Origin: Desulfomarina profundi
GTDB taxonomy: Bacteria > Desulfobacterota > Desulfobulbia > Desulfobulbales > Desulfocapsaceae
Direction: 5' to 3'
DNA length: 64,000 nt
Assembly: GCF_019703855.1 (NCBI RefSeq)
Contig: NZ_AP024086.1
Location: 3,678,501 to 3,742,500, forward strand
This document shows, one piece after another, positions 1 to 64,000 of the stretch. Each line of letters begins with the position of its first letter. Positions within the stretch are counted from its first letter, which is position 1. The translations under genes were made by a program, and so were the position numbers. A model generated the notes under the pieces. It ran no database searches and was not told the origin of the DNA. It saw only the letters and a program-made list of their open reading frames with translations.

Positions 1-1
1 T

Positions 2-1054
2 GCCACATGTACGGTCATGGCAGTTGATGACCCGAAAATAATCCACAGGAATTATGCCGTACAGCTCAACGGTTCTAGGATTGTCAGACTTGTCGAAAAA
101 CCAGATAAGGTTGAAAACAACCTGCTGGGTTGTGGTACGTTTCTCCTCAATCCGCCGGTCTTTGACCTCCTGGAGAAAGCGTTCAGAAAATCCCCGGATA
201 ACTATGTTGAATTTGTCACCTTTCTCGATAAACTCTGCTCACAAAAACCGGGTGTTTCCTGTTTTCAGCTGAACGGAACCTATGTCAATATAAACGACAG
301 AGATTCCCTCAATCTTGCACGATTCTACGAGAGAAACAAGTCGTTTTCAAAGAAAACAATCTCTCTGATTCTTTATTCCGAGGGAACAGAAGAAAACCTC
401 CCCCTGGCCGTACAGCAATACGGGAAAATCAAAGCCATCACATCCATCCATGTTGTCCTTCCTCATGAAAATAAGATTGCCAATACCGTTAAGGGGATGG
501 ATGTCACATTTCTCACCTGTCCTCCAAGCATGACGCTCTACGGTGAAAAATTGAAATATGGTATGGACAGAGTGCCTGGGGATATTCTTATTTTAGCTGA
601 GGCGGCCTATACTTTTCCGGCCCATGATATAGATAAACTCTTGTGCTACCTGAAAGAAGCAGACATGGTTGCCGGAACCAGAACAACACGGCAACTTATC
701 ACCCGGGGTTCAGATATGCAGGGAACCGTGAGACTGGCCAATATATTCCTGGCAAAGGTGCTTGAGCTGTTCTGGTGGAGTTACGAACCCCGGCTTACCG
801 ATGTCGGATGCACATTCAGAGCAGTATGGCGCTCGAGCTATGAAGAAATAAAGGACCAGCTGGCTGAACGAGGTCCCGCATTGTTAACTGAAATGGTTAT
901 TGAAATATTGCGAAACAGAAATAGAATTGTCGAAATACCGGTAAACTATTCCAACAAATATCAGGCAATGCATGGAAAATATCGCAACTACAGAACATTC
1001 TTTTCAATTTTCAAGGTAATGCTGAAAAAACGCCTGCAGATATCGAGTCACTGA
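2..1054 (+). CDS. Nucleotidyltransferase / family 2 glycosyltransferase fusion (5' partial)
   Basis: The reading frame is open to the left edge, so the N-terminus is missing. The first ~105 visible residues resemble the C-terminal half of a sugar-phosphate nucleotidyltransferase (VEKPDKVENN, then GCGTFLLNPPVFD). Residues ~110-345 resemble a GT2 glycosyltransferase of the dolichyl-phosphate-mannose-synthase type (SLILYSEGTEENLPLAVQQY; LTDVGCTFRAVWRSSYEEI; a C-terminal basic segment). Where GT2 enzymes usually carry a D-x-D metal motif this protein reads AEAAYTFP, so that motif looks altered. The likely role is sugar or lipid-linked glycan transfer at the inner membrane. A polytopic membrane protein follows 82 bases downstream in the same direction. 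The domain assignment is from motif resemblance; substrate unknown. Confidence 0.7.
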   Translation, partial: ATCTVMAVDDPKIIHRNYAVQLNGSRIVRLVEKPDKVENNLLGCGTFLLNPPVFDLLEKAFRKSPDNYVEFVTFLDKLCSQKPGVSCFQLNGTYVNINDRDSLNLARFYERNKSFSKKTISLILYSEGTEENLPLAVQQYGKIKAITSIHVVLPHENKIANTVKGMDVTFLTCPPSMTLYGEKLKYGMDRVPGDILILAEAAYTFPAHDIDKLLCYLKEADMVAGTRTTRQLITRGSDMQGTVRLANIFLAKVLELFWWSYEPRLTDVGCTFRAVWRSSYEEIKDQLAERGPALLTEMVIEILRNRNRIVEIPVNYSNKYQAMHGKYRNYRTFFSIFKVMLKKRLQISSH

Positions 1055-1080
1055 TAGTTGAACACGCTTCAGCGTGGCTT

Positions 1081-1117
1081 TAACCCGTATGCCTGAACTG
1101 ATGAAAAATGTGGGTTA
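1081..1117 (+). repeat. Short remnant of the 225-bp repeat family (end sequences only)
   Basis: This 37-base stretch starts TAACCCG and ends GTGGGTTA. Its right 27 bases (CCTGAACTGATGAAAAATG and following) match the right end of the full 225-bp element at 7003-7227 with one change in the GCGGG block. It looks like an internally deleted derivative with the two ends joined. It lies between the glycosyltransferase fusion and the membrane-protein gene. Confidence 0.6.
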
Positions 1118-1136
1118 ATACTTTCCCGGAAAAAAA

Positions 1137-2465
1137 ATGACTACCTTTTTCAAAACATACTGGTCTTCCAGAAAACTGTACGCTCTCGGCTGGAAACAGT
1201 TTTTCAGCACCAACCGGACCCTGTTGCTCTTCTCTTTTTTCACCTTTCTTTCGGTATTGCTGTTGCGGTCATGGTTTCACTTTACCCATCCCGGTCTTTA
1301 TGTGGAGGACACCAGTCACTATTTCAATTATTTTTATGGGGATATAAGAGGGTTTAAAAGTCTGTTGCACAATCCAAACGGATATTTAACCATTCTGACA
1401 AACACCATCGCACTACTGACAGCAAAACTTGATGTTCGCCTGCAGCCGACAGTCTACCTCTTGACCAGTACCACCATGACCATAGCCGCCGTCATGGCCC
1501 TTCCATGCTCAGGTCTTTTGAAAAACAGATATATTCTCTTCTGCAGCCCTTTTCTGCTTGGGCTATCCGGAATAAACCACCTGTTTTACTATACAACACT
1601 GACATACCTTATTTATGTGTCGGTTATTCTTCTCTTCAGCCTTCTTTTCTGGGAAACAGGAGACAGCAACCTCGGAACAGGCCTGCTCTTTATCTTCCTT
1701 TCGCTCCTCATCTGGTCCGGCCCCTTCTCGGTTCTTACTGTACCTTTTTCCCTGATGTTTATCCTTTTTTTCAAAGGAAAAACACGGTTTTTGCTTGGCC
1801 TGATGGTCGTTGCCATATTCTACCTTCTCTGTGTAACCGACAAGACCATTATGCTGAGCAATATCTTCCATGGAGCCATCAGGAGGATATGGTTCAATAC
1901 CCTCATCCTCAACGTCTTTCTAATGGAGGCAAGGCATGTTGTTACCCCGAAAATCGAAATCTTCTTTACTCTGTTTTTCACAGGAATACTGTTTTTTTTC
2001 AGAAAGGATTCTTTTTACCTGAAAATTGCACTGCTGCTTTTCATCTTGATCAACGGCTCTCTTGCGCTCCTGTTCTTAAGCAAAAAATACCTGCTCTACC
2101 AGACACTTCTTCCCTGTTACCTTTTTATTCCTCAATTTTTCTGGCTCTTTTTCCTGCTTTTTACCGCCGACAGATTCCTCGTTAACCACAGGAAACTCGT
2201 ACACATGGGCATTCCCATTGCCTGCTGTTTTTTCGCTTTCATTCTCTACGACAACCTCCACCATCCGGAAAAATGGGAAATCTCCCGAATGCCGGCACTT
2301 CCCCGTTTCCTTGAAGTGGTTCACAACAATGAAATGCACCACTGGGAAAAAGAAAACAAACTCAAAATCATAACCACTCCAGGCCGGGGCTCATTCAGAC
2401 CTACTGCCAAAGTAGGAAAACGGGGAGATGATACAACCGAGGTCGAATTCATTCATGTAGAGTAA
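1137..2465 (+). CDS. Polytopic membrane protein of unknown function
   Basis: The 442-residue protein is very rich in Phe, Leu and Ile, with roughly ten hydrophobic segments between residues ~25 and ~385. It ends in a charged soluble tail of about 60 residues (HHWEKENKLKI onward). The overall look, including an early acidic loop (GLYVEDTSHYFNYF), recalls membrane glycosyltransferases or O-antigen/lipid-modification proteins, but I see no motif that proves it. It follows the glycosyltransferase fusion in the same direction, which fits an envelope-glycan role by context only. No convincing Shine-Dalgarno beyond the purine run ggaaaaaaa just before the ATG. Confidence 0.65.
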   Translation: MTTFFKTYWSSRKLYALGWKQFFSTNRTLLLFSFFTFLSVLLLRSWFHFTHPGLYVEDTSHYFNYFYGDIRGFKSLLHNPNGYLTILTNTIALLTAKLDVRLQPTVYLLTSTTMTIAAVMALPCSGLLKNRYILFCSPFLLGLSGINHLFYYTTLTYLIYVSVILLFSLLFWETGDSNLGTGLLFIFLSLLIWSGPFSVLTVPFSLMFILFFKGKTRFLLGLMVVAIFYLLCVTDKTIMLSNIFHGAIRRIWFNTLILNVFLMEARHVVTPKIEIFFTLFFTGILFFFRKDSFYLKIALLLFILINGSLALLFLSKKYLLYQTLLPCYLFIPQFFWLFFLLFTADRFLVNHRKLVHMGIPIACCFFAFILYDNLHHPEKWEISRMPALPRFLEVVHNNEMHHWEKENKLKIITTPGRGSFRPTAKVGKRGDDTTEVEFIHVE

Positions 2466-3155
2466 GTTTCTGTATCTCAAAATAGCTCTCGCACACACGC
2501 CATCGTATATTGACGTCCCAGAGCCACATACCAAATTCATTTCTGCTTTTTTTCTGAAAAGGTGGCCTCGGATCCAGTCCCACCAGTTCCACAATGAGTT
2601 GTCGCAGTGGTCTCCCTGTCTCCTGTTCATAACGGGCACAGAATATCTCAGCCTCACGGGTAAAACGCACAGCCATCGTTGAAATTTTGATCTCCGTATA
2701 GCCATCCTCTGCTCCGCTGATACAGTCTGAATAAGGGATATACGGTTTAATATCCACAACCGGAGTACCATCCAACAGATCCACACCTGCCAGATCAAGA
2801 AATAATTTCCCCTTTTCCCTGCGGATTCCAGCAAGTCTCACTGCAGACATGCCAAGATGGTTCGGTCTGTGGGGAGATCGACTCGCAAAAACCCCCACTC
2901 TTTTTTTCCCACCTAGCCGGGGGGACGAACAGTTACTTTCCATCCTTCATCAACAGCACGGTGAAAATAAAACTGGACCCACACATGGGAAAAATTCTCA
3001 AGCTCCCGAACCATTTCTTCCCGGTCGAAAGGCGGCAGCAATTCCAGCGAGGCTGTTACTGATGGTGCCATCCCCGGTTGACGGGGAATTCCGAATTTTT
3101 CCTTCAGGCAGGAATGAACAACACCCACTCTTTTTACAGTAAATTGTACGTCCAT
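2449..3155 (-). CDS. trmO: tRNA (N6-threonylcarbamoyladenosine-37-N6) methyltransferase TrmO, interrupted by a frameshift
   Basis: TrmO uses S-adenosylmethionine to methylate t6A37 in tRNAs that read ACY codons. The N-terminal part (MDVQFTVKRVGVVHS, KEKFGIPRQPGM, FSHVWVQFYFH, TVRPP) and the C-terminal part (RLGGKKRVGVFASRSPHRPN, GMSAVRL, DGTPVVDIKPYIPY, DPRPPF, NIRWRV) match the single ~235-residue family protein but lie in two frames. They join exactly after TVRPP at the G-run 2919-2924 (read as Cs in the gene); one extra base restores one protein ending at 2449. The start is chosen at 3155, with CGAGGTG just upstream. The tail overlaps the end of the preceding membrane-protein gene by 17 bases, convergent. 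I judge the break more likely a sequence error than real decay. Confidence 0.85.
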
Positions 3156-3164
3156 GACACCTCG

Positions 3165-3251
3165 GTAACACAAATTTAAAAAAAATATTATTATTCTTGA
3201 CAACAACCATACTGTGCTGTTACGGTAACACAACATTAAAAATCGTAACAC
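3165..3251 (+). promoter_or_regulatory. Three GTAACAC half-sites ahead of the metal-uptake operon
   Basis: GTAACAC occurs at 3165-3171, 3225-3231 and 3245-3251. The middle copy is also part of a small palindrome, GTTAC-G-GTAAC (3219-3229). The last two are exact direct repeats 20 bases apart (13-base spacer). The set lies in the intergenic region between divergent trmO and cbiM, which holds the cbiM promoter. Repeated half-sites before a nickel/cobalt transporter suggest an operator for a metal-sensing repressor such as NikR; that is inference, and no nikR gene is visible in this window. The leader is too short for, and shows no sign of, a cobalamin riboswitch. Confidence 0.5.
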
Positions 3252-3302
3252 TGCCTGAAAACAGTGTCAATCAGAACAGTTTAAGGTCAGGAGCTGTATT
3301 TC

Positions 3303-3914
3303 ATGCATATTTCAGAGGGTGTCCTCTCCACACCCGTTCTTATCACTGGGGGAGCAGTTGCCTTTGCGGGCACGGCTGTTGGTCTGAAAAAACTCAATTA
3401 TGATAAAATAATGAGTGTCAGTCTGCTTACTGCAACATTTTTTGTCGCTTCACTGATTCATGTCCCCCTGGGTCCCGGGAGTGTCCATCTTATCATGGGA
3501 GGACTGATGGGACTCCTTCTCGGATGGAGCTGTTTTCCCGCCATTCTCGTAGCCCTTTTTCTCCAGACTGTTTTTTTTCAATTTGGTGGCCTGACTGTCC
3601 TTGGAGTTAATACCACAATCATGGCTCTCCCGGCCCTTCTCTGTTACTACCTCTTCCGCCCCTGGCTCAAAAATAACGGTAATAAAAGAAAAATAGCCGC
3701 TTTCGGTTGTGGTTTTCTTTCCATCCTGCTCTCATCCATCCTCCAGGCTGTCGCTCTTACAATTACTGACAGTGGTTTCTGGCATGCCGCTCAACTTGTC
3801 ATCGCAGCCCACATTCCGGTTATGTTTATTGAGGGAATTATTACCATGTTTACCATATCCTTTCTGGCAAAGGTGCAACCTGAATTTCTGCAGATCAGCA
3901 AACAGGAAGAATAG
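3303..3914 (+). CDS. cbiM: ECF-type nickel/cobalt transporter substrate-binding membrane subunit (CbiM/NikM)
   Basis: The 203-residue protein begins MHISEGVLS. In CbiM/NikM proteins the mature N-terminal Met-His coordinates the metal, which fixes the start at 3303. About six or seven hydrophobic segments follow, with the family-typical HVPLGPGSVHLIMGGLMGLL segment near residue 55. It is the S-component that binds Ni2+ or Co2+ in the membrane and docks on the CbiQ/CbiO energising module encoded downstream. It is the first gene of a five-gene plus-strand operon ending at 6947. The presence of NikL- and NikK-like partners makes nickel the more likely substrate. Confidence 0.92.
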   Translation: MHISEGVLSTPVLITGGAVAFAGTAVGLKKLNYDKIMSVSLLTATFFVASLIHVPLGPGSVHLIMGGLMGLLLGWSCFPAILVALFLQTVFFQFGGLTVLGVNTTIMALPALLCYYLFRPWLKNNGNKRKIAAFGCGFLSILLSSILQAVALTITDSGFWHAAQLVIAAHIPVMFIEGIITMFTISFLAKVQPEFLQISKQEE

Positions 3915-3938
3915 CCCCTCCCGACAAAAGGTGATATT

Positions 3939-4627
3939 ATGATCCATATAAACAACTTCTCTCTGAAAATCCCATCACAAAAAATTTTTCCATCGCAGTC
4001 GGGACCTTCACTGTCTGTTGCAGTCCTGATGCTTCCAGTTATCCTCATATTACTTACGTCCCTGCCGGCCCGGGCACACAAGGTAAGAATTTTTGCCTGG
4101 GAAGAAGGTGGCATAATAAAAACAGAAGCGAAATTCAGCGGCGGAAAACCAGCGAGAAATTCAACTGTTACAGTGACCAGCCAAAAGGAAAATGAGGAAA
4201 TCCTGAAAGGAAAAACAGATGACAGGGGAGTATTTTCTTTTCCCATTCCGAAGAAAGCAAGAGACAACCAACTGAACCTCAAAATCACCATCAACAGCGG
4301 AGACGGTCATAAAAACAGCTGGCTGCTCAACGCAGAGGACTATCTTCCCGGAGTCAGCTCAACTCCCCGTAAAACTGAAAAAATGACAAAGGCTCCTCAG
4401 CGGAAACCGGATCAGGAGCAACAGTTGCCAAATGAAGTATTACTGCGAAAAATTATCTCTTCGGAACTAGACAGGCAACTCGGACCAATAAAAAGATCTC
4501 TGGCTCTCCAACAGGAAAAGCCGACTTCACTTCAGGATATCCTGGGGGAATCGGCTATATCCTTGGCATAGCCGGAATAGCCGCATATTTTCAAACAAGA
4601 AGAAAAGGGGAAAAAAAATTATCATGA
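3939..4627 (+). CDS. NikL-like accessory protein of the ECF metal importer, with a C-terminal frameshift
   Basis: The frame has a strong ribosome site (aaaggtgat) before ATG 3939, an N-terminal signal-like hydrophobic stretch (residues ~27-45, ending LPARAHK), a small beta-rich carboxypeptidase-regulatory-like domain and a charged linker. As read it stops at 4571 after QDILGESAISLA. Adding one G to the G-run 4544-4548 gives instead GGIGYILGIAGIAAYFQTRR, a single transmembrane helix with a basic tail, and a stop whose TGA overlaps the next ATG at 4624. That topology (signal, periplasmic domain, C-terminal helix) is what NikL-type accessory subunits have. Residues ~7-30 are encoded by a copy of the ~70-bp dispersed repeat. 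Confidence 0.75.
3960..4026 (-). repeat. Copy of the ~70-bp dispersed repeat inside the nikL-like gene
   Basis: Read on the minus strand this stretch contains CCCGACTGCGATGGAAAAA and then TGATGGGATTTTCAGAGA. It aligns with the copies at 20653-20728 and 29832-29904, which share an ACTGCGRCAGAAC-like core and a GGGATTTTCWGATAAA-like end. It is the only copy seen within an open reading frame, where it encodes part of the N-terminal extension before the signal sequence. Confidence 0.55.
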
Positions 4628-5406
4628 AACATGTCAGACAACTTACCTTCGCCGCAACACTTTTGTTTATTTTTTCCACCCAGAACTGCCTTGCCCATTT
4701 TGGCATGATTATTCCGGAAAAAAGTATCATTACCCAGGATAAGAAAAACGCAAAATTTGAACTTGCCTTTGCCCACCCTTTTGAAAACAAGGGCATGGAT
4801 CTGGAAAAACCTGAAAAGTTCACAATGACAGTCAACGGACAGACAACAGATTTAACAGACAACCTGAAAGCCACGACTTTCATGGGTCACAAAGCGTGGA
4901 ATACAGATATCTCCTTCAAACGTCCCGGTGTTTATGTCTTTGTCATGGAACCCCATCCGTACTGGGAGCCGGCCGAAGACATAAGCATTATTCATTACAC
5001 CAAAACAATAGTTGCCGCATTCGGCGACGATACAGGCTGGGATGAGCCTGTCGGTCTACCTACGGAAATCGTCCCCCTCACCCGCCCCTTTGGTAATTAC
5101 GCCGGAAACAGTTTTACCGGTAAGGTTCTTGTAAAAGGTAAACCCGCTGCAGGAGCTGAAGTTGAGGTGGAATACTACAATAAGGGTAATACCCTTCTGG
5201 CTCCAGACGACTACCATATCACCCAGGTGGTCAAGGCCGACAGCAATGGAGTTTTCACCTTTACCTGTCCTCGTGCAGGCTGGTGGGGTTTTGCAGCCCT
5301 GACTGAAGCCGACTACACCCTTCAGGATCCCGAAGAAAACGATAAGGGTGTGGAAACAGGCGCCGTTCTCTGGATCCACCTGGACAATTTTCAGAAACGA
5401 GATTAA
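4624..5406 (+). CDS. Periplasmic NikK-like (DUF4198) metal-transport accessory protein
   Basis: The 260-residue protein has a clear signal peptide (MKHVRQLTFAATLLFIFSTQ, then NCLAHFG), so it is exported. The mature part looks like a DUF4198 protein: an N-terminal HFGMIIPEKSII segment, a central FKRPGVYVFVMEPHPYWEPAED block and a C-terminal Ig-like domain (GKPAAGAEVEVEYYN, GVFTFTCPRAGWWGFAALTEA). Proteins of this family sit in nickel ECF operons as NikK, presumably passing metal to the membrane subunit. It is flanked by the nikL-like gene (restored overlap of 4 bases) and cbiQ (5 bases after the stop), so translation is probably coupled. Confidence 0.82.
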   Translation: MKHVRQLTFAATLLFIFSTQNCLAHFGMIIPEKSIITQDKKNAKFELAFAHPFENKGMDLEKPEKFTMTVNGQTTDLTDNLKATTFMGHKAWNTDISFKRPGVYVFVMEPHPYWEPAEDISIIHYTKTIVAAFGDDTGWDEPVGLPTEIVPLTRPFGNYAGNSFTGKVLVKGKPAAGAEVEVEYYNKGNTLLAPDDYHITQVVKADSNGVFTFTCPRAGWWGFAALTEADYTLQDPEENDKGVETGAVLWIHLDNFQKRD

Positions 5407-5411
5407 TTCCA

Positions 5412-6158
5412 ATGAACGAACGTTTTGCCGAAGGTACTTCATCACTGCACCGGAGAGATCCAAAAGCCAAAATCATAGCTGCCACAACTCTTGTCACTGC
5501 TTCTGCCATATCAAACAGTTTCACCGTGGCAGCTATGACTCTCCTGCTCGGGATTGTTCTTTTCCTCCTGACCGGGCTGCCGGCCAGGCTTGTCATGAAA
5601 AGACTGCTGGCGGTAAACAGTTTTACCCTGTTTTTATGGCTGACTCTCCCTTTTACCTACGATGGCATATCATTCACAGGGACCGGCCCGCTGCACGTTT
5701 CTTCCCAAGGTGTGCAACTGGCCGCCCTTATTTCTCTGAAAACAAATGGGATAGTACTGATTCTTATCGCCCTGCTCGGTACTTCGCGAATTGCAAATAT
5801 AGGCCACGCCCTGGAAGCTCTGCACCTCCCGGAAAGACTCTGTTTTATTCTTCTCTTTTCCTACCGTTATGTTTTCGTCATTCACCAGGAGTACCAGCGC
5901 CTTGTCCGTGCAGCAAAGATGCGCTGCTTTGTCCCGGCAACCACCATCCATACCTACCGCACATTCGGTTACCTTTTCGGTATGACCCTGGTAAAAAGCT
6001 GGAATCGTGCGGCCCGGGTTCACCAGGCCATGGTGCTGCGCGGGTTTGACGGACATCTCATCCCCCTCTCCAGGGATATATATACACGAGGTGACACAGT
6101 TTTTCTGCTTATCAGCACAGCACTCACACTTCTTCTTATTCTGGCTAACTTCGTATGA
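5412..6158 (+). CDS. cbiQ: ECF transporter transmembrane T-component CbiQ/NikQ
   Basis: The 248-residue protein has several hydrophobic segments and the coupling-helix signature near residue 200 (AARVHQAMVLRGFDG), matching the A-R-x-R-G-type motif by which T-components contact the ATPase. Another typical stretch is RYVFVIHQEYQRLVRAAKMR (about 155-175). It couples ATP hydrolysis by CbiO to metal passage through CbiM. The start ATG lies five bases after the nikK-like stop, consistent with an operon. Confidence 0.9.
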   Translation: MNERFAEGTSSLHRRDPKAKIIAATTLVTASAISNSFTVAAMTLLLGIVLFLLTGLPARLVMKRLLAVNSFTLFLWLTLPFTYDGISFTGTGPLHVSSQGVQLAALISLKTNGIVLILIALLGTSRIANIGHALEALHLPERLCFILLFSYRYVFVIHQEYQRLVRAAKMRCFVPATTIHTYRTFGYLFGMTLVKSWNRAARVHQAMVLRGFDGHLIPLSRDIYTRGDTVFLLISTALTLLLILANFV

Positions 6159-6218
6159 CCTGCACTCCTACGGTCTTTCTTCTTGCCAGAGACGGAAAAA
6201 TTGTGTAGCTCTCTTTTC

Positions 6219-6947
6219 ATGACAACCACACCTATTATAGAACTGAGAAATATCTCTTACAGTTATCCCCAGGCTCCAAAGCCAATTCTCAAAGATCTGA
6301 ATTTCTCAATAACAGAGAAAAACTACGGCATTGTCGGCTCCAACGGTTGCGGAAAAACGACCTTTTTTCAAATTATTGTTGGACTTCTAAAACCGGACGA
6401 AGGGGAGCTCCTGTTCAAGGGAGCACCCGTCACAGATAAAACCATGCTCAGGGCTCTCAGAAAAGATGTCGGTTTTCTTTTCCAGAGCTCTGATGATCAG
6501 CTTTTCTCACCGACAGTTATAGAAGATGTCGCCTTCGGTCCTCTTAACCTTGGCTACCAACCAGCCGAAGCCAGAGAACTTGCCCTTGAAACTCTGAACA
6601 AACTGGGACTTTACGGTTTTGAGGAAAGAATCACACACAGGCTTTCAGGGGGAGAGAAAAAACTGGTCGCTCTTGCCACCATCCTGGCCATGAACCCAAA
6701 GGTTCTGCTTCTTGATGAACCGACCAACAATCTGGACCCCGAAACAAGGGAGCGTCTCATTACGATTCTGCAGGGACTGGACCAGAACCAGATCATTATC
6801 TCCCATGACTGGGATTTTCTCAACAAGACAAATTCTGTCCTTTTCCAGATAGAGCATGGACATATCCACAGGTGTGAAGAAGACCATATTCACGTTCACA
6901 GTCATATCCATAAAGCAGGAGCACATCCCCACCGCCATGAACATTGA
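6219..6947 (+). CDS. cbiO: ECF transporter ATPase CbiO/NikO with a histidine-rich tail
   Basis: This is a complete ABC ATPase: Walker A GSNGCGKTTF, Q-loop FLFQSSDDQLFSP, signature LSGGEKK, Walker B VLLLDEPTNNLDP, and H-loop IISHDWDF. It energises the CbiM/CbiQ importer. A TTG at 6183 in the same frame would add 12 residues, but ATG 6219 starts just before the conserved PIIELRNISYSY and is preferred; neither has a strong ribosome site. The last ~30 residues hold about nine histidines in a His-x-His pattern (HGHIHRCEEDHIHVHSHIHK, then AGAHPHRHEH), a probable Ni/Co-binding tail. It is the last gene of the operon. Confidence 0.92.
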   Translation: MTTTPIIELRNISYSYPQAPKPILKDLNFSITEKNYGIVGSNGCGKTTFFQIIVGLLKPDEGELLFKGAPVTDKTMLRALRKDVGFLFQSSDDQLFSPTVIEDVAFGPLNLGYQPAEARELALETLNKLGLYGFEERITHRLSGGEKKLVALATILAMNPKVLLLDEPTNNLDPETRERLITILQGLDQNQIIISHDWDFLNKTNSVLFQIEHGHIHRCEEDHIHVHSHIHKAGAHPHRHEH

Positions 6948-7002
6948 CACCCATTGACGGGTTGTGTCTCTTCAACCCTCACGGACAACACCGAACCCCC
7001 CA

Positions 7003-7227
7003 TAACCCGCATTTCTCATGAGCATTGTGTCAATTTTGAGATGAGCTGTAAAATACAAATAATTAGCCAACTATCAGTAGTCGAACAAAATTGACACAAT
7101 ATTCACCCAAGGTCAGCCCAGGCGACGCCATCTTCTGCAATATTTCAAGAGTAAATATAGACCACTATTATTTACTCTTGAAAATTTTGTAACTGACGCC
7201 GCCTGAACTGATGAAAAATGCGGGATA
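7003..7227 (+). repeat. 225-bp repeat element, copy 1 (MITE-like, two internal hairpins)
   Basis: The element starts TAACCCGCATTTCTCATGA and ends TGATGAAAAATGCGGGATAA, giving imperfect terminal inverted repeats. Inside are two perfect 15-bp inverted repeats: 7024-7038 with 7086-7100 (ATTGTGTCAATTTTG), and 7143-7157 with 7169-7183 (TTTCAAGAGTAAATA). An inverted copy of the same length lies at 19943-20167. It fills most of the 6948-7368 gap between cbiO and the large kinase-like gene. No ORF or transposase is inside. The right end is partly echoed at 7237-7254 (aaaaatatgcaggataacc). Confidence 0.85.
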
Positions 7228-7368
7228 ACCCTCGCAAAAATATGCAGGATAACCTGTTATAGTTTTTTTGAATCTGGTAAACTGCCAGGAATTTTGCATT
7301 GCAGAAACCTGAATCCGCAAGCGATCAATGGTGATGGGAGTTGTTTCTCTTGAACAATTTGATTATCC

Positions 7369-10300
7369 ATGAAACTCAGAAAAAAGGAGCGGACGGTGCA
7401 CAGACTTGCTGGATATCAAATCACTGATACTGTCTACAACGGCGATACTCACGCAATATACAGGGCGGAAAAAAAACGGGACAACCTTCCCGTTATCCTG
7501 AAGTTTTTAAAGGATGACCATCCGGACAACGCCCTTCTTCGTAACTTTGCAAGAGAATATTCAATTATATCCTCCCTCCAGTCAGAACTGATAGTCAGAG
7601 CGTACTCTCTTGAAAAGTACAAAAACAGCCTGGTGATGGTCCTTGAAGACTGCGGTCATGTCACCCTCGCAGATATAATCAGTACAGTCAGGAAGAATCT
7701 GGAATGGACCCTCGGAATGGCAATCAGGATAACCCAGGCTCTTGAAGTCATTCACCGACATAACATTCTCTTTCTGAACCTCAACCCGTCCAATATTGTT
7801 TACAACAGTAAAACCCATTCCATAAAGATAATCAACTTCAGCAGAGCCGCTCTGGACCCTGGAAACGGCATACCAAACACAGACTTGAAAACACGTGAAA
7901 AATCACTCGCTTACATAGCTCCCGAACAGACAGGTCATTACGACAAGGTTCTTGACAGCCGTACAGACCTCTACTCTCTCGGGATCACGCTGTACCAGCT
8001 ATTCACGGGAGAGCTTCCCTTCACAACTGGGGACCCCATTGAACTTCTCCACCACCACCTGGCAACCCAGCCGCCGCCTCCTACCCTTAAGGACCCCTCT
8101 CTCCCCAAGGCCATCTCCGGAATAATTCTGAAGCTCCTGAACAAAACACGAAGAAACAGGTACCAGACATGCTCGGGCCTTCTTTCGGATCTGAACAGAT
8201 GTCAAACAGAGCTCCGGGATACAAAAACCGTAAGCTCCTTTCTACCTGGGGAAAGCGATTTTCATGATAAAATTGTTTTTCCGGAAAAACTCTTCAATCG
8301 ATCAGAGAACTTCAAACAACTGCAGCAGGCACTTGAAAGAAAAAACGGTGCTCCCGGTGTAATTCTCATTGAAGGGCTGCCGGGCATCGGTAAAACGGAA
8401 TTGGTTCACAGCTTCACCAGGACCCTGTCTCAACACTCTTTTCTTGTTGTCACCGGAAAGTACAACATGAAGGATCAGGACAGACCCTACACTGCTCTCG
8501 TAAAAATAATGCAGACACTCATCAGCAGAATACTCACCGGGAACAGAGATTCAATCCGCAGCTGGCAACAGAGAATTGAAGAGAAACTTCAGGAAAACTG
8601 TCAGGTTTTGACTGATATTATTCCTGACCTCGAACACATTATCGGGAAACATCCTGCCCCGCGCCCCCTCAGCCCCTTTGAAACCGAACAACGACTTTTA
8701 CGACTATGTCAGGATTTTCTCTCTCTTTTTGCCTCACCGGAAAGGTCTCTTGTCATAGTGCAGGATAATATTCACAGGGCTGACAGATCGACTCTCAAGC
8801 TCATGGGTAAGCTGCTCACTTCCAGCTCATTAAAAAACGTTTTCTTTATCTTATGCTACAGAAACAACGAGGTGAAAAAGGACCATCCTTTTTACAAGAC
8901 ACTGGAAACCGTCAGAAAATCTACCCTGAACCTCACAATAATAGCCCCCCCTCCTCTGGAAAAAAAACATGTCGTCCAGCTCCTGTCCCAGTTACTGCTC
9001 TCCCGGGAGGAAAAGGTAGAGCAGATTGCCCGGATCTGCCTTACTAAAACAGGCGGTAACCCGTTTTTCCTGAAGCAATTCATTCACTCCATGAACCAGA
9101 AAAAACATCTGTTTTTTGAGAGTGAAACCGGAAAATGGAACTGGGATCTCCACGAAATCAACCGCACAGAACTCTCAGAAAATATTGCTGACATTCTGAC
9201 CCAGAGAATACAGACGCTGCCTGTCGCTACCGCTGAATTGCTGCAAAGCGGCGCTTGTATAGGGAAATCATTTTCCCTGAAGATGCTTATGGCGGTTGTT
9301 GACAAAGAGTTGGATGAAATCCTGCCGCTTATCGAAGATCTCTGTTCCGATGGCCTGTTGATTGCCGATAACACCCTGAACAATAACAGAAATCCTGAGA
9401 CGAGGATCATTTTCGGCCACGAGCAGATACAGGAACTGGCATATTCCTTTCTAAATAAGGATAAAAAAGAGAAAATTCATCTGAAAATCGGTCGATTTCT
9501 TCAGAAACAGGCGCATTCCACAACCATAGAAGACACCGATTTTGATACAGTTTTTCACCTGAACATGGGGGTTTCTCTGATAACTTCACCAGACGAAAAA
9601 CTTGAGCTTGCCAGAGCCAACCTGAGGGCTGCCCGGAAGGCTAAAAACACGGCATCCAGGGAAACAGCCTTTTTGTACCTGCAGACAGCACTCTCCCTGC
9701 TGCCGGAAAACTGCTGGGAAGAACATTACGACCTCGCCCTGGAGGTTCACACAGAAGCCAGCGAAGCCGCATATCTCAACAGGGAATACGGGGAAACAGA
9801 CAGGCTTTTTTCCATAATCTGCCAAAAGGCAAAAACCTTTCCAGACAAGATAGACGCTTACCATATCAGGGCAAAAGCCCAGAAGTCCAACTATCAACTC
9901 GCAGAGTGTGTTGAAACCTGCCTTGAGGCACTGGACAAGCTTGGAGTACGTCTTCCACAAAATCCATCCTCCCTTCTGTCCGCAATCCTGTTTCTCCGAA
10001 CGCGTATTCTAGTGGCGGGCAAGGGGTTGGATTACCTGGAAAAACTGCCGGATGCAACTGATTCATCCTCCAGGGAGGCCATGAAATTTCTCATGGAAAT
10101 CAGCACTGCTGCCTATTGCTCACGCCCGAAACTCCTCCCGTTTATTACCCTCAAAACAATCCACCTCTCACTGAAATACGGAAACACACCCTTTGCGCTT
10201 ATGGCAGGATACCCCACCTACGGACTTCTTCTCTGCAGTTTTCCGGGAAGAAGCATTAAAACAGGCTATGCCTTTAGTAAACTAGCCCACAATGTTTCAA

Positions 10301-11316
10301 TTCTTTACGGGAACAGATCCAAAACAGTACATTCCTGTTACATGGTCAATAACCTGATTGCCCACTGGAAAGACCATATAAAAACGACACTCTCTCCACT
10401 CCTGGCAACGTTTAAGAAATGCAGGGAACTTGGAGAACTTGAACTGGCTGTCAACGCCGCATACTCCTACTCCCATCGCCTGTATCACCTTGGTCATAAC
10501 CTCAACAGAACCCAGCAGGAATTAACTATTTACCGGGAAGAAATTGAAAGACATGCACAGCCCATCACTCTTTACCGCCAGAACATGTACTGTCAGGCTG
10601 TCAGTAACCTCCGGGGGAAAAGCGATTTCCCGGAACTTTTCCTGGGAGAATTCTACAACGAAGAGGAAATGATACCCCTTCATATGGCAAGTAATGATTT
10701 CACCTCATTGTTTCAGCTCTACCTCCTGAAGACCATCCACTCCTATCTCTTTGAACACTTCAGCAAGGCCCTCAACTGCTCAAACCGGGCTAAAAAATGG
10801 CTACCTGCGGTCTTTGCCTCTATTGTTGTCCCCATTTTCTATTTCTACGATTCTCTCGTTCGCCTGGCCCTGTATGAAAAAACTTCACAGGGGAAACGAC
10901 TTCATTTCCGTTTTACGATTGCGTCAAACCAGAGCAAGATGAAAAACTGGGCAAAATACTCTCCCGACAATTATCACCATAAGTATATTCTTGTTGAAGC
11001 GGAAAGGGCCAGAGTAACAGGAAATCACCTTCAGGCTGTAAGGCTCTATGACCAGGCAATCAAGGAGGCAGAAAACTCAGGCTACATCCAGGAGAAAGCC
11101 CTCGCCCTTGAACTGGCTTCCCGCTACTATACCTCTCTTGATCAGAATCATCTTGCCAGGCCGTATGCAAAAGAGGCCAGATACTGTTACTACAGGTGGG
11201 GCGCAACAACTAAAGTTCGACAAATGGACAGGCAGAACAGCCATTCTTACCATGCACCGGACGATATCATAGCAAGAGACATCCTTTCCATTGAGACAGG
11301 CCCCGGTTTGACGTGA
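7369..11316 (+). CDS. Kinase-like / AAA-ATPase / helical-repeat signalling protein (N-terminal part of a trifunctional sensor)
   Basis: The 1315 residues contain an N-terminal Ser/Thr-kinase-like domain (about 10-275), an AAA ATPase (about 315-640; Walker A GLPGIGKTE, Walker-B-like SLVIVQDNIHRAD) and a long helical-repeat region to the end. The kinase fold keeps the beta-3 lysine (VILKFLK), but the catalytic-loop Asp is Asn (NLNPSN, where relatives have D-x-NPSN) and the DFG Asp is also Asn (INFS), so it is probably a pseudokinase. Relatives are single ~1700-1800-residue proteins that continue into GAF and histidine-kinase domains. Here that part is the next frame, and one extra base in the run at 11301-11306 would fuse them, giving TGPRFDVMAIFKASQ at the junction. 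Confidence 0.85.
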   Translation: MKLRKKERTVHRLAGYQITDTVYNGDTHAIYRAEKKRDNLPVILKFLKDDHPDNALLRNFAREYSIISSLQSELIVRAYSLEKYKNSLVMVLEDCGHVTLADIISTVRKNLEWTLGMAIRITQALEVIHRHNILFLNLNPSNIVYNSKTHSIKIINFSRAALDPGNGIPNTDLKTREKSLAYIAPEQTGHYDKVLDSRTDLYSLGITLYQLFTGELPFTTGDPIELLHHHLATQPPPPTLKDPSLPKAISGIILKLLNKTRRNRYQTCSGLLSDLNRCQTELRDTKTVSSFLPGESDFHDKIVFPEKLFNRSENFKQLQQALERKNGAPGVILIEGLPGIGKTELVHSFTRTLSQHSFLVVTGKYNMKDQDRPYTALVKIMQTLISRILTGNRDSIRSWQQRIEEKLQENCQVLTDIIPDLEHIIGKHPAPRPLSPFETEQRLLRLCQDFLSLFASPERSLVIVQDNIHRADRSTLKLMGKLLTSSSLKNVFFILCYRNNEVKKDHPFYKTLETVRKSTLNLTIIAPPPLEKKHVVQLLSQLLLSREEKVEQIARICLTKTGGNPFFLKQFIHSMNQKKHLFFESETGKWNWDLHEINRTELSENIADILTQRIQTLPVATAELLQSGACIGKSFSLKMLMAVVDKELDEILPLIEDLCSDGLLIADNTLNNNRNPETRIIFGHEQIQELAYSFLNKDKKEKIHLKIGRFLQKQAHSTTIEDTDFDTVFHLNMGVSLITSPDEKLELARANLRAARKAKNTASRETAFLYLQTALSLLPENCWEEHYDLALEVHTEASEAAYLNREYGETDRLFSIICQKAKTFPDKIDAYHIRAKAQKSNYQLAECVETCLEALDKLGVRLPQNPSSLLSAILFLRTRILVAGKGLDYLEKLPDATDSSSREAMKFLMEISTAAYCSRPKLLPFITLKTIHLSLKYGNTPFALMAGYPTYGLLLCSFPGRSIKTGYAFSKLAHNVSILYGNRSKTVHSCYMVNNLIAHWKDHIKTTLSPLLATFKKCRELGELELAVNAAYSYSHRLYHLGHNLNRTQQELTIYREEIERHAQPITLYRQNMYCQAVSNLRGKSDFPELFLGEFYNEEEMIPLHMASNDFTSLFQLYLLKTIHSYLFEHFSKALNCSNRAKKWLPAVFASIVVPIFYFYDSLVRLALYEKTSQGKRLHFRFTIASNQSKMKNWAKYSPDNYHHKYILVEAERARVTGNHLQAVRLYDQAIKEAENSGYIQEKALALELASRYYTSLDQNHLARPYAKEARYCYYRWGATTKVRQMDRQNSHSYHAPDDIIARDILSIETGPGLT

Positions 11317-12557
11317 TGGCCATCTTCAAGGCATCACAGGTTTTGACTGAAGAAACCACCTTTTATGAACTCCTTAAAAAGGTTTTGAAAATTCTCCTTG
11401 AAAGCTCAGGAGCCCAGCGAGGTGTCCTGGTTTTCAGGGAAGGTGATGATTGGCAGATAAAAGCTGTCGGGACCCGGGGAAGCAAACAGATTGAACTTCC
11501 GCGAACCATGGCTGTCGATTCCCAGCAGAATGCCTCCAGCGCAATACTGAATTATGTCATTCAAACCCGAAACAGTGTGATCCTTGACGATGCGACCCGT
11601 GAGGGGCTGTTCACAGACGACAGGTATATAATAGAAAAAAGACCCCGCTCAATACTCTGTAAACCGCTCTTTTACAGAAACAACCTCATCTGTATTATTT
11701 ACCTCGAAAACAACCTGACCACCCAGGCCTTCTCCCCCGACAGGCAGGAGCTGATCAGACTTCTTGGCGATCAGGCTGCGATCAACATCCGAAACTCCAA
11801 ACTGTTCAGTGAACTTGAAAACACGGTGGTGGAGCTGAATGAAGAGATAGAAAAACGAAAGAAAATACAGCTTCAGCTCCTGCACTCTGAAAAATTGAGT
11901 GCATTGGGGCGCCTGTCCTCCTCAATCGCCCACGAGTTCGGCAACCCCCTTATGGGGGTAAAATATCTACTTTCCGATCTGGTTGAACGTCCCGGTTTGA
12001 ACAGTGAAGACAGGGATCTCATCGAACTCGGCATCGAGGAATGTGATCGAATGAAAAAACTGCTCAAAGACATAGGCCAGTTCAATAAACCGACATCGGG
12101 GAAAAAAGAGAGCATCAGCCTTCACAACCTGATGGACAATGTCCTATTGCTCCAGCATAAATTTCTGAAATCCCGCAATCTGGAAATAAAAAGAAACTAC
12201 AGGGCCACCCATGATGAAATTTACGCTGTTCCGGACCAGATCAGCCAGGTACTGCTGAACCTGACAATCAACGCGGCTGACGCAACTCCCCAGGCAGGAG
12301 GAACCATTACGGTAACAACAGAAAACAGAGATGAGGAAATTCTTCTCTCCATTAAGGACATGGGAACAGGAATAGACCCGGCCATCCGCGACAATATTTT
12401 CGAACCGTTCTTTTCAACAAAACACGCGGAAGACGGTACAGGACTTGGACTGTCAATATCCTACGGAATTGTCAATCAACACCAGGGAACTCTCTCTTTT
12501 GAATCCGAACCGGGAAAAGGTACCGTTTTCACACTGACCCTCCCCCGGACAGACTGA
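11313..12557 (+). CDS. GAF-domain histidine kinase (C-terminal part of the same trifunctional sensor)
   Basis: A GAF domain (about residues 15-165) opens with FKASQVLTEETTFYELLKK. A short coiled coil follows, then a HisKA dimerisation domain with the phospho-accepting His in SSIAHEFGNPLMGVK, and an HATPase domain (N box NLTINAADATPQAGG, G1 DMGTGID, G2 GTGLGLSISYGIV). It autophosphorylates and passes phosphate to an unidentified response regulator; no receiver domain is attached. Start codons GTG 11313 or ATG 11316 overlap the upstream stop. No independent ribosome site is apparent and family members carry this module fused to the upstream domains, so I think the true product is one ~1730-residue protein split by a one-base deletion. 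Confidence 0.88.
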   Translation: MMAIFKASQVLTEETTFYELLKKVLKILLESSGAQRGVLVFREGDDWQIKAVGTRGSKQIELPRTMAVDSQQNASSAILNYVIQTRNSVILDDATREGLFTDDRYIIEKRPRSILCKPLFYRNNLICIIYLENNLTTQAFSPDRQELIRLLGDQAAINIRNSKLFSELENTVVELNEEIEKRKKIQLQLLHSEKLSALGRLSSSIAHEFGNPLMGVKYLLSDLVERPGLNSEDRDLIELGIEECDRMKKLLKDIGQFNKPTSGKKESISLHNLMDNVLLLQHKFLKSRNLEIKRNYRATHDEIYAVPDQISQVLLNLTINAADATPQAGGTITVTTENRDEEILLSIKDMGTGIDPAIRDNIFEPFFSTKHAEDGTGLGLSISYGIVNQHQGTLSFESEPGKGTVFTLTLPRTD

Positions 12558-12577
12558 AGACACACGTTTACCTGAAA

Positions 12578-13093
12578 TCAGGTTCGCGCTATCTCAATAT
12601 ATTCAGGATCGTCAGGGGACTCATCAACAACCCACTCCTCCCCTTCGTGGTCAAATTCAGCAATTTTTTCGATATCCATCTTCAGGTACCGGCCTTTTCC
12701 CTCAATAGCAACCGTACCATCCCCGAGAAGAATTTCGCCAACCCCGTTAAAAGAACGATGACCCTCCTTCTCGATTCGGGCAACTACTTTAATTTCCTCT
12801 CCGATTGGAACTGGTTTTCTCAACTTCATGGAAAACTCCAGGGTGACCCCCCAGACATCTCCTGAATGGGCAAACATAATTGCCCTGCCTATGGTTTCAT
12901 CCAGAATTGTGGCGGCAATACCACCGTGCAATCTACCAGGATATCCCTGATGTTCATTCTGGGGAGTGAAAACTCCAACAAGGCTCCCATCCTCCAGTTC
13001 ATAAAATCTGCTTTTCAGTCCAAAACCATTTTCAAGTCCGCAGACAAAACACATTTTTGAATTGGGTTGCTTTTTCTTTACCTTTAAACGCAT
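12578..13093 (-). CDS. PaaI/YbgC-like hot-dog fold thioesterase
   Basis: The 171-residue protein has the hot-dog signature LHGGIAATILDETIGRAIMF (about 56-75), with the catalytic Asp/Glu of the family in LDE. An N-terminal CFVCGLENGFGL segment is common in acyl-CoA thioesterases of this subgroup. It probably hydrolyses an acyl-CoA or aryl-CoA thioester in the cytoplasm. It is convergent with the histidine-kinase gene, 20 bases away, with a small acctgaaatcaggt hairpin between. The C-terminal 25 residues are acidic and extend beyond the usual domain. Substrate cannot be told. Confidence 0.85.
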   Translation of the reverse strand: MRLKVKKKQPNSKMCFVCGLENGFGLKSRFYELEDGSLVGVFTPQNEHQGYPGRLHGGIAATILDETIGRAIMFAHSGDVWGVTLEFSMKLRKPVPIGEEIKVVARIEKEGHRSFNGVGEILLGDGTVAIEGKGRYLKMDIEKIAEFDHEGEEWVVDESPDDPEYIEIART

Positions 13094-13202
13094 ATATTTT
13101 CTCCATTCGTTTTCGAATATCTCAACTCAACTACAGGCTCTCAACAGTATCTCTATCAGGTTCATAGCCGTTGCAGATCAGGATAGTACGGAAAAACCCT
13201 TA

Positions 13203-13400
13203 TTACCTGCGATTGAGATTACACGCCTGGGTTACAGAAAGAGCTGTCTCCAGATTTTTAAAGAAAGTCAACGCCTCTCTGTTATTTTCATCCCTGGCCA
13301 GTAGTGCCTCATATGTGGTGAACAACCGGACGAGAACATGTCCCACTTCTTCCTCGTCAATCTCGCCGATTGCCTCCCAGAGCTCTCCGGTATTTATCAT
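13203..13400 (-). CDS. Small conserved hypothetical protein
   Basis: The 65-residue frame from MINTGELWEAIGEID runs four bases after the stop of the upstream YkgJ-type gene. An earlier ATG at 13436 would overlap that gene and is not preferred. The sequence (acidic N-terminus, VLVRLFTTYEALLARDENN, EALTFFKNLETA, ending CNLNRR) looks like a small helical, TPR-like protein. I recognise the pattern as a family often next to YkgJ-like genes but know of no function. Confidence 0.65.
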   Translation of the reverse strand: MINTGELWEAIGEIDEEEVGHVLVRLFTTYEALLARDENNREALTFFKNLETALSVTQACNLNRR

Positions 13401-13404
13401 GACT

Positions 13405-14049
13405 TTATCCACTCTTCGCAGGATTCTTCCTCTCACAAAAAAGCGAGGGGATCGTTGGTGGCCCCTTGATAATCATCTGGGCAATTGTCAGTTTTACCTT
13501 GGGTAAAAGATGTCTCCGCCGGTCAAGCAGCTCCCCTTCCAGTTGAGCCAACCTGTGAAGCATTGGTGTTCGATCAACACTCAAATCCCCGGTTTTTGTG
13601 TCTATCTTCTCCACAATATTCTGACAGTGAAAACATCCCGGAAAATGCAGAACCCGACCATCCGGTCTTCTTATCCGGGCAGGCACCCCATGGGTCCTGC
13701 AGACAAGCATTCTGTGTTCGTAAAGAATACAGAGACCCTCCCTGTTGAGGGGACACATCACCTGTGGCCGTTCTCCCCTTGCCTCAGCTTCGGCACAACA
13801 CCGAATATATTCCCCCGCCTTCATTTCAATCTCTGCAAGAGACTCAGGCTCTAGTTTCTGCAGTCCCATCCAGAGATAGGCCCACTCCACATATGTGTGA
13901 TGAAGAAAGTAGGAGTCGCAGCAGTTATCAGGACAGTCTCTACAGGAAAAGACCAGTTCTCCGGCAACACGGTCATATTCTTCCTCCAGTTTCCTGTAAA
14001 TTTCCTGCAGTTTCTTCAGTAACTCAGGGGGCAATACAATTTTTTTCAT
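13405..14049 (-). CDS. YkgJ-family CxxC cluster protein (putative metal-binding)
   Basis: The 214-residue protein has the YkgJ-type cysteine pattern: CRDCPDNCCDSYF (about residues 36-48), CPLNREGLCILYEHRMLVCR (about 100-120) and FPGCFHCQN (about 136-145). These cysteines are thought to bind zinc or an iron-sulfur cluster; the biochemical role is not established. The start has MKKIVLPPELLKKLQ and a coiled N-terminal helix. It is followed directly by the small conserved gene at 13203-13400 and preceded by the AMMECR1 gene 18 bases upstream, so the three probably form one minus-strand operon. Confidence 0.85.
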   Translation of the reverse strand: MKKIVLPPELLKKLQEIYRKLEEEYDRVAGELVFSCRDCPDNCCDSYFLHHTYVEWAYLWMGLQKLEPESLAEIEMKAGEYIRCCAEAEARGERPQVMCPLNREGLCILYEHRMLVCRTHGVPARIRRPDGRVLHFPGCFHCQNIVEKIDTKTGDLSVDRTPMLHRLAQLEGELLDRRRHLLPKVKLTIAQMIIKGPPTIPSLFCERKNPAKSG

Positions 14050-14067
14050 TTTTTTAATTCCGTCCGC

Positions 14068-14631
14068 TCAGGAAAAACTCTGAACCGTATATGTTTTTAT
14101 CTCCATTATTTTTTCCTGAAATGCCGATGGATCAATTCCCGCCTTTCTGCAGAGATTTTCCAGGAAGATTCCGGCTGATGGCAACTGATCCCACACCTGG
14201 GGAAGAAAAGTGGCCCTTTTCCCGCCATCTTGAAGGATAACACCATCAACTCCAGGCCTCAGTCGTTTGAGAAGTTCCTCCGGATATTCGTATTCCAAAG
14301 GGACAGGGGTTGACAGAACGGAAACCTCGATCGTTGTTTCAGCAAATTCCTTCCGGTTGAGAGGAGAAAAACGAAAATCATTAAAGGCGGCATTGACAGC
14401 ATTTTCAGCAACATCCTCCCACAATGTTGTTACCGGTTCAAGTTTCCCTATGCACCCACGCAGGTTTCCGGAGAGTTTCAGGGTTACAAAACTGGCTCCT
14501 TTTTCCTTAAAATCCGGATCATCAGGCGTGGCAGGTATTGTTTTCTTTCCGTCCAGGTAAGAATCAATAACTGTTTCTGCAAGTGTAACCAGTTTCTTTC
14601 CCTGCTCCTGTGTCAAGTTCCCAATAGACAT
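14068..14631 (-). CDS. amrA: AMMECR1-domain protein (AmmeMemoRadiSam system protein A type)
   Basis: The core signature SGNLRGCIGKLEP (about residues 55-67), with conserved RGCIG, identifies the AMMECR1 fold. Other family features are FNDFRFSPLNRKEF, IEVSVLSTPVPL and GKRATFLPQVWDQLP. The start is set at MSIGNLTQEQ (14631) because upstream residues are poorly conserved and overlap the preceding gene. In anaerobes this protein often joins a Memo-like protein and a radical-SAM enzyme; neither partner is in this window. Its biochemical function is unresolved. Confidence 0.85.
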   Translation of the reverse strand: MSIGNLTQEQGKKLVTLAETVIDSYLDGKKTIPATPDDPDFKEKGASFVTLKLSGNLRGCIGKLEPVTTLWEDVAENAVNAAFNDFRFSPLNRKEFAETTIEVSVLSTPVPLEYEYPEELLKRLRPGVDGVILQDGGKRATFLPQVWDQLPSAGIFLENLCRKAGIDPSAFQEKIMEIKTYTVQSFS

Positions 14632-14647
14632 GAAATGCTCCTCGCTC

Positions 14648-15715
14648 CTACTCCGTCCACTCAACACCGAGCATCATACAATTAATACCGCTGCCGATAC
14701 CAAGAAGGGCTGCTCTTTCCCCCGGTTTGAAAATACGTTGTTCGAGGGCCATGGCCATGGTTATCGGGGCGGAAACGGAACCAACATTTCCCAGATCAGC
14801 CAAAGTTTCAAAATTCTTTTTTTCATCAAGATCAAGCTTTTCAAACAGCAACCTTGCATGGGCAGATCCCACTTGGTGACAGAAGAAATGATGAATCATC
14901 TCCCCCGACCATCCCTCTTTTCCTGAAAAAGCCTCCCAGGTCAGAAGAGCCGTCTCAACACCCCGGTAGAGCAACTCCTCCGAGTCGGTGGCCATCAATG
15001 TGGTTCCCGGACCACTCTGCCCCCCGTGACAGAGATCGGAGTGGGCTGTATTGGCCCTCCAGGAACCATGAACCAACCGAAGCCCCCGTTCCCCTTTTGT
15101 CACCCGCTTCATATACAGCCCCATGGAACCGGAGCCTATGGTGAGGGAGGCAAACGCAGGTTTAATTGACTTCCTGGTCAGGTCCGGGTCAGCAAGCAGT
15201 GAAAGTATTGTGGACTCAAGCAGTTGTTCAGCTGTTTCTCCCGATACAACCAGGCCATTTTTTACCTGGCCAAGTTCAATCATGTTTGCCAGCATGACCA
15301 TTCCATCCAGAAAACCCAGGCAGGCATTTGAAATATCAAAGAGAAGACAGGAAGATGAGAGTCCCAGTCTGTTATGAACAAAAGAAGCTGTTGCAGGTTC
15401 CATCATATCCCGGGAAACTGAAGTGAAAATCAGACATTCAATATTTTCCGGAGATATTCCACCATTGGCAAGAACTTTTTTTCCAGCAAGGGTCGCCGCG
15501 TCACTTGGTCTTGTCCGATCCGACCATAAACGCCGCTCCCGGATTCCACTCATAAGCTCAAGCCTTCCGGCGGGAAGACGAAGTCTTTCATACAAAGGTG
15601 AAAGTCTTTTTTCAATTTCTTCCGAACTGACAACCCTGGGGGGTAATTCATACCCGAAGGTGTCAAGACAGACATGATCATAATGTATCATTGGGTGTTG
15701 TAAATATGTTTCCAC
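14648..15715 (-). CDS. 3-oxoacyl-ACP synthase III-like thiolase-fold enzyme (FabH/OleA-like)
   Basis: The 355-residue protein has the decarboxylating/condensing Cys in DISNACLGFLDG (about residue 130), the His in FFCHQVGSAH (about 285) and the Asn in DLGNVGSVSAPITMAM (about 315), the FabH catalytic triad. A C-terminal ALLGIGSGINCMML segment closes the fold. It condenses acyl-CoA with an acyl-ACP or acyl-CoA; FabH, OleA-type and secondary-metabolite ketosynthase III roles cannot be separated by eye. It is not next to other fatty-acid genes; it sits before amrA and after the hybrid kinase on the same strand. Confidence 0.82.
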   Translation of the reverse strand: METYLQHPMIHYDHVCLDTFGYELPPRVVSSEEIEKRLSPLYERLRLPAGRLELMSGIRERRLWSDRTRPSDAATLAGKKVLANGGISPENIECLIFTSVSRDMMEPATASFVHNRLGLSSSCLLFDISNACLGFLDGMVMLANMIELGQVKNGLVVSGETAEQLLESTILSLLADPDLTRKSIKPAFASLTIGSGSMGLYMKRVTKGERGLRLVHGSWRANTAHSDLCHGGQSGPGTTLMATDSEELLYRGVETALLTWEAFSGKEGWSGEMIHHFFCHQVGSAHARLLFEKLDLDEKKNFETLADLGNVGSVSAPITMAMALEQRIFKPGERAALLGIGSGINCMMLGVEWTE

Positions 15716-15763
15716 ACCGGCTCGTTCACCGGTGATTTCGGGTATTCTTCTTTTTCAGTGGTA

Positions 15764-17431
15764 TCAGTCTCTTTTAAACCGTTCCAGTTCTTTTTTAATC
15801 CTGTCCTCAGTAAAAGAACCGGTAATAAATGTATCAAAACCGTTCTCCCTGTTTTCCTCAAAACCGCTCTCCCCGGAAATACCGACGACAACAGCCTGGC
15901 GTCCGGAATATTCCTCCAACTGCCTGATAATATTAACAGCACTGTACCAGTCGGAAACTGAACCGGATATATCAAAAATAATCAAGTCAAAATGGGAAAG
16001 GGACGCTTCATACATTGCAGTCCGCCTGCTCTCGGCAATAGTCACCATCCAACCGGATTCCACCAGTACTCGAACCAGAATCTGCTGCCTTTCCAGTTCA
16101 CTTACCACAACAAGGGCTTTACGTGTAATATGTTTGTTCAGGATATCAATAAGCTGGTCCCTGTCGACCGGTTTGGGGAGATAATCATCCATACCCGCCT
16201 GCAGACACCTCTCCCTGTCGCCGGGCATAGCCAGGGCCGTTAAGGCGATCACAGGAACATGCTCACCTTTTTCTTTCTCCAAAGCCCTTATCTTTCTGGT
16301 GGCCTCAAGGCCATCCACCCCATCCATCTGCACATCCATTAACACAGCATGATATTTACCACGGCACCGCTCTTTTACAGCCTCCTCTCCAGATTCCACT
16401 GATGTGACCTCAACATTCAACTGATTTAGAACAGTTTCGAGAAGAACCCTGTTGATATGCTCATCCTCCGCCAGAAGTACCCGGGCTCCCTTCAGGGCAT
16501 AGGTGTTTTTTTCCTCAATGTTTTCAAAAACCCGGCTTCCCCTGTCCTCCACAGTATACAGATCCGACACCTCCCTGACTGGTACCTTGAACCAGAAAAC
16601 AGAACCGTCGGGGCCGGAAGAAAACCCAACTCTTCCCCCCATGATATCAACAAGATGGGAAGCTATCGTCAATCCAAAACCTCCGGAACCCACAACAAGA
16701 GGTTGAAAAGAGTTCTTTATCTTCCTGTTAAAGTAACCGCTGATCAACGCACGACTCCGCTCGTCAAGACCACAGCCACTGTCAATCACAGAAAATTTGA
16801 GGATCAGGTTGTTCTTCCTGTCATATCCGTCATGTTCAATCCTTATTTCAACCTGTCCCTGTTCTGTATATTTTATGCCATTATTGACAAGTCCGGACAG
16901 GACCTGAACTATTCTTTCCGGATCTCCATTCACATGGGTGGGAACATCCGGCCCGATATGACAGGAAAAATCAAGACCCTTTCCCTCCGCCTCAAGCATT
17001 GACAGATAAAGATCATTATCCAGCTTTTCCTTGAGATTAAAATCCTCCTCCCTGAGTTCCAGCAGGCCGCATTCTATTTTTGAATAATCCAGAATTCGGT
17101 TCACAACCCCCTGCAGTCTCTCCACGGAGGATGACACCATTTCCAGGTAATCTCTTTGTCGGTCCGAAAGATCAGTTTCAAAAACAAGCCCCATCATCCC
17201 CACAACACCGTTGATTGAAGAGCGAACCTCGTGATTGACATTTTCAAGAAAAGTGTTTTTTACATGGCAGGACGAGCGGTCAGAATCCGGAAAACCCCTT
17301 ACCCCATCTCCGGCGGCATGCAAAACGGACCGGCACGCCCTGTTTTTCAAAATCTCATTTGTTTTCTTTTGCTCACTGATCTGTCTTTTCAGGTTTGCCA
17401 CCTGCTCTTTGAGTCTGTCAATCTCAGCCAC
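15764..17431 (-). CDS. Hybrid histidine kinase with two receiver domains (second degenerate)
   Basis: The 555 residues begin with a coiled coil (about 1-45) and lack any obvious sensor or transmembrane domain. HisKA has its His in FLENVNHEVRSSINGVVGMM. The HATPase has N box NGIKYTEQG and G boxes DSGCGLDE and GGFGLTIASH. Receiver 1 (about 310-435) keeps the acidic pair (LLAEDEHINR), phospho-Asp (VLMDVQMDGVDG), Thr (ALTALAM) and Lys (LPKPV). A second receiver-like fold (about 440-550) keeps LIIFDISG but lacks the acidic N-terminal pair, so it is probably not phosphorylated normally. Partner unknown; the protein appears cytoplasmic. Confidence 0.9.
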   Translation of the reverse strand: MAEIDRLKEQVANLKRQISEQKKTNEILKNRACRSVLHAAGDGVRGFPDSDRSSCHVKNTFLENVNHEVRSSINGVVGMMGLVFETDLSDRQRDYLEMVSSSVERLQGVVNRILDYSKIECGLLELREEDFNLKEKLDNDLYLSMLEAEGKGLDFSCHIGPDVPTHVNGDPERIVQVLSGLVNNGIKYTEQGQVEIRIEHDGYDRKNNLILKFSVIDSGCGLDERSRALISGYFNRKIKNSFQPLVVGSGGFGLTIASHLVDIMGGRVGFSSGPDGSVFWFKVPVREVSDLYTVEDRGSRVFENIEEKNTYALKGARVLLAEDEHINRVLLETVLNQLNVEVTSVESGEEAVKERCRGKYHAVLMDVQMDGVDGLEATRKIRALEKEKGEHVPVIALTALAMPGDRERCLQAGMDDYLPKPVDRDQLIDILNKHITRKALVVVSELERQQILVRVLVESGWMVTIAESRRTAMYEASLSHFDLIIFDISGSVSDWYSAVNIIRQLEEYSGRQAVVVGISGESGFEENRENGFDTFITGSFTEDRIKKELERFKRD

Positions 17432-17445
17432 TCTGCCCCCCTCTT

Positions 17446-17516
17446 TTTATCTGAAAACCCTGCCACAGAAGGTATTTTTGTCGCAGTCGGGTTTTCATTA
17501 CTCTGTTGTTGCCGAA
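17446..17516 (-). repeat. ~70-bp dispersed repeat, copy at 17.4 kb
   Basis: On the minus strand this reads ggcaacaacagagtaatgaa then aacccgactgcgacaaaa and a gggttttcagataaaa end. It matches the 20.65-kb copy almost base for base over the CAACAACARAGTAATGAAAA part. It sits between the hybrid kinase start and rlmKL and is followed 22 bases later by a second, shorter copy. Confidence 0.7.
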
Positions 17517-17538
17517 CCATTTGGTCCGGCCATGCCGG

Positions 17539-17594
17539 TTTATCTGAAAAAGCTGCCTCAGAAGACCTGTTTTGCCGTAGTTGGGTTTTTATTG
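17539..17594 (-). repeat. ~70-bp dispersed repeat, second tandem copy (truncated)
   Basis: On the minus strand it reads cccaactacggcaaaacagg and ends ctttttcagataaa, the same core and end as the neighbouring copy but without the CAACAACA part. Its edge just reaches the rlmKL stop region. Confidence 0.6.
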
Positions 17595-19837
17595 TCTTTT
17601 CTGGGAATCCGTATTCCTGACCTCCCAGCATTTATGGATTTTACTGTTTCTCGAAAAATCAAAGGGAATGGTATCCTTACTGATATCTCTCAGGAAAAAG
17701 AGTTCTTGAAGGCGCGGGTCAAGGGAAAATTTTCTGAAATTTGTTGAAAAAAACAATATACCGGAAGGTTCAAGACGTGACATGGCAAGTTTAATAAGTT
17801 GAAAATGATCCCTTTGAATATCAAAAAACCTTTTTTCTTTTCTTGTGTTCGAAAAGGTAGGCGGGTCCACGAAGATCAAACCATACTTTCCCTTGTCCTG
17901 CCTGAGCCAGTCCATACCATCAGCCCGGATAATTCGGTGAGTCCCCTCACAGAACCCGTTGAGAGCCAGATTCAACCTCGACCATTCCGTATAGGTTGCA
18001 GAAAGGTCAACTGTTGTTGTCATTACCGCACCCCCTGCCGCAGCCTGGAGTGTGGCGCTTCCCGTATACCCGAAAAGATTAAGGAATTTCCTGCCACCGG
18101 CTACCCTGAAAATTCTTTCTCTGATTGGGCGGTGATCAAGAAACAACCCCGTATCCAGGTAATCAGTAAAATTGACAAGAAAGGAACAGGCCCCTTCCCT
18201 TACCTCATAAAGCTTTCTTTTGTTACTCTTTTTCTGATACTGTTTTTTTCCCTTCTGTCTCTCTCGTGTTTTTATAAAAATTCTATCAGAACGAACACCC
18301 AGCACATCCCTTACCTGTCTGACAGCGAGTTTAAACCTTTTCCGCGCCAGTTCCCTGTCAATTGTTTTAGGTGGGGCATACTCTTGAATATGAACCCATT
18401 TTTCATAAAGATCAATACTGATATTATATTCCGGTAAATCCCTGTCATATATTCTGAAACAGAAAACCGACTCCTTTGCCGCCCATCTGATGGTTTTTTT
18501 CAGGTTTTTCCTTAACCGATTTGCAAATTCATTGTCTGTCCGCTCCTGTTGTGGCAGGTTCCACAGGAAGGATGTGGGCGGTGACCTGTCAATTCTGCCA
18601 ACAAGCAGTCTGCAGGGCAAAGATCCGTTAAAAAGATGAAACCGTTTTTTCCAGACAAGGTTAAAACGATCACCCAGGTCCGCATTTGATATAAAAACCC
18701 CGACATCCCACCCTGGAAAAGAAAGACTGCACTTCCTGCCAAAAGCCCGGTACAACCACGAAACCTGCTCCACCTCCGAAAGCCGCTCACCGTAAGGGAG
18801 GTTGGAGAGGATCATTCCCTGGGTTGCCGGAGACTGAAGCGTTGCCAGTTCCGCCCGTTTAATGGTTATTTTCTCTTCCAACCCAGCTCTTGAAATGTTC
18901 TCTCTTGCACTTTTTATGACGACAGGATCACAGTCGTATCCGATCATAACCGGCCACTTTCTGGCAAGACCCGCCTCTTCCCGGAAAACAGCTTCATCTA
19001 CCAGACCCTGCCATAATTTCGAGTCATGTTGCAGCCAACCCATAAAACCGAAATAAGACCTGGATAATCCCGGCGCGGAATCCCCGAACATCAGTGCAGC
19101 TTCAATCAATATTGTTCCTGTTCCGCACATGGGGTCAAGCAGGGGTTTTGAGCTTTCTGCCAACCACCCGCTTAAACCGACAAGGGCCGCAGCCAGGGTT
19201 TCCTTAAGAGGTGCAATGCCCCGGATACCCGATAACCCCGGCGGTGGAGACTTTCTCCGGAAAGATCTATGAAAACGTCTGCTACTGAATTCTGGATGTG
19301 AATATGAATTTTGACTCCCGGCCTGTTTTTTTCCACTGAGGGTCGTCTACCCTCTTTTTGTCGAAAAAAATCAACAAGCGCATCCTTCACTTTCAAGGCA
19401 GCATATCTGCTGTGGGTAATTTTGCCTTTTCCGGAAAGGGTACATTCAACCGCAAAAGTGGTTTCCACTGCAAGGTGACTGTCCCAGGGAATATCCATAC
19501 ACTCCCGGTATAACTCTTCTTCATCTGTGGCTTTTATCCTGTGCAGGTGCAGCAGAATTTTTGATGAAAATCTGGACCAGAGACAAGCCCTGTAAGCTGA
19601 CTCCAGCGAACCTTCCCAGGAAAGAATTCCTCTGCCACAGGTGATTTTCTCACCACCGAATATACGGATTTCCTCCTCAACCAGAGTTTCCAGACCGACG
19701 GCGCAGATGGCAGTGAGGCTTTTTTTTCTGTTCCTGTTTTCTCTCTTTTTCATTGGTTTTTTTGAACTTGAATTCGGCGTTTCAGAAAATGATTGCCTTG
19801 CCCTCATGTTTTTTTCACACTGGAACTGATATTGCAT
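17589..19837 (-). CDS. rlmL: Bifunctional 23S rRNA methyltransferase RlmKL, interrupted by a frameshift
   Basis: RlmKL methylates G2445 and G2069 of 23S rRNA. The N-terminal frame (19837-19172) contains a THUMP domain and ends RRGYRVSGALHLLRKPW. The second frame (to 17589) starts near LLDPMCGTGTILIEAALMFG (RlmL motif) and ILSNLPYGERL, and its C-terminal half is the RlmK domain (LNLFGYTGSATLQAAAGGA, LIFVDPPTFSN). Adding one base to the C-run 19219-19222 converts the end of the first frame to GIAPLKETLAAALVGLSGWL and joins them into one ~745-residue protein, close to the usual ~700. An N-terminal basic extension of ~35 residues may indicate a later true start. Likely an intact gene with a sequence error. 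Confidence 0.87.
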
Positions 19838-19942
19838 TCAAGAGAAACCGTAAAGAGGGCTACCGTGGTTCCCCGTGCTATTGGCAATACCATTATCAAC
19901 CCGGATCAGCAACAGATAAAAATTTCCGGTCTCCAGCGGCTT

Positions 19943-20167
19943 TAGCCTGCATTTCTCATCAGTTCAGGCGGCGTCAGCTTCAAAATTTTCAACAGTAAAT
20001 AATAGTGACCTATATTTGCTGTTGAAATATTGCAGAAGATAGTGTCGCCTGGGCTGACCTTGGGTGAACATTGTGTAAATTTTGGTCGATTACCGATAGC
20101 TGACTAATTATTTGTATTCTACAGCTATTCTCAAAATTGACACAATGTTCATGAGAAATGCGGGTTA
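19943..20167 (-). repeat. 225-bp repeat element, copy 2 (inverted relative to copy 1)
   Basis: It is the reverse complement of the 7003-7227 element over its full 225 bases, at roughly 85-90 percent identity by eye. The long-range hairpin arms are 20070-20084 and 20132-20146. The tight hairpin reads TTTCAACAGTAAATA on one side and TATTTGCTGTTGAAA on the other; compared with copy 1 one base pair is exchanged on both arms, so pairing is kept. It abuts the ~115-bp repeat, sharing the TTA at 20165-20167. Confidence 0.85.
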
Positions 20168-20282
20168 GTGCCTTACTTCTGAATTTCTGTCATAAAAAAC
20201 AAGAAAACAGGGAAGGTGTTTTGAAATCAAATGGTTAGGTTTATTTCCATGGCACTTATACCCCCTTGTGGGATGTTAGTTT
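20165..20282 (+). repeat. ~115-bp dispersed repeat, copy 1
   Basis: Begins TTAGTGCCTTACTTCTGAAT, contains AACAGGGAAGG and ATGGTTAGGTTTATTTCC, then ATGGCACTT, a short C-rich/G-rich hairpin (CCCCCTTGTGGG) and ends near GTTAG. Nearly the same sequence occurs at 43609-43724 (same orientation) and 26282-26396 (opposite). AGTGCC near the start is inverted as GGCACT about 85 bases later. The reading frame that runs through it is not credible as a gene. Confidence 0.85.
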
Positions 20283-20652
20283 TTTTGTTACCAGTTCCTG
20301 AACTTTCAGTATGTTATGGCCTGAAAACCAAAAAGTCGCCACGAATCCCGGAGTTTATTCTTGACCTCTCAATTAATACGACTAAACTGTATCCTGTTAT
20401 CCATGAAGCTCAGCCAAGCTGGAGATATGCCTGCTTTTCGGCCTGACCTGCAGTCAAAATCAAAAAAAACTGATTGGGAGCAAGTGCAAAGGTCAAAAGC
20501 AGACACACAGGCTCAGTTTTGCGGATAATCAGGAAACTGTTTTGTAAGCGTAAAAATTAATTGCTGTTCACCTTTATTTTCCCGGAAATAATATTCGGCG
20601 TGCAAATATTGCAATCGACAATGACAGTTTCCAGGGCACAGTCGCATCCAAT
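20283..20652. other. Non-coding stretch before pal
   Basis: About 370 bases between the repeat at 20282 and the next repeat at 20653. I see no convincing ORF, tRNA or strong hairpin. The open frame 20231-20446 starts inside the ~115-bp repeat and has no family features, so it was not called. The pal promoter probably lies here or within the repeat just before the gene. Confidence 0.5.
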
Positions 20653-20728
20653 GATTCAGCAACAACAAAGTAATGAAAATCAGACTGCGGCAGAACGATC
20701 TTTAATCGCAGGATTTTCAGCTAAACCC
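20653..20728 (+). repeat. ~70-bp dispersed repeat, copy before pal
   Basis: Reads gattcagcaacaacaaagta, then atgaaaatcagactgcggca, gaacgatc and aggattttcagctaaa. It is the best match to the copy at 17446-17516 (opposite strand) and ends 34 bases before the pal start codon, so it could form part of the pal leader. Confidence 0.7.
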
Positions 20729-20762
20729 TTTCAATCTTGACTCTGGAGAAACAGGAGAAATC

Positions 20763-21413
20763 ATGAAAAACAAACCATTCACATCTCTCTTACTTTTATT
20801 CCTTCTTGGTTCACTTGTTCTTTTCGGGGCTGGCTGCAGTAAAAAAACTGTGGTTCCTCCGGGGGTTGATGGAGAAACAGGTTCAACCCTGTCCGGCGGA
20901 AAAGACATACATTATCCTCCCGCCGAAGATGGAGAATATTCCGAACAGAATCTTCCTGCTGTAGGTACCCTGGATGACACCAATATGGAAGACACAACCG
21001 TTAGTGGATCCAATGGGGCTGCAGAAACTGTTGCCCCGGAAGATCAGACCATGGAATATAAACAGGTCCATGGCAGGTCCTCTGCTAACCTTTTCCCCAT
21101 CTATTTTGACTTCGATCAGGCCGGAATAAAGCCGGATATGGAAGATATTCTGATTCAGAATGCCAGATATATCCAGTCAATTCCAGGGACAACAATTATT
21201 ATCGAGGGAAATTCCGACGAAAGAGGAACAAATGAATACAACCTAGCCCTGGGAGAAAGACGAGCTATCAATACACGTCAATTTCTCATTAACCTCGGGG
21301 TAGATCCCGTAAGGATACGAACCCTGTCTTTTGGTGAAGAAAAACCGCTTTTTCTGGAACAGAATGAAGAAAGTTACAGGTTGAACAGACGGGCAGATTT
21401 TGTAGTGAAGTAA
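20763..21413 (+). CDS. pal: Peptidoglycan-associated lipoprotein (Pal/OmpA-like)
   Basis: The 216-residue protein has a lipoprotein signal peptide with lipobox LFGAGC (Cys near residue 25). A low-complexity acidic linker (about 30-105) follows, then an OmpA/Pal domain with IYFDFDQAGIKPDMEDIL, IIIEGNSDERGTNEYNLALG and RRAINTRQFLINLGVD, including the Asp and Arg that hold diaminopimelate. It anchors the outer membrane to peptidoglycan. The linker is longer than in E. coli Pal. No tolB or tolQRA genes adjoin, so it is transcribed alone here. The ATG is preceded by gagaaacaggagaaatc, a fair ribosome site. Confidence 0.9.
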   Translation: MKNKPFTSLLLLFLLGSLVLFGAGCSKKTVVPPGVDGETGSTLSGGKDIHYPPAEDGEYSEQNLPAVGTLDDTNMEDTTVSGSNGAAETVAPEDQTMEYKQVHGRSSANLFPIYFDFDQAGIKPDMEDILIQNARYIQSIPGTTIIIEGNSDERGTNEYNLALGERRAINTRQFLINLGVDPVRIRTLSFGEEKPLFLEQNEESYRLNRRADFVVK

Positions 21414-21422
21414 AAATCTGAT

Positions 21423-22112
21423 TCAATTTCCGGCCTTTTTCTTTATTATCCGGAGAATTTTTTCAACAACATCCTCCACCCCGGAAGACGTCGTATCCAG
21501 CAACACTGCGTCTTCCGCCGGTTTAAGCGGTGCTATTGCTCTTTCCCTGTCATTTTTGTCACGTTCCAGAGTCATAGCGTGAAGCTCTTCCTCATCAACC
21601 TGTACGCCCTGTTCTCTCAACTGAACAACACGTCGCCTTGTTCTTTCCCTTGGGTCGGCATCCAGAAAAAATTTATATCGTGCTCCTGGAAAAACAACTG
21701 TTCCCATATCTCGTCCCTCTGCCACAATTTTTCCTCTTTCCCCCAGAATCCGCTGCATCTCTGTCAGTTTTTTTCTTATCTCGGGAAAGGCAGAAACATG
21801 TGAAGCAACCATAGCGACCTCGGGAGTGCGAATAACTTCGCTTACATTTTCTCCATTAAGAAGAACTCCAACATCGCCACCTTTTTCTGCAGGTGGTATA
21901 AAATACAGCTCAAGTGACTCCAGGAGAGTTGGGATATCGTTTTCTTTTTCCAGGTCAACACCAAGTCGGTGTATAAAAAGGCCAACAGCTCTGTACATGG
22001 CTCCAGTATCGAGATACGTGAAACCAAGTGCATCTGCAATTTTTTTACTGACCGTGGATTTTCCGACACCGGAAGGGCCGTCAATGGTGACAATTTCCTG
22101 TTTTTCAGACAT
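21423..22112 (-). CDS. cmk: Cytidylate kinase
   Basis: Cmk phosphorylates CMP and dCMP with ATP. The P-loop is IDGPSGVGKSTVSKKIA at the N-terminus, followed by TYLDTGAMYRAVGLF (CMP-binding), AEGRDMGTVVFPGARYKFFL and RRRVVQLREQG. The start is set at MSEKQEIVTIDGP (22112), which overlaps the hisC stop by 8 bases; upstream ATGs at 22148 and 22124 would overlap further. It is the last gene of a minus-strand operon with hisC, gatA, gatC and a response regulator. It converges on pal, 9 bases from its stop. Length (~229 residues) is normal. Confidence 0.93.
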   Translation of the reverse strand: MSEKQEIVTIDGPSGVGKSTVSKKIADALGFTYLDTGAMYRAVGLFIHRLGVDLEKENDIPTLLESLELYFIPPAEKGGDVGVLLNGENVSEVIRTPEVAMVASHVSAFPEIRKKLTEMQRILGERGKIVAEGRDMGTVVFPGARYKFFLDADPRERTRRRVVQLREQGVQVDEEELHAMTLERDKNDRERAIAPLKPAEDAVLLDTTSSGVEDVVEKILRIIKKKAGN

Positions 22113-23244
22113 AACCGAGTTCATCCAGGCAAAAGGAGAGAGCTTCAATGAAACGATTATTTTCTTCCTCTGTTCCCACGGTAACCCTTATGTAGTTTGA
22201 AAAACCGTAGGAACTCATGGAACGGATGATAACTCCTTTGAACAACATAGCTTCATACAGCCTGTCCCCATCTCCCATAACATCCACCATAAGAAAATTA
22301 GTTTGCGACTCAAGCCCCCTGCACCCCAATCTATTGACATTTTCCATAAGGAAGTTTAATCCGCTCCTGGTATTGTCCAGGGTTTGCCGGTAATACTCCT
22401 CATCTTCCAGAGCTGCCAGCGCCCCGGCCTGGGCCATTCTGTTTATATTAAAAGGTTGTCGGACCTTATGAAGACATGTGGCAACTTTTCTGTCCATAAT
22501 ACCATACCCGACCCTCAGGCCGGAGAGGCCATATGCTTTGGAAAATGTTCTCAGCAAAACAACCGGACACCTGTTTTCACTGTTACGGACTAGGGAGTAC
22601 ACGTCTATTCTTGACTTCATTTCCATAAAATCGACATAGGCCTCATCAAGAACAACGATTACCGATTCGGGAACATTGCTTAAGAACTCATACAACTCAA
22701 CCGGTTTAATGACAGTTCCTGTCGGATTGTTGGGATTATCAATGAAGATCAACCTTGTTTTTTCAGAAATCATCTCAAGAATAACACCGAGATCATGACG
22801 TAGATCTTTTAAGGGTACAACAAAATTAACCCCATCCCGGATCTGAACAAATTTCTGATACATCAGAAAGGAAGGGTGACTTGTAATCACTTCATCCCCT
22901 TCCTTTACAAAAGCCTTTACCAAAAATTCAATAACCTCATTGGAACCGTTTCCCAAAACAATTTCTTCCGGGTCAACGCCCACTTTTTCCGCGAGAGCCT
23001 GGGTTAAATAATAGGAAGAACCATCCGGATACCTGTTCAGGTTCAGAAGCTCAGAACGCAGGGCCCGGATAACTTTTGGAGACGGGCCCCATGGGTTTTC
23101 ATTGGATGCGAGTTTTATTGAATCCTTTATACCGTACTCACGTTCCAGTTCGTCCTGTGGTTTTCCTGGTGGATACGGTTTTATCTGATTTATATTTTCA
23201 GGAATTAAAAGTTTCAATTTATGCCACCATTGATAATTTTCCAA
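22105..23244 (-). CDS. hisC: Histidinol-phosphate aminotransferase
   Basis: HisC is a PLP-dependent class I/II aminotransferase that converts imidazole-acetol phosphate to histidinol phosphate. Visible features are LASNENPWGPSPKV, RYPDGSSYYL, NPNNPTGTVI, VVLDEAYVDF, and the PLP-lysine in RTFSKAYGLSGLRVGYG. Length, 379 residues, is slightly above the usual ~360 owing to an N-terminal MENYQWWHKLKLL extension; a start at a later codon is possible. It is not with other his genes but within a gatCA-cmk operon, so broader aromatic aminotransferase activity cannot be excluded. Confidence 0.9.
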   Translation of the reverse strand: MENYQWWHKLKLLIPENINQIKPYPPGKPQDELEREYGIKDSIKLASNENPWGPSPKVIRALRSELLNLNRYPDGSSYYLTQALAEKVGVDPEEIVLGNGSNEVIEFLVKAFVKEGDEVITSHPSFLMYQKFVQIRDGVNFVVPLKDLRHDLGVILEMISEKTRLIFIDNPNNPTGTVIKPVELYEFLSNVPESVIVVLDEAYVDFMEMKSRIDVYSLVRNSENRCPVVLLRTFSKAYGLSGLRVGYGIMDRKVATCLHKVRQPFNINRMAQAGALAALEDEEYYRQTLDNTRSGLNFLMENVNRLGCRGLESQTNFLMVDVMGDGDRLYEAMLFKGVIIRSMSSYGFSNYIRVTVGTEEENNRFIEALSFCLDELGYV

Positions 23245-23317
23245 AGAAACTACTGTTCCTCCAGTTACCTTTAAAAAGGATAAAACCGGAAAAATCAGAT
23301 TCGTTAGGATCGAAACA

Positions 23318-24775
23318 CTAAAGGGCGAGTTCCGGTCTGTTCAGATCAACTTCTCTTTCCAGGTAGGAGCCCGTTTGAAAAAGCTTTTCCTCCATAAAAT
23401 GATTTGCCTGGAGCTGAATTCCAACAGGCAACCCTTTCCGGGTGAAACCACCGGGAACAGACATGCCAGGAATTCCTGCAAGGTTTGCTGAAATTGTCAT
23501 TATGTCCGAGAGGTAAACAGAAAGAGGATCATCTTTGTTTTCTCCCATCTTCCAGGCCGGCAGGGGGGTTACCGGGGAAAGAATGACATCACACTCATCA
23601 AAAACATTTTTATAGTCTTCTAAAATAAGCGTTCTTACTTGGGAAGCTTTTTTATAATAGGCGTCATAATATCCGGAAGAAAGAGCATATGTTCCTATTA
23701 AAATACGTCTTTTAACCTCATCTCCGAAACCTGCTGATCGGCTGTTTTTGTACATTTCAAGCAAGGTTTCACTTTTGTTATCTCTATATCCGTAAAGAGC
23801 TCCATCATATCGGGCAAGATTGGAACTGGCCTCCGAAGGAGCAATTATATAGTAAACAGCAACACAGTATTCCGTATGCGGCAGGGAAACATCTCTTATT
23901 TCCGCCCCTCCCTCCCTCAGGATATTTATACCATTTTCCACTATTGCGGCAATTTCGGGATCGACGCCCTCTCCAAAATATTCACGGGGGATACCCACCT
24001 TCAACCCTTTGATACTCTTGCCGATAAAACCGGAAAAATCGGGAACAGGTTGTTTTACGGATGTTGAATCATTTTTATCGTATCCACTGATACATTTCAA
24101 AAGCCTTGCTGTGTCATCAATATTCCCGGCAATGGGACCAACCTGGTCGAGTGAGGAGGCAAAAGCAACCAGGCCAAACCTGGAAACCCTGCCATAGGTC
24201 GGTTTTATCCCAACTACACCACAAAGGGATGCTGGTTGTCGTATGGACCCTCCTGTATCAGAGCCAAGGGAACCCAGACATTCCATGGCGGCAACTGAAG
24301 CTGCAGATCCTCCTGAAGATCCACCAGCCACATAACCTCTTTTATAAGGATTATGAGGTACCCCGGAAAAACAGGTTTCGGAAGTGGAGCCCATGGCAAA
24401 TTCATCCATGGCCACTTTACCGAGAATGACCCCTCCCTCGTTTTTTATTTTCTGAATAACGGTTGCATCAAATACCGGAACAAAATCTTCCAGTATTTTT
24501 GAGCCGCAGGTTGTTCTCAAATCCTTTGTTGAAAGAAGATCTTTTATTGAAAGAGGGATACCACAAAGGAGTCCTCCTTCTCCACGGCTCCTTTTTCTGT
24601 CAGCCTCTGCCGCCTGGAGAAGGGCACCTTCCCTGTCAACAGTAACAAAGGCGTTCAGTTTGCTGTCAATTTTTTCGATTCGATCAAGACAGTTTCGGGT
24701 CAACTCAACAGAAGAAATTTCGCCCTGCTCCATTTTTTCCAAAGCCTGATGTATGGTCAACTCATATAAATCCAT
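23318..24775 (-). CDS. gatA: Glutamyl-tRNA(Gln)/aspartyl-tRNA(Asn) amidotransferase subunit A
   Basis: GatA is the amidase subunit that releases ammonia from glutamine for conversion of Glu-tRNA(Gln). The amidase signature is complete: Lys in PLSIKDLLSTKDLRTTCGS, the Ser pair in GGSSGGSAASVAAM and the nucleophile in GSDTGGSIRQPASLCG. Length 485 is typical. It lies 79 bases downstream of gatC on the same strand; gatB is 25 kb away at 50321. The presence of GatCAB implies the organism makes Gln-tRNA(Gln) indirectly, at least in part. Confidence 0.96.
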   Translation of the reverse strand: MDLYELTIHQALEKMEQGEISSVELTRNCLDRIEKIDSKLNAFVTVDREGALLQAAEADRKRSRGEGGLLCGIPLSIKDLLSTKDLRTTCGSKILEDFVPVFDATVIQKIKNEGGVILGKVAMDEFAMGSTSETCFSGVPHNPYKRGYVAGGSSGGSAASVAAMECLGSLGSDTGGSIRQPASLCGVVGIKPTYGRVSRFGLVAFASSLDQVGPIAGNIDDTARLLKCISGYDKNDSTSVKQPVPDFSGFIGKSIKGLKVGIPREYFGEGVDPEIAAIVENGINILREGGAEIRDVSLPHTEYCVAVYYIIAPSEASSNLARYDGALYGYRDNKSETLLEMYKNSRSAGFGDEVKRRILIGTYALSSGYYDAYYKKASQVRTLILEDYKNVFDECDVILSPVTPLPAWKMGENKDDPLSVYLSDIMTISANLAGIPGMSVPGGFTRKGLPVGIQLQANHFMEEKLFQTGSYLEREVDLNRPELAL

Positions 24776-24854
24776 ATATTTAAAACCTTTTAAAAAACTT
24801 ATTTAGCACCTGTCCATGAAGAACCTTTTTGCTCGATTTCTGGGCAGACACTAT

Positions 24855-25142
24855 TTAGATTATTTTTGGAACATGAAAACTTTCTCCATCCTGCCGGGGT
24901 GCGTTTACCAGAGCCTTCTCTCTCGGAAGGGATTTTGAAACAACATCATCCCGGAAGGCATTACACACCGAAAAAACATGTGTGGTCGGTTCTACATCCG
25001 ATGTTTCCAGTTCATCCAGTTTTTCCACGTAAGATAGAATAGTATCAAGCTGAACTGTTACTTTTTCCAATTCTCCTTTATCAAGGGTCAGCCGGGCGAG
25101 ATGTACGATATGTTCAACTTCTTTTTTTGATATTTTTTTCAT
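24855..25142 (-). CDS. gatC: Glutamyl-tRNA(Gln) amidotransferase subunit C
   Basis: The 95-residue protein has the GatC pattern: N-terminal KEVEHIVHLARLTL, central LDTILSYVEKLDELETSDVE and PTTHV, C-terminal FRDDVVSKSLPREKALVNAP. GatC belts GatA to GatB. Its start ATG overlaps the stop of the upstream response-regulator gene by one base (TGATG), so translation is probably coupled; gatA follows. Confidence 0.95.
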   Translation of the reverse strand: MKKISKKEVEHIVHLARLTLDKGELEKVTVQLDTILSYVEKLDELETSDVEPTTHVFSVCNAFRDDVVSKSLPREKALVNAPRQDGESFHVPKII

Positions 25143-26254
25143 CAGGTTACAACCTTCTTTTCATAAAGATTATCCAGGGATTTTTCAGAAAAACCATTCT
25201 CCGGAAGCTTGAAATCCACAATAGATCGGGCAAAAGCTTCCACGATGGCCGGTTCAAACTGGGTTCCACTGCAACGATACAATTCTTCAACAGCCTCTTC
25301 CATCGTTTTATTTTCCCTGTAATTTCTTCGGGAAGTCATGGCATCATAGCTGTCAACAACTGTGATAATTTTGGTCAAAATATCCAGCTCATCACCACAA
25401 AGACCATCAGGATAACCTTTACCGTCAAATCGTTCATGGTGGTGCCTTATGATAAACTGTTCCTTTTTCATAAAGCCAAGAGGTTTTATGATATTTGCTC
25501 CCACACTTGGGTGCTTCCTGATCAATAGCCACTCTTCATCCGTCAGTTTTCCCGGTTTCTGAATACATGAAAGATCAATAACCAGTTTGCCTATATCATG
25601 GAACTGTGCGGCACGTCGCAAGATAAGTATTTCATTTTCTGACAGTTCCATGGCCAGGCCAAGCATAAGGGCATATTCAGTAACCCGTATTGTGTGACCG
25701 GCAGTATAATAATCCTTTTCTTCCATGGCATTCTGGAGACTGCTCATCAACTGTACAGTCGCGTTCTCCAGACTGTTACTGTAAGTGAGAAGAAGTTTGT
25801 TCTGTTCTTCAAGCTGCCGGGCTTTTTCCTGAATATCATCTTCCAGAGACTGCCTGTATCTACTCTCTTTAAGAACATACATTCTCTTTTCGATGGCCCT
25901 GCGTATTTTCACATTGAAGATATCCAGGTCCTCAATTGGTTTTGTTAAAAAATCATAAGCACCCAGATTGATTGCCTTGACAGCATAATGCATGGACCCG
26001 GCACCGGTCAGGAAAAGAACAGGAATATCAAGCCCCAGCTTATTGAGATGATCCATGGTTTCAAAACCATCCATCTCCGGCATGTTTATATCCAGAATTA
26101 TAACATCATAACTACTGTTGACTATTTCAAGAGCCTCCTTTCCACCAATAACCGTATCCACCTGGTGACCAAACATCTCCAGTATCTTTGATACAGTGGT
26201 TCGCACCATTGCATCATCATCAGCGACAAGTATTTTAGTGGGACCCCTGTTCAT
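25142..26254 (-). CDS. Response regulator with HD-GYP domain (probable cyclic-di-GMP phosphodiesterase)
   Basis: An N-terminal receiver (about 8-125) has acidic pair VADDDAM, phospho-Asp VIILDINMPEMDG, Thr in FLTGAGS and Lys in LTKPIE. A coiled linker (about 130-185) follows. The HD-GYP domain (about 190-350) has HD in RRAAQFHDIGKLVI, then HHHERFDGKGYPDGL, matching the family motif HHE-x-x-DGxGYP. It should hydrolyse cyclic di-GMP when phosphorylated. It leads the operon gatC-gatA-hisC-cmk, an unusual position for a signalling protein. Its cognate kinase is not adjacent. Confidence 0.93.
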   Translation of the reverse strand: MNRGPTKILVADDDAMVRTTVSKILEMFGHQVDTVIGGKEALEIVNSSYDVIILDINMPEMDGFETMDHLNKLGLDIPVLFLTGAGSMHYAVKAINLGAYDFLTKPIEDLDIFNVKIRRAIEKRMYVLKESRYRQSLEDDIQEKARQLEEQNKLLLTYSNSLENATVQLMSSLQNAMEEKDYYTAGHTIRVTEYALMLGLAMELSENEILILRRAAQFHDIGKLVIDLSCIQKPGKLTDEEWLLIRKHPSVGANIIKPLGFMKKEQFIIRHHHERFDGKGYPDGLCGDELDILTKIITVVDSYDAMTSRRNYRENKTMEEAVEELYRCSGTQFEPAIVEAFARSIVDFKLPENGFSEKSLDNLYEKKVVT

Positions 26255-26281
26255 TTTAAAAGCATTTTACAGTAATAATCT

Positions 26282-26396
26282 CTAACACCCCACAAGGGGG
26301 TAAAAGTGCCATGGAAATAAACCTAACCATTTAATTTCAAAAAAAACTTCCCTGTTTTCCTTTTTTTATGACAGAAGTTCAGGAGTAAGGCACTAA
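26282..26396 (-). repeat. ~115-bp dispersed repeat, copy 2 (minus orientation)
   Basis: On the minus strand it runs TTAGTGCCTTACTCCTGAAC ... GGTTAGGTTTATTTCC ... ATGGCACTTTTACCCCCTTG ... GTGTTAG, matching the copies at 20165 and 43609. It lies 28 bases upstream of the REC-HD-GYP start codon, inside its probable promoter region. The rest of the gap, 26397-26591, shows no ORF or clear structure. Confidence 0.85.
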
Positions 26397-26591
26397 TTAC
26401 CCATGATGTTCAACTTCATAAACGAGTCTGTTTATAAAAAAAACAATCAAAAAAATCAGCAAGCATGGCTGGATCAAACAGCATCGACTATTGATTGCTT
26501 TCTGGGTACCAACAATAAAGTAACTGGTCACAGGATGGCTGCGATTCAGTATTTTTTATTTTGATGTTACAAAATTGTTATTGCTTTGAGT

Positions 26592-27655
26592 CTACATTTT
26601 CCAATATTTTTTTGCAACTTCCCTAACCATTTCAATTGCCGGATGGATACCTTTTTCTTCAGCAAGACTTGATATGAACGTATAGTCCATTTTTTTATTC
26701 ATTTCATTTTTTTCTTTAATACCTGCAAGTTCACAGAGAGTTGCAAAAACTCCCTCTTCCATCCCGGAAAAATTATATCCTCCTTCCAGAGAAAAAAAAA
26801 TTCTGCCATCGCAGAGTTCCTCTGCAAGGTTTACCAGGACTCTCGTCATATAGGCAAAACCGTCCCCCGTCACCCTCATGGCGCTGATACCGTCATCTAT
26901 ATATGTATCAAATCCGGCAGATACAAGGATCAGTTCAGGCCGATATTCTCTGCAAACAGGCTTAACTACTGTGTTAAAAATATTAGCATACTCCATATCC
27001 CCCTGTCCCCCGGCAACGGAATATTCAAGGTATATCCCTGACCCTTTCCTGAACCTGTTTCACGCAGGGACCCCGTTCCCGGATAAAGCGGATACTGGTG
27101 TATTGAGAGGTAAAAAACTTCATCTGTTTCATAAAAAGCATTTTGAGTACCATTTCCATGGTGTACATCCCAATCAACAATGAAAATTCTCTTTATACCG
27201 TATTTTTTCCGAGCATGTTGTGCAGCTATGGCAATGTTGTTAAAGAGACAGAAACCCATAGATCTGTTTTTTTCAGCGTGGTGACCAGGAGGTCTCACCA
27301 GCCCGAAACCATTATCCACACTTTTATTGAAAATAAGATCCATAGCCCCGACTACTGCCCCAACTGCATGGCAGGCAGCATTAAAACTCTCCCCTGATGT
27401 ACAGGTATCCACATCAAGAACTGAATATATCTTACCTGAAGTTGCAGCTACCTGGTTTACCAGATTTTCCGTATGATTATAGAGAAGTTTTTCTTTTGAA
27501 ACCGGTGTAATTTCCGGTTCTATAAAATATTCTCTGTTTTCTCCCTTATTGAGTATTTCATATATTCTTTTAATTCTTCCCGGGGACTCTATATGTGTGC
27601 TTCCGGGATCATGGGCCAGGAAAATTTTATCTTTGAATATAGCCGTATTACGCAT
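26592..27655 (-). CDS. Histone deacetylase / acetylpolyamine amidohydrolase family protein, interrupted by a frameshift
   Basis: This zinc deacetylase fold has LAHDPGSTHIESPGRIKRIY, RPPGHHAEKNRSMGFCLFNN, the metal-binding block IVDWDVHHGNGTQNAF, then after the break VSAGFDTYIDDGISAMRVTG and SLEGGYNFSGMEEG (catalytic Tyr region). The first frame runs off after NIPLPGDRG. One extra base in the run at 27007-27011 gives NIPLPGGQGDMEYANIFNTV and joins the two frames into ~354 residues, a normal size. It probably deacetylates a polyamine, acetoin-related or protein substrate; bacterial roles vary. Preceded on this strand by the yeeE terminator, so it is its own unit. Confidence 0.85.
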
Positions 27656-27741
27656 ATTTTATCCTTTTTATACTTTCCGGAAACTGGAAAAATTTTAAAC
27701 TCGTAGATTAGTTTAAAAAATGAAGCTCAAACCTCCTCATA

Positions 27742-27784
27742 AAAAAAAGGCGCAATTTCACTCTCCTGTGAAATTGCGCCTTTA
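27742..27784 (-). terminator. Rho-independent terminator after yeeE
   Basis: On the minus strand a perfect 13-bp stem GGCGCAATTTCAC / GTGAAATTGCGCC with a six-base loop is followed by eight Ts. It lies 24 bases beyond the yeeE-like stop codon and separates that gene from the HDAC gene. Confidence 0.95.
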
Positions 27785-27807
27785 CTGGAAAACATTTTTT
27801 TACTTTT

Positions 27808-29052
27808 TTACATCGGTACAATGAGTTTGTTGGTTTCTTCATTCCAGGTAACCACAAGATACCAGATAATCATGGCACCTCCTATCAGAAGAAGAGTAGG
27901 TCCATACCCCAGGGCGTCGGGAAGATATACAGCTGAACCCAGAGCACCATCCGCCTCAAAATCGTTATCCCTGAACCAGGCTGTCATAACCGAAGAAACT
28001 ATACCGAAAAACGGAACAACCATTATAAGTTTTACCTGGCCTTCTCCCACACGCCAAAGTGTACCTGATCCACAACCTCCTGCAAACATGGCCCCGAGAC
28101 CAAAGAGAAAACCTCCAGCAACTCCACCCCAACCAAAAGTACCGCGAATATAATTCAAGGGAGCAAGAACTGCTTCACCTTCAGCCCTCATGGGAACCGC
28201 ATATTTCAAAACTGCAGCCCCAATAGCTACTATGACAATAGACAACATCACAGATTTAGCCATGGTGCAGTCACCGGTCATATGGGGTTCACGAAAACCC
28301 TGAACCATACACCAGCGTCCACGCTGCATGGCATAACCGAGACCTGCTGCAATAAGCAGTATTCCTGAAAGAGAAGCTATATAATCACTATCTTCATTAG
28401 CGGAGTATGTATAGGCACCCCATATTAAAGCAATAATTGCAGCTACTCCCATTAGATAAACAACAACCGACGGAAAAGTGATCGTTTTTGATCCTCCTTC
28501 TCCCCAGGATATATACTCCATTTCAAGATAAAGCAGTTTCAATCCCAAAACCACACCAAGAACAAGTCCTAACCACATTGCAAAACCATTGGCTCCAAGA
28601 TTACCGATGGCATTATAAAAACCACCTACATTGCAGCCACCAGCAAGCGTAGCGCCGATACCCATAAGTATACCTGCAATAACAGCTTTTACCATTTCCC
28701 TGTAAGGAGGAATACGCAGGGCAAAATCTTTTCCAAGACACGCGGAAATAAAAGCTCCGGCAACAAATCCTATACCTATTACTGAACCGGAATTCACAAA
28801 AATAGAACGCGGAGCCTCATCATAAAATTCAAATATTCCGGAATCAGAACCAAAGAGAGTGGCTCCCCCATACATAATCCAGTCACCCCAGCTTCTTATG
28901 GCTCCCACAGCACCCCAGGGTCTCCACCATGCCATTATCATTACTGAGAAAAAGGCAACTATCACACCTGTAATATAAGGGTTCCACTCCTTCTCACAAA
29001 AAATGCTGTACAACTCTTTGCTTTTGTTTTTAAAAACGGATTCTTCACTCAT
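27808..29052 (-). CDS. YeeE/YedE-family sulfur-compound transporter (two sulfur-transport domains)
   Basis: The ~414-residue membrane protein contains two repeats of the sulfur-transport domain, each with the conserved Cys motif: TLAGGCNVGGFYNAIGN (about 130) and MFAGGCGSGTLWRVGEGQ (about 340), plus GRWCMVQGFREPHMTGDC in the middle. YeeE/YedE proteins import thiosulfate or another sulfur species, passing it along cysteines. The start is set at MSEESVFKNKS (29052), which has gggagag just upstream; an earlier ATG at 29079 is less likely. It is divergent from tusA, with the sulfur-relay genes on the other side of a shared intergenic region. Confidence 0.92.
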   Translation of the reverse strand: MSEESVFKNKSKELYSIFCEKEWNPYITGVIVAFFSVMIMAWWRPWGAVGAIRSWGDWIMYGGATLFGSDSGIFEFYDEAPRSIFVNSGSVIGIGFVAGAFISACLGKDFALRIPPYREMVKAVIAGILMGIGATLAGGCNVGGFYNAIGNLGANGFAMWLGLVLGVVLGLKLLYLEMEYISWGEGGSKTITFPSVVVYLMGVAAIIALIWGAYTYSANEDSDYIASLSGILLIAAGLGYAMQRGRWCMVQGFREPHMTGDCTMAKSVMLSIVIVAIGAAVLKYAVPMRAEGEAVLAPLNYIRGTFGWGGVAGGFLFGLGAMFAGGCGSGTLWRVGEGQVKLIMVVPFFGIVSSVMTAWFRDNDFEADGALGSAVYLPDALGYGPTLLLIGGAMIIWYLVVTWNEETNKLIVPM

Positions 29053-29232
29053 AGATACTCTCCCTGTTAAAATAGACAAAAAGTAACTTCAGCAAATTAT
29101 ATTTGTAAATTTCATACACACCCAAAAAAAATTTGTCAATATAAACAGCTTGAAAACAGAATATATACCACTTTGTGGTGTTTATTTTTTAATAAAAATA
29201 TTAATGAGTTATATAACATATTTTTTCAAACC

Positions 29233-29261
29233 TTGACAGATGGCAGAAGCTAAAGTATAGG
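29233..29261 (+). promoter_or_regulatory. Probable sigma-70 promoter of tusA
   Basis: TTGACA (29233-29238), a 17-base spacer and TATAGG (29256-29261) form a good promoter about 95 bases before the tusA start codon. It sits in the ~300-base divergent intergenic region 29053-29356, which is AT-rich and otherwise shows no clear operator. Confidence 0.6.
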
Positions 29262-29356
29262 TCAAAAATGAATATCTATTCAGGTAAGGAAAGAATTATC
29301 CTTATTTTTTTCTTATCGATTTTTTACAAACTCATTACATTTCGGGAGAACAGATT

Positions 29357-29614
29357 ATGAGTGACTTTAAAGTAGTTGCCGATGGTGTGGAAGCAACAAA
29401 AGTACTGGATGCTAAAGGACTCAGTTGTCCAATGCCGCTTCTCAGGACAAAGAAAGAAATTGGTAAATTAAACTCAGGTGACATTCTTCAGGTCGATGGA
29501 ACCGATCCAGGTTCAAGAAATGATCTTCCCGGCTGGTGCGAAAGAACAGGACATGAATATCTGGGTGAAAAGGAAGAATCCGGATATATAAGCTTTTTTA
29601 TAAAAAAAGGATGA
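29357..29614 (+). CDS. tusA: TusA-family sulfur carrier protein
   Basis: The 85-residue protein has the TusA signature LDAKGLSCPMPLLRTKKEI; the Cys in CPMP (residue ~25) carries the persulfide. The typical two-layer fold ends in YISFFIKKG. It shuttles sulfur between sulfurtransferases in the cytoplasm. It is divergent from the YeeE-like importer and upstream of DsrE/DsrF/DsrH-like genes, a standard sulfur-relay neighbourhood. A 16-bp hairpin and a dispersed repeat separate it from the next gene. Confidence 0.95.
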   Translation: MSDFKVVADGVEATKVLDAKGLSCPMPLLRTKKEIGKLNSGDILQVDGTDPGSRNDLPGWCERTGHEYLGEKEESGYISFFIKKG

Positions 29615-29690
29615 CAGATTAATACCTGTCTCTCTTCCGTGCACTTCCTGCAGAGACTACTCTAATTAATTGATATTATATTTTTTATTA

Positions 29691-29731
29691 ACTGTTAAGT
29701 ATCTTTTCTATTTTTAAAGATACTTAACAGT
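29691..29731. repeat. Perfect 16-bp hairpin between tusA and the dsrE-like gene
   Basis: ACTGTTAAGTATCTTT pairs with AAAGATACTTAACAGT across a 9-base loop. No long T-tract follows on either strand, so it may be an RNA processing or stability element or a weak terminator rather than a classical terminator. Confidence 0.75.
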
Positions 29732-29831
29732 TCGCTTTTCTCTAATATTCTATATCAGAGTTTATTTTTATGTTTTTTACTGGATAAACCAGCATATATG
29801 ATCCCAATAGCTCAGAGTTATTTATACCTTT

Positions 29832-29904
29832 GAGCACAGTAAACAAATGAAAGTCCTACTGCGACAGAACGACATTCAGTGGTGGGATTTTCTGATAAAA
29901 AGCC
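29832..29904 (+). repeat. ~70-bp dispersed repeat, copy before the dsrE-like gene
   Basis: Contains aaatgaaagtcctactgcga, cagaacgac and tgggattttctgataaaa. It ends 25 bases before the dsrE-like start codon, the same kind of placement as the copy before pal. Confidence 0.65.
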
Positions 29905-29929
29905 ACCAATCTTCTTAAAGGAGGATAAT

Positions 29930-30244
29930 ATGGCAAAAAGTTTAGGTATTTTCGTTACCACAACCGACAGCCTTAATCACGTTATTGGTATTGTTAAAGC
30001 AGCAAAAGCAAAAGGTTCCAATGTCAAAGTCTTTTTTACCTGGAAAGCAACAACACTTTCAAAGGATCCTGCTTTTCCAGGACTTTGTGAATTAGCAGAC
30101 GATGTCTCCATATGTGTTGACAGTTATAAAAAACAGGGTTTTGACGTTGATGATATCCCTGAAGGATTAACTGCCAAAAAAATGGCAACTCAGGCTCAAC
30201 ATGGTATTATTATTGAAGATTTTGACTGTTACCTCAGCCTGTAA
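29930..30244 (+). CDS. DsrE/TusD-like sulfur relay protein
   Basis: The ATG at 29930 follows a consensus ribosome site (aaaggaggata), so it is preferred over an upstream ATG at 29879. The 104-residue protein begins MAKSLGIFVTTTDSLNHVIG and shows DsrE-fold alternation; cysteines at about 53 and 62 (FPGLCELADDVSICVDSY) lie where the persulfide-carrying Cys of DsrE is expected. It probably receives or donates sulfur with TusA. It is followed 12 bases later by a DsrF-like gene and then a DsrH-like small gene, so the order is E-F-H as in known complexes. Confidence 0.75.
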   Translation: MAKSLGIFVTTTDSLNHVIGIVKAAKAKGSNVKVFFTWKATTLSKDPAFPGLCELADDVSICVDSYKKQGFDVDDIPEGLTAKKMATQAQHGIIIEDFDCYLSL

Positions 30245-30256
30245 AGGAGATATCAA

Positions 30257-30559
30257 ATGGAATACAAAAAAGTATGTTTTATGTACAGACATGAAGATTA
30301 TGCCATTGACGGTATACGATCTGCGTTGGGTTTAGCCGTCGAAAACATGTATTCATATGGTGTTGTACTGGATAAGGAACTCCCTGAACTGGATGAATTG
30401 ACTCAGGAAAGTATCGAAATGTTAAGGGATATGGAAGGTGATGTTTTATCTACAGTTCAGGCAAATATAGATAAGAACAATTTTACCCCCATTACACTGG
30501 AAGAGCTCGGAGAAAAACTTCGTGAAATGACCCATATCATTCCTTATGGTCCAAAATAA
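30257..30559 (+). CDS. DsrF/TusC-like sulfur relay protein
   Basis: The 100-residue protein starts MEYKKVCFMYRHEDYAIDGI, then RSALGLAVENMYSYGVVLD, which resembles the KVxFV...GLRxxLGLxVENM pattern of TusC/DsrF. The C-terminal half is acidic and helical (LDELTQESIEMLRDMEGD). A good ribosome site (aaaggagat) precedes it. Its position between DsrE-like and DsrH-like genes supports a role in a heteromeric sulfurtransfer complex. Assignment within the DsrE superfamily is by resemblance and context. Confidence 0.65.
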   Translation: MEYKKVCFMYRHEDYAIDGIRSALGLAVENMYSYGVVLDKELPELDELTQESIEMLRDMEGDVLSTVQANIDKNNFTPITLEELGEKLREMTHIIPYGPK

Positions 30560-30579
30560 CAGACATCCAGGAGTTTTTT

Positions 30580-30753
30580 ATGAAAATATTGAATGTATAC
30601 AGGTCTGAACCTGATGAAACTGTACAGAAACTGGTTGAAATAGTTGGGCGTGACCGGGAAACAGACAGTTTTGATCTTACTGTTGAAAGCCCTGATTACG
30701 AGACACTGGTAGATAAAATATTTGCTGCTGACCAGACCATTTGCTGGTGGTAG
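30580..30753 (+). CDS. 57-residue DsrH/TusB-like protein
   Basis: This short frame begins MKILNVYRSEPDETVQKLVE and ends SPDYETLVDKIFAADQTICWW. The end recalls the DYxxFVxLxx...W tail of TusB/DsrH, and one cysteine sits four residues from the C-terminus. It is only 57 residues, against ~95 for TusB, so it is either a minimal version or a distinct helper. Ribosome site ccaggag precedes the ATG by eight bases. It closes the sulfur-relay operon. Confidence 0.65.
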   Translation: MKILNVYRSEPDETVQKLVEIVGRDRETDSFDLTVESPDYETLVDKIFAADQTICWW

Positions 30754-30790
30754 AAGTTTTTTTCTTAACCAGTATATCCACAGTAAAATG

Positions 30791-30830
30791 CAGGAACCGA
30801 ATAGATTATTTTCTGTTCAGTTCCTGCACG
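30791..30830. repeat. Inverted repeat at the end of the sulfur-relay operon
   Basis: TGCAGGAAC (30791-30799) pairs with GTTCCTGCA about 22 bases later, straddling the convergent serine-hydrolase stop. There is no strong T-run, so a bidirectional terminator is possible but unproven. Confidence 0.4.
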
Positions 30831-31927
30831 ATACAATCATGAACCAGGGGTCTGTATTTTTTTATTTCCCCGTTGTCGTTTGAACAATGGACCCTATTGG
30901 TTAACAAAACAACTATTATTTCCCTTTCCAGATCCATCCAGAATGAAGTACCTGTAAAACCCAGGTGTCCTCTGCTTTCCCGACTGAACAGTTTTCCACA
31001 ACTTGAATTACTCTCTGCAGGTATATCAAAACCACAGGACCAACTGGAATTTTTTTCTTTTTTCAGGAACTGTTTCAATACGGCAGCATCAGGCAGACTG
31101 CTTTTTCCTCTATTTTTGTACTGGTCCATTACAGTTTCACAAAGTTGCAGAACAGACGAAGCTGTTCCAAACAGCCCTGCATGTCCACAGACACCTCCCA
31201 GGGCCCTGCAGTTTTCGTCATGGACAGTGCCACATTTAAATGCTTCATCACTGGAAAAGTGGGTAAAGGCACATGTGAATGGTGAAAGATGTTCATCTCC
31301 TGAAAAAAGAAATCTATTCTTTATTTTTTGTCTTCCAATGACGTTTTTTCTCCAAAAATCATCAAGAGACACAGCTGTTTTCTCTTCAATAAGTATCCCC
31401 AGTAAAATATACCCCAAATCACTGTATTCATTCCTGCTTCCGGGTAAATATTGCAGTTTCTCATTAATAATCCAGTTTTTTACAGTCTCCTTTCTCTGCT
31501 CGGGAGTTATGTGAACCAGTTTTTTGAAAAATTCTCTGTGGGGTGGTAAACCCGAAGAATGGCAGAGAAGGTCTCTTATGGTAATGGAAGACTTATCAGC
31601 GGGTATATTCTTCCAATTGGAACAGGATGCAAGAGAATCGTTCAGACATAAAACATTTTCGTCCACCAGAGCGGCAATTGAAAGTGCTGTAACCAGAGGT
31701 TTAGTCAGTGAAGCCAGGTCAAAATATGTATACCTGTTAACTCTTCCATATGACCTCGTCAGTTCCGTATAACCATAATGCAGTTCTTCTCTGGAAAAAC
31801 CGTTGGACTTCCTGACCGAAACTGCAATGGAACATCCTGAAAAAACAGATTTTTTTATTGCTTTCTTGATAATTTCATCAAGAACTGTCCTTAATCTGCT
31901 TTCATCTGTTTTTTCCTTTTTCATCAT
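30806..31927 (-). CDS. Serine hydrolase of the beta-lactamase / penicillin-binding-protein fold
   Basis: The 373-residue protein has the three motifs of class C beta-lactamase-like enzymes: SxxK in DLASLTKPLVTAL (about residue 73), YxN-type Tyr in NEYSDLGYILLGIL (about 170) and a C-terminal HLGFTGTSFWMDLE in place of KTG. No signal peptide is evident, so it may act in the cytoplasm or be exported atypically. Such proteins are esterases, D-aminopeptidases or cell-wall carboxypeptidases rather than resistance enzymes in most bacteria. It is divergent from dnaN. Confidence 0.85.
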   Translation of the reverse strand: MMKKEKTDESRLRTVLDEIIKKAIKKSVFSGCSIAVSVRKSNGFSREELHYGYTELTRSYGRVNRYTYFDLASLTKPLVTALSIAALVDENVLCLNDSLASCSNWKNIPADKSSITIRDLLCHSSGLPPHREFFKKLVHITPEQRKETVKNWIINEKLQYLPGSRNEYSDLGYILLGILIEEKTAVSLDDFWRKNVIGRQKIKNRFLFSGDEHLSPFTCAFTHFSSDEAFKCGTVHDENCRALGGVCGHAGLFGTASSVLQLCETVMDQYKNRGKSSLPDAAVLKQFLKKEKNSSWSCGFDIPAESNSSCGKLFSRESRGHLGFTGTSFWMDLEREIIVVLLTNRVHCSNDNGEIKKYRPLVHDCIVQELNRK

Positions 31928-32278
31928 TTGATTATTATATTGAATTTTTCACCTATTTCCACTAGATTATAGCCAAAATCGAAAGATTAATATATCTTTG
32001 TTTTTTCGACAAATTTATTCATTTTTCAAATGGAGTTATTTCTCTGAAACGAAGTTATCAACACCCTGTTAACAGCTCTTTTTAAAAAGATTATGGATAA
32101 CAGGTTCACAAAACTGTTAATAATCCTTTTTTCACATGTATCACAAATTATCAAATAATCTTTTGTTTATAATTTTATTAATAATATCAATAGGTTAATT
32201 ATATTATTAACATTTCAGCACCCTTAATAATAATAAATTTAAATAATATTATAAGGAGTCGTAGAAAGGAGTCCTTTT
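31928..32278. other. AT-rich intergenic region before dnaN; candidate replication origin
   Basis: About 350 bases with very high A+T, especially 32145-32250. DnaA-box-like nonamers with one mismatch are TTATCAACA (32055-32063) and, on the minus strand, TTATCCATA (32092-32100). It divides mostly minus-strand genes on the left from dnaN-gyrB-gyrA on the right. No dnaA gene is adjacent and no cluster of perfect boxes is seen, so it may be only the dnaN promoter. The dnaN ribosome site (aaggag) lies at its right end. Confidence 0.35.
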
Positions 32279-33409
32279 ATGGCACTACACTGCAATATAG
32301 CTAAAAATGACTTTCAGGAAGGTTTGAACAGTCTGCAAAACCTGACAAACAAGAAAGGAACGATGGCTGTTCTTTCAAATGTTCTCATTGAATCAGCACC
32401 TGGCGGTCTTATCCTCACGGGAACAGATCTGGAAGTAGGTTTACGTCTTTTTGTTCCAGCAGAAGTTAAAGAAGAAGGTTCAATAACCCTGCCTTCAAAA
32501 AAAATATATGAAATTGTCAGGGAATCAGGATCAGAAACTCTTTCTATTGAAGAAACTGATAACAGTTGGGTTGTTATCCGAACAGGATTAAGTACCTATA
32601 ATCTGGCAGGCCTTGCAAGTGATGAATTTCCTGAATTTCCACAATATTCGGAAGACTCCTTTCTTTCCTTTGAAAGTCATATTTTTCTCGAACTTATTGA
32701 AAAAATTATATATTCGATAGCAAATGAACAGGAGAACATATATTCCCTGACATCAGTTCTTTTTGAAAAAGAAAAGAGAGACGATAAATATTATTTAAAA
32801 ATGATATCCTCCGATGGTCACAGATTGTCGATTATGGAAAAAGATGTGGCAACGGATCTGGATGGTATGAATTTGAACGAGGTGACTCTTATACCCAAAA
32901 AAGGTATTCAGGAATGGAAAAAATTCTGTGAAGGCAGAGATAATATAGAAGTTTCATTTGAAGAAAAACAGCTTGTTCTTAGGGATGGTGATGCCGTGAT
33001 GGTTATTCGTCTCAAACAGGGGGAATTTCCGCAGTATTCGGCCATTGTTGAAGCTGTTCAGCTGGAAAACTGCTTGAGAATAAACAGAATACCATTTCTG
33101 GAGTCCCTCAAGAGAATCAATCTTTTTACTGAAGATATTTTTAACACGATTCAGTTGAAAATCGAAAACAGTGAAATGATTCTTTCCTCCCAGAATGCGG
33201 ATCTCGGGAATGCTGAAGATAAGCAGGCTATATCATACTCCGGTGAACCTCTGGTTCTCGGATTTAACTGCAGGTACTTCATTGAAGCCCTTCAAGTCAT
33301 GGAATGTGAAACTGTGGAAGCATATATTAATTCAAATAACAGTCCATGTCTTATGAAATCTGAAGAAGATATTGGTTTTATAAGTATAATTATGCCCATG
33401 CAGCTCTAG
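32279..33409 (+). CDS. dnaN: DNA polymerase III beta subunit (sliding clamp)
   Basis: DnaN forms the ring that tethers the replicative polymerase. The 376-residue protein shows the family features LSNVLIESAPGGLILTGTDLEVGL (near residue 35-60, given here in part), LPSKKIYEIVRES, LAGLASDEFPEFPQ, SSDGHRLSIMEK, and the C-terminal MPMQL. Ribosome site aaaggag precedes the ATG. The usual dnaA (upstream) and recF (downstream) neighbours are absent; gyrB follows after ~210 bases. Confidence 0.97.
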   Translation: MALHCNIAKNDFQEGLNSLQNLTNKKGTMAVLSNVLIESAPGGLILTGTDLEVGLRLFVPAEVKEEGSITLPSKKIYEIVRESGSETLSIEETDNSWVVIRTGLSTYNLAGLASDEFPEFPQYSEDSFLSFESHIFLELIEKIIYSIANEQENIYSLTSVLFEKEKRDDKYYLKMISSDGHRLSIMEKDVATDLDGMNLNEVTLIPKKGIQEWKKFCEGRDNIEVSFEEKQLVLRDGDAVMVIRLKQGEFPQYSAIVEAVQLENCLRINRIPFLESLKRINLFTEDIFNTIQLKIENSEMILSSQNADLGNAEDKQAISYSGEPLVLGFNCRYFIEALQVMECETVEAYINSNNSPCLMKSEEDIGFISIIMPMQL

Positions 33410-33532
33410 GGCTGATCACATAATGCATTATCATCCCTTTTTTCTGATTGAGCTGATCACAGGAAATTCAAAATTGTTTTTTTACAATCTGAAATATGCA
33501 AAAAATTGCTGAAAATCCTGTACATGCATTGA

Positions 33533-36037
<2,505 letters not shown>

Positions 36038-36064
36038 GTGATAAAAATACAAAGAAAATAACTT

Positions 36065-38554
36065 ATGAGTATTGATAAAGAAGTAATTGAAGAACAGTTT
36101 CCCACTATTTCCATTGAAAAGGAACTGCAGAAATCGTATCTCGATTATGCAATGAGTGTTATCGTGGGCCGTGCCCTTCCGGATGTCCGTGACGGATTGA
36201 AACCTGTTCATCGCAGGGTGCTTTTTGCAATGCGTGAACTTGGTGTCTTCCATAACCGGCCCTATGTCAAATCTGCCAGAATTGTTGGTGATGTAATAGG
36301 TAAATATCATCCCCATGGTGATACAGCTGCTTACGATACCATTGTAAGAATGGCCCAGGATTTCGCCATGCGTTATCCTCTGGTGGATGGTCAGGGTAAT
36401 TTTGGTTCTCTTGATGGTGATTCTCCTGCTGCGATGAGATATACCGAAGCCAGAATGACCAGAATTGACAGAGAAATAGTAAATGATCTTGAAAAAGATA
36501 CTGTCGAATGGATTCCCAATTACGATAATTCCCTGAATGAACCCTCTGTAATGCCGACAAAAATACCGAATCTTCTTGTAAATGGTTCATCTGGTATTGC
36601 AGTTGGTATGGCAACAAATATTCCTCCACACAATCTAACAGAAGTTATTGACGGACTTATTGCACTGATAGAAAATCCTAACCTGACAGTGCATGAACTC
36701 ATGGGGATAGTGACAGGACCGGATTTTCCAACGGGAGGTTTGATCTGTGGTAGAGCCGGGATAAGAGAAGCCTATGAGACTGGAAAGGGTGTTGTCATTA
36801 TGAGAGCACTCAACCATGTGGAAAAAATAAAAGATGGAAAAAGAGAAGCCATCGTTATTACCGAAATACCCTATCAGTTAAATAAAGCAAGCCTTGTGGA
36901 GAAAATTGCTGAACTGGTCAAAGATAAGAAGATTGATTCAATATCTGAAGTTCGAGATGAATCGGATAGACACGGATTGCGGATAGTTATCGAACTGAAA
37001 AAGGATGAAATTGCAGAAATTGTGGTCAATCAACTCTATAAATTGACGCAGATGCAGAAATCCTTTGGTATCATATTTCTGGCTATTGTTAATAATAAGC
37101 CTGAAATTCTGAATTTAAAACAAATCCTGGAGCATTTCATACTCCATAGAAAAATAGTTGTTTATCGTAGAACAAATTTTGAACTGAAAAAGGCGGAAGA
37201 AAAAGCCCATCTTCTTGAAGGATTGAATATAGCAATTAATAATCTTGATGATGTGGTGGCCTTGATAAAAGCAGCTCAAAACCCCGCTGTTGCAAAGAAA
37301 AATCTCATTGAACGTTTCAGTTTAAGTGAAATTCAGGCCCAGACCATTCTCGATATGCGTCTGCAGAGGTTAACCGGTCTTGAGAGAGAAAAAATTGCCT
37401 CGGAATATAAGGCTATTCTTTTAGAAATAGACAGGCTGAAAAATATTCTCGAACATGAATCGTTGATAATGGGGATAATAAGTGGAGAATTTCAGGAGAT
37501 AAAGGAAAAATTCGGTGATGATAGACGTACGGAAATTATCGATGCTACGGATGAAATTCTGCCTGAAGATCTTATTGCTCCTGAAGAAATGGCTATTACT
37601 GTTACTCATTCCGGCTATATAAAGAGAAATCCGGTCAGCCTTTACAGATCCCAACATAGGGGTGGTAAAGGTGTTAAAGGTGTTAAGAATATTGAAGAGG
37701 ATTTTGTTTCCAATCTCTATGTAGCTTCCACTCTCGACACTTTTCTCTTTTTCACCAATCACGGCAAAGTATTCTGGCGAAAAGTTTACCAGTTACCGTT
37801 GGCAGGGAGAACTGCCCGTGGAAAAGCAATAATCAATTTACTGAATCTTGCTGAAGATGAAAAAATTGCCGCTATTCTTCCCATTGACAGTTTTGAGAAC
37901 GAAACGGAAAATAAAACCATTTTAATGGTGACAAAATTCGGTAGAGCCAAGAAAACGAGTCTGCAGGAATTTAAAAAGCCACTGAAAAAAGGTAAAAGGG
38001 CACTGACAATCAATGAAGGTGATGAAATAATAGCAGCTCATGTTCTTAATGGGAATGACACTATACTTCTTATTACCAGGGATGGTATGTGTATTCATTT
38101 CCGGGAAACGGATATAAGGACAATGGGAAGAGGTGCAGCCGGTGTTCGTGGTATCCGTCTCGCTGAAAATGATGAAGTTGTCAGTGCAATAGTAATATCA
38201 AACAATAATTCTATTCTTACGGTTACTGAAAATGGTTTTGGAAAAAGAAGTCCAATCGAAGAATATAGAATTCAAAAACGTGGTGGAAAAGGCATAAGAG
38301 GTATCAAGAAAAGCGTAAGAAATGGATCCGTAATTGATGCTCAACAGGTAGATGACAGTGATGAGATTATCATTATTTCAGATCATGGAAAAATGATCAG
38401 AATGGATCTCAGCAAGGTCAGAGTTATAGGTAGAACTACAAAAGGAGTAAAACTCATCAATATAGATGAAAAAGAAAAAGTTGTAGGCATGGACAGCATG
38501 GCCAGGGATAATAAAGACTCCGATATTGAAGAAACCGATGACAATCAAGTTTAA
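36065..38554 (+). CDS. gyrA: DNA gyrase subunit A
   Basis: GyrA cuts and rejoins DNA. The catalytic Tyr is in [14 protein letters not shown] (about residue 125), preceded by the quinolone-resistance region [17 protein letters not shown]. The C-terminal beta-pinwheel carries the gyrase box as [10 protein letters not shown] (about 530), plus [10 protein letters not shown], which favours gyrase over topoisomerase IV. Position 83-equivalent reads as Thr within HGDTAAYDT, a residue often linked to low quinolone susceptibility. The stop overlaps the gpsA start (TAATG). Confidence 0.97.
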
Positions 38555-39570
38555 TGACTGAGAATAAAACAATTTCAGTAATAGGAGCCGGATCCTGGGG
38601 AACCGCTCTGGCCCTTGTCTTAGCTGAAAATCAGAATAACGTTTTTCTCTGGGGTCATAATAGACGAACTGTTAGGAAGTTACAGGAAGAGAGGCAGAAT
38701 AAAAAGTATCTACCAGGTATTCAATTTCCCGATAACCTTAAAATTACAGGTGATCTGGAACTCTGTGTCGGACAAAGTGCAATAATATTGATGGTTGTAC
38801 CATCGCATGGTTTAAGAGATGTTTTTAACAAACTTGCAGCCATGTTACCCGATAAAGCGTATATAATTTCTGCTGTTAAAGGCATAGAAAATAGTTCGCT
38901 GGAAACCATGACCATGATCATGGAAAGCGTTCTTCAGCAACGATATCCTGAAAAAAATTGTGAAATTGGCGTGTTATCGGGTCCATCCTTTGCCAAAGAG
39001 GTTGCCCAACGAGTACCAACCGCCGTTACCCTTGGCTTTAAAAACCTTGCTACTGCGAAGAAATTGCAGAAAGTATTTGGTAACAGTTTTTTCAGGGTTT
39101 ATGCGGGGTGCGATATAACAGGTCTTGAGATAAGTGCTTCTTATAAAAATATAATAGCTATTGCCGCCGGTGTATGCGATGGACTCGGCTATGGACTCAA
39201 TACACGTGCTGCCTTGATTACCCGCGGGCTGACTGAGATGACCAGGCTTGGAACAGCACTGGGAGCAGATATTTCAACTTTTTCTGGTTTGAGTGGACTT
39301 GGAGATTTACTCCTTACCTGTACCGGTAATTTAAGTAGAAACAGAACAGTTGGATTAAAACTTGGTAAGGGAAAACAACTGGAAGAAATAGTAAACGAAA
39401 TGAAAATGGTGGCAGAAGGAATTAAAACCACAAGGTCTATTTTTGAAATACGAAAAAAATATACAGTTGAGACCCCTATTCTTGATGAAGTTTACAAGAT
39501 TATTTACCAGGGAAAAAAATGCTCCCTCGCTGTAAGTGACCTGCTGGCCAGGGAGCTTAAAGTCGAATAA
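38554..39570 (+). CDS. gpsA: Glycerol-3-phosphate dehydrogenase [NAD(P)+]
   Basis: GpsA reduces dihydroxyacetone phosphate to sn-glycerol 3-phosphate for phospholipid synthesis. The Rossmann motif is IGAGSWGTALALVLAEN at the N-terminus; other blocks are VLSGPSFAKEVAQRVPTAVT, ASYKNIIAIAAGVCDGLGYG (catalytic Lys) and SGLSGLGDLLLTC. Its 338 residues are typical. Its ATG overlaps the gyrA stop by one base, indicating translational coupling. Confidence 0.96.
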   Translation: MTENKTISVIGAGSWGTALALVLAENQNNVFLWGHNRRTVRKLQEERQNKKYLPGIQFPDNLKITGDLELCVGQSAIILMVVPSHGLRDVFNKLAAMLPDKAYIISAVKGIENSSLETMTMIMESVLQQRYPEKNCEIGVLSGPSFAKEVAQRVPTAVTLGFKNLATAKKLQKVFGNSFFRVYAGCDITGLEISASYKNIIAIAAGVCDGLGYGLNTRAALITRGLTEMTRLGTALGADISTFSGLSGLGDLLLTCTGNLSRNRTVGLKLGKGKQLEEIVNEMKMVAEGIKTTRSIFEIRKKYTVETPILDEVYKIIYQGKKCSLAVSDLLARELKVE

Positions 39571-39574
39571 ATGT

Positions 39575-39627
39575 ATTACCTAAATCCTGCAATTGGCAAG
39601 TTTACCGAACTGCAGGATTCAGGTATT
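39575..39627. terminator. Inverted repeat between convergent gpsA and rdgB (possible bidirectional terminator)
   Basis: ACCTAAATCCTGCA (39578-39591) pairs with TGCAGGATTCAGGT (39611-39624) with one mismatch and a 19-base loop. It lies between the stops of two convergent genes. T-runs are weak. Confidence 0.45.
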
Positions 39628-40297
39628 AATTTGACCAATCATTATCTTTAAACATTGAATGATCAGGTTTAGGTGGTTTTTCTTCAGAAAGTCTCTGTTC
39701 GAGCCATTTGATAATGAGGGGCATTTCCTTTTTTACTTCTGCAAGAGCTTTTCCCCTGTGACTGACACGATTTTTCTCATCCATTGAAAGTTCAGCGAAG
39801 GTTTTACCCAATTCCTCAAAATAAAAGAGTGGGTCATAACCGAATCCACTCGTACCACGGGGCTCTTTAAGAATAATACCGTCACAACGCGACTCATAGG
39901 TCAAAGCCGGTCCGGAAGGTACAGCTATTGACAAAACACAGCTGAAATGAGCTTTTCTATCTGATTTACCTGACAGCTCCTCAAGCAGTTTTTTACAGTT
40001 ATCGGCATCTGTTGCATTTTCTCCAGCATATCTTGAAGAATAAACCCCCGGAGCACCTTCAAGTGCGTCCACACAGAGACCTGAATCATCTGCAATTGCG
40101 GGAAGACCTAAAATTTTTGCAGTATGATGGGCCTTTTTATAAGCGTTTTCATCAAATGTATTCCCATCTTCAATTGCTTCTGGAATGGGTCCAAAATCGG
40201 CGAGAGATTTAACCTCAATTGAAGTTTCCTGTAAAAGATTTTTAAATTCAACCAATTTATTTTTATTATTTGTTGCTATCACTATCATTGGGATCAT
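39626..40297 (-). CDS. rdgB: XTP/dITP diphosphatase (RdgB/HAM1 family)
   Basis: The enzyme removes non-canonical purine nucleotides such as dITP and XTP. Family features are IVIATNNKNKLVEFKNLL, DDSGLCVDALEGAPGVYSSR, GTSGFGYDPLFY and MDEKNRVSHRGKAL. The 223-residue length includes a ~20-residue C-terminal extension (EEKPPKPDHSMFKDNDWSN). The start could also be two or three codons later. Confidence 0.95.
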   Translation of the reverse strand: MIPMIVIATNNKNKLVEFKNLLQETSIEVKSLADFGPIPEAIEDGNTFDENAYKKAHHTAKILGLPAIADDSGLCVDALEGAPGVYSSRYAGENATDADNCKKLLEELSGKSDRKAHFSCVLSIAVPSGPALTYESRCDGIILKEPRGTSGFGYDPLFYFEELGKTFAELSMDEKNRVSHRGKALAEVKKEMPLIIKWLEQRLSEEKPPKPDHSMFKDNDWSN

Positions 40298-40353
40298 GAT
40301 GAAATTATCCTGTCTTATGAATTAAAAAAACGAGATTAAAATTAATTTAAGTT

Positions 40354-40902
40354 TTATTTATTTTTTATTTTCAATGATTTATCGTATCGTTCCCATTCAC
40401 TGTAAATACAGCCACAATAAGGTTGCCTGTAAAGAGAAAGTTGTTTTGAAATATCAATTCCCTGTTGCCAGCCTTCCCTGAAATCATGGTAAATAAATGT
40501 GATTGAATACAGTTCTTCAAGGTTTTTGCATATTTTAATAATTTTCTTATGATTTTGATATTTGCTGTAAAGAAGTGTACTGGTAAACGCGTCAAAATTG
40601 TTCTCCTTTGCAGTCTGCACTGTTTTTTCAAGTCTATCGGAATAGCAAAAGTTGCACCTTTTTCCTTCATTATGCACCACTGATCTCAAAAAATATTTAA
40701 GACCGTATTTTTTATCAATTATGGCCGGTATATGTTGTTTTCTCAGATATTCATCTGCAGTGACAAGTCTTCTGCGGAATTCTTTAAAAGGATGGATATT
40801 GGGGTTGTAGAAATAAGCGGTGATGGAATAATCTTTTTCACGAAGAAATGTGAGAGGATAAACTGCGCAAGGTCCGCAACATATATGGAGAAGAAGTTTC
40901 AT
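40354..40902 (-). CDS. queH: Epoxyqueuosine reductase QueH
   Basis: QueH reduces epoxyqueuosine to queuosine in tRNA. The N-terminal Cys pair with a following Cys (LLLHICCGPCAVYPL), AYFYNPNIHPFKEFRRR, and GKRCNFCYSDRLEKTVQTAK with RQPYCGCIYSE give the QueH cysteine set for iron-sulfur binding. The start is set at MKLLLHICCGPC (40902) as in relatives; an ATG at 40923 adds seven residues. It overlaps nothing but starts 18 bases before the end of the upstream regulator. Confidence 0.92.
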   Translation of the reverse strand: MKLLLHICCGPCAVYPLTFLREKDYSITAYFYNPNIHPFKEFRRRLVTADEYLRKQHIPAIIDKKYGLKYFLRSVVHNEGKRCNFCYSDRLEKTVQTAKENNFDAFTSTLLYSKYQNHKKIIKICKNLEELYSITFIYHDFREGWQQGIDISKQLSLYRQPYCGCIYSEWERYDKSLKIKNK

Positions 40903-40919
40903 GAATATTGTCTGAAAAA

Positions 40920-42473
40920 TCAAATCTTAAATTTTTTTGGATCAATATTATACTGATGGATCTTATAATTAATGATTCTCAGGCTTGTATCCAGGTCTTT
41001 TGCAGTCTTTGTCTGGTTACCATTGTTTCGTTTCAGCCCTTCAACTATAAGTTCTTTTTCAAAATTTTCTACTGCAACTGAAAGAGAAAGAGGTTTTTCC
41101 CTGGATGAATTCCCAGCAGTTTGAAGTGTCGGTGGAAGGTGAATTGATTTTATAGTGTCACCATCACAGATAAGCACAGCCCTTTCAATACAGTTCTGGA
41201 GTTCCCTGACATTCCCGGGCCAATGGTACTGAATCAACATGTCTATTGCTGTGGTGGAAATTCTGATAATTTTTTTGTTGTTTTCTTTAGAATATTTTTC
41301 AAGAAAAAATTCAGCAAGAAGGAGAATGTCAGTTCGTCGCTCTCTTAAGGGGGGCATATACACAGGAAAAACATTAAGTCTGTAGTAGAGATCTTCTCTG
41401 AAATTTTTTTCTGCAACCGCCTTTTCAAGATCTCTGTTTGTTGCTGCAACGAGTCGAACATCACATTCGATGAGGTTTGTTGAACCAAGTCTCTGGAACT
41501 TTCTTTCCTGCACAACATTGAGGAGTTTAACCTGTACTGAATGGCTGATTTCACCTATCTCATCAAGGAACAGGGTCCCTCCTTCAGCCTGTTCAAAACG
41601 TCCAATTTTCAGCTCATTTGCACCGGTGAATGAACCTTTTTCATGACCAAAAAGTTCACTTTCCAAAAGGGTTTCAGGAAGAGCAGAACAATTAACAACG
41701 ATAAAGGGTGCGGATTTTCTTTTGCCATTGTAATGAAGAGCTTTTGCCACAAGTGTTTTTCCTGTACCTGATTCGCCACGAAGAAGGACAGTTGCATTAG
41801 AGTCAACAACCCTGTGTATCATTTCATACACTTCCTGCATTTTGCTCGAATTACCTATAATATCATTAATTTTATTCTTTTCTGAAAGCTCTCTTTTAAG
41901 CTTAAGGTTTTCAGAATAAAGTTCTTCGGTCTCCCTGTTTACTTTTTGTACTCTGACAACAGTCTGGGCAATTATTGAACTTAAAACTGTGAGGAATTGC
42001 AGATCGGTATTGGCCTGTTCGGTAATACCGTTTTTATATATGATATCAACACTGAGAGCACCTATAATGTTTTGTCCATCCTTGATGGGAACACACAGAA
42101 AAGATCTCTTTTGTTTCTTTACGTTTTCACGTGCTCCAGTTCTATTGAGAAATAATGGTTCTTCGGCAATATGTGGAACGATAATAGGTTCGCCTGTGGC
42201 AACAACTCTCCCTGTAATCCCCTCCCCTATTCTATATTTTCCACGCTTTTTCCCAGCTGCAGATATTCCATGGGCAACTTCTATCTCAAGGTTTCCGGTT
42301 AATGGGTTAACGATGGAAACAGTACCATTTTCCATCCCTTTTATTTCTGAAAGAATAAACATGGTGCTTTCCAGGCATTCACTGAGTTCTTTTGAAGATG
42401 CCAGTTGTTTAGTTATTTCATAAAGGGCCGTGAGATCTTCCAGTTGTTTGGAGATATCGTTTTTGTGTACCAT
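40920..42473 (-). CDS. Sigma-54-dependent activator with GAF domain (NifA-like)
   Basis: The 517-residue protein has an N-terminal GAF domain (about 15-180), a sigma-54 AAA domain (about 205-430) with Walker A GESGTGKTLVAKAL, the GAFTGA loop as GSFTGANE, Walker B GGTLFLDEIGE and RLNVFPVYMPPLRER, and a C-terminal Fis-type HTH (NNGNQTKTAKDLDTSLRIIN). Overall it resembles NifA, but no nif genes are near, so its target may be nitrogen-related or something else. It hydrolyses ATP to open sigma-54 promoters. Confidence 0.88.
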   Translation of the reverse strand: MVHKNDISKQLEDLTALYEITKQLASSKELSECLESTMFILSEIKGMENGTVSIVNPLTGNLEIEVAHGISAAGKKRGKYRIGEGITGRVVATGEPIIVPHIAEEPLFLNRTGARENVKKQKRSFLCVPIKDGQNIIGALSVDIIYKNGITEQANTDLQFLTVLSSIIAQTVVRVQKVNRETEELYSENLKLKRELSEKNKINDIIGNSSKMQEVYEMIHRVVDSNATVLLRGESGTGKTLVAKALHYNGKRKSAPFIVVNCSALPETLLESELFGHEKGSFTGANELKIGRFEQAEGGTLFLDEIGEISHSVQVKLLNVVQERKFQRLGSTNLIECDVRLVAATNRDLEKAVAEKNFREDLYYRLNVFPVYMPPLRERRTDILLLAEFFLEKYSKENNKKIIRISTTAIDMLIQYHWPGNVRELQNCIERAVLICDGDTIKSIHLPPTLQTAGNSSREKPLSLSVAVENFEKELIVEGLKRNNGNQTKTAKDLDTSLRIINYKIHQYNIDPKKFKI

Positions 42474-42763
42474 TTTCGTGGAGAATCCAGTTGGTTTTTA
42501 TGACGTTATTTGGAATGGGTTGTAAGAATAAGCAAGATCTTCTTATAATTCTTTTCCCAGAATGAAATATTTTCGTCCTGGAATTTTAGAAAATATGATC
42601 AGTGGTTTTCAGGTAATCATCTTAAAAGATTCAGGATTAAAGAAAGAAAAAACCACTACCCTGAACCTTGCAATTTTTTTTTTAGAATTGATAGAATAAA
42701 AAAGAAAATTATTACAAAAATGTATTACAGCTCAGAAACTTTTAATACCAGCTTTTCAAGTTG
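42474..42763. other. Non-coding stretch between the NifA-like gene and the tRNA-Ser promoter
   Basis: About 290 AT-rich bases. It must contain the promoter of the NifA-like gene (minus strand). I see no ORF, hairpin or repeat that I can support. Confidence 0.4.
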
Positions 42764-42792
42764 TTGACAATCTTTCTTTCAAATGGTAAGAA
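42764..42792 (+). promoter_or_regulatory. Sigma-70 promoter of the tRNA-Ser pair
   Basis: A consensus TTGACA (42764-42769), 17-base spacer and TAAGAA (42787-42792) place transcription start near 42800, at the 5' end of the first tRNA. Confidence 0.7.
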
Positions 42793-42801
42793 AGGCACTT
42801 C

Positions 42802-42887
42802 GGAGGAATGGCCGAGTGGTTTAAGGCGGCGGTCTTGAAAACCGTTGTACGAAAGTACCGTGGGTTCGAATCCTACTTCCTCCGCCA
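42802..42887 (+). tRNA. tRNA-Ser (anticodon UGA)
   Basis: The acceptor stem GGAGGAA pairs with TTCCTCC. A D-arm GCCGAGTGGTTTAAGGC, anticodon loop CTTGAAA (anticodon TGA), a long variable arm (TTGTACGAAAGTACCG) and T-loop GGTTCGAATCC follow. Encoded GCCA end. Class II structure fits serine. Confidence 0.97.
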
Positions 42888-42905
42888 CAAATTTTATAAT
42901 ACTAT

Positions 42906-42999
<94 letters not shown>

Positions 43000-43001
43000 G
43001 A

Positions 43002-43041
43002 AAAGGTCATGGTATTAAAGATAAATACCATGACCTTTTTT
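43002..43041 (+). terminator. Rho-independent terminator after the tRNA-Ser pair
   Basis: AAAGGTCATGGTATT pairs perfectly with AATACCATGACCTTT across a 7-base loop and runs into a T-tract. Confidence 0.93.
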
Positions 43042-43115
43042 ATTAAAATTTTAGCATATTAACGGCAAAACATAAGTCATTAAATAATACAATAATTTAA
43101 ATTTAAAGGAAAAGC

Positions 43116-43592
43116 TCAATAACCCCAGAGAAGACTTCTTTTGATCCAGCCTTGTAGTCCTGACTCGTGTCTGACCTCCACCCATCCTGATTTCTGCTGA
43201 ACCGTAGCAAAAACCACGCCATAGTAGGCTTTTCCAATAATCTTACTATCTGTCCCTGGCCTGTTTCTGATGTTGATCTTGTTTTTTCTGTTTTTATTTA
43301 CCTTGACGATCATCATTGGTTTGTCAACCAACAGCTTTCTATAAACCCACCCGGTATCACCTTCGAAATCTTTAACTTGGGCCCATTTCCCTTTTTTTTT
43401 AAGTATTAACAGAGGAAAACCACTTCCGTATTCCCACTTCACCTTATATTTTATACCAGGCCCTGTTCTCAGGTTCACTTTATCTCCTTTGACACTCATC
43501 ATTTCTGCAAAAGCTGATATTGGAGAGAAAAGAAGACAACAAAAAAATGTAGCGATAAAAAAATGAATTTGAATGGTATGAATTTTTTTCAT
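43116..43592 (-). CDS. Secreted protein with two bacterial SH3 domains
   Basis: The 158-residue protein has a signal peptide (hydrophobic FFIATFFCCLLF, then SPISAFAE). Two SH3b domains follow: the first with KVNLRTGPGIKYKVKWEY and DTGWVYRKLL, the second with INIRNRPGTDSKIIGK and LQGWIKRSLLWGY. It is probably periplasmic and may bind peptidoglycan; no catalytic domain is attached. A ~115-bp dispersed repeat begins 17 bases upstream of its start. Confidence 0.85.
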   Translation of the reverse strand: MKKIHTIQIHFFIATFFCCLLFSPISAFAEMMSVKGDKVNLRTGPGIKYKVKWEYGSGFPLLILKKKGKWAQVKDFEGDTGWVYRKLLVDKPMMIVKVNKNRKNKINIRNRPGTDSKIIGKAYYGVVFATVQQKSGWVEVRHESGLQGWIKRSLLWGY

Positions 43593-43608
43593 TTTTAGAA
43601 AAACGTGA

Positions 43609-43724
43609 TTAGTGCCTTACTCCTGAATTCCTGTTATAAAAAACAAGAAACCAGGGAAGGTTTTTTGAAATTAAATGGTTAGGTTTATTTCCATGGCACT
43701 TAAAACCCCTTATGGGGTGTTAGT
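43609..43724 (+). repeat. ~115-bp dispersed repeat, copy 3
   Basis: Starts TTAGTGCCTTACTCCTGAAT, has AACCAGGGAAGG, AAATGGTTAGGTTTATTTCC, ATGGCACTT, hairpin ACCCCTTATGGGGT and ends GTTAGT. It occupies the SH3-protein/parB gap and its end overlaps the parB stop codon (43720-43722). Confidence 0.87.
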
Positions 43725-44589
43725 TATCATTTAAAAGCAAAACAAAAAGTCTGTCCAGGTCATCAAGAGAATAGTATTCTATTTCTATTTTACCCCTGGT
43801 TCCGTTCTCACTGATAACTACTTTTGAGTTTAACCTGTTTGTTAATTGGTTAACCAGTGATTTTTTATAGGATGCAGGCAGTCCCTCTTGTTCCTGATTT
43901 GATTTAGTATTTTTAAGCGGAGCAGATGAATTTGCAAATTTCCTGGCAAATGCTTCTGTCTGTCTGACGGAAAGATTTTTCCTGATTACAGTATCCCGAG
44001 TTTCTTTGAGTTTTATTGGATCATCCAGAAGCCGAATTAGAGCTCTACCATGGCCTTCGCTGAGGATTCCAGATATAATATCCTGTTGAATATAGTCTGG
44101 AAGTTTTAATAATCTTAGCATGTTAGCTATGGTTGATCTTTTTTTACCAACTTTTTTTGCTGTTTCGTCCTGGGTGTAAGAAAATTTATCTATTAAACTT
44201 TTATACGCAAGGGCTTCTTCAATAGGATTGAGATCTGTTCTTTGAATATTTTCTATAAGAGCCAGCTCAAGGAGAGCATCCTCACCTGTAACGTCCATAA
44301 GGACAACGGGTACTTTGGAAAGACCTGCGAGTTTTGAAGCTCTTAATCTTCTCTCACCAGCAATGAGTTCATATTTACCTGCTGAATTTCCGTGGGTAAC
44401 AATCAACGGTTGAATAATACCATTTTCTTTGATTGAGTGAGCGAGTTCGTTAAGATCATCTTCTTTAAAGTGAGTGCGTGGTTGAAGCTTGTTGGGATAA
44501 ATAAGGTCGATATCACACTCAAAAAACTTTTCTTCCTCTTCACCAAAGAGAAGACCAACGCCCTGCCCTAACCCTTTTTTCTGGATCAT
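43720..44589 (-). CDS. parB: Chromosome-partitioning protein ParB
   Basis: ParB binds parS and uses CTP to slide along DNA, guiding origin segregation. The N-terminus MIQKKGLGQGVGLLFGEEE is the usual short ParA-contact segment. Motifs are IYPNKLQPRTHF, ELAHSIKENGIIQPLIV, the CTPase motif YELIAGERRLRASKLAG, and HTH ETAKKVGKKRSTIANMLRLL. Length 289 is typical. Its stop lies in the ~115-bp repeat. Two perfect parS sites lie just beyond parA. Confidence 0.97.
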   Translation of the reverse strand: MIQKKGLGQGVGLLFGEEEEKFFECDIDLIYPNKLQPRTHFKEDDLNELAHSIKENGIIQPLIVTHGNSAGKYELIAGERRLRASKLAGLSKVPVVLMDVTGEDALLELALIENIQRTDLNPIEEALAYKSLIDKFSYTQDETAKKVGKKRSTIANMLRLLKLPDYIQQDIISGILSEGHGRALIRLLDDPIKLKETRDTVIRKNLSVRQTEAFARKFANSSAPLKNTKSNQEQEGLPASYKKSLVNQLTNRLNSKVVISENGTRGKIEIEYYSLDDLDRLFVLLLNDN

Positions 44590-45365
44590 TTAAAAGTCCT
44601 TTGTCTTTTTAAAAATTCTGTTGTCAGTTGCATATATGATTTTGCGCCTGTAGATTTAGAATCGTAATCGAAAATAGTTTTACCGTGACTCGGGCTTTCA
44701 CTCAGGCGGACATTTCTTGGAATAGTCGTTTTGAAAAGCTGATCTTTAAAATACTTTTTTATTTCACCTGCGACCTGGTGGGTAAGGTTGTTTCTTTTGT
44801 CGAACATGGTTAGCAATAGACCTTCGATAAAAAGATCCTTGTTAAAGTTCTTTTTTACTGATCGTATTGTGTTTACGAGTTGAGCAAGACCTTCCATGGC
44901 AAAATATTCACATTGCATGGGAATAAGAACAGAATCGGCCGAAGTAAGTGCGTTTATAGTGAGTAAGCCCAAGGAAGGAGGACAGTCAATAATAAGGAAG
45001 TCAAAACCCGGTTGAATTGTTTTTAAAATCCTTTTTAGTCTATATTCCCTTTCAGGAAGTTCAATGAGTTCAATTTCAACAGCAACAAGGTCAATGTTTG
45101 AAGGAATGATTGATAATTTCTTTGTTGAAGTTGAACTTATTGTATTATAGACATTACATGATTCTGAGTATGCATGATAAAGATTAGGTAAGGATTTATC
45201 TACAGACACCCCTACTCCACTGGAACTGTTTCCTTGTGGGTCTGAGTCGATAAGTAAAACTTTCTTCCCTTTTTGGGCAAGAGCAGCTGAAAGATTGATT
45301 GCGGTTGTGGTTTTGCCCACACCCCCTTTCTGGTTAGCAACAGCAATTATTTTGTTATTTTTCAT
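44586..45365 (-). CDS. parA: Chromosome-partitioning ATPase ParA (Soj)
   Basis: ParA-type ATPase with the deviant Walker A KGGVGKTTTAINLS at the N-terminus, LIDSDPQGNSSSGVG and LIIDCPPSLGLLT. The frame is open from 45425, but MKNNKIIAVANQKGG (45365) starts where Soj proteins do and is preferred. It overlaps parB by four bases (ATGA). Together with parB and parS it segregates the origin region. Confidence 0.96.
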   Translation of the reverse strand: MKNNKIIAVANQKGGVGKTTTAINLSAALAQKGKKVLLIDSDPQGNSSSGVGVSVDKSLPNLYHAYSESCNVYNTISSTSTKKLSIIPSNIDLVAVEIELIELPEREYRLKRILKTIQPGFDFLIIDCPPSLGLLTINALTSADSVLIPMQCEYFAMEGLAQLVNTIRSVKKNFNKDLFIEGLLLTMFDKRNNLTHQVAGEIKKYFKDQLFKTTIPRNVRLSESPSHGKTIFDYDSKSTGAKSYMQLTTEFLKRQRTFK

Positions 45366-45491
45366 ATCATCCAGGTTTTTATTTTGATTTTGTCGTAAAA
45401 TACCCATTATCTTCCGAAAATGCAAAAAACATTTAGCTTTTACCTTAATTATCGAACAAAATAGAAATTGCTTTGAAAATTATGCCTTAAA

Positions 45492-45525
45492 AAACTCAAC
45501 TGTTTCACGTGAAACAGTTGAGTTT
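45492..45525. promoter_or_regulatory. parS site 1 inside a perfect 34-bp palindrome
   Basis: TGTTTCACGTGAAACA, the exact parS consensus, is at 45501-45516. The flanking AAACTCAAC and GTTGAGTTT extend the palindrome perfectly to 34 bases. It lies between the divergent parA and nadB genes. Confidence 0.97.
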
Positions 45526-45587
45526 CGATAACTGTTAATATATCAATTAATAATTCCCGAATTGATTTTTAATAATGGGAAGGTTTG

Positions 45588-45603
45588 TGTTTCACGTGAA
45601 ACA
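45588..45603. promoter_or_regulatory. parS site 2
   Basis: A second exact TGTTTCACGTGAAACA, 87 bases from the first and 15 bases before the nadB start codon, so ParB loading here could affect nadB expression. Confidence 0.97.
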
Positions 45604-45617
45604 GAAGGGAGTTTTTT

Positions 45618-47237
45618 ATGGAATCGGATTTTTTGGTGATAGGGAGCGGGATTGCAGGTTTGTCATTTGCCTTGAAAGCTGCAAGCCTTGGGTCGGTGAC
45701 GATCGTAACTAAAAAAAAACAGGTGGATTCTGCAACAAATTTAGCCCAGGGTGGCATTGCAGCGGTGTTAGATAAAAGTGATGATTTTGAAAACCATATT
45801 AAAGATACTCTTGATTCGGGGGCAGGGTTGTGTGATGAAAAGATTGTAAGGATGGTGATTAAGGATGGGCCGGAAAGAATACATGAACTCATCTGTTTAG
45901 GTGTTGATTTTGTAAAAAACAGTGATGGAAGTTTAAGTCTTGGGAAGGAAGGGGGGCATTCCCAACGGAGAGTTGCCCATGCTTTCGATCTTACGGGTAG
46001 AGAGATTGAAAGGGCACTTATAGACAAGGTTCAAAAAAAGAAAAATATTAGAGTTCTTGAGAATCATACGTGTATTGAACTCATAACAGAGGAGAGGATA
46101 AATCTGTATGGTGAGAAAAAAATTAAATGCGTTGGAGCTTTTGTTCTGAATGAGGAAGGGAATATTGAAGCTTTTATGTCAAAGGTTGTTCTCTTATGTA
46201 CAGGTGGTGCTGGGAAAGTCTACCTCTATACAAGTAACCCTGATATTGCAACAGGAGATGGTATAGCCCTGGCTTTCAGGGCCGGCGCAACTGTCGCTAA
46301 TATGGAATTTGTTCAGTTTCATCCAACCTGCCTTTATCATCTCAATGCTAAAAATTTCCTAATTTCTGAAGCTGTTCGAGGAGAAGGAGCTGTTCTTGTC
46401 AATAAAAAAGGAGAAAGGTTTATTGAAAAATATGAACCAGTTCGGAAAGAACTTGCAACCAGGGATAAAGTTGCAAGGGCAATTGATGAGGAAATGAAGA
46501 AAACAGGGGTAGATTGTGTATACCTTGATATTTCCAGCCGAAAAGCTTCTTTTATAAAAAATAGATTTCCAGCTATATATGGAAAATGTATGTCTCTGGG
46601 AATTGATATAACATCTAAACCTATTCCTGTTGTACCGGCTGCCCATTATTTATGTGGTGGAATATTAACTAATGAAGTTGGCGAGTCCAGTGTGGAAAAT
46701 CTTTTTTCTATAGGTGAATCAGCGTGTACTGGGTTGCATGGCGGAAACCGTCTGGCAAGTAACTCACTCCTCGAAGCGCTGGTTTATGCGGAGAAAGCTT
46801 TCGTCTATAATAAAAACCGGTGGCCCTTGATAGCCCCTGGGCAGTTTTCACCGGAACCAAAGGTTGTAAAAACTGATGAGATAAATCTGGAAGAAGAAAT
46901 AATAGTTAATCACAATTGGGATATAATCAGAAGAGTAATGTGGAATTACGTAGGTATTTCGAGGAAAGAATCTCGATTGAAGATGGCTGAAAAACAAATG
47001 AGGACTTTGCGTATCGAGATAGGAAAAATTGTAAGGAAATACAAAAAAACATCTGCAATTATGGAGCTTTACAACCTTTCTGTTGTAGCATCTCTAATTA
47101 TTAGAGCAGCATTGAAGCGTAAGGAATCCAGGGGTTTGCATTATATTGTTGACTATCCTTCACAAGATGAAAAACAAAGGCATTGGAATACGTTTAGCCG
47201 TGCAGATTTAGATGATATAAGTGGTATCGGTTTTTGA
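45618..47237 (+). CDS. nadB: L-aspartate oxidase
   Basis: NadB oxidises L-aspartate to iminoaspartate, the first step of NAD synthesis; in anaerobes fumarate can be the acceptor. FAD-binding GSGIAGLSFALKAA at the N-terminus, NLAQGGIAAVL, GGHSQRRVAHAFDLTGREIE, EFVQFHPTCLY and ACTGLHGGNRLASNSLLEAL are clear. Length 539 is normal. Ribosome site gaagggag precedes the ATG. No nadA or nadC adjoin. Confidence 0.95.
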   Translation: MESDFLVIGSGIAGLSFALKAASLGSVTIVTKKKQVDSATNLAQGGIAAVLDKSDDFENHIKDTLDSGAGLCDEKIVRMVIKDGPERIHELICLGVDFVKNSDGSLSLGKEGGHSQRRVAHAFDLTGREIERALIDKVQKKKNIRVLENHTCIELITEERINLYGEKKIKCVGAFVLNEEGNIEAFMSKVVLLCTGGAGKVYLYTSNPDIATGDGIALAFRAGATVANMEFVQFHPTCLYHLNAKNFLISEAVRGEGAVLVNKKGERFIEKYEPVRKELATRDKVARAIDEEMKKTGVDCVYLDISSRKASFIKNRFPAIYGKCMSLGIDITSKPIPVVPAAHYLCGGILTNEVGESSVENLFSIGESACTGLHGGNRLASNSLLEALVYAEKAFVYNKNRWPLIAPGQFSPEPKVVKTDEINLEEEIIVNHNWDIIRRVMWNYVGISRKESRLKMAEKQMRTLRIEIGKIVRKYKKTSAIMELYNLSVVASLIIRAALKRKESRGLHYIVDYPSQDEKQRHWNTFSRADLDDISGIGF

Positions 47238-47489
47238 TTAAAAATACCCTGATTGTGTTTTAGCTTTTTTCCTTTAAAAACCATGCTTTAAGGGAAAAAA
47301 CTCCTGTTGAGGTTTATGCGTACGAAACTGCCTCTAGAAGGTTATTGAATGATATTTAAAAGGGTATATTCCCCTTACCTCTATAAAGGGTAGAAGTTAC
47401 ACGTTTTCAAAAGTTTTTATATTGTTAGATTTCCGGCTCAAGTGATTTTGGAAAAGATATCATTTTTAACGATAATTATTGGTGAGTGA

Positions 47490-48056
47490 ATGACGAGAAT
47501 CTTGTTTGTAGATGATGAAAATCAGAATATCCAGATAATGAAGGAAATACTTTCCTTCTATCCAAAATATGAAATGGAAATAGCTGCATCTGGTGAAGAA
47601 GCTCTTGTTATTGCAGATAAAATATCTCCTGATATTGTGCTGCTGGATATTATGATGCCTGGTATAGATGGTTTTGAGGTGTGTAAGAAATTGAGATTGA
47701 AACCAAATCTTAACAGGACCAAAATAATTATGGTTTCCGGATTGTCTATGATCGGTGATCGTTTAAAGGCCTATGAGTATGGGGCAGACGATTATATTAC
47801 AAAACCATTTGTTGAAGATGAACTTATAGCAAAGTTGGATGTTTTTGCAAAATTGAATCGAATGGAAGATTTTTATACGTCGAGTATTGATGCAAGAGAA
47901 AAAAAGATCCATAATATCGGGAATTATATTCAAACTATAACGGAGCTTTCTGTTTCTATAGAAAAGCGGGAAAGTCTTTCACCTTCATCTCGAAAAGACT
48001 TAGAAGCAATACAGACGACGTGTTTTGTCCTAAAAGAACTGACACAGGAATTGTGA
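47490..48056 (+). CDS. Single-receiver response regulator with helical tail
   Basis: The receiver (about 1-120) has FVDDENQN, phospho-Asp IVLLDIMMPGIDG, Ser in MVSGLS and Lys in ITKPF. A ~70-residue helical C-terminus (SSIDAREKKIHNIGNYIQ onward) has no recognised output domain. It may act through protein contacts. The 250-base gap before it holds an imperfect hairpin after nadB (cctttaaa...tttaaggg) that may terminate nadB. Confidence 0.85.
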   Translation: MTRILFVDDENQNIQIMKEILSFYPKYEMEIAASGEEALVIADKISPDIVLLDIMMPGIDGFEVCKKLRLKPNLNRTKIIMVSGLSMIGDRLKAYEYGADDYITKPFVEDELIAKLDVFAKLNRMEDFYTSSIDAREKKIHNIGNYIQTITELSVSIEKRESLSPSSRKDLEAIQTTCFVLKELTQEL

Positions 48057-48231
48057 TTTCTCCAAGTTGAGAAAGGTAGAAACGCGAATTTTTTATCCAG
48101 ATATCCTGGGCGTTAGATCGGTTTTACACACTACCGGACTTCATTTCTTTGTTGGTTTTGCGTCATGTGGAGTAAAGCTTTGCAGGTTTGACGGAAATTG
48201 AAGGCGGTTGAATTCTGATATGTGCCAGACG

Positions 48232-48269
48232 AAAAAAAGGCACTTAACTTTTTAACGGTTAAGTGCCTT
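48232..48269 (-). terminator. Rho-independent terminator after tRNA-Glu
   Basis: On the minus strand AAGGCACTTAAC pairs with GTTAAGTGCCTT and is followed by TTTTTT. It ends the tRNA-Lys/tRNA-Glu transcript. Confidence 0.9.
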
Positions 48270-48277
48270 GTAATTTT

Positions 48278-48355
48278 TGGCGTCCCCAACCGGATTTGAA
48301 CCGGTGTTGTCGGCGTGAAAGGCCGATGTCCTGGACCTGACTAGACGATGGGGAC
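48278..48355 (-). tRNA. tRNA-Glu (anticodon UUC)
   Basis: On the minus strand GTCCCCATCGTCTAGTC begins the tRNA; anticodon loop CTTTCAC (anticodon TTC); T-loop GGTTCAAATCC; acceptor GGGGAC and an encoded CCA. The GTCCCCATCGTCTAG start is characteristic of bacterial tRNA-Glu. Confidence 0.97.
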
Positions 48356-48364
48356 ATTATTTCC

Positions 48365-48440
48365 TGGTGGGTCGTGCGCGGCTCGAACGCGCGACTCTCT
48401 GATTAAAAGTCAGATACTCTACCAACTGAGTTAACGACCC
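48365..48440 (-). tRNA. tRNA-Lys (anticodon UUU)
   Basis: On the minus strand GGGTCGTTAACTCAGTTGG begins the tRNA; anticodon loop CTTTTAA (anticodon TTT); T-loop CGTTCGAGCCG; acceptor CGACCC and encoded CCA. It precedes tRNA-Glu by nine bases in one transcript. Confidence 0.97.
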
Positions 48441-48727
48441 CCAAGAGTGATGGCTATATACAAATTCAAATTCATTGTGTCAACATGAATTTTGACTTGT
48501 TAATTATTTTTATCATTTATTCAAAAAATATGCAATTAAGGGTTGTATTTGAAAAAGGAAATGTTTTCAAAGAGAAAATCATTCTCATGGGTTTACAAAG
48601 AAAAACCTTTTCAATTGCTATAAAAAAAACAATAATATATCAGATTAATTATCAAGCTTGATTACTTCTTCTCAAACAGGTTCAGGCTAAATTTCATAAA
48701 ATACCAGGAAATAATAAAAATATACCG

Positions 48728-49342
48728 ATGGGATTATTAAAAGGAACTGCAACATTTGTAAAATTTACCCTTGAAGGTGACCTGCCGGAAAATCCGCTTG
48801 AATATATTTCTGAAAGAATCTTGGCTTTTTCGTTCCAGGATATTGATGACACTTTTGATGAATATTCAATCGGTTGGGTTTCACTTGTTAACATGTTTGA
48901 TTCCTCTTTTGCATATGCATCGTATTCAGCGGGGGATTATATCGTGCTGACATTACGTATAGATGAGCGCAAGGTTTCTTCGGCAATACTCAAAAAGATT
49001 GTCCAGAAAGAAGAGCAGCGGGTAATGGCGGAACGACAATTGCCAAAGCTAAGCAGGAGCATGAAAGTAGAGATTAAGGAAAGAGTGCGGGTTGAACTTG
49101 TGAGAAAGGCCATACCTGTTCCCTCAACCTTCGATGTCTGCTGGAATCTTTCGGAATCTTCACTCCTGTTTTTCTCTACGAATAAGAAAATCCATGCTGT
49201 ACTTGAGGATTTTTTTAAAGAGTGTTTCGGGGTTTTTCTGCGGCAGCAGATCCCTTATACGGTAGCGAAACACCTGCTGACTGAGGAGCAACAGCTTCGT
49301 CTTGCCGATCTCACTCCTCATGTTTTTACATGGGTAAGGTAA
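48728..49342 (+). CDS. rdgC: RdgC-like recombination-associated protein (short form)
   Basis: The 204-residue protein starts MGLLKGTATFVKFTLEGDLP and contains FSFQDIDDTFDEYSIGWVSL and ILKKIVQKEEQRVMAE, features of RdgC, which forms a DNA-binding ring that limits RecA loading. It is shorter than the ~300 residues of enterobacterial RdgC; the C-terminal part may be provided by the next gene. The 287-base gap before it (from tRNA-Lys) is AT-rich and holds promoters of both. Confidence 0.82.
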   Translation: MGLLKGTATFVKFTLEGDLPENPLEYISERILAFSFQDIDDTFDEYSIGWVSLVNMFDSSFAYASYSAGDYIVLTLRIDERKVSSAILKKIVQKEEQRVMAERQLPKLSRSMKVEIKERVRVELVRKAIPVPSTFDVCWNLSESSLLFFSTNKKIHAVLEDFFKECFGVFLRQQIPYTVAKHLLTEEQQLRLADLTPHVFTWVR

Positions 49343-49515
49343 ATGAAAACACAGAGTTACAAATTCTTTGGCCAGTTACGATACCGTAGTGTTTTATACA
49401 CAATATTTAAAGTGATATTTCAAAATCAAATAAATTAATAATTGGCAATTTAGCAGTATTTAAAAATCTACAGACTGCATTTCTGGGAAAACAGCAGTCT
49501 TTTTCGGGTTAAATA

Positions 49516-50066
49516 ATGGATTTAGTAGATCTTATAGCGGAAAAAAGGTTTCTCGGGCAGGAGTTTTTAACCTGGCTCTGGTGGAAAAGTGAAGAGAGGG
49601 GTGGTACCGTTCTTCTTCCGGAATCAGGTGATATTGCAGTTGTTTTTGAAAAGCATATGTTGCTGGAGTTTGGAGAGGGAGAAACAACTGAAAAAATAAT
49701 CTGCTCTGGGCTCCAGGCCGAGTTACAGGAAGCGCGGACCGGCCTGAAGATGGGTAAAAAACTCGAGCAGGCGCGAATTGTTCTGACAAAAGATGATTAT
49801 GAATTCAGTTTTACTCTTGCAGCTGGTTTGATGGAATTCAGAAATGTGAGATTGCCCAAAACAGAGATAACTGAAGGACGGGGGAGAATAACAGTGAAGA
49901 AGTTGAAGGGATGATCCTGGAGCGGATTTTTCTTTTTGAGGAACTTATTCGCCTTGTAAATGAATTGTTTCTTCTTTTTCTTGAAGTCAGAATTTCCCAG
50001 GACTGGCGGGAAGAATTGCTGAAAATCGGGAGTTGGATTAATGGTTCTGTAGAATCCTTCCAAAAT
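49516..50066 (+). CDS. RdgC-associated conserved protein, interrupted by a frameshift
   Basis: The first frame (132 residues) starts MDLVDLIAEKRFLGQEFLTW and stops after EGRGRITVKKLKG. An overlapping frame from 49911 encodes MILERIFLFEELIRLVNELF and ends at 50066. Adding one G to the run 49880-49884 turns the first tail into EGRGENNSEEVEG and runs on into MILERIF, making a single ~183-residue protein. I recognise the FLGxEFLTWLW opening as a companion of short RdgC genes; its function is unknown, perhaps supplying the missing part of RdgC. Confidence 0.65.
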
Positions 50067-50320
50067 TAAACTTGATTAACCATGTAACCTGATCTTTTTG
50101 GAGATGTCCCTTGTTTATTGGACTGATCCACGGCCTGAAATTCCAATTAACAGGGGTTGCGCGAAAAAATGTTCATTTTGATTTTATTTGAACCACCAAA
50201 ATTTTAATTTATGCAACATATCCATACAATAGTCCCATCTTCGAACTTATGAGAAAGGCGTGTTAAGGCCTTGTAAAGAAAATTTAAAAATGCATTGAGA
50301 AAATCGGGGTATAAAAAATT

Positions 50321-51745
50321 ATGAAGTTTGAAACCGTAATTGGACTTGAAATACATGCCCAGCTGAAAACAAAGTCAAAAATTTTCTGTGGATGTTCTAC
50401 GGAATTTGGGGCGTCTCCAAACAGTCATACTTGTCCTGTTTGTCTTGGAATGCCTGGTGTTCTACCGGTTCTAAATAAGAAAGTGGTAGAATTTGCAATA
50501 AAAATGGGTCTTGCCACAGGGTCGGTCATTAATAGATACAATGTCTTTGCCAGGAAAAATTATTTCTATCCTGATTTGCCGAAAGGGTACCAGACATCCC
50601 AGTTCGATTTACCGATTATCGGACCCGGCTCTGTGGATATTGAAGTGGACGGGAAGGTCAAAACCATTGGAATTACACGGATGCACATGGAAGAAGATGC
50701 GGGAAAACTTGTTCACGACAGTCTGGATCCAGTTTCACACGTGGACTTGAACCGGACGGGAACGCCGCTTCTGGAAATAGTTTCTGAACCCGAAATGCGA
50801 TCGCCTGCGGAAGCATATGCATACCTCAAAAAAATACATCTTATCCTGAGGTATCTGGATATCTGCGATGGAAATATGCAGGAAGGCAGTTTTCGGTGTG
50901 ATGCGAATATTTCACTCAGGCCGGTGGGGCAGGAGGAGATGGGGACACGTACGGAACTCAAGAACATGAATTCCTTTAGAAATGTACAAAGTGCCCTTGA
51001 GTTTGAGGTCAGAAGACAGAGGGATATTCTTCTCGATGGAGAGCAGGTTATCCAGGAAACACTCCTGTGGAATCCTGACAAAAACTGTACGGAATCCATG
51101 CGAGGAAAAGAAGATGCCCATGACTACCGCTATTTCCCATGTCCTGATCTTATTCCTGTACAAATTGATGAGGAGTGGATTGACGAAATTCGTATGTCTT
51201 TGCCGGAGTTGCCGGACCAGAAAAGATCAAGGTTCATCCAAGAGTATGGTCTTCCGGAATATGACGCTGATATTCTGACCGGAGACAGAGATCTGTCGGA
51301 GTTTTTTGAAAAAGCGGTTCTCAATGGAGCTGGGCCCAAAAAAACTTCCAATTGGATTATGACGGAACTGCTCAGGGAATTAAAGGGGCTGTCTGTCACC
51401 GAGTGCAAGGTTACGCCAGAATATCTTGGTTCCTTGATCACTATGGTTGAAAAGGGAGTGATAAGCGGCAAAATTGCTAAAACTGTTTTTCTGGATATGA
51501 TGGAAACGGGAAAAGATCCACATGTTATTGTAAAAGAAAAAAATCTTCTTCAGGTATCAGATGAGGGAGAATTAAAAGCATTGGTTGAGGAAATTATCGC
51601 TGCTCATCCCGAGCAGGCAGAAGATTTCAGACAGGGGAAAACAAAACTGATGGGATTTTTCGTAGGCCAGCTCATGAAAAAGACAAAAGGTAAGGCGAAT
51701 CCCCAGATGGCTAATAAACTTTTTGTGGAGGAGCTGCAAAAATAA
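50321..51745 (+). CDS. gatB: Glutamyl-tRNA(Gln)/aspartyl-tRNA(Asn) amidotransferase subunit B
   Basis: GatB activates mis-acylated tRNA and transfers ammonia. The N-terminus [20 protein letters not shown], zinc-type cysteines in [50 protein letters not shown] and [18 protein letters not shown] are family hallmarks; a GatB/YqeY tail ends [10 protein letters not shown]. Length 474 is normal. It stands alone, 25 kb from gatCA. The 254 bases before it hold nothing I can support besides its promoter. Confidence 0.97.
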
Positions 51746-51845
51746 TTTGCTCCCCCATGAAAATCAGCTAGCTTGAAGGTTTGTTTTATCAGGCCGACTG
51801 CGCAAGTAATCAGGAAAACAATTAAACTGTAATTTCAGTAAGCTT

Positions 51846-52592
51846 TTGTTTGTTGTGGATAAAGAAAACTGGCAAAAAAAGGGCTGTGGACATCGTGGTC
51901 GCTTACGGGATCGTTTCCTTGACAAAGGGTTAGAGGGTTTTACGGATGCAGAAATAATTGAACTGCTCCTGTCGTTTGGAACACCCAGGAGAGATTGTAA
52001 AGAACAGGCCAGGGCACTTTTGGAGAAATTCGGTTCCTTCTCCAGGGTTCTTGAAGCTCCAACCGCGGCCTTGATGGATGTTAAGGGGGTGGGCCCCAAA
52101 AACAGTTTTGCCCTTCATTTTGTCCATGGTGTTGCCAGTCACTATCTGAAAGAGCGAATCGTCGGAAAGCGCTATATTCAAAATTCCAAGGAAGTTGCAG
52201 ATTATCTTGTTCATTTAATGCGTGGGCTGAAAAAAGAGGTTTTTTCGGTCGTTTACCTTGACTCCTCCCATGCAGTTATTGACTCGGAAATCATTGCTGA
52301 AGGCACTATCAATGTCAATACCATTTATCCCAGGGAGGTTATAGCAAGGGCTCTCTCTTTTCACGCGGCGGCACTGGTTGTTTCACACAATCATCCATCA
52401 GGTTCACTCGAACCTTCCGAACAGGACTTTCGTCTCACTAAAACCCTGTTACTGGTCTGTCACTATATGCAGATCCGCCTGCTCGATCATATCATAGTGG
52501 GTGATGGATATTACAGCTTTGCAGACAATGGATACATGGACTCATTGAAAAAAGAGTGTCTGTCGATTGCGGGTCAATTTCTGGATCAGTGA
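51846..52592 (+). CDS. radC: RadC/YeeS-type JAB-domain DNA repair family protein
   Basis: The N-terminal helix-hairpin-helix part has FTDAEIIELLLSFGTPRRD and MDVKGVGPKNSFAL. The C-terminal JAB metalloprotease-like motif is complete: VVSHNHPSGSLEPSEQD. The role of RadC is disputed. The start is uncertain: a TTG at 51846 or a GTG at 51855 are possible; ATG codons come too late. Its stop overlaps the hemW start. Confidence 0.9.
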   Translation: MFVVDKENWQKKGCGHRGRLRDRFLDKGLEGFTDAEIIELLLSFGTPRRDCKEQARALLEKFGSFSRVLEAPTAALMDVKGVGPKNSFALHFVHGVASHYLKERIVGKRYIQNSKEVADYLVHLMRGLKKEVFSVVYLDSSHAVIDSEIIAEGTINVNTIYPREVIARALSFHAAALVVSHNHPSGSLEPSEQDFRLTKTLLLVCHYMQIRLLDHIIVGDGYYSFADNGYMDSLKKECLSIAGQFLDQ

Positions 52593-53719
52593 TTTATCTT
52601 TATCTACATATTCCCTTCTGTGTTTCCAAATGCAGCTACTGCTCGTTTAATTCTTATCCTGGCAGGGAACTTCTCTATAAAGACTATGTAGATGCACTGA
52701 AAAAAGAAATTGCTTCAATTGCTGGTGTCTTGGGAAAGAATAACAGGCTGACGAGCTTGTTTATTGGAGGTGGAACACCAACAGTGCTGTCATCCGGCCT
52801 CCTTGTAGATTTAGTACAGTATACCAAAACAGTTTTTAATTTTGAGTGTGGAGCGGAGGTTTCAATTGAGGCGAATCCTGGCACAGTAAATCAGGAATCA
52901 CTTGAGGAACTGTCATCATGTGGTGTCAATAGAATTTCCCTGGGTGTTCAGTCATTTGATGATGGGGAATTAGTAAAAGCGGGTAGAAGACATACCGCCA
53001 AAGAAGCAGAAAATGCTGTTCGGATGGCTGTGGAAAGCGGTTTTTCCAACATAAATATTGACCTTATGTCGGGCCTTCCAGGTCAGACGGGAGCCTCATG
53101 GAGAAAGTCTTTGGAAAAGGCAGTATCTCTTGGCCCTCAGCATCTGTCACTCTATGAGTTGATGTTTGAACCTGGAACACTCATGACCAGGTTCAAAAGA
53201 GAAAACAAATTCAGTTTTCCTGATGAAGATGAGCTTGAAAAAATCGATGGGATAACGGGTCAGATCTGTGCTGAGAATGAGTTCAGCCAGTATGAAATTT
53301 CAAATTATGCCCGTTTCGGTTTTGAGTGTCGTCACAATATAAATTACTGGTTGAATGGGGATTATTTCGCTGCAGGGGCGGGGAGTGTCAGTTATTTCAA
53401 TGGCAGAAGGGAAAAACGTATTGACAGCCCGGAGGAGTATATTGCAAGAATCCGGCGAAACAGGACAGTGGTTGAAGAGAGTGAGAACCTTTCAAGAGAA
53501 AAATCCTTTCGTGAAACCGTGATCATGGGACTCAGGATGAAGCGGGGCGTTTCATTGAGTGTGGTGCGGGAAAGGTACGGTATTGAGGCCTTGTCATATT
53601 ATGGCGAGACATTGAAAAAACTACTGGCTCTTGAATTATTGGAGGTGGATAAGGAATATCTGCGACTCACGGAAAAAGGATGGCCCCTGGCAAACAGTAT
53701 AATGGCTGAGCTGGTTTGA
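52589..53719 (+). CDS. hemW: Radical-SAM heme chaperone HemW (HemN-like)
   Basis: The 4Fe-4S radical-SAM motif is HIPFCVSKCSYCSF at the N-terminus. Other blocks are SLFIGGGTPTVL, EANPGTVNQESL, GVNRISLGVQSF, NIDLMSGLPGQTG and QYEISNYARFGFECRHNINYW (in part). HemW lacks the extra N-terminal region of coproporphyrinogen dehydrogenase HemN, as here. The start is GTG 52589 (GTGA overlap with radC), giving MIYLYLHIPFC; a GTG at 52556 is less likely. Confidence 0.92.
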   Translation: MIYLYLHIPFCVSKCSYCSFNSYPGRELLYKDYVDALKKEIASIAGVLGKNNRLTSLFIGGGTPTVLSSGLLVDLVQYTKTVFNFECGAEVSIEANPGTVNQESLEELSSCGVNRISLGVQSFDDGELVKAGRRHTAKEAENAVRMAVESGFSNINIDLMSGLPGQTGASWRKSLEKAVSLGPQHLSLYELMFEPGTLMTRFKRENKFSFPDEDELEKIDGITGQICAENEFSQYEISNYARFGFECRHNINYWLNGDYFAAGAGSVSYFNGRREKRIDSPEEYIARIRRNRTVVEESENLSREKSFRETVIMGLRMKRGVSLSVVRERYGIEALSYYGETLKKLLALELLEVDKEYLRLTEKGWPLANSIMAELV

Positions 53720-53750
53720 AAAAGACATGTTCTGACCCGCATTTGTGTTT

Positions 53751-54425
53751 TTATATCGACAGATAATCTTCGGGTAAAATTCCGGCTGCTTCAAGACCTT
53801 CGATCGAGCTTTTAATATGGGCTTCCACAGCCTGGGCTGCTTTTTCAGGAGACCGGTTTTTCAGGGCATCTACTATCATCTGATGTTCGGTTGTGGGGCT
53901 GTATTCCAGTTTAAAAAAAGGATCATAAAGAATAAGAAAAATTCGGGTTCGATCCAGCAGCTCCTTGACGTAGGCATGGAGAACCTTGTTTTCAGATAAT
54001 TCTGCAATTTTGAGGTGGAGCATGTCGTTTACAGCGAAATATTCATCGAGATTGTTTTTATCAAAAACCTCTTTTTCCCTCTTTATTATAATTTCAAGTT
54101 CGCGAACCTGGTTTTTACTGATTTTTTCGGCAGTAAGCCTGGTTGCCATTTTTTCAAGTTGAGCTCTCACCAAAAATGTCTCTTCAATTTCCTTCAGTGT
54201 TGGGGTTATAACAAAGGCTCCCCGGTTTGGAATGCTGTTAACCAGTCCCTCTGCCTCAAGCCTCTTTATTGCACTCCTGACAGGGGTTCTGCTGACTCCA
54301 AGTTGTTGTGCCAGGGTTATTTCCACCAACTGGCTGCCTTGCTTGATATATCTTTTTCTGATAGCACTTTTAAGTTTTTGGTAAACTGCATCTTCAGAAT
54401 TAATTTTTTGTGATTCTTTTTCCAT
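53751..54425 (-). CDS. GntR-family transcriptional regulator (FCD/FadR subfamily)
   Basis: A winged HTH (about 10-78) contains LAQQLGVSRTPVRSAIKRLE and EGLVNSIPNRGAFVI. The FCD ligand domain (about 85-215) has metal-binding-type residues in FAVNDMLHLKIAEL and TTEHQMIVDAL. It is divergent from proline dehydrogenase, and two GTATAC-centred palindromes in between look like its operators, so it probably controls proline catabolism and/or the kor operon. The ligand is unknown. Confidence 0.9.
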   Translation of the reverse strand: MEKESQKINSEDAVYQKLKSAIRKRYIKQGSQLVEITLAQQLGVSRTPVRSAIKRLEAEGLVNSIPNRGAFVITPTLKEIEETFLVRAQLEKMATRLTAEKISKNQVRELEIIIKREKEVFDKNNLDEYFAVNDMLHLKIAELSENKVLHAYVKELLDRTRIFLILYDPFFKLEYSPTTEHQMIVDALKNRSPEKAAQAVEAHIKSSIEGLEAAGILPEDYLSI

Positions 54426-54623
54426 TTCCTTTCCTTCTTACCAGGTTTCTCTCGGTGGGATTTCAGTAAAACAGAAACCCTATGGGACAGAAGATGCTAC
54501 TGCATCCATCAGGATACAGGCTATAGTGGAAGATTTAAGTACCCGCACGTTCTGCCTCAATAACTGACGAGAGAACAATTATACTCATTCGCGGAGAAAA
54601 AAACACAAAAACTGTATTTAATT

Positions 54624-54635
54624 ACTGTATACAAA
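54624..54635. promoter_or_regulatory. Putative GntR operator 1
   Basis: ACTGTATACAAA carries the GTATAC centre in a near palindrome. It lies about 200 bases upstream of the GntR gene and about 330 before the proline dehydrogenase start. Confidence 0.5.
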
Positions 54636-54728
54636 AACAGTTGCTTCTCCACTGGATTTGATTTGAGGCTTATTACTTTAAACGGCAAGGGTATTGTCAA
54701 CATCGCGGCTTGCGTTTTGTGTGCAGTT

Positions 54729-54740
54729 ATTGTATACAAT
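54729..54740. promoter_or_regulatory. Putative GntR operator 2
   Basis: ATTGTATACAAT is a perfect 12-base palindrome of the kind bound by FCD-type GntR regulators, 104 bases from the first site. The rest of the ~540-base divergent region shows no ORF. Confidence 0.6.
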
Positions 54741-54966
54741 CTAAAAATACAATTAAAGGCGCCCTTTCCGGAACGAAAAACCGACAGTTGGAATTATTAA
54801 TGAATATTGTGCTGATTTTGTTGAGCTGGTCGTCAGCTTAAGAGAAGCCGGCCTAATCTGAACAGAGAAGAAATCCGGATGAGTGGATTTATTTGAGTTT
54901 CAGAGTGATTAAATGATATTCTGGAAAGGGATGAGTGAAAAATGTGTAGAGATCGAGGTGGCTGCC

Positions 54967-55878
54967 ATGTTTAACAAAATGATTGCCGGAATTCTTCCGT
55001 ACATGCCCAAAAAGCTGGTCTGGATGTTTTCAAAAGAGTATATAGCCGGCGAAACCATTGAGGAAGCGATAGTAAATGCAAAAAAACTCAATGATGAAGG
55101 AATACTGACGACTATAGATGTTCTTGGCGAATTTATAACTACCTTGGAAGAGGCGGAAGAAAACAAAAAGGAATACCTGGATGTTATTGATGCGGCCGAA
55201 AAAGCCGGAGTTGAAGGAAATTATTCCCTGAAGCCTACGTTTTTCGGGCTGTTGATAGACAAGGACGTTGCCTTCACCCATATCCGTGAAATTGTCGCCA
55301 AAGCTGCTTCCTATGGGAATTTTATACGTATCGATATGGAGGATTCCCCCTGTACGGATATGGAGATTGAAATGTACCGGCAGTTGAAACAGGAGTTTCC
55401 TGGAAATGTCGGTCTTGTTGTTCAGTCCTACCTGAGGAGAACTCGTGTTGATATTGAAAGCCTGGAAGACCTGAACAGTGAAGAATTCCCTGTGAATTTA
55501 AGAGTCTGCAAAGGGATTTACGTTGAGCCGGAAGAAATAGCTTTTAAAAAATATGAAGAAGTGAACAGCCATTTCCTGGACGATGTTGAGTTGATGTTTC
55601 AAAAAAAGATGTATCCGGCGATAGCCACCCACGATATTCCATTGGTGGAGGGCGCTTTTAAGCTGATAGAAAAATACAATGTCCCAAGGGATAAATATGA
55701 ATTCCAGATGCTTTATGGGGTTACACCAGGACTGAGAAAGTCAATTCTGGATAAAGGGCATCGAATGCGTGTTTATGTACCTTTCGGAAAGCAATGGTTC
55801 GGTTATTCAACCCGGCGATTGAAGGAAAACCCGAAAATGGCAGGAGTGATCATAAAAGCGCTTTTTAAAAAAGGGTAA
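54967..55878 (+). CDS. Proline dehydrogenase
   Basis: The FAD enzyme oxidises proline to pyrroline-5-carboxylate. The (beta/alpha)8 barrel features are LKPTFFGLLIDKDVAF, IRIDMEDSPCTDMEIEMY, VGLVVQSYLRRTRVD, VNLRVCKGIYVEP, ATHDIPLVEGA, and the C-terminal RMRVYVPFGKQWFGYSTRRL. The start is set at MFNKMIAGILPYMPKK (54967), after gaggtgg; the frame is open from an ATG at 54913. No pyrroline-5-carboxylate dehydrogenase gene follows; the kor operon does, 256 bases on. Confidence 0.92.
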   Translation: MFNKMIAGILPYMPKKLVWMFSKEYIAGETIEEAIVNAKKLNDEGILTTIDVLGEFITTLEEAEENKKEYLDVIDAAEKAGVEGNYSLKPTFFGLLIDKDVAFTHIREIVAKAASYGNFIRIDMEDSPCTDMEIEMYRQLKQEFPGNVGLVVQSYLRRTRVDIESLEDLNSEEFPVNLRVCKGIYVEPEEIAFKKYEEVNSHFLDDVELMFQKKMYPAIATHDIPLVEGAFKLIEKYNVPRDKYEFQMLYGVTPGLRKSILDKGHRMRVYVPFGKQWFGYSTRRLKENPKMAGVIIKALFKKG

Positions 55879-56134
55879 TCTGTTTCCGTGGCTTGTATTG
55901 TACATATACTCACCCTGACAAAAAAAGATTAAAAAAAGAGTTAATATTGCAATTACAGCTTGACAGACGATTTCTTTGATATAGAGAGTACAGAATATTT
56001 CCGCCTTTTGACTGTATGGGTATTTTCGGGAAAATGATGGAAATGCAAGCCGTTTTTAATGGGGTGTCCTGAAAGATCGGGAAACTCTGAAATTTAATAT
56101 TTGATTAAAGATAATCAATATTTAAGAGGATGGT

Positions 56135-56359
56135 ATGGCCAGGCAGAAACTCAGGGAAATTGTGATAAACCGGGATTGGTGCAAAGGGTGTGGTATATGT
56201 GTTCACTTTTGCCCGACGAAGGTTCTGGAGCTTGACGCAGAGGATAAATCGGTGGCGGTCAGGCCGGAGGACTGTATCTGTTGTAAAATGTGTGAACTAC
56301 GGTGCCCGGATCTCGCAATCGAGGTACTGACAGACCAGGGTGAGAACAATGAAGAATAA
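56135..56359 (+). CDS. korD: 2-oxoacid:ferredoxin oxidoreductase ferredoxin-like subunit (KorD)
   Basis: The 74-residue protein has two 4Fe-4S motifs, CKGCGICVHFCP and CICCKMCELRCP. It passes electrons from the catalytic subunits to free ferredoxin. First gene of the korDABC operon; it overlaps korA by a few bases (ATG 56349 before its stop). The ATG has aagagg upstream. Confidence 0.92.
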   Translation: MARQKLREIVINRDWCKGCGICVHFCPTKVLELDAEDKSVAVRPEDCICCKMCELRCPDLAIEVLTDQGENNEE

Positions 56360-57496
56360 TATCAGATTCGTCCAGGGCAACGAGGCTTGTGTTGAGGGTG
56401 CACTGTATGCGGGGGTCGACTTTTTTGCCGGTTATCCTATTACGCCTTCAACGGAAATTGCAGAAATACTTTCAAGAAAGCTGCCGGAGCGTGGAGGGAA
56501 GTTTATCCAGATGGAGGATGAAATAGCCTCGATGTGTGCTGTGATCGGTGCTTCGCTTACCGGACGAAAAGCCATGACAGCAACGAGCGGTCCCGGCTTT
56601 TCCCTTAAACAGGAGGCGATAGGTTATGCCTGCATGACCGAGATTCCGTGTGTGATTGCCAATGTGCAGCGGGGAGGACCATCAACCGGAAATCCCACCC
56701 ATGTCAGCCAGGGAGATATTAATCAGGCAAGATGGGGAACCCACGGAGACCATGCTATTATTGCCTTGACAGCATCAAATCATCAGGATGTTTTTGAAAT
56801 TACAGTTACGGCATTCAACCTCGCTGAGACCTACAGGACTCCGGTTATCCTGTTATTTGATGAAGCAGTTGGTCATATGCGCGAAAAACTGATTATCCCG
56901 GAAACGGGAGAACATGAAGTCGTAAGTCGACTGCGCACATCCCTGGGTAAGGATGTTGACTACCATCCTTACCTGCCAAGAGAAGATGGTCGTCTGCCCA
57001 TGTCCGACTTTGGGGCCCATCACCGATACAATGTGACCGGACTGTTTCATGACATGTGGGGCTTTCCTTCAAATAACCCCGGGTGGTGAATGAGCTTCTC
57101 CGTCATCTTGTTGACAAGATAGATAACAATATTCACGTCATTACAAGGTACAAGGAACATTATCTCGAGGGAGCGGAGTATATAATGATTTCGTACGGAT
57201 CTTCTGCGAGATCCGCAATCCATCTTGCCAGGGAAAGAAGGGCCAAGGGGGAAAAGATAGGTGTTCTTGAGCTGCAATCTCTCTGGCCGTTTCCGGTGGA
57301 GATGGTAAAAGAAAAATGTGCTAATGCAAAGGCTGTTCTTGTGGTTGAGATGAACATGGGACAGATTACCGCCCAGGTCAAGGCTGCTGTTAAAAAACCG
57401 GGTCGTGTATTTCTTGCCAATCGAATTGACGGGCACCTTGTAACACCTTCAGATATCAAGAAACTTCTTCGGGTTATCCAGGGGAGGGGAGTATAA
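56349..57496 (+). CDS. korA: 2-oxoacid:ferredoxin oxidoreductase alpha subunit (KorA), interrupted by a frameshift
   Basis: KorA carries the pyrimidine-type domains of the thiamine-diphosphate enzyme. The first frame contains AGYPITPSTEIAEILS, MEDEIASMCAVIGASLTG, TATSGPGFSLKQEAIG and MRTGxP-like TEIPCVIANVQRGGPSTG, and ends SNNPGW. The second frame starts VNELLRHLVDKIDNN and includes IMISYGSSARSAIHLARE and VVEMNMGQI. Adding one base at 57077-57083 gives SNNPGVVNELLRHL and one ~380-residue protein of normal size. ATG 56349 is preferred over GTG 56340. Likely a sequence error. Confidence 0.9.
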
Positions 57497-57497
57497 T

Positions 57498-58310
57498 ATG
57501 GCTGTTAAGGATTATTTAAGAGAACGTTTTTTCCCTCATATGTGGTGCCCCGGTTGTGGCCACGGAACGATTCTGAATTCGTTGCTCCGGGCGGTCGAGG
57601 AACTGGGACTGGGAAAAAATGATATTGTCATGACTTCCGGAATTGGCTGTTCCGCCAGAATTTCAGGGTATGTTGATTTTCATTCTCTGCACACCATGCA
57701 TGGCAGGGCCCTGGCCTGCGCGACCGGTGTCAAGCTGAGTCAACCGCGTCTGAACGTTATTGTACCCATGGGTGATGGTGATGCCCTGGCCATCGGTGGC
57801 AATCATTTCATCCATGCCGCAAGACGAAATATAGACATCACTGCTATTGTGATGAATAACCGGATTTATGGAATGACAGGAGGACAGTTTTCTCCCCTTT
57901 CCGGCCCCGGTGTAAACGCAACCACGGCACCCTATAAAACCATTGATAACAATTTTGATGTGGTTGAACTGGCAACCGCAGCGGGAGCAAGCTTTGTAGC
58001 CCGCTCAACCGCGTTTCATGCCAAAGAATCAACGGAAATACTCAAAAAGGCTATTTTGCACAAGGGATTTTCCGTGGTTGAAATTCTTTCCCAGTGCCCA
58101 ACCCACTATGGCCGGAAAAACAAGGAAGGTGATGCGGCATCCATGCTTGAAATCCATAAAGCCAATACGGCAAAGCTTGGATCCAAGGCGTTGAAGGAAA
58201 ACCCGGAGCTGATTCCCCGTGGGATTTTTGTTGATGTGGATAAACCGGAATATTGTGAAGAGTACGATAAATTAATTGCTTTTGCGATGAAGAAGGAGAA
58301 AGCGTCATGA
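57498..58310 (+). CDS. korB: 2-oxoacid:ferredoxin oxidoreductase beta subunit (KorB)
   Basis: KorB binds thiamine diphosphate: MWCPGCGHGTILNSL, SGIGCSARISGYVDFHSLHT, GDGDALAIGGNHFIHAARR (TPP-Mg motif) and IVMNNRIYGMTGGQFSP. The four-subunit arrangement without a fused ferredoxin fits 2-oxoglutarate synthase, though branched 2-oxoacids are possible. The stop overlaps korC (ATGA). Confidence 0.94.
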   Translation: MAVKDYLRERFFPHMWCPGCGHGTILNSLLRAVEELGLGKNDIVMTSGIGCSARISGYVDFHSLHTMHGRALACATGVKLSQPRLNVIVPMGDGDALAIGGNHFIHAARRNIDITAIVMNNRIYGMTGGQFSPLSGPGVNATTAPYKTIDNNFDVVELATAAGASFVARSTAFHAKESTEILKKAILHKGFSVVEILSQCPTHYGRKNKEGDAASMLEIHKANTAKLGSKALKENPELIPRGIFVDVDKPEYCEEYDKLIAFAMKKEKAS

Positions 58311-58843
58311 AGCGAACCCGACTTGTTTTTTCAGGATCCGGCGGACAGGGGGTTATTACGGCGGCTATCATCCTCGCTGAGGCTGCGGTTATCCACGAGG
58401 GAATAAATGCCACCCAGTCGCAGAGTTACGGTGCTGCCGCAAGGGGGGGAGCCACACGGAGTGATATTATTCTGTCAGAGGGTGAGATTCATTTTCCGGA
58501 AGTGGTTCAGCCGAACGTCCTGGTCTGTCTGACTCAGGAGGCTTATAATACTTATTCCTCCATTGTTCGTCCGGGAGGAACATTGCTTACAGACAGTCGT
58601 TTTGTCAAACCCATAAAGAAAATTGATGCACGGCAGACAGAGTTGCCGATGTATGACACGGTGATGAAGGAAATCGGCAAGCCGATTGTTTTTAATATCT
58701 GTGTTCTGGGAGCCCTGATCGGTATTACTGAACTGTTGAAACCCGCTTCACTGATGAAAGCAGTGGCAGACAGGGTTCCAAAGGATTTTCTTGAAATGAA
58801 CAATAAGGCTTTTGATCTTGGTCTCTCTTTGGGGGCTGAGTGA
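58307..58843 (+). CDS. korC: 2-oxoacid:ferredoxin oxidoreductase gamma subunit (KorC)
   Basis: The 178-residue gamma domain shows FSGSGGQGVITAAIILAEAA and ATQSQSYGAAARGGATRSDI, both characteristic, and ends EMNNKAFDLGLSLGAE. It completes the Kor complex that links the oxidative or reductive TCA branch to ferredoxin. Confidence 0.94.
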   Translation: MKRTRLVFSGSGGQGVITAAIILAEAAVIHEGINATQSQSYGAAARGGATRSDIILSEGEIHFPEVVQPNVLVCLTQEAYNTYSSIVRPGGTLLTDSRFVKPIKKIDARQTELPMYDTVMKEIGKPIVFNICVLGALIGITELLKPASLMKAVADRVPKDFLEMNNKAFDLGLSLGAE

Positions 58844-58881
58844 CAAGGGAATAGAAAATTTAAAACCGGGTTACATGTTAA

Positions 58882-58916
58882 AAAGTCGGTGCCTCAAAAG
58901 GGGTACCGACTTTTTT
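58882..58916 (+). terminator. Rho-independent terminator after korC
   Basis: AAAGTCGGT pairs with ACCGACTTT across a ~14-base loop and ends in TTTTTT. It closes the korDABC transcript. Confidence 0.9.
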
Positions 58917-58934
58917 GTTGCGACCTTCTGTCTG

Positions 58935-58962
58935 CCTGAATTGATAAGAAGTGCGGGGTAAT
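58935..58962 (+). repeat. Solo end of the 225-bp repeat family
   Basis: CCTGAATTGATAAGAAGTGC then GGGGTAAT resembles the right terminus of the 225-bp element (CCTGAACTGATGAAAAATGC GGG) with about five differences. No other part of the element is beside it. Confidence 0.45.
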
Positions 58963-59046
58963 GGGTAAGCAAAAAAATGTTTGTTTGACTCTTTTGCTTT
59001 TCCTGCCGTATGATGGATATAATAATAATTCTTATCGAGGGAATAT

Positions 59047-60297
59047 ATGGATCGAATACTACTGGTGGAAGACAGTCCGATGTATGGCCGTCTGGCCAAA
59101 TCCAGAATTGAGGAGCATTTTGATCTTCCGGTTTTCTGGACCAAAACCATGGAAGAAACGGTTACGTTGCTGGATAGGGCCGACGACAGTTTTTCAATGG
59201 CCCTGCTTGATTTCAATCTTCCCGATGCACCAGATGGTGAAGTTATTGACAAGGTGCTTGACAGGGGCATTTCCTCCATTGTCTTCACTGCCAATATGAG
59301 CGATACCGTTCGTGAATTTGTCTGGAAAAAGAAGGTTGCAGACTATATTTTAAAAGATGATCCCAGCAGTCTTGATTATGTCATTAAGGCGATGGCCAGA
59401 CTCCGGAGGAACAGCAGCAGGTTTATTTTAATTGTGCACAAGTCCGATTCATTTCGCACTGCAATATCAGAACTACTCTATGTTCACAGGTTTCGTATTG
59501 TAACAGCCTCAAGTGGGCGGGCTGCCCTTGAAATACTCGCTCGTTATCCGGAAATCTGTCTTGTTATTTCCGGGGCAGAATTTGAAGACATGGACGGCTG
59601 CAGTCTCTGTAGAAAGATCAGGGAGATCCATTCAGCCGATTCTTTAGCTATTATCGGAACATGGAAAGGAGAGGATGCGACCGCAGGCGCAAAGTTTCTG
59701 AAAAATGGTGCCAATGATTTTATAAGGCAGGATTTTCTGGTTGAGGAATTTTACAGTCGTATAAATAACTGTATAGAGAACCTGACACTGATTGAGAAAT
59801 TAAAAGAATCGGCCATGAAGGATTTCCTCACGGGATTGTATAATCGGCGCAGCTTTTTCGATCGGGGTGAAAAACTTTATACCCGTACAGTTAAGGAGGG
59901 GGAGGAGCTCTGCTGCGCAATGATTGATATTGATTATTTCAAGAAGGTCAATGACAGTTTTGGCCATGATGTTGGAGACAGGGTGATACAGAGGGTGGCA
60001 CAGATTCTTCTTGAGGGTGTTGGTAAAAATGATATTGTTGCCAGGTTCGGTGGGGAAGAGTTCTGTCTGCTGCTGAAAGGTTCAGACAAAGACAGGGGCT
60101 GGTGTCTGCTGGAGGAGTTACGAAAAAAAATCCAGAAAAACGCCATGGCAACCACCGAAAAAGGAGAGCCTGTTTTTGTCAGTATCAGTGGTGGCCTGTG
60201 CGTCAGTCATCTCGGTTGCCTGAATGATATGATTAAAAGAGCAGACGACAGTCTTTACAGGGCAAAACAGAATGGACGCAACACTATTGTCTCTTGA
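59047..60297 (+). CDS. Response regulator with two receivers and a GGDEF domain (diguanylate cyclase)
   Basis: Receiver 1 (about 1-115) has LLVEDSPMYGR, phospho-Asp ALLDFNLPDAPDG and Lys in ILKDDP. Receiver 2 (about 130-245) keeps the fold (LVISGAEFEDMDGCSL) but has Gly-Ala where the phospho-Asp is expected and no acidic pair, so it is probably inactive. The GGDEF domain (about 255-415) has LTGLYNRRSFFD, IDIDYFKKVNDSFGHDVGD and FGGEEF (GGEEF active loop). It should make cyclic di-GMP. Ribosome site tcgaggg is upstream. Confidence 0.93.
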   Translation: MDRILLVEDSPMYGRLAKSRIEEHFDLPVFWTKTMEETVTLLDRADDSFSMALLDFNLPDAPDGEVIDKVLDRGISSIVFTANMSDTVREFVWKKKVADYILKDDPSSLDYVIKAMARLRRNSSRFILIVHKSDSFRTAISELLYVHRFRIVTASSGRAALEILARYPEICLVISGAEFEDMDGCSLCRKIREIHSADSLAIIGTWKGEDATAGAKFLKNGANDFIRQDFLVEEFYSRINNCIENLTLIEKLKESAMKDFLTGLYNRRSFFDRGEKLYTRTVKEGEELCCAMIDIDYFKKVNDSFGHDVGDRVIQRVAQILLEGVGKNDIVARFGGEEFCLLLKGSDKDRGWCLLEELRKKIQKNAMATTEKGEPVFVSISGGLCVSHLGCLNDMIKRADDSLYRAKQNGRNTIVS

Positions 60298-60312
60298 GGA
60301 AAAATACACTTT

Positions 60313-60777
60313 TCACCATTTGCAGAACGGATTGGTGACAAGGTTTGCGTTGTAGTATCTGGGATCGTCAGTTACTTCCCGGTCGATCCATTCGGGAACG
60401 GCAAAAGTTTCTCCTTCGTGTTGCAGTTCAATTTCCGCAAAAACCAGACCTTTGTTTTCACCTTCAAATTCGTCAACTTCCCAGGTAAACCCTTCAAAGG
60501 GAATTTTATATCTTGTCTTTTGTATCAGCGGTTTATGGCAGAGTTTTTCCAGGATCTCATTTGCTTCGGATACCGGGATTTCATATTCAAATTCCAGTCG
60601 GGTTTCTCCTTCACTGGGTCCCTTTACAGTGAAAAATCCTCGTTCCCCGATAATTCTTACACGCACAGTTCTTCCCTTCTCCGTGCTGAGGTATCCCTGG
60701 CAATATTTTTTTCCTTGTGCCAGGTTGCGCCAGTTTTCATTTTTCAGGAGAAACTTTTTTTCAATTTCCTGTCCCAT
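60313..60777 (-). CDS. CYTH-domain protein (triphosphate tunnel metalloenzyme family)
   Basis: The 154-residue protein begins GQEIEKKFLLKNENW, the EXEXK motif of the CYTH family, followed by RVRIIGERGFFTVKG, TRLEFEYEIP and AEIELQHEGE. These bind triphosphate and divalent metal in a beta-tunnel. Possible activities include inorganic triphosphatase or adenylate cyclase; triphosphatase is commoner in bacteria. Upstream lies the EI24-like gene. Confidence 0.9.
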   Translation of the reverse strand: MGQEIEKKFLLKNENWRNLAQGKKYCQGYLSTEKGRTVRVRIIGERGFFTVKGPSEGETRLEFEYEIPVSEANEILEKLCHKPLIQKTRYKIPFEGFTWEVDEFEGENKGLVFAEIELQHEGETFAVPEWIDREVTDDPRYYNANLVTNPFCKW

Positions 60778-60844
60778 TTTTATCCTTTTTTCAATACATT
60801 ATTGTGGGAAACCATACAGTTGTCACTGGCTCGGGGGAGTTTCA

Positions 60845-61648
60845 TTACTCCTGTTCCCTCTCAATACTCAATGATTCGGTCTTCTGCAGCTCAATGGCGG
60901 CGAAATTCAATGTAGCATGAATAGTAAGAACAGGAAAGAGCAGAGCCATGGCGAATATGTTTACTATCGGGATCATGGAAACCAGAGCCGGTAATATACC
61001 GATTCTGAGAGATGGGGCGGAATGATATTGCAACCATCCCAGTTTACTCCCCAGGGACCACCTGCGTCGTGAGGCGGGATAGTCGATAAACATCAGGGCC
61101 GAATAATATGTGTAGAGCAGAAAAACTGCCACCTGACCGATTCCTGGAATGAAGTTGACAAAAAGTGCGGCCACAGTGACAAGGATTCCGAAAAAGGCTA
61201 TTTTGATGCCTTCCAGGATATCTATAAAAAATCCGCCCAGGGTAAAATTTTCGTCGGCGTCAAAGAGTTCTCCGGCATACAGTTTTTCGGCAGCCGTACT
61301 GAGAAAGGCGTAACCCGGGGTAGTAATGGTGTAGGCCAGAAGAAAGGCAAGGTAGAATGAGACAATTCTGGAAATTACATTGAAAAGCCAGCTGGCGACC
61401 AGCCAGCCTTTGAATTTGATCCAGCCGATGATTGTTCCACTGTCCGGTGGATGAGCAAAAAAATTGCCGGTGAAACCAGTAATAAGGTCAATGGAAAACA
61501 CATACCCAACCCAGGTCAAGGCAAAAGTGATAAGGACGAGCAGGAGTGACCAGCCGAGCAGGCGTTTACGACGGAACATAAAACCAATGGAAGAGAGCAG
61601 GGGGATCCTGGTGCGGGTTTCCAGCCGTGATTCAGTATATCTTTTCAT
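60845..61648 (-). CDS. EI24/CysZ-like multi-pass membrane protein
   Basis: The 267-residue protein has about five or six hydrophobic segments and the EI24-family features FYLAFLLAYTITTPGYAFLS, VNFIPGIGQVAVFLLYTYYS and DYPASRRRWSLGSKLGWL. CysZ relatives import sulfate in some bacteria, but this subgroup is not characterised. It lies upstream of, and in the same direction as, the CYTH gene. Confidence 0.78.
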   Translation of the reverse strand: MKRYTESRLETRTRIPLLSSIGFMFRRKRLLGWSLLLVLITFALTWVGYVFSIDLITGFTGNFFAHPPDSGTIIGWIKFKGWLVASWLFNVISRIVSFYLAFLLAYTITTPGYAFLSTAAEKLYAGELFDADENFTLGGFFIDILEGIKIAFFGILVTVAALFVNFIPGIGQVAVFLLYTYYSALMFIDYPASRRRWSLGSKLGWLQYHSAPSLRIGILPALVSMIPIVNIFAMALLFPVLTIHATLNFAAIELQKTESLSIEREQE

Positions 61649-61821
61649 TTTTATTCAATACAGAATTGAGGTGAGAATATTGTTTTTTCTGTCTGTCCAT
61701 GCAGGCAGTGCAGCCCTGAAATTGTCGACAGCGTTGCAGAATATAGGTATTCTTGTTTTTCTGTAAAGGGTAGACTATTTTCACAAAGGATTATTTCCCA
61801 TATTTCACAGGGTAAGGTACA

Positions 61822-63199
61822 ATGGCAGCAATGGGAACAAAAAAGGGAAAAAAAGAAAAACCGTTCTTTGTCTGCCGGGAGTGCGGCTACAAGACAGTGA
61901 AATGGCTTGGACGATGCCCTGAATGCGGAGAATGGGAAAGTCTGGAAGAACATCAGCCGGTTTCTCCAGGCAAAGCTCTTTTGAAAGGAGTTGCTGAGCC
62001 GGTCCCCTTGCATCTGGCTCCGGACGGTGATGAGGAGCGCGTCAGCACAGGTATTGAAGAGCTTGACAGGGTTCTTGGGGAGGGATAGTTCCCGGTGGTG
62101 TGGTTCTTATCGGGGGAGAACCGGGGATTGGAAAATCGACCCTTCTTCTTCATCTGCTGGCTTCCATTGCCGATGAGAAGAGGAAAGTACTCTATGTTTC
62201 AGGTGAAGAGTCGTCCCGTCAGATAAAAATGCGGGCACGACGCCTGGATGCCATTCACCCCATGGAGTTTCTGGCAACGGAAAACGGGGTGGAAAATATC
62301 GTTGCCATGGCAACCACCATGAAGCCGGGACTTCTGGCTGTTGATTCAATACAGACCCTTACCTGTTCTGAGATATCCTCTTCTCCAGGTTCGGTTACCC
62401 AGGTCAGGGAGTCGGCTTACCGGCTCCTTGAGTTGGCAAAAAAAGAGAACATTCCTGTGGTGCTCGTGGGGCACGTGACCAAGGACGGAGCCATTGCCGG
62501 GCCAAAAGTTCTGGAGCATATGGTTGATACGGTTCTCTATTTTGAGGGGGATCGCAGTCATGCTTTTCGTATTCTGAGAACAGTCAAGAACCGTTTCGGC
62601 TCAACCAATGAAATTGGGGTTTTTGAGATGAAGGAAGAGGGACTGGTACAGGTGAAGAATCCTTCGGAGATTTTTCTTGCGGAGCGTCCCCTGGATGAAC
62701 CCGGTTCCGTGGTACTGCCGAGTGTGGAGGGAACCAGGCCGATCCTGGTGGAGGTCCAGGCACTGGTCAGTCCGACTAATCTTGGAACGGCCAGAAGGAC
62801 GGCAATCGGGGCCGACCCCAGAGGCTTTCACTGCTCTGTGCTGTGTTGGAAAAGAAGGCGGGACTCGACATGTATGGCCATGATATATTTCTCAATATTG
62901 CAGGAGGAATGCGCATTGATGAACCAGCCCTTGACCTGGGGGTAATCTGTGCCCTGGCCTCAAGCCTGATGGAAAAGCCGATCCCTTCGGCTACCGTGGT
63001 TTGTGGTGAGGTCGGACTTGCCGGGGAGATCAGGGCGATAGGTCATGTTGATATCCGGGTGAAGGAGGCGGAACGGCTGGGATTTACCCGGTTTATACTG
63101 CCGAAAAGCAACAGGGAAAGAATGAGCTGGAAACCGCAGATAAGACTGGTGGGGGTTTCCACGCTTCAGGAACTGCTTGAAATAATATTTGTTGAATGA
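61822..63199 (+). CDS. radA: DNA repair protein RadA, interrupted by two frameshifts
   Basis: RadA is a RecA-like branch-migration helicase. The N-terminal C4 zinc finger (CRECGYKTVKWLGRCPECGE) and EELDRVLG lie in frame 1; Walker A GGEPGIGKSTLLLHLL, VSGEESSRQIKMRARRL, VIDSIQT-like AVDSIQTLTC and KNRFGSTNEIGVFEM in frame 2; the Lon-protease-like C-terminal domain (YGHDIFLNIAGGMRIDEPAL, GEVGLAGEIRAIG) in frame 3. One base added at 62077-62080 gives LGGGIVPGGVVLIGG, and one at 62816-62819 gives GADPQRLSLLCAVLEKKAG. The restored ~459-residue protein has normal size. Sequence error is the likely cause. Confidence 0.92.
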
Positions 63200-63235
63200 C
63201 CTGAAATAGTTATAGAGTAAACAAAGGAGCATATA

Positions 63236-63346
63236 ATGTCAGACATGCATCATGAGCACGAAGAGGATAACAGCATCAATGTGAAGGTGGCGATTTTTTT
63301 TGTGGCGGTAATTGCAGTGATTTTCTTTCTTGGCGTGATCAACTGA
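63236..63346 (+). CDS. 36-residue single-helix membrane protein
   Basis: ATG 63236 follows aaaggagc. The peptide has a His/acid-rich head (MSDMHHEHEEDNSINVK) and one hydrophobic helix (VAIFFVAVIAVIFFLGVI). It may be a small membrane subunit or regulator; I do not recognise a family. It lies 36 bases after radA and 36 before the cyclase-like gene. Confidence 0.5.
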   Translation: MSDMHHEHEEDNSINVKVAIFFVAVIAVIFFLGVIN

Positions 63347-63382
63347 TGCCCTGGGGAGACTGCAGATCAAAAGAACCGGTGG

Positions 63383-64000
63383 ATGTGGCAAATGATTGAG
63401 TGCCCGGACGAGAGGGAAGTTGTCATTCTCATGACCGATATGGTCAAGTATTCCTGGACCACCTCCGCCATGAGTCCCGGGGAAATTAAGGATTTTTTGA
63501 TCGAGTATCACACAGCAATCCATGACCTGGTTGACCATGAAACCAACGGTCCCCTGGAAATTGAGCCATCCGCCGGAGACGGCTCCCTGATTATTTTTGA
63601 GAAACGGTCCGGAGAGGGAAAGTCGGGTGTATGCTGTCGTGCCCTGAAAACTGCAGTTAAAATTGCTGAGGCGGTGGCTGACGGCCGACTTCAACCCACA
63701 CGCATGGGAATATTGCTTGGGGATATAACGTCCGCCAGGTTGGGTTCCAGGGTCGTAAAATTTGGATCCAGTTTTGCGGTGGCAAACAGGCTTGAGGAGT
63801 TGTGCGGATACTTCGGCACGGACCTGCTTATGGACCGGGAAGTGGCGAGATACCAGAAAGGATACGATGATTCTCTGCTGATCATGGCAAAGGTCAGTCT
63901 CACAAGTGTCCTCCATCCGATGAACATCTTTACGCTCTGTCTTCCCGGTATCCAGAATTATCCTGCCGGAGTGGACAGGATCCGGTTGCTTCGTTTTATT
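63383..64000 (+). CDS. Class III nucleotidyl-cyclase-like protein (3' partial)
   Basis: The frame runs off the right edge (206 residues visible). The fold resembles adenylate/guanylate cyclases: VVILMTDMVKYSWTT (first metal Asp), IEPSAGDGSLIIFEK (second block), RMGILLGDITSARLG and SSFAVANRLEEL. In active cyclases the last block is GDxVNxAxRLE; here the Asn position is Ala and the preceding Asp is Ser, so catalytic activity is doubtful. The start follows ccggtgg. It could be a degenerate cyclase or a signalling domain of a larger protein. Confidence 0.7.
   Translation, partial: MWQMIECPDEREVVILMTDMVKYSWTTSAMSPGEIKDFLIEYHTAIHDLVDHETNGPLEIEPSAGDGSLIIFEKRSGEGKSGVCCRALKTAVKIAEAVADGRLQPTRMGILLGDITSARLGSRVVKFGSSFAVANRLEELCGYFGTDLLMDREVARYQKGYDDSLLIMAKVSLTSVLHPMNIFTLCLPGIQNYPAGVDRIRLLRFI

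Follow-up and report, generated by a model that had tools for sequence, protein, structure and literature searches.

Eight genes in the 64,000-base stretch of DNA analyzed here (hereafter the window; bases 3678501-3742500 of one 4,307,339-base contig, in a genome with a completeness of 95.6 and a contamination of 2.36) appear broken at nine places through the loss of one base in or near a short run of G or C. With a probability of about 94%, these breaks are consensus errors of the assembled sequence, with no counterpart in the organism. The reads, from a homopolymer-prone platform and most likely a long-read one of the nanopore type, would have undercounted G/C runs with a true length of about 5 and more, and the consensus would have retained the shorter count, presumably without polishing; the cells themselves would carry intact genes. 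A sequence-only reading of the window had proposed uncorrected long-read homopolymer deletions. This proposal is supported by the direction of the changes, the type of run, the dependence on run length, the spread along the contig and the rarity of such events in relatives, whereas its long-read part is what we infer from the single 4.3-Mb contig together with the error pattern.

The genus-mates numbered six, with assemblies fragmented into 310-590 contigs, and the first named matches of one window protein were Desulfobulbaceae MAGs and a Desulfopila isolate (88-91% identity). Syntenic contigs of relatives were taken for comparison, and 950 open frames from eight relatives were compared with the window by tblastn; losses and gains were placed with a purpose-written frameshift-aware protein-DNA aligner. 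The runs named by the sequence-only reading (G6, G5, C4GG, C4, C5, G5, C4GGG, G4 and C4) were all present at the positions given below. Its claim that each is exactly one base short was borne out, as at each of the nine places tblastn found two neighboring matches on one strand that differ in frame, the shift always having the same sign (2 mod 3). The aligner placed a loss at each of them, so that one extra base restores family sequence on both sides, and frameshift-tolerant translated comparison with full-length relatives found one open frame per gene in the relatives. Support for a loss came from at least four relatives at eight sites and from two (G003 and G001) at the remaining one. At the DNA level, the relative was exactly one base longer around the site in all 51 relative-to-window comparisons, for which relatives had been picked for having open frames.

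The gene for tRNA methyltransferase O (trmO, minus strand) has lost a base at the G6 run 2919-2924, leaving pieces at 2449-2943 and 2913-3251 between which the Pfam domain TrmO_N is divided (loss called with seven relatives; one base longer in 6/6). A nikL-type nickel/cobalt ECF transporter gene (3939-4571, plus strand) has its loss close to the 3' end, at the G5 run 4544-4548 (five relatives; 5/5), and a relative's protein matches the NikL model NF058648. The giant hybrid kinase gene (plus strand) is interrupted near the C4GG run 11301-11306, between a part with Ser/Thr-kinase and AAA domains (7369-11316) and one with GAF, HisKA and HATPase domains (11313-12557), as assigned by Pfam; it is a single frame of 1745 aa in G003 and of 1352 aa in G001 (2/2 one base longer). 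In rlmKL (minus strand), a loss near the C4 run 19219-19222 cuts the RlmL/THUMP part (19172-19837) from the methyltransferase part (17589-19163), both recognized by Pfam (seven relatives; 6/6). A gene of the histone-deacetylase family (minus strand) is broken at the C5 run 27007-27011 into pieces at 26966-27655 and 26592-26996, of which one carries positions 1-206 and the other positions 211-294 of Pfam Hist_deacetyl (4/4 one base longer).

Downstream of an RdgC-like gene (48728-49342), an unnamed gene starting at 49516 (plus strand) has its loss near the G5 run 49880-49884 (seven relatives; 6/6); its window piece had no Pfam match at E 0.01, and a relative's partial copy had no NCBIfam match at E 1e-10. 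The alpha subunit gene of a 2-oxoacid:acceptor oxidoreductase (korA, plus strand) is broken at the C4GGG run 57077-57083, with pieces at 56340-57089 and 57083-57496 into which POR_N and PFOR_II fall separately (seven relatives; 6/6). Finally, radA (plus strand; aligned region 61760-63199) contains two losses, at the G4 run 62077-62080 and at the C4 run 62816-62819, each called with eight relatives and each with 8/8 relatives one base longer; around the first, residue identity was 17-19/20 on one flank and 19/20 on the other, and a relative's homologue is RadA by TIGR00416. The alignment gap fell in or against the run in trmO, the histone-deacetylase-family gene, korA and both radA sites, and one base off it in the nikL-type gene. 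In rlmKL, the rdgC neighbor and the kinase, it fell a few bases off, which does not fix the exact base there, and local identity around the kinase site was low. The family names given by the sequence-only reading (TrmO, NikL-type, Ser/Thr-to-histidine hybrid kinase, RlmKL, histone deacetylase family, RdgC neighbor, 2-oxoacid oxidoreductase alpha and RadA) agreed with these results. It had also described the genes as unrelated and of an essential type; unrelated they are, but the second term is loose, as several of the eight have no known essentiality.

Two further candidates in the window were dropped by judgment: a loss at 42723, which depends on an 80-aa relative frame in AT-rich sequence next to tRNA-Ser and was judged to be non-coding, and a gain at 29056, which lies upstream of a conserved MSEESVF start. 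Five places with the support of one relative each (4592, 27807, 29287, 54959 and 63367) were not counted.

Two other features of the window were observed. Between 28000 and 33000, the GC skew switches sign, with positive values following negative ones, and GC content falls to about 0.37-0.39; a replication origin would look like this. Copies of a dispersed repeat about 115 bases long occur at 20165-20280 and 26282-26397, with matches on both strands; copies were found in all six genus-mates among the matches listed, and it resembles a REP or a small inverted-repeat element.

The losses are confined to one type of run. In a census of runs of at least 4 that lie entirely within the coding sequence aligned in the window, there were 248 G/C and 1087 A/T runs, and all nine losses were assigned to G/C runs (chance expectation with 248/1335 runs being G/C, P about 3e-7); none was found in the 1087 A/T runs. 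If each broken run is assumed to have originally been one base longer, the loss rate rises with true G/C run length, albeit on small numbers: 0/184 at length 4, 5/50 at 5, 3/11 at 6 and 1/3 at 7. One aspect counts against an artefact, namely that A/T runs up to 10 are intact in the window, a base bias sharper than generic homopolymer error predicts.

Such events were rare in the relatives. With the same pipeline, the window gave 10 losses (including that at 42723) and no gain in 50,987 aligned bases, compared with three losses and four gains over the eight relatives, where 307,954 bases were aligned, a total in which about 10 kb was counted twice owing to overlapping stretches. Of these seven events, several resemble gene starts and three have a G run of four in their context. 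With a looser filter, two places in relatives were supported by at least three other genomes.

Elsewhere on the contig, the same aligner was applied to a 610-kb sample with open frames mainly from one relative (G020), in which 161 genes (158,534 bases) could be aligned. There were 16 one-base losses and one doubtful gain; the latter, at 547755, comes from a minus-strand relative frame lying between ribosomal genes of the plus strand, probably a shadow frame. Of the 16 losses, 15 had a G/C run of at least 4 no more than about 12 bases away, vs 13% expected (P 1e-12), and the loss at 3557835 adjoins only a G3. A/T runs were not enriched near these losses (7/16 vs 36%). Outside the window, losses occurred in three regions: each of the two 200-kb stretches flanking it and a single place at 505665. 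It should be noted that the sample was uneven, as the two flanking stretches and a further one of 50 kb supplied 150 of the 161 aligned genes. The other 11 came from eight 20-kb stretches scattered over the contig, of which two yielded no aligned gene; no break was seen in these stretches. Judged by relatives' homologs, the genes broken outside the window include those for glutamate synthase, NuoC/D, NuoF, class II DAHP synthase, ThiH, PrmA, RecD2, lumazine synthase, an MltB-type transglycosylase, MsrA/MsrB and a NuoH-like protein, the last below NCBIfam cut-offs. For both lumazine synthase and class II DAHP synthase, the sole matches in the genome were the two halves of one broken gene (for DAHP synthase, the search covered class II).

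It is conceivable, but in our view unlikely, that the missing bases reflect DNA modification: methylation of a motif with CC before a G run would distort the signal, and one base would be omitted from the consensus there. CC preceded the G run at 5/9 window sites vs 25/239 intact runs (P 0.002), a motif picked only after the sites had been inspected. Outside the window, the figures were 3/13 vs 93/703 (P 0.40), three of the 16 sites being left out as an A/T run had been assigned to them, and the combined figures were 8/22 vs 118/942 (P 0.004). Should this reading be true, the error map would hold a trace of the organism's methylome.

Among explanations in which the breaks belong to the organism, the one that survives best, although we consider it very improbable, is that of real mutations in a lineage defective in mismatch repair, where slippage at G/C runs broke many genes. 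In mismatch-repair mutants, slippage at G/C runs exceeds that at A/T runs, and MutL (contig 2107350-2108460) appears broken in the assembly: by eye, its conserved C-terminal part has to be followed through two additional frames, and each frame change has G runs nearby. On the other hand, a MutS domain match lies within an 892-aa open frame and the MutL breaks resemble all the others. Slippage should also yield gains, whereas the window and the outside sample together gave 25 losses and no convincing gain, and some A/T-run losses would be expected, whereas the window had none. In addition, a cell whose sole lumazine synthase and sole class II DAHP synthase were broken, together with a glutamate synthase and three Nuo-type subunits, would be hardly viable; the search for other copies covered the first two of these.

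Two controls, neither of them decisive, bear on the same question. The region of rpoBC and ribosomal-protein genes (510-550 kb) showed no coding break in 35.8 kb, as judged by reading, after six event clusters had been set aside as short or minus-strand frames or gene starts. This region contains 18 G/C runs of at least 5, for which about 2.5 losses were expected by hand calculation (chance of zero, about 8%). The absence of breaks is mildly surprising, and it is also the outcome expected from selection on real mutations, in line with the mutator explanation. The rRNA genes found comprised three full-length SSU genes, all equally long, and three LSU genes, and the three operons showed no run-length difference at the G/C runs common to all, a comparison blind to any loss that the copies have in common. 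This agreement lowered our probability for an artefact from 0.95 to 0.94 and made a mutator very slightly less improbable. As separate observations, one 23S rRNA gene (contig 384660-387800) exceeds the other two in length by 189 bases (3141 vs 2952) and contains an insert whose ends are complementary, reminiscent of a stem-borne intervening sequence; a partial 23S rRNA copy, separate from the full-length genes, lies at contig 1006503-1007486.

Programmed -1 frameshifting or transcriptional slippage, by which the pieces would be joined in the cell, is barely credible: the sign of the breaks agrees with a -1 shift, and G6 and C4GGG could be read as slippery strings, but the single open frames in relatives leave no conserved shift site, the affected genes are unrelated, and runs of only 4-6 bases are short for transcriptional slippage. 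Equally remote are ordinary pseudogenes or phase-variable tracts, since, although a single-base change in a run is the usual lesion of phase variation, the latter typically involves long tracts in surface or modification genes, whereas the tracts here have 4-6 bases and the genes serve mainly metabolism and tRNA, rRNA and DNA maintenance; further against both readings stand the double losses in radA and, as it appears, in mutL, the occurrence of losses only, and flanking protein sequence that is still conserved, up to 20/20 residues. Losses without convincing gains, restricted to G/C runs, dependent on run length and scattered over unrelated genes that could hardly all be broken in a viable cell, fit undercounted homopolymers in an unpolished single-contig assembly.

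The finding is most probably an artefact, and its value lies in a warning to users of this genome. The 25 losses (without that at 42723) in the 209.5 kb of coding sequence that could be aligned would correspond to some 400-500 false breaks over 4.3 Mb, as extrapolated from a non-random sample. Until the sequence is polished, gene lists, pseudogene counts, claims of gene fusion or fission and completeness estimates derived from this chromosome should be considered unreliable.

Not all homopolymer-prone platforms produce long reads; Ultima is a short-read platform. In PMC11471861, GC homopolymer errors on Ultima are reported to rise right after 4 bp, and older nanopore callers to lose accuracy once homopolymers exceed 8 bp (AT) or 6 bp (GC). 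The platform could therefore not be named from the pattern alone, a nanopore-type one being most likely. For nanopore reads, homopolymer length is underestimated, mostly through deletions and more so with increasing length, and C/G runs fare worse than A/T runs beyond length 2 (PMC8486125). The deletions, undercounting, C/G bias and length effect are the same here; that study deals with reads, whereas here the error persists in the consensus and A/T runs seem to be spared. In a comparison of R9.4.1 and R10.4 assemblies, which states that homopolymer indels lead to frameshifted and fragmented gene calls until polished and that low-coverage bins need polishing (PMC9262707), residual homopolymer indels fragment gene calls as they do here. 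Long-read metagenome chromosomes, as described in PMC6469205, share with the present contig that they are closed, environmental and subject to erroneous frame shifts that spoil gene calls. The unpolished contigs of that study had 6 frame shifts per kb aligned, and the present contig has about 0.12 per kb of coding alignment, which suggests that the present consensus is much better.

Follow-up and report, generated by a model that had tools for sequence, protein, structure and literature searches.

The YTD cluster consists of a yedE-related importer gene, tusA, a dsrE-like gene and two genes encoding conserved hypothetical proteins. It is a highly conserved set for taking up and relaying sulfur in sulfate reducers and sulfur disproportionators. 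Its three small proteins were predicted in March 2026 to assemble into a double trimer resembling DsrEFH (PMC13047784). In May 2026 the dsrE-chp1-chp2 set was named DsrEFH type II, and the proteins of a cable bacterium were purified as a 1:1:1 complex (PMC13293266). DsrF- and DsrH-like folds have been assigned in published homologues (PMC13047784, PMC13293266). In vitro, sulfur moves in the cable-bacterium system from TusA to Cys67 of DsrE and then to DsrC; thiosulfate loaded none of the recombinant TusA, DsrEFH II and DsrC (PMC13293266). DsrEFH type II is present in 985 genomes, 73.9% of which have reductive dsrAB (PMC13293266). The literature disagrees on the role of the cluster, which may be oxidation, disproportionation or some other form of sulfur transfer. 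In bacteria that are as a rule regarded as sulfate reducers alone, the cluster is a proposed marker of sulfur oxidation or disproportionation, hence each instance bears on the genome-based reading of sediment sulfur cycling.

The genome of Desulfomarina profundi is a single contig, a chromosome of 4.31 Mb. In the window, that is, the whole stretch of 64,000 nucleotides that was analysed, five genes occupy positions 27808–30753: an importer gene on the minus strand and, divergent from it on the plus strand, tusA and genes encoding proteins of 104, 100 and 57 aa (Table 1). All the genes that define the YTD cluster thus stand together at this locus. We identify the locus with high confidence as a YTD cluster (yedE-type importer, tusA and dsrEFH type II) with a TusA–DsrE relay. 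The system is not new: the cluster has been described before, and so has its short and divergent E/F/H trio, with published biochemistry. The first-pass annotation, made from the sequence of the window, had proposed an importer, TusA and a relay in the E-F-H order; all five frames are present, and published work independently agrees (PMC13293266, PMC13047784).

Table 1. Features of the predicted YTD locus (positions in the window)
Feature	Position	Strand	Evidence
YedE-type YeeE/YedE-family (Sulf_transp) membrane importer, 414 aa	27808-29052	-	PF04143, E 2.9e-47
TusA sulfur carrier, 85 aa, Cys24-Pro-Met-Pro motif	29357-29614	+	PF01206, E 1.6e-24
DsrE subunit of DsrEFH type II (YTD DsrE-like), 104 aa	29930-30244	+	AlphaFold2 model, PDB matches, Cys62
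DsrF-like subunit (YTD Chp1), 100 aa	30257-30559	+	Position and conservation in 77/80 loci; fold from published homologues
DsrH-like subunit (YTD Chp2), 57 aa, C-terminal ICWW	30580-30753	+	Length conservation, dN/dS, AlphaFold2 model
Probable intrinsic terminator of the importer gene, 16-bp stem and T tail	27746-27783	-	
17-bp intercistronic hairpin in the tusA/dsrE-like gap	29690-29732	+	Fold z-score -6.5

The importer start was taken as the ATG at 29052, the mechanical ORF extending to a TTG at 29079. The conserved start of the dsrE-like gene is the ATG at 29930, and its mechanical ORF begins at the GTG at 29879. For the three small proteins encoded at this locus, neither Pfam nor NCBIfam yields a family above the cut-off. 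At 26592–27655 on the minus strand there is a histone-deacetylase/AcuC-like gene. It looks frameshifted in the window, since it is split over two overlapping frames of 229 aa and 134 aa; the Pfam match of the 229-aa frame covers the initial two thirds of the family.

Close relatives belong to the Desulfobulbales, chiefly the Desulfocapsaceae (Desulforhopalus, Desulfopila, Desulfofustis, Desulfocapsa and metagenome-assembled genomes). A relative of DsrE is present in 46 of 58 related genomes; the genome collection contains at least 92 such loci, of which 80 were fetched and compared. The E-F-H order on one strand is seen in 77 of these 80 Desulfobulbales loci, with tusA upstream in 78 and a divergent importer in 69. 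Where 2.5 kb or more upstream of dsrE was available (70 loci), all five genes have identical order and orientation in 60, and three of the ten exceptions (L061, L077, L081) lack the downstream genes only because the available sequence stops there. The median pairwise dN/dS is 0.05 for DsrE (12 pairs), 0.06 for DsrF (4 pairs) and 0.08 for DsrH (15 pairs with usable dS), values that are indicative only, as synonymous sites are near saturation. Cys24 of the TusA CPMP motif is conserved in 99% of sequences, and Cys140, Cys248 and Cys327 of the importer in 97–100%.

The DsrE-like protein contains an invariant cysteine, Cys62 (84 of 84 sequences), and two that are nearly so, Cys53 (96%) and Cys100 (93%). 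Its AlphaFold2 model, built from an alignment of 39 sequences, is confident (pLDDT 90, pTM 0.84) and places Cys62 at the end of a strand, ahead of a helix. The best PDB matches of the model are the DsrE-family structures 2qs7, 3pnx and 2pd2, with probability 1.00 but E-values of only 0.003 to 0.04. Pfam DsrE is matched individually by 22 of the 39 family members, and a profile comparison of the family with another DsrE-superfamily protein of the host genome gave no result. The DsrE fold proposed for this subunit is thus borne out by the model. Given the invariance of Cys62 and its position in the predicted fold, it is probably equivalent to Cys67 of E. aureum. DsrF has no conserved cysteine among the relatives, the best candidate, Cys7, reaching only 69%, and Cys55 of DsrH varies (see below); hence the working cysteine to follow is that of DsrE. 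Cysteine conservation across the trio, which the first-pass annotation had advised checking, singles out the cysteine of DsrE and not the near-terminal one of DsrH.

The usual TusB/DsrH protein is about twice as long as the 57-aa product of the last gene of the trio, and this product has no match in Pfam, NCBIfam or the PDB. The canonical DsrH/TusB family (PF04077) was not found in the host genome, and neither the DsrF- nor the DsrH-like protein gave a useful match in single-sequence and profile searches of Pfam, NCBIfam and the PDB. The short length of the 57-aa product and its missing matches might be explained by a spurious or decayed ORF. However, among 81 distinct complete relatives the length is 57 aa in 78 and 58 aa in the remaining 3, dN/dS is low, pointing to purifying selection, there are invariant positions, and the AlphaFold2 model has a confident fold (pLDDT 91, beta-alpha-beta-alpha-beta), although its PDB fold matches do not single out the DsrE family. 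Moreover, the published homologue co-purifies with its partners at 1:1:1. We consider a spurious frame practically excluded, the conservation and the low dN/dS being decisive, and take the unusually short third gene, pointed out at first reading, to be real. The computed mass of the trio, 29.5 kDa, is similar to the 33 kDa of the published heterotrimer, which suggests that a short H subunit is probably general.

The C-terminal pattern DYxxLVxxIFxxDxTIxWW, whose DYxxLV...W core had been noted from the single sequence, is present, with a conservation of at least 97% for the two final tryptophans, W56 and W57. Cys55 is found in 88% of relatives, with Ser in the exceptions shown. Being absent in about one eighth of the relatives, it is probably not catalytic, and we judge a catalytic terminal cysteine in this protein unlikely.

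The gap between tusA and dsrE is 315 bp in D. profundi, while in the relatives it varies from 23 to 239 bp, with the median of 89. It contains a strong hairpin that matched no RNA element in Rfam. In 29 of 75 relatives this gap holds an unbroken stem of 10 or more pairs, against a mean of 6.5 after shuffling, and in 24 of the 75 the stem exceeds all 20 shuffles. The sequence of these stems differs between lineages and their place is constant, in about a third of the related loci; such stems are almost missing from the far shorter E-F and F-H gaps. In E. aureum, tusA-dsrEFH is one transcript, in contrast to the hairpin-containing gap here. The hairpin may set differing mRNA levels of tusA and dsrEFH, with attenuation or mRNA processing as possible routes.

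The importer is the sole PF04143 gene of the host genome. Its alignment with TsuA of S. thermophila (6LEO) falls into two blocks in swapped order: residues 232–353 correspond to 6–117, and residues 93–177 to 245–330. Counted along these alignments, Cys248, Cys327 and Cys140 of the importer match Cys22, Cys91 and Cys293 of TsuA, the three cysteines of the thiosulfate path. The swap is seen again with E. coli TsuA (228–356 to 6–123, 17–176 to 192–338). On the other hand, the alignment with E. coli YedE is colinear (46–363 to 39–343, E 1e-27, 26% identity), and E. coli YedE is likewise swapped relative to TsuA. Hence the importer is YedE-type. Judged by these alignments, it is a circular permutation of TsuA/YeeE, with all three relay cysteines kept at new positions. 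Since half-length PmpA and PmpB proteins exist, fusion in either order is easy to imagine. No paper that names a circular permutation in the family of the importer came up in a full-text literature search, which is a weak negative. A YedE-type importer with the cysteines of TsuA matters when thiosulfate transport is inferred by homology.

The resemblance to E. coli YedE, annotated as a putative selenium transporter, suggests another possibility, namely that the relay is biosynthetic and supplies selenium, or sulfur for thio-cofactors or tRNA, like YedE-YedF or TusBCD-TusA. TusA of this locus also matches YedF about as well as it matches TsuB. However, the matches to the NCBIfam YedE/FdhT, TsuA and YedF families are all far under the cut-offs (for TsuA, 98 bits against 645), the distribution of the cluster tracks reductive dsrAB (73.9% of genomes), and the YTD proteins respond to the sulfur growth mode. 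Hence we regard a biosynthetic role as improbable.

Neither dsrAB nor dsrC is adjacent to the locus, as had been stated at first reading; both are located elsewhere in the genome. The DsrC gene (L115) encodes two C-terminal cysteines. At about 39.8–42.6 kb of the chromosome (G000:C1), dsrA, dsrB and a dsrD-like gene stand in a row; the latter has no match in NCBIfam. The co-occurrence of the cluster with reductive dsrAB is thus observed in this genome as well. Full-length AprB has about 165 aa, and the AprB gene of this chromosome (L113:4183-4599, at about 509.2 kb of G000:C1) encodes no more than 138 aa. According to a published suggestion, a shortened AprB tail goes along with disproportionation in the Desulfobulbales (PMC8170396). 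That the uptake route is self-contained, as suggested by the first-pass annotation, is not supported: DsrC, DsrAB(D) and AprB are encoded in the same chromosome, and in the tests on the cable-bacterium homologue it was DsrC that served as the downstream acceptor.

Other genes of the same families are seen outside the window. A second pair of a DsrE-superfamily gene and tusA is located in L116 (G000:C1:3983000-3995000), at about 5.1–11.2 kb, followed by genes for an MvhD/FlpD-like protein, two QmoA/QmoB-like HdrA proteins and a QmoC-like membrane protein. This set is possibly an Hdr/Qmo-linked sulfur relay. A third tusA gene is situated at G000:C1:3599342-3599937, and a DsrE-superfamily gene follows it directly.

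The following route seems the most likely for the cluster. Reduced sulfur, polysulfide or other sulfane sulfur, would be produced outside the cell or in the periplasm and would cross the YedE-type channel by way of the three cysteines. TusA would accept it on Cys24, and DsrE would take it on Cys62 within the DsrE-DsrF-DsrH heterotrimer, in which DsrF and the 57-aa DsrH would be scaffold subunits. DsrEFH would then pass the sulfur to DsrC, and oxidation to sulfite and sulfate by DsrC, DsrAB, AprAB and their partners would follow, as part of sulfur oxidation or of disproportionation. We are less sure of the imported substrate and of the oxidative direction than of the identity of the cluster, and give them roughly an even chance. 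Thiosulfate as the substrate of the relay, one of the options named in the first-pass annotation, finds no support in the published loading experiments.

Alternatively, the cluster may serve mainly disproportionation: the importer and TusA would import and split thiosulfate, and the DsrEFH-like complex would accept the sulfide or sulfite products. The cluster has been proposed as a disproportionation marker, one study saw it in every elemental-sulfur disproportionator that it examined, and in Desulfolithobacter the YTD proteins are more abundant under thiosulfate disproportionation; the three TsuA cysteines retained by the importer point in the same direction. However, only 25 of 63 cultured disproportionators have the cluster, which does not track a given substrate, many sulfate reducers that do not disproportionate carry it, and thiosulfate failed to load any of the recombinant cable-bacterium proteins (PMC13293266). 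We find this alternative rather doubtful. A further reading is that in this lineage of sulfate reducers the YTD cluster lets the reductive-type DsrAB pathway run backwards, with sulfane sulfur passing from the half-swapped importer with its three-cysteine path via TusA and a minimal DsrEFH to DsrC, in real sulfur-oxidising growth; we put this forward tentatively, as somewhat less than an even chance.

Comparison with the described systems places the locus as follows. The canonical DsrEFH (type I, Allochromatium vinosum) and TusBCD share with it the DsrE fold, the DsrE cysteine after a strand, the E-F-H gene order and the TusA partner. Unlike them, the trio of D. profundi has no Pfam DsrH or DsrF match, its DsrH is half-sized, and dsrAB and dsrC are not adjacent. 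The TsuA-TsuB (YeeE-YeeD) system has an importer with three equivalent cysteines and a TusA-family partner, but here the halves of the importer are swapped, and the proteins are below the TsuA and TsuB/YeeD family cut-offs. The YedE-YedF pair of E. coli, a putative selenium transporter pair, has a colinear importer, and TusA is 31% identical to YedF; however, the curated YedE/FdhT and YedF cut-offs are far from being reached, and that pair lacks DsrEFH type II.

The closest system is the YTD cluster with DsrEFH type II (PMC13293266, PMC13047784, PMC12998232, PMC9751629). The locus contributes one further instance of it, together with the observation on the YedE-type importer. No distinguishing feature was found, and the locus is another member of this group: it has the same five genes, with an unannotated trio beside TusA and a YeeE/YedE importer, a single working cysteine in DsrE, a host from the order Desulfobulbales, and reductive dsrAB in the same genome.
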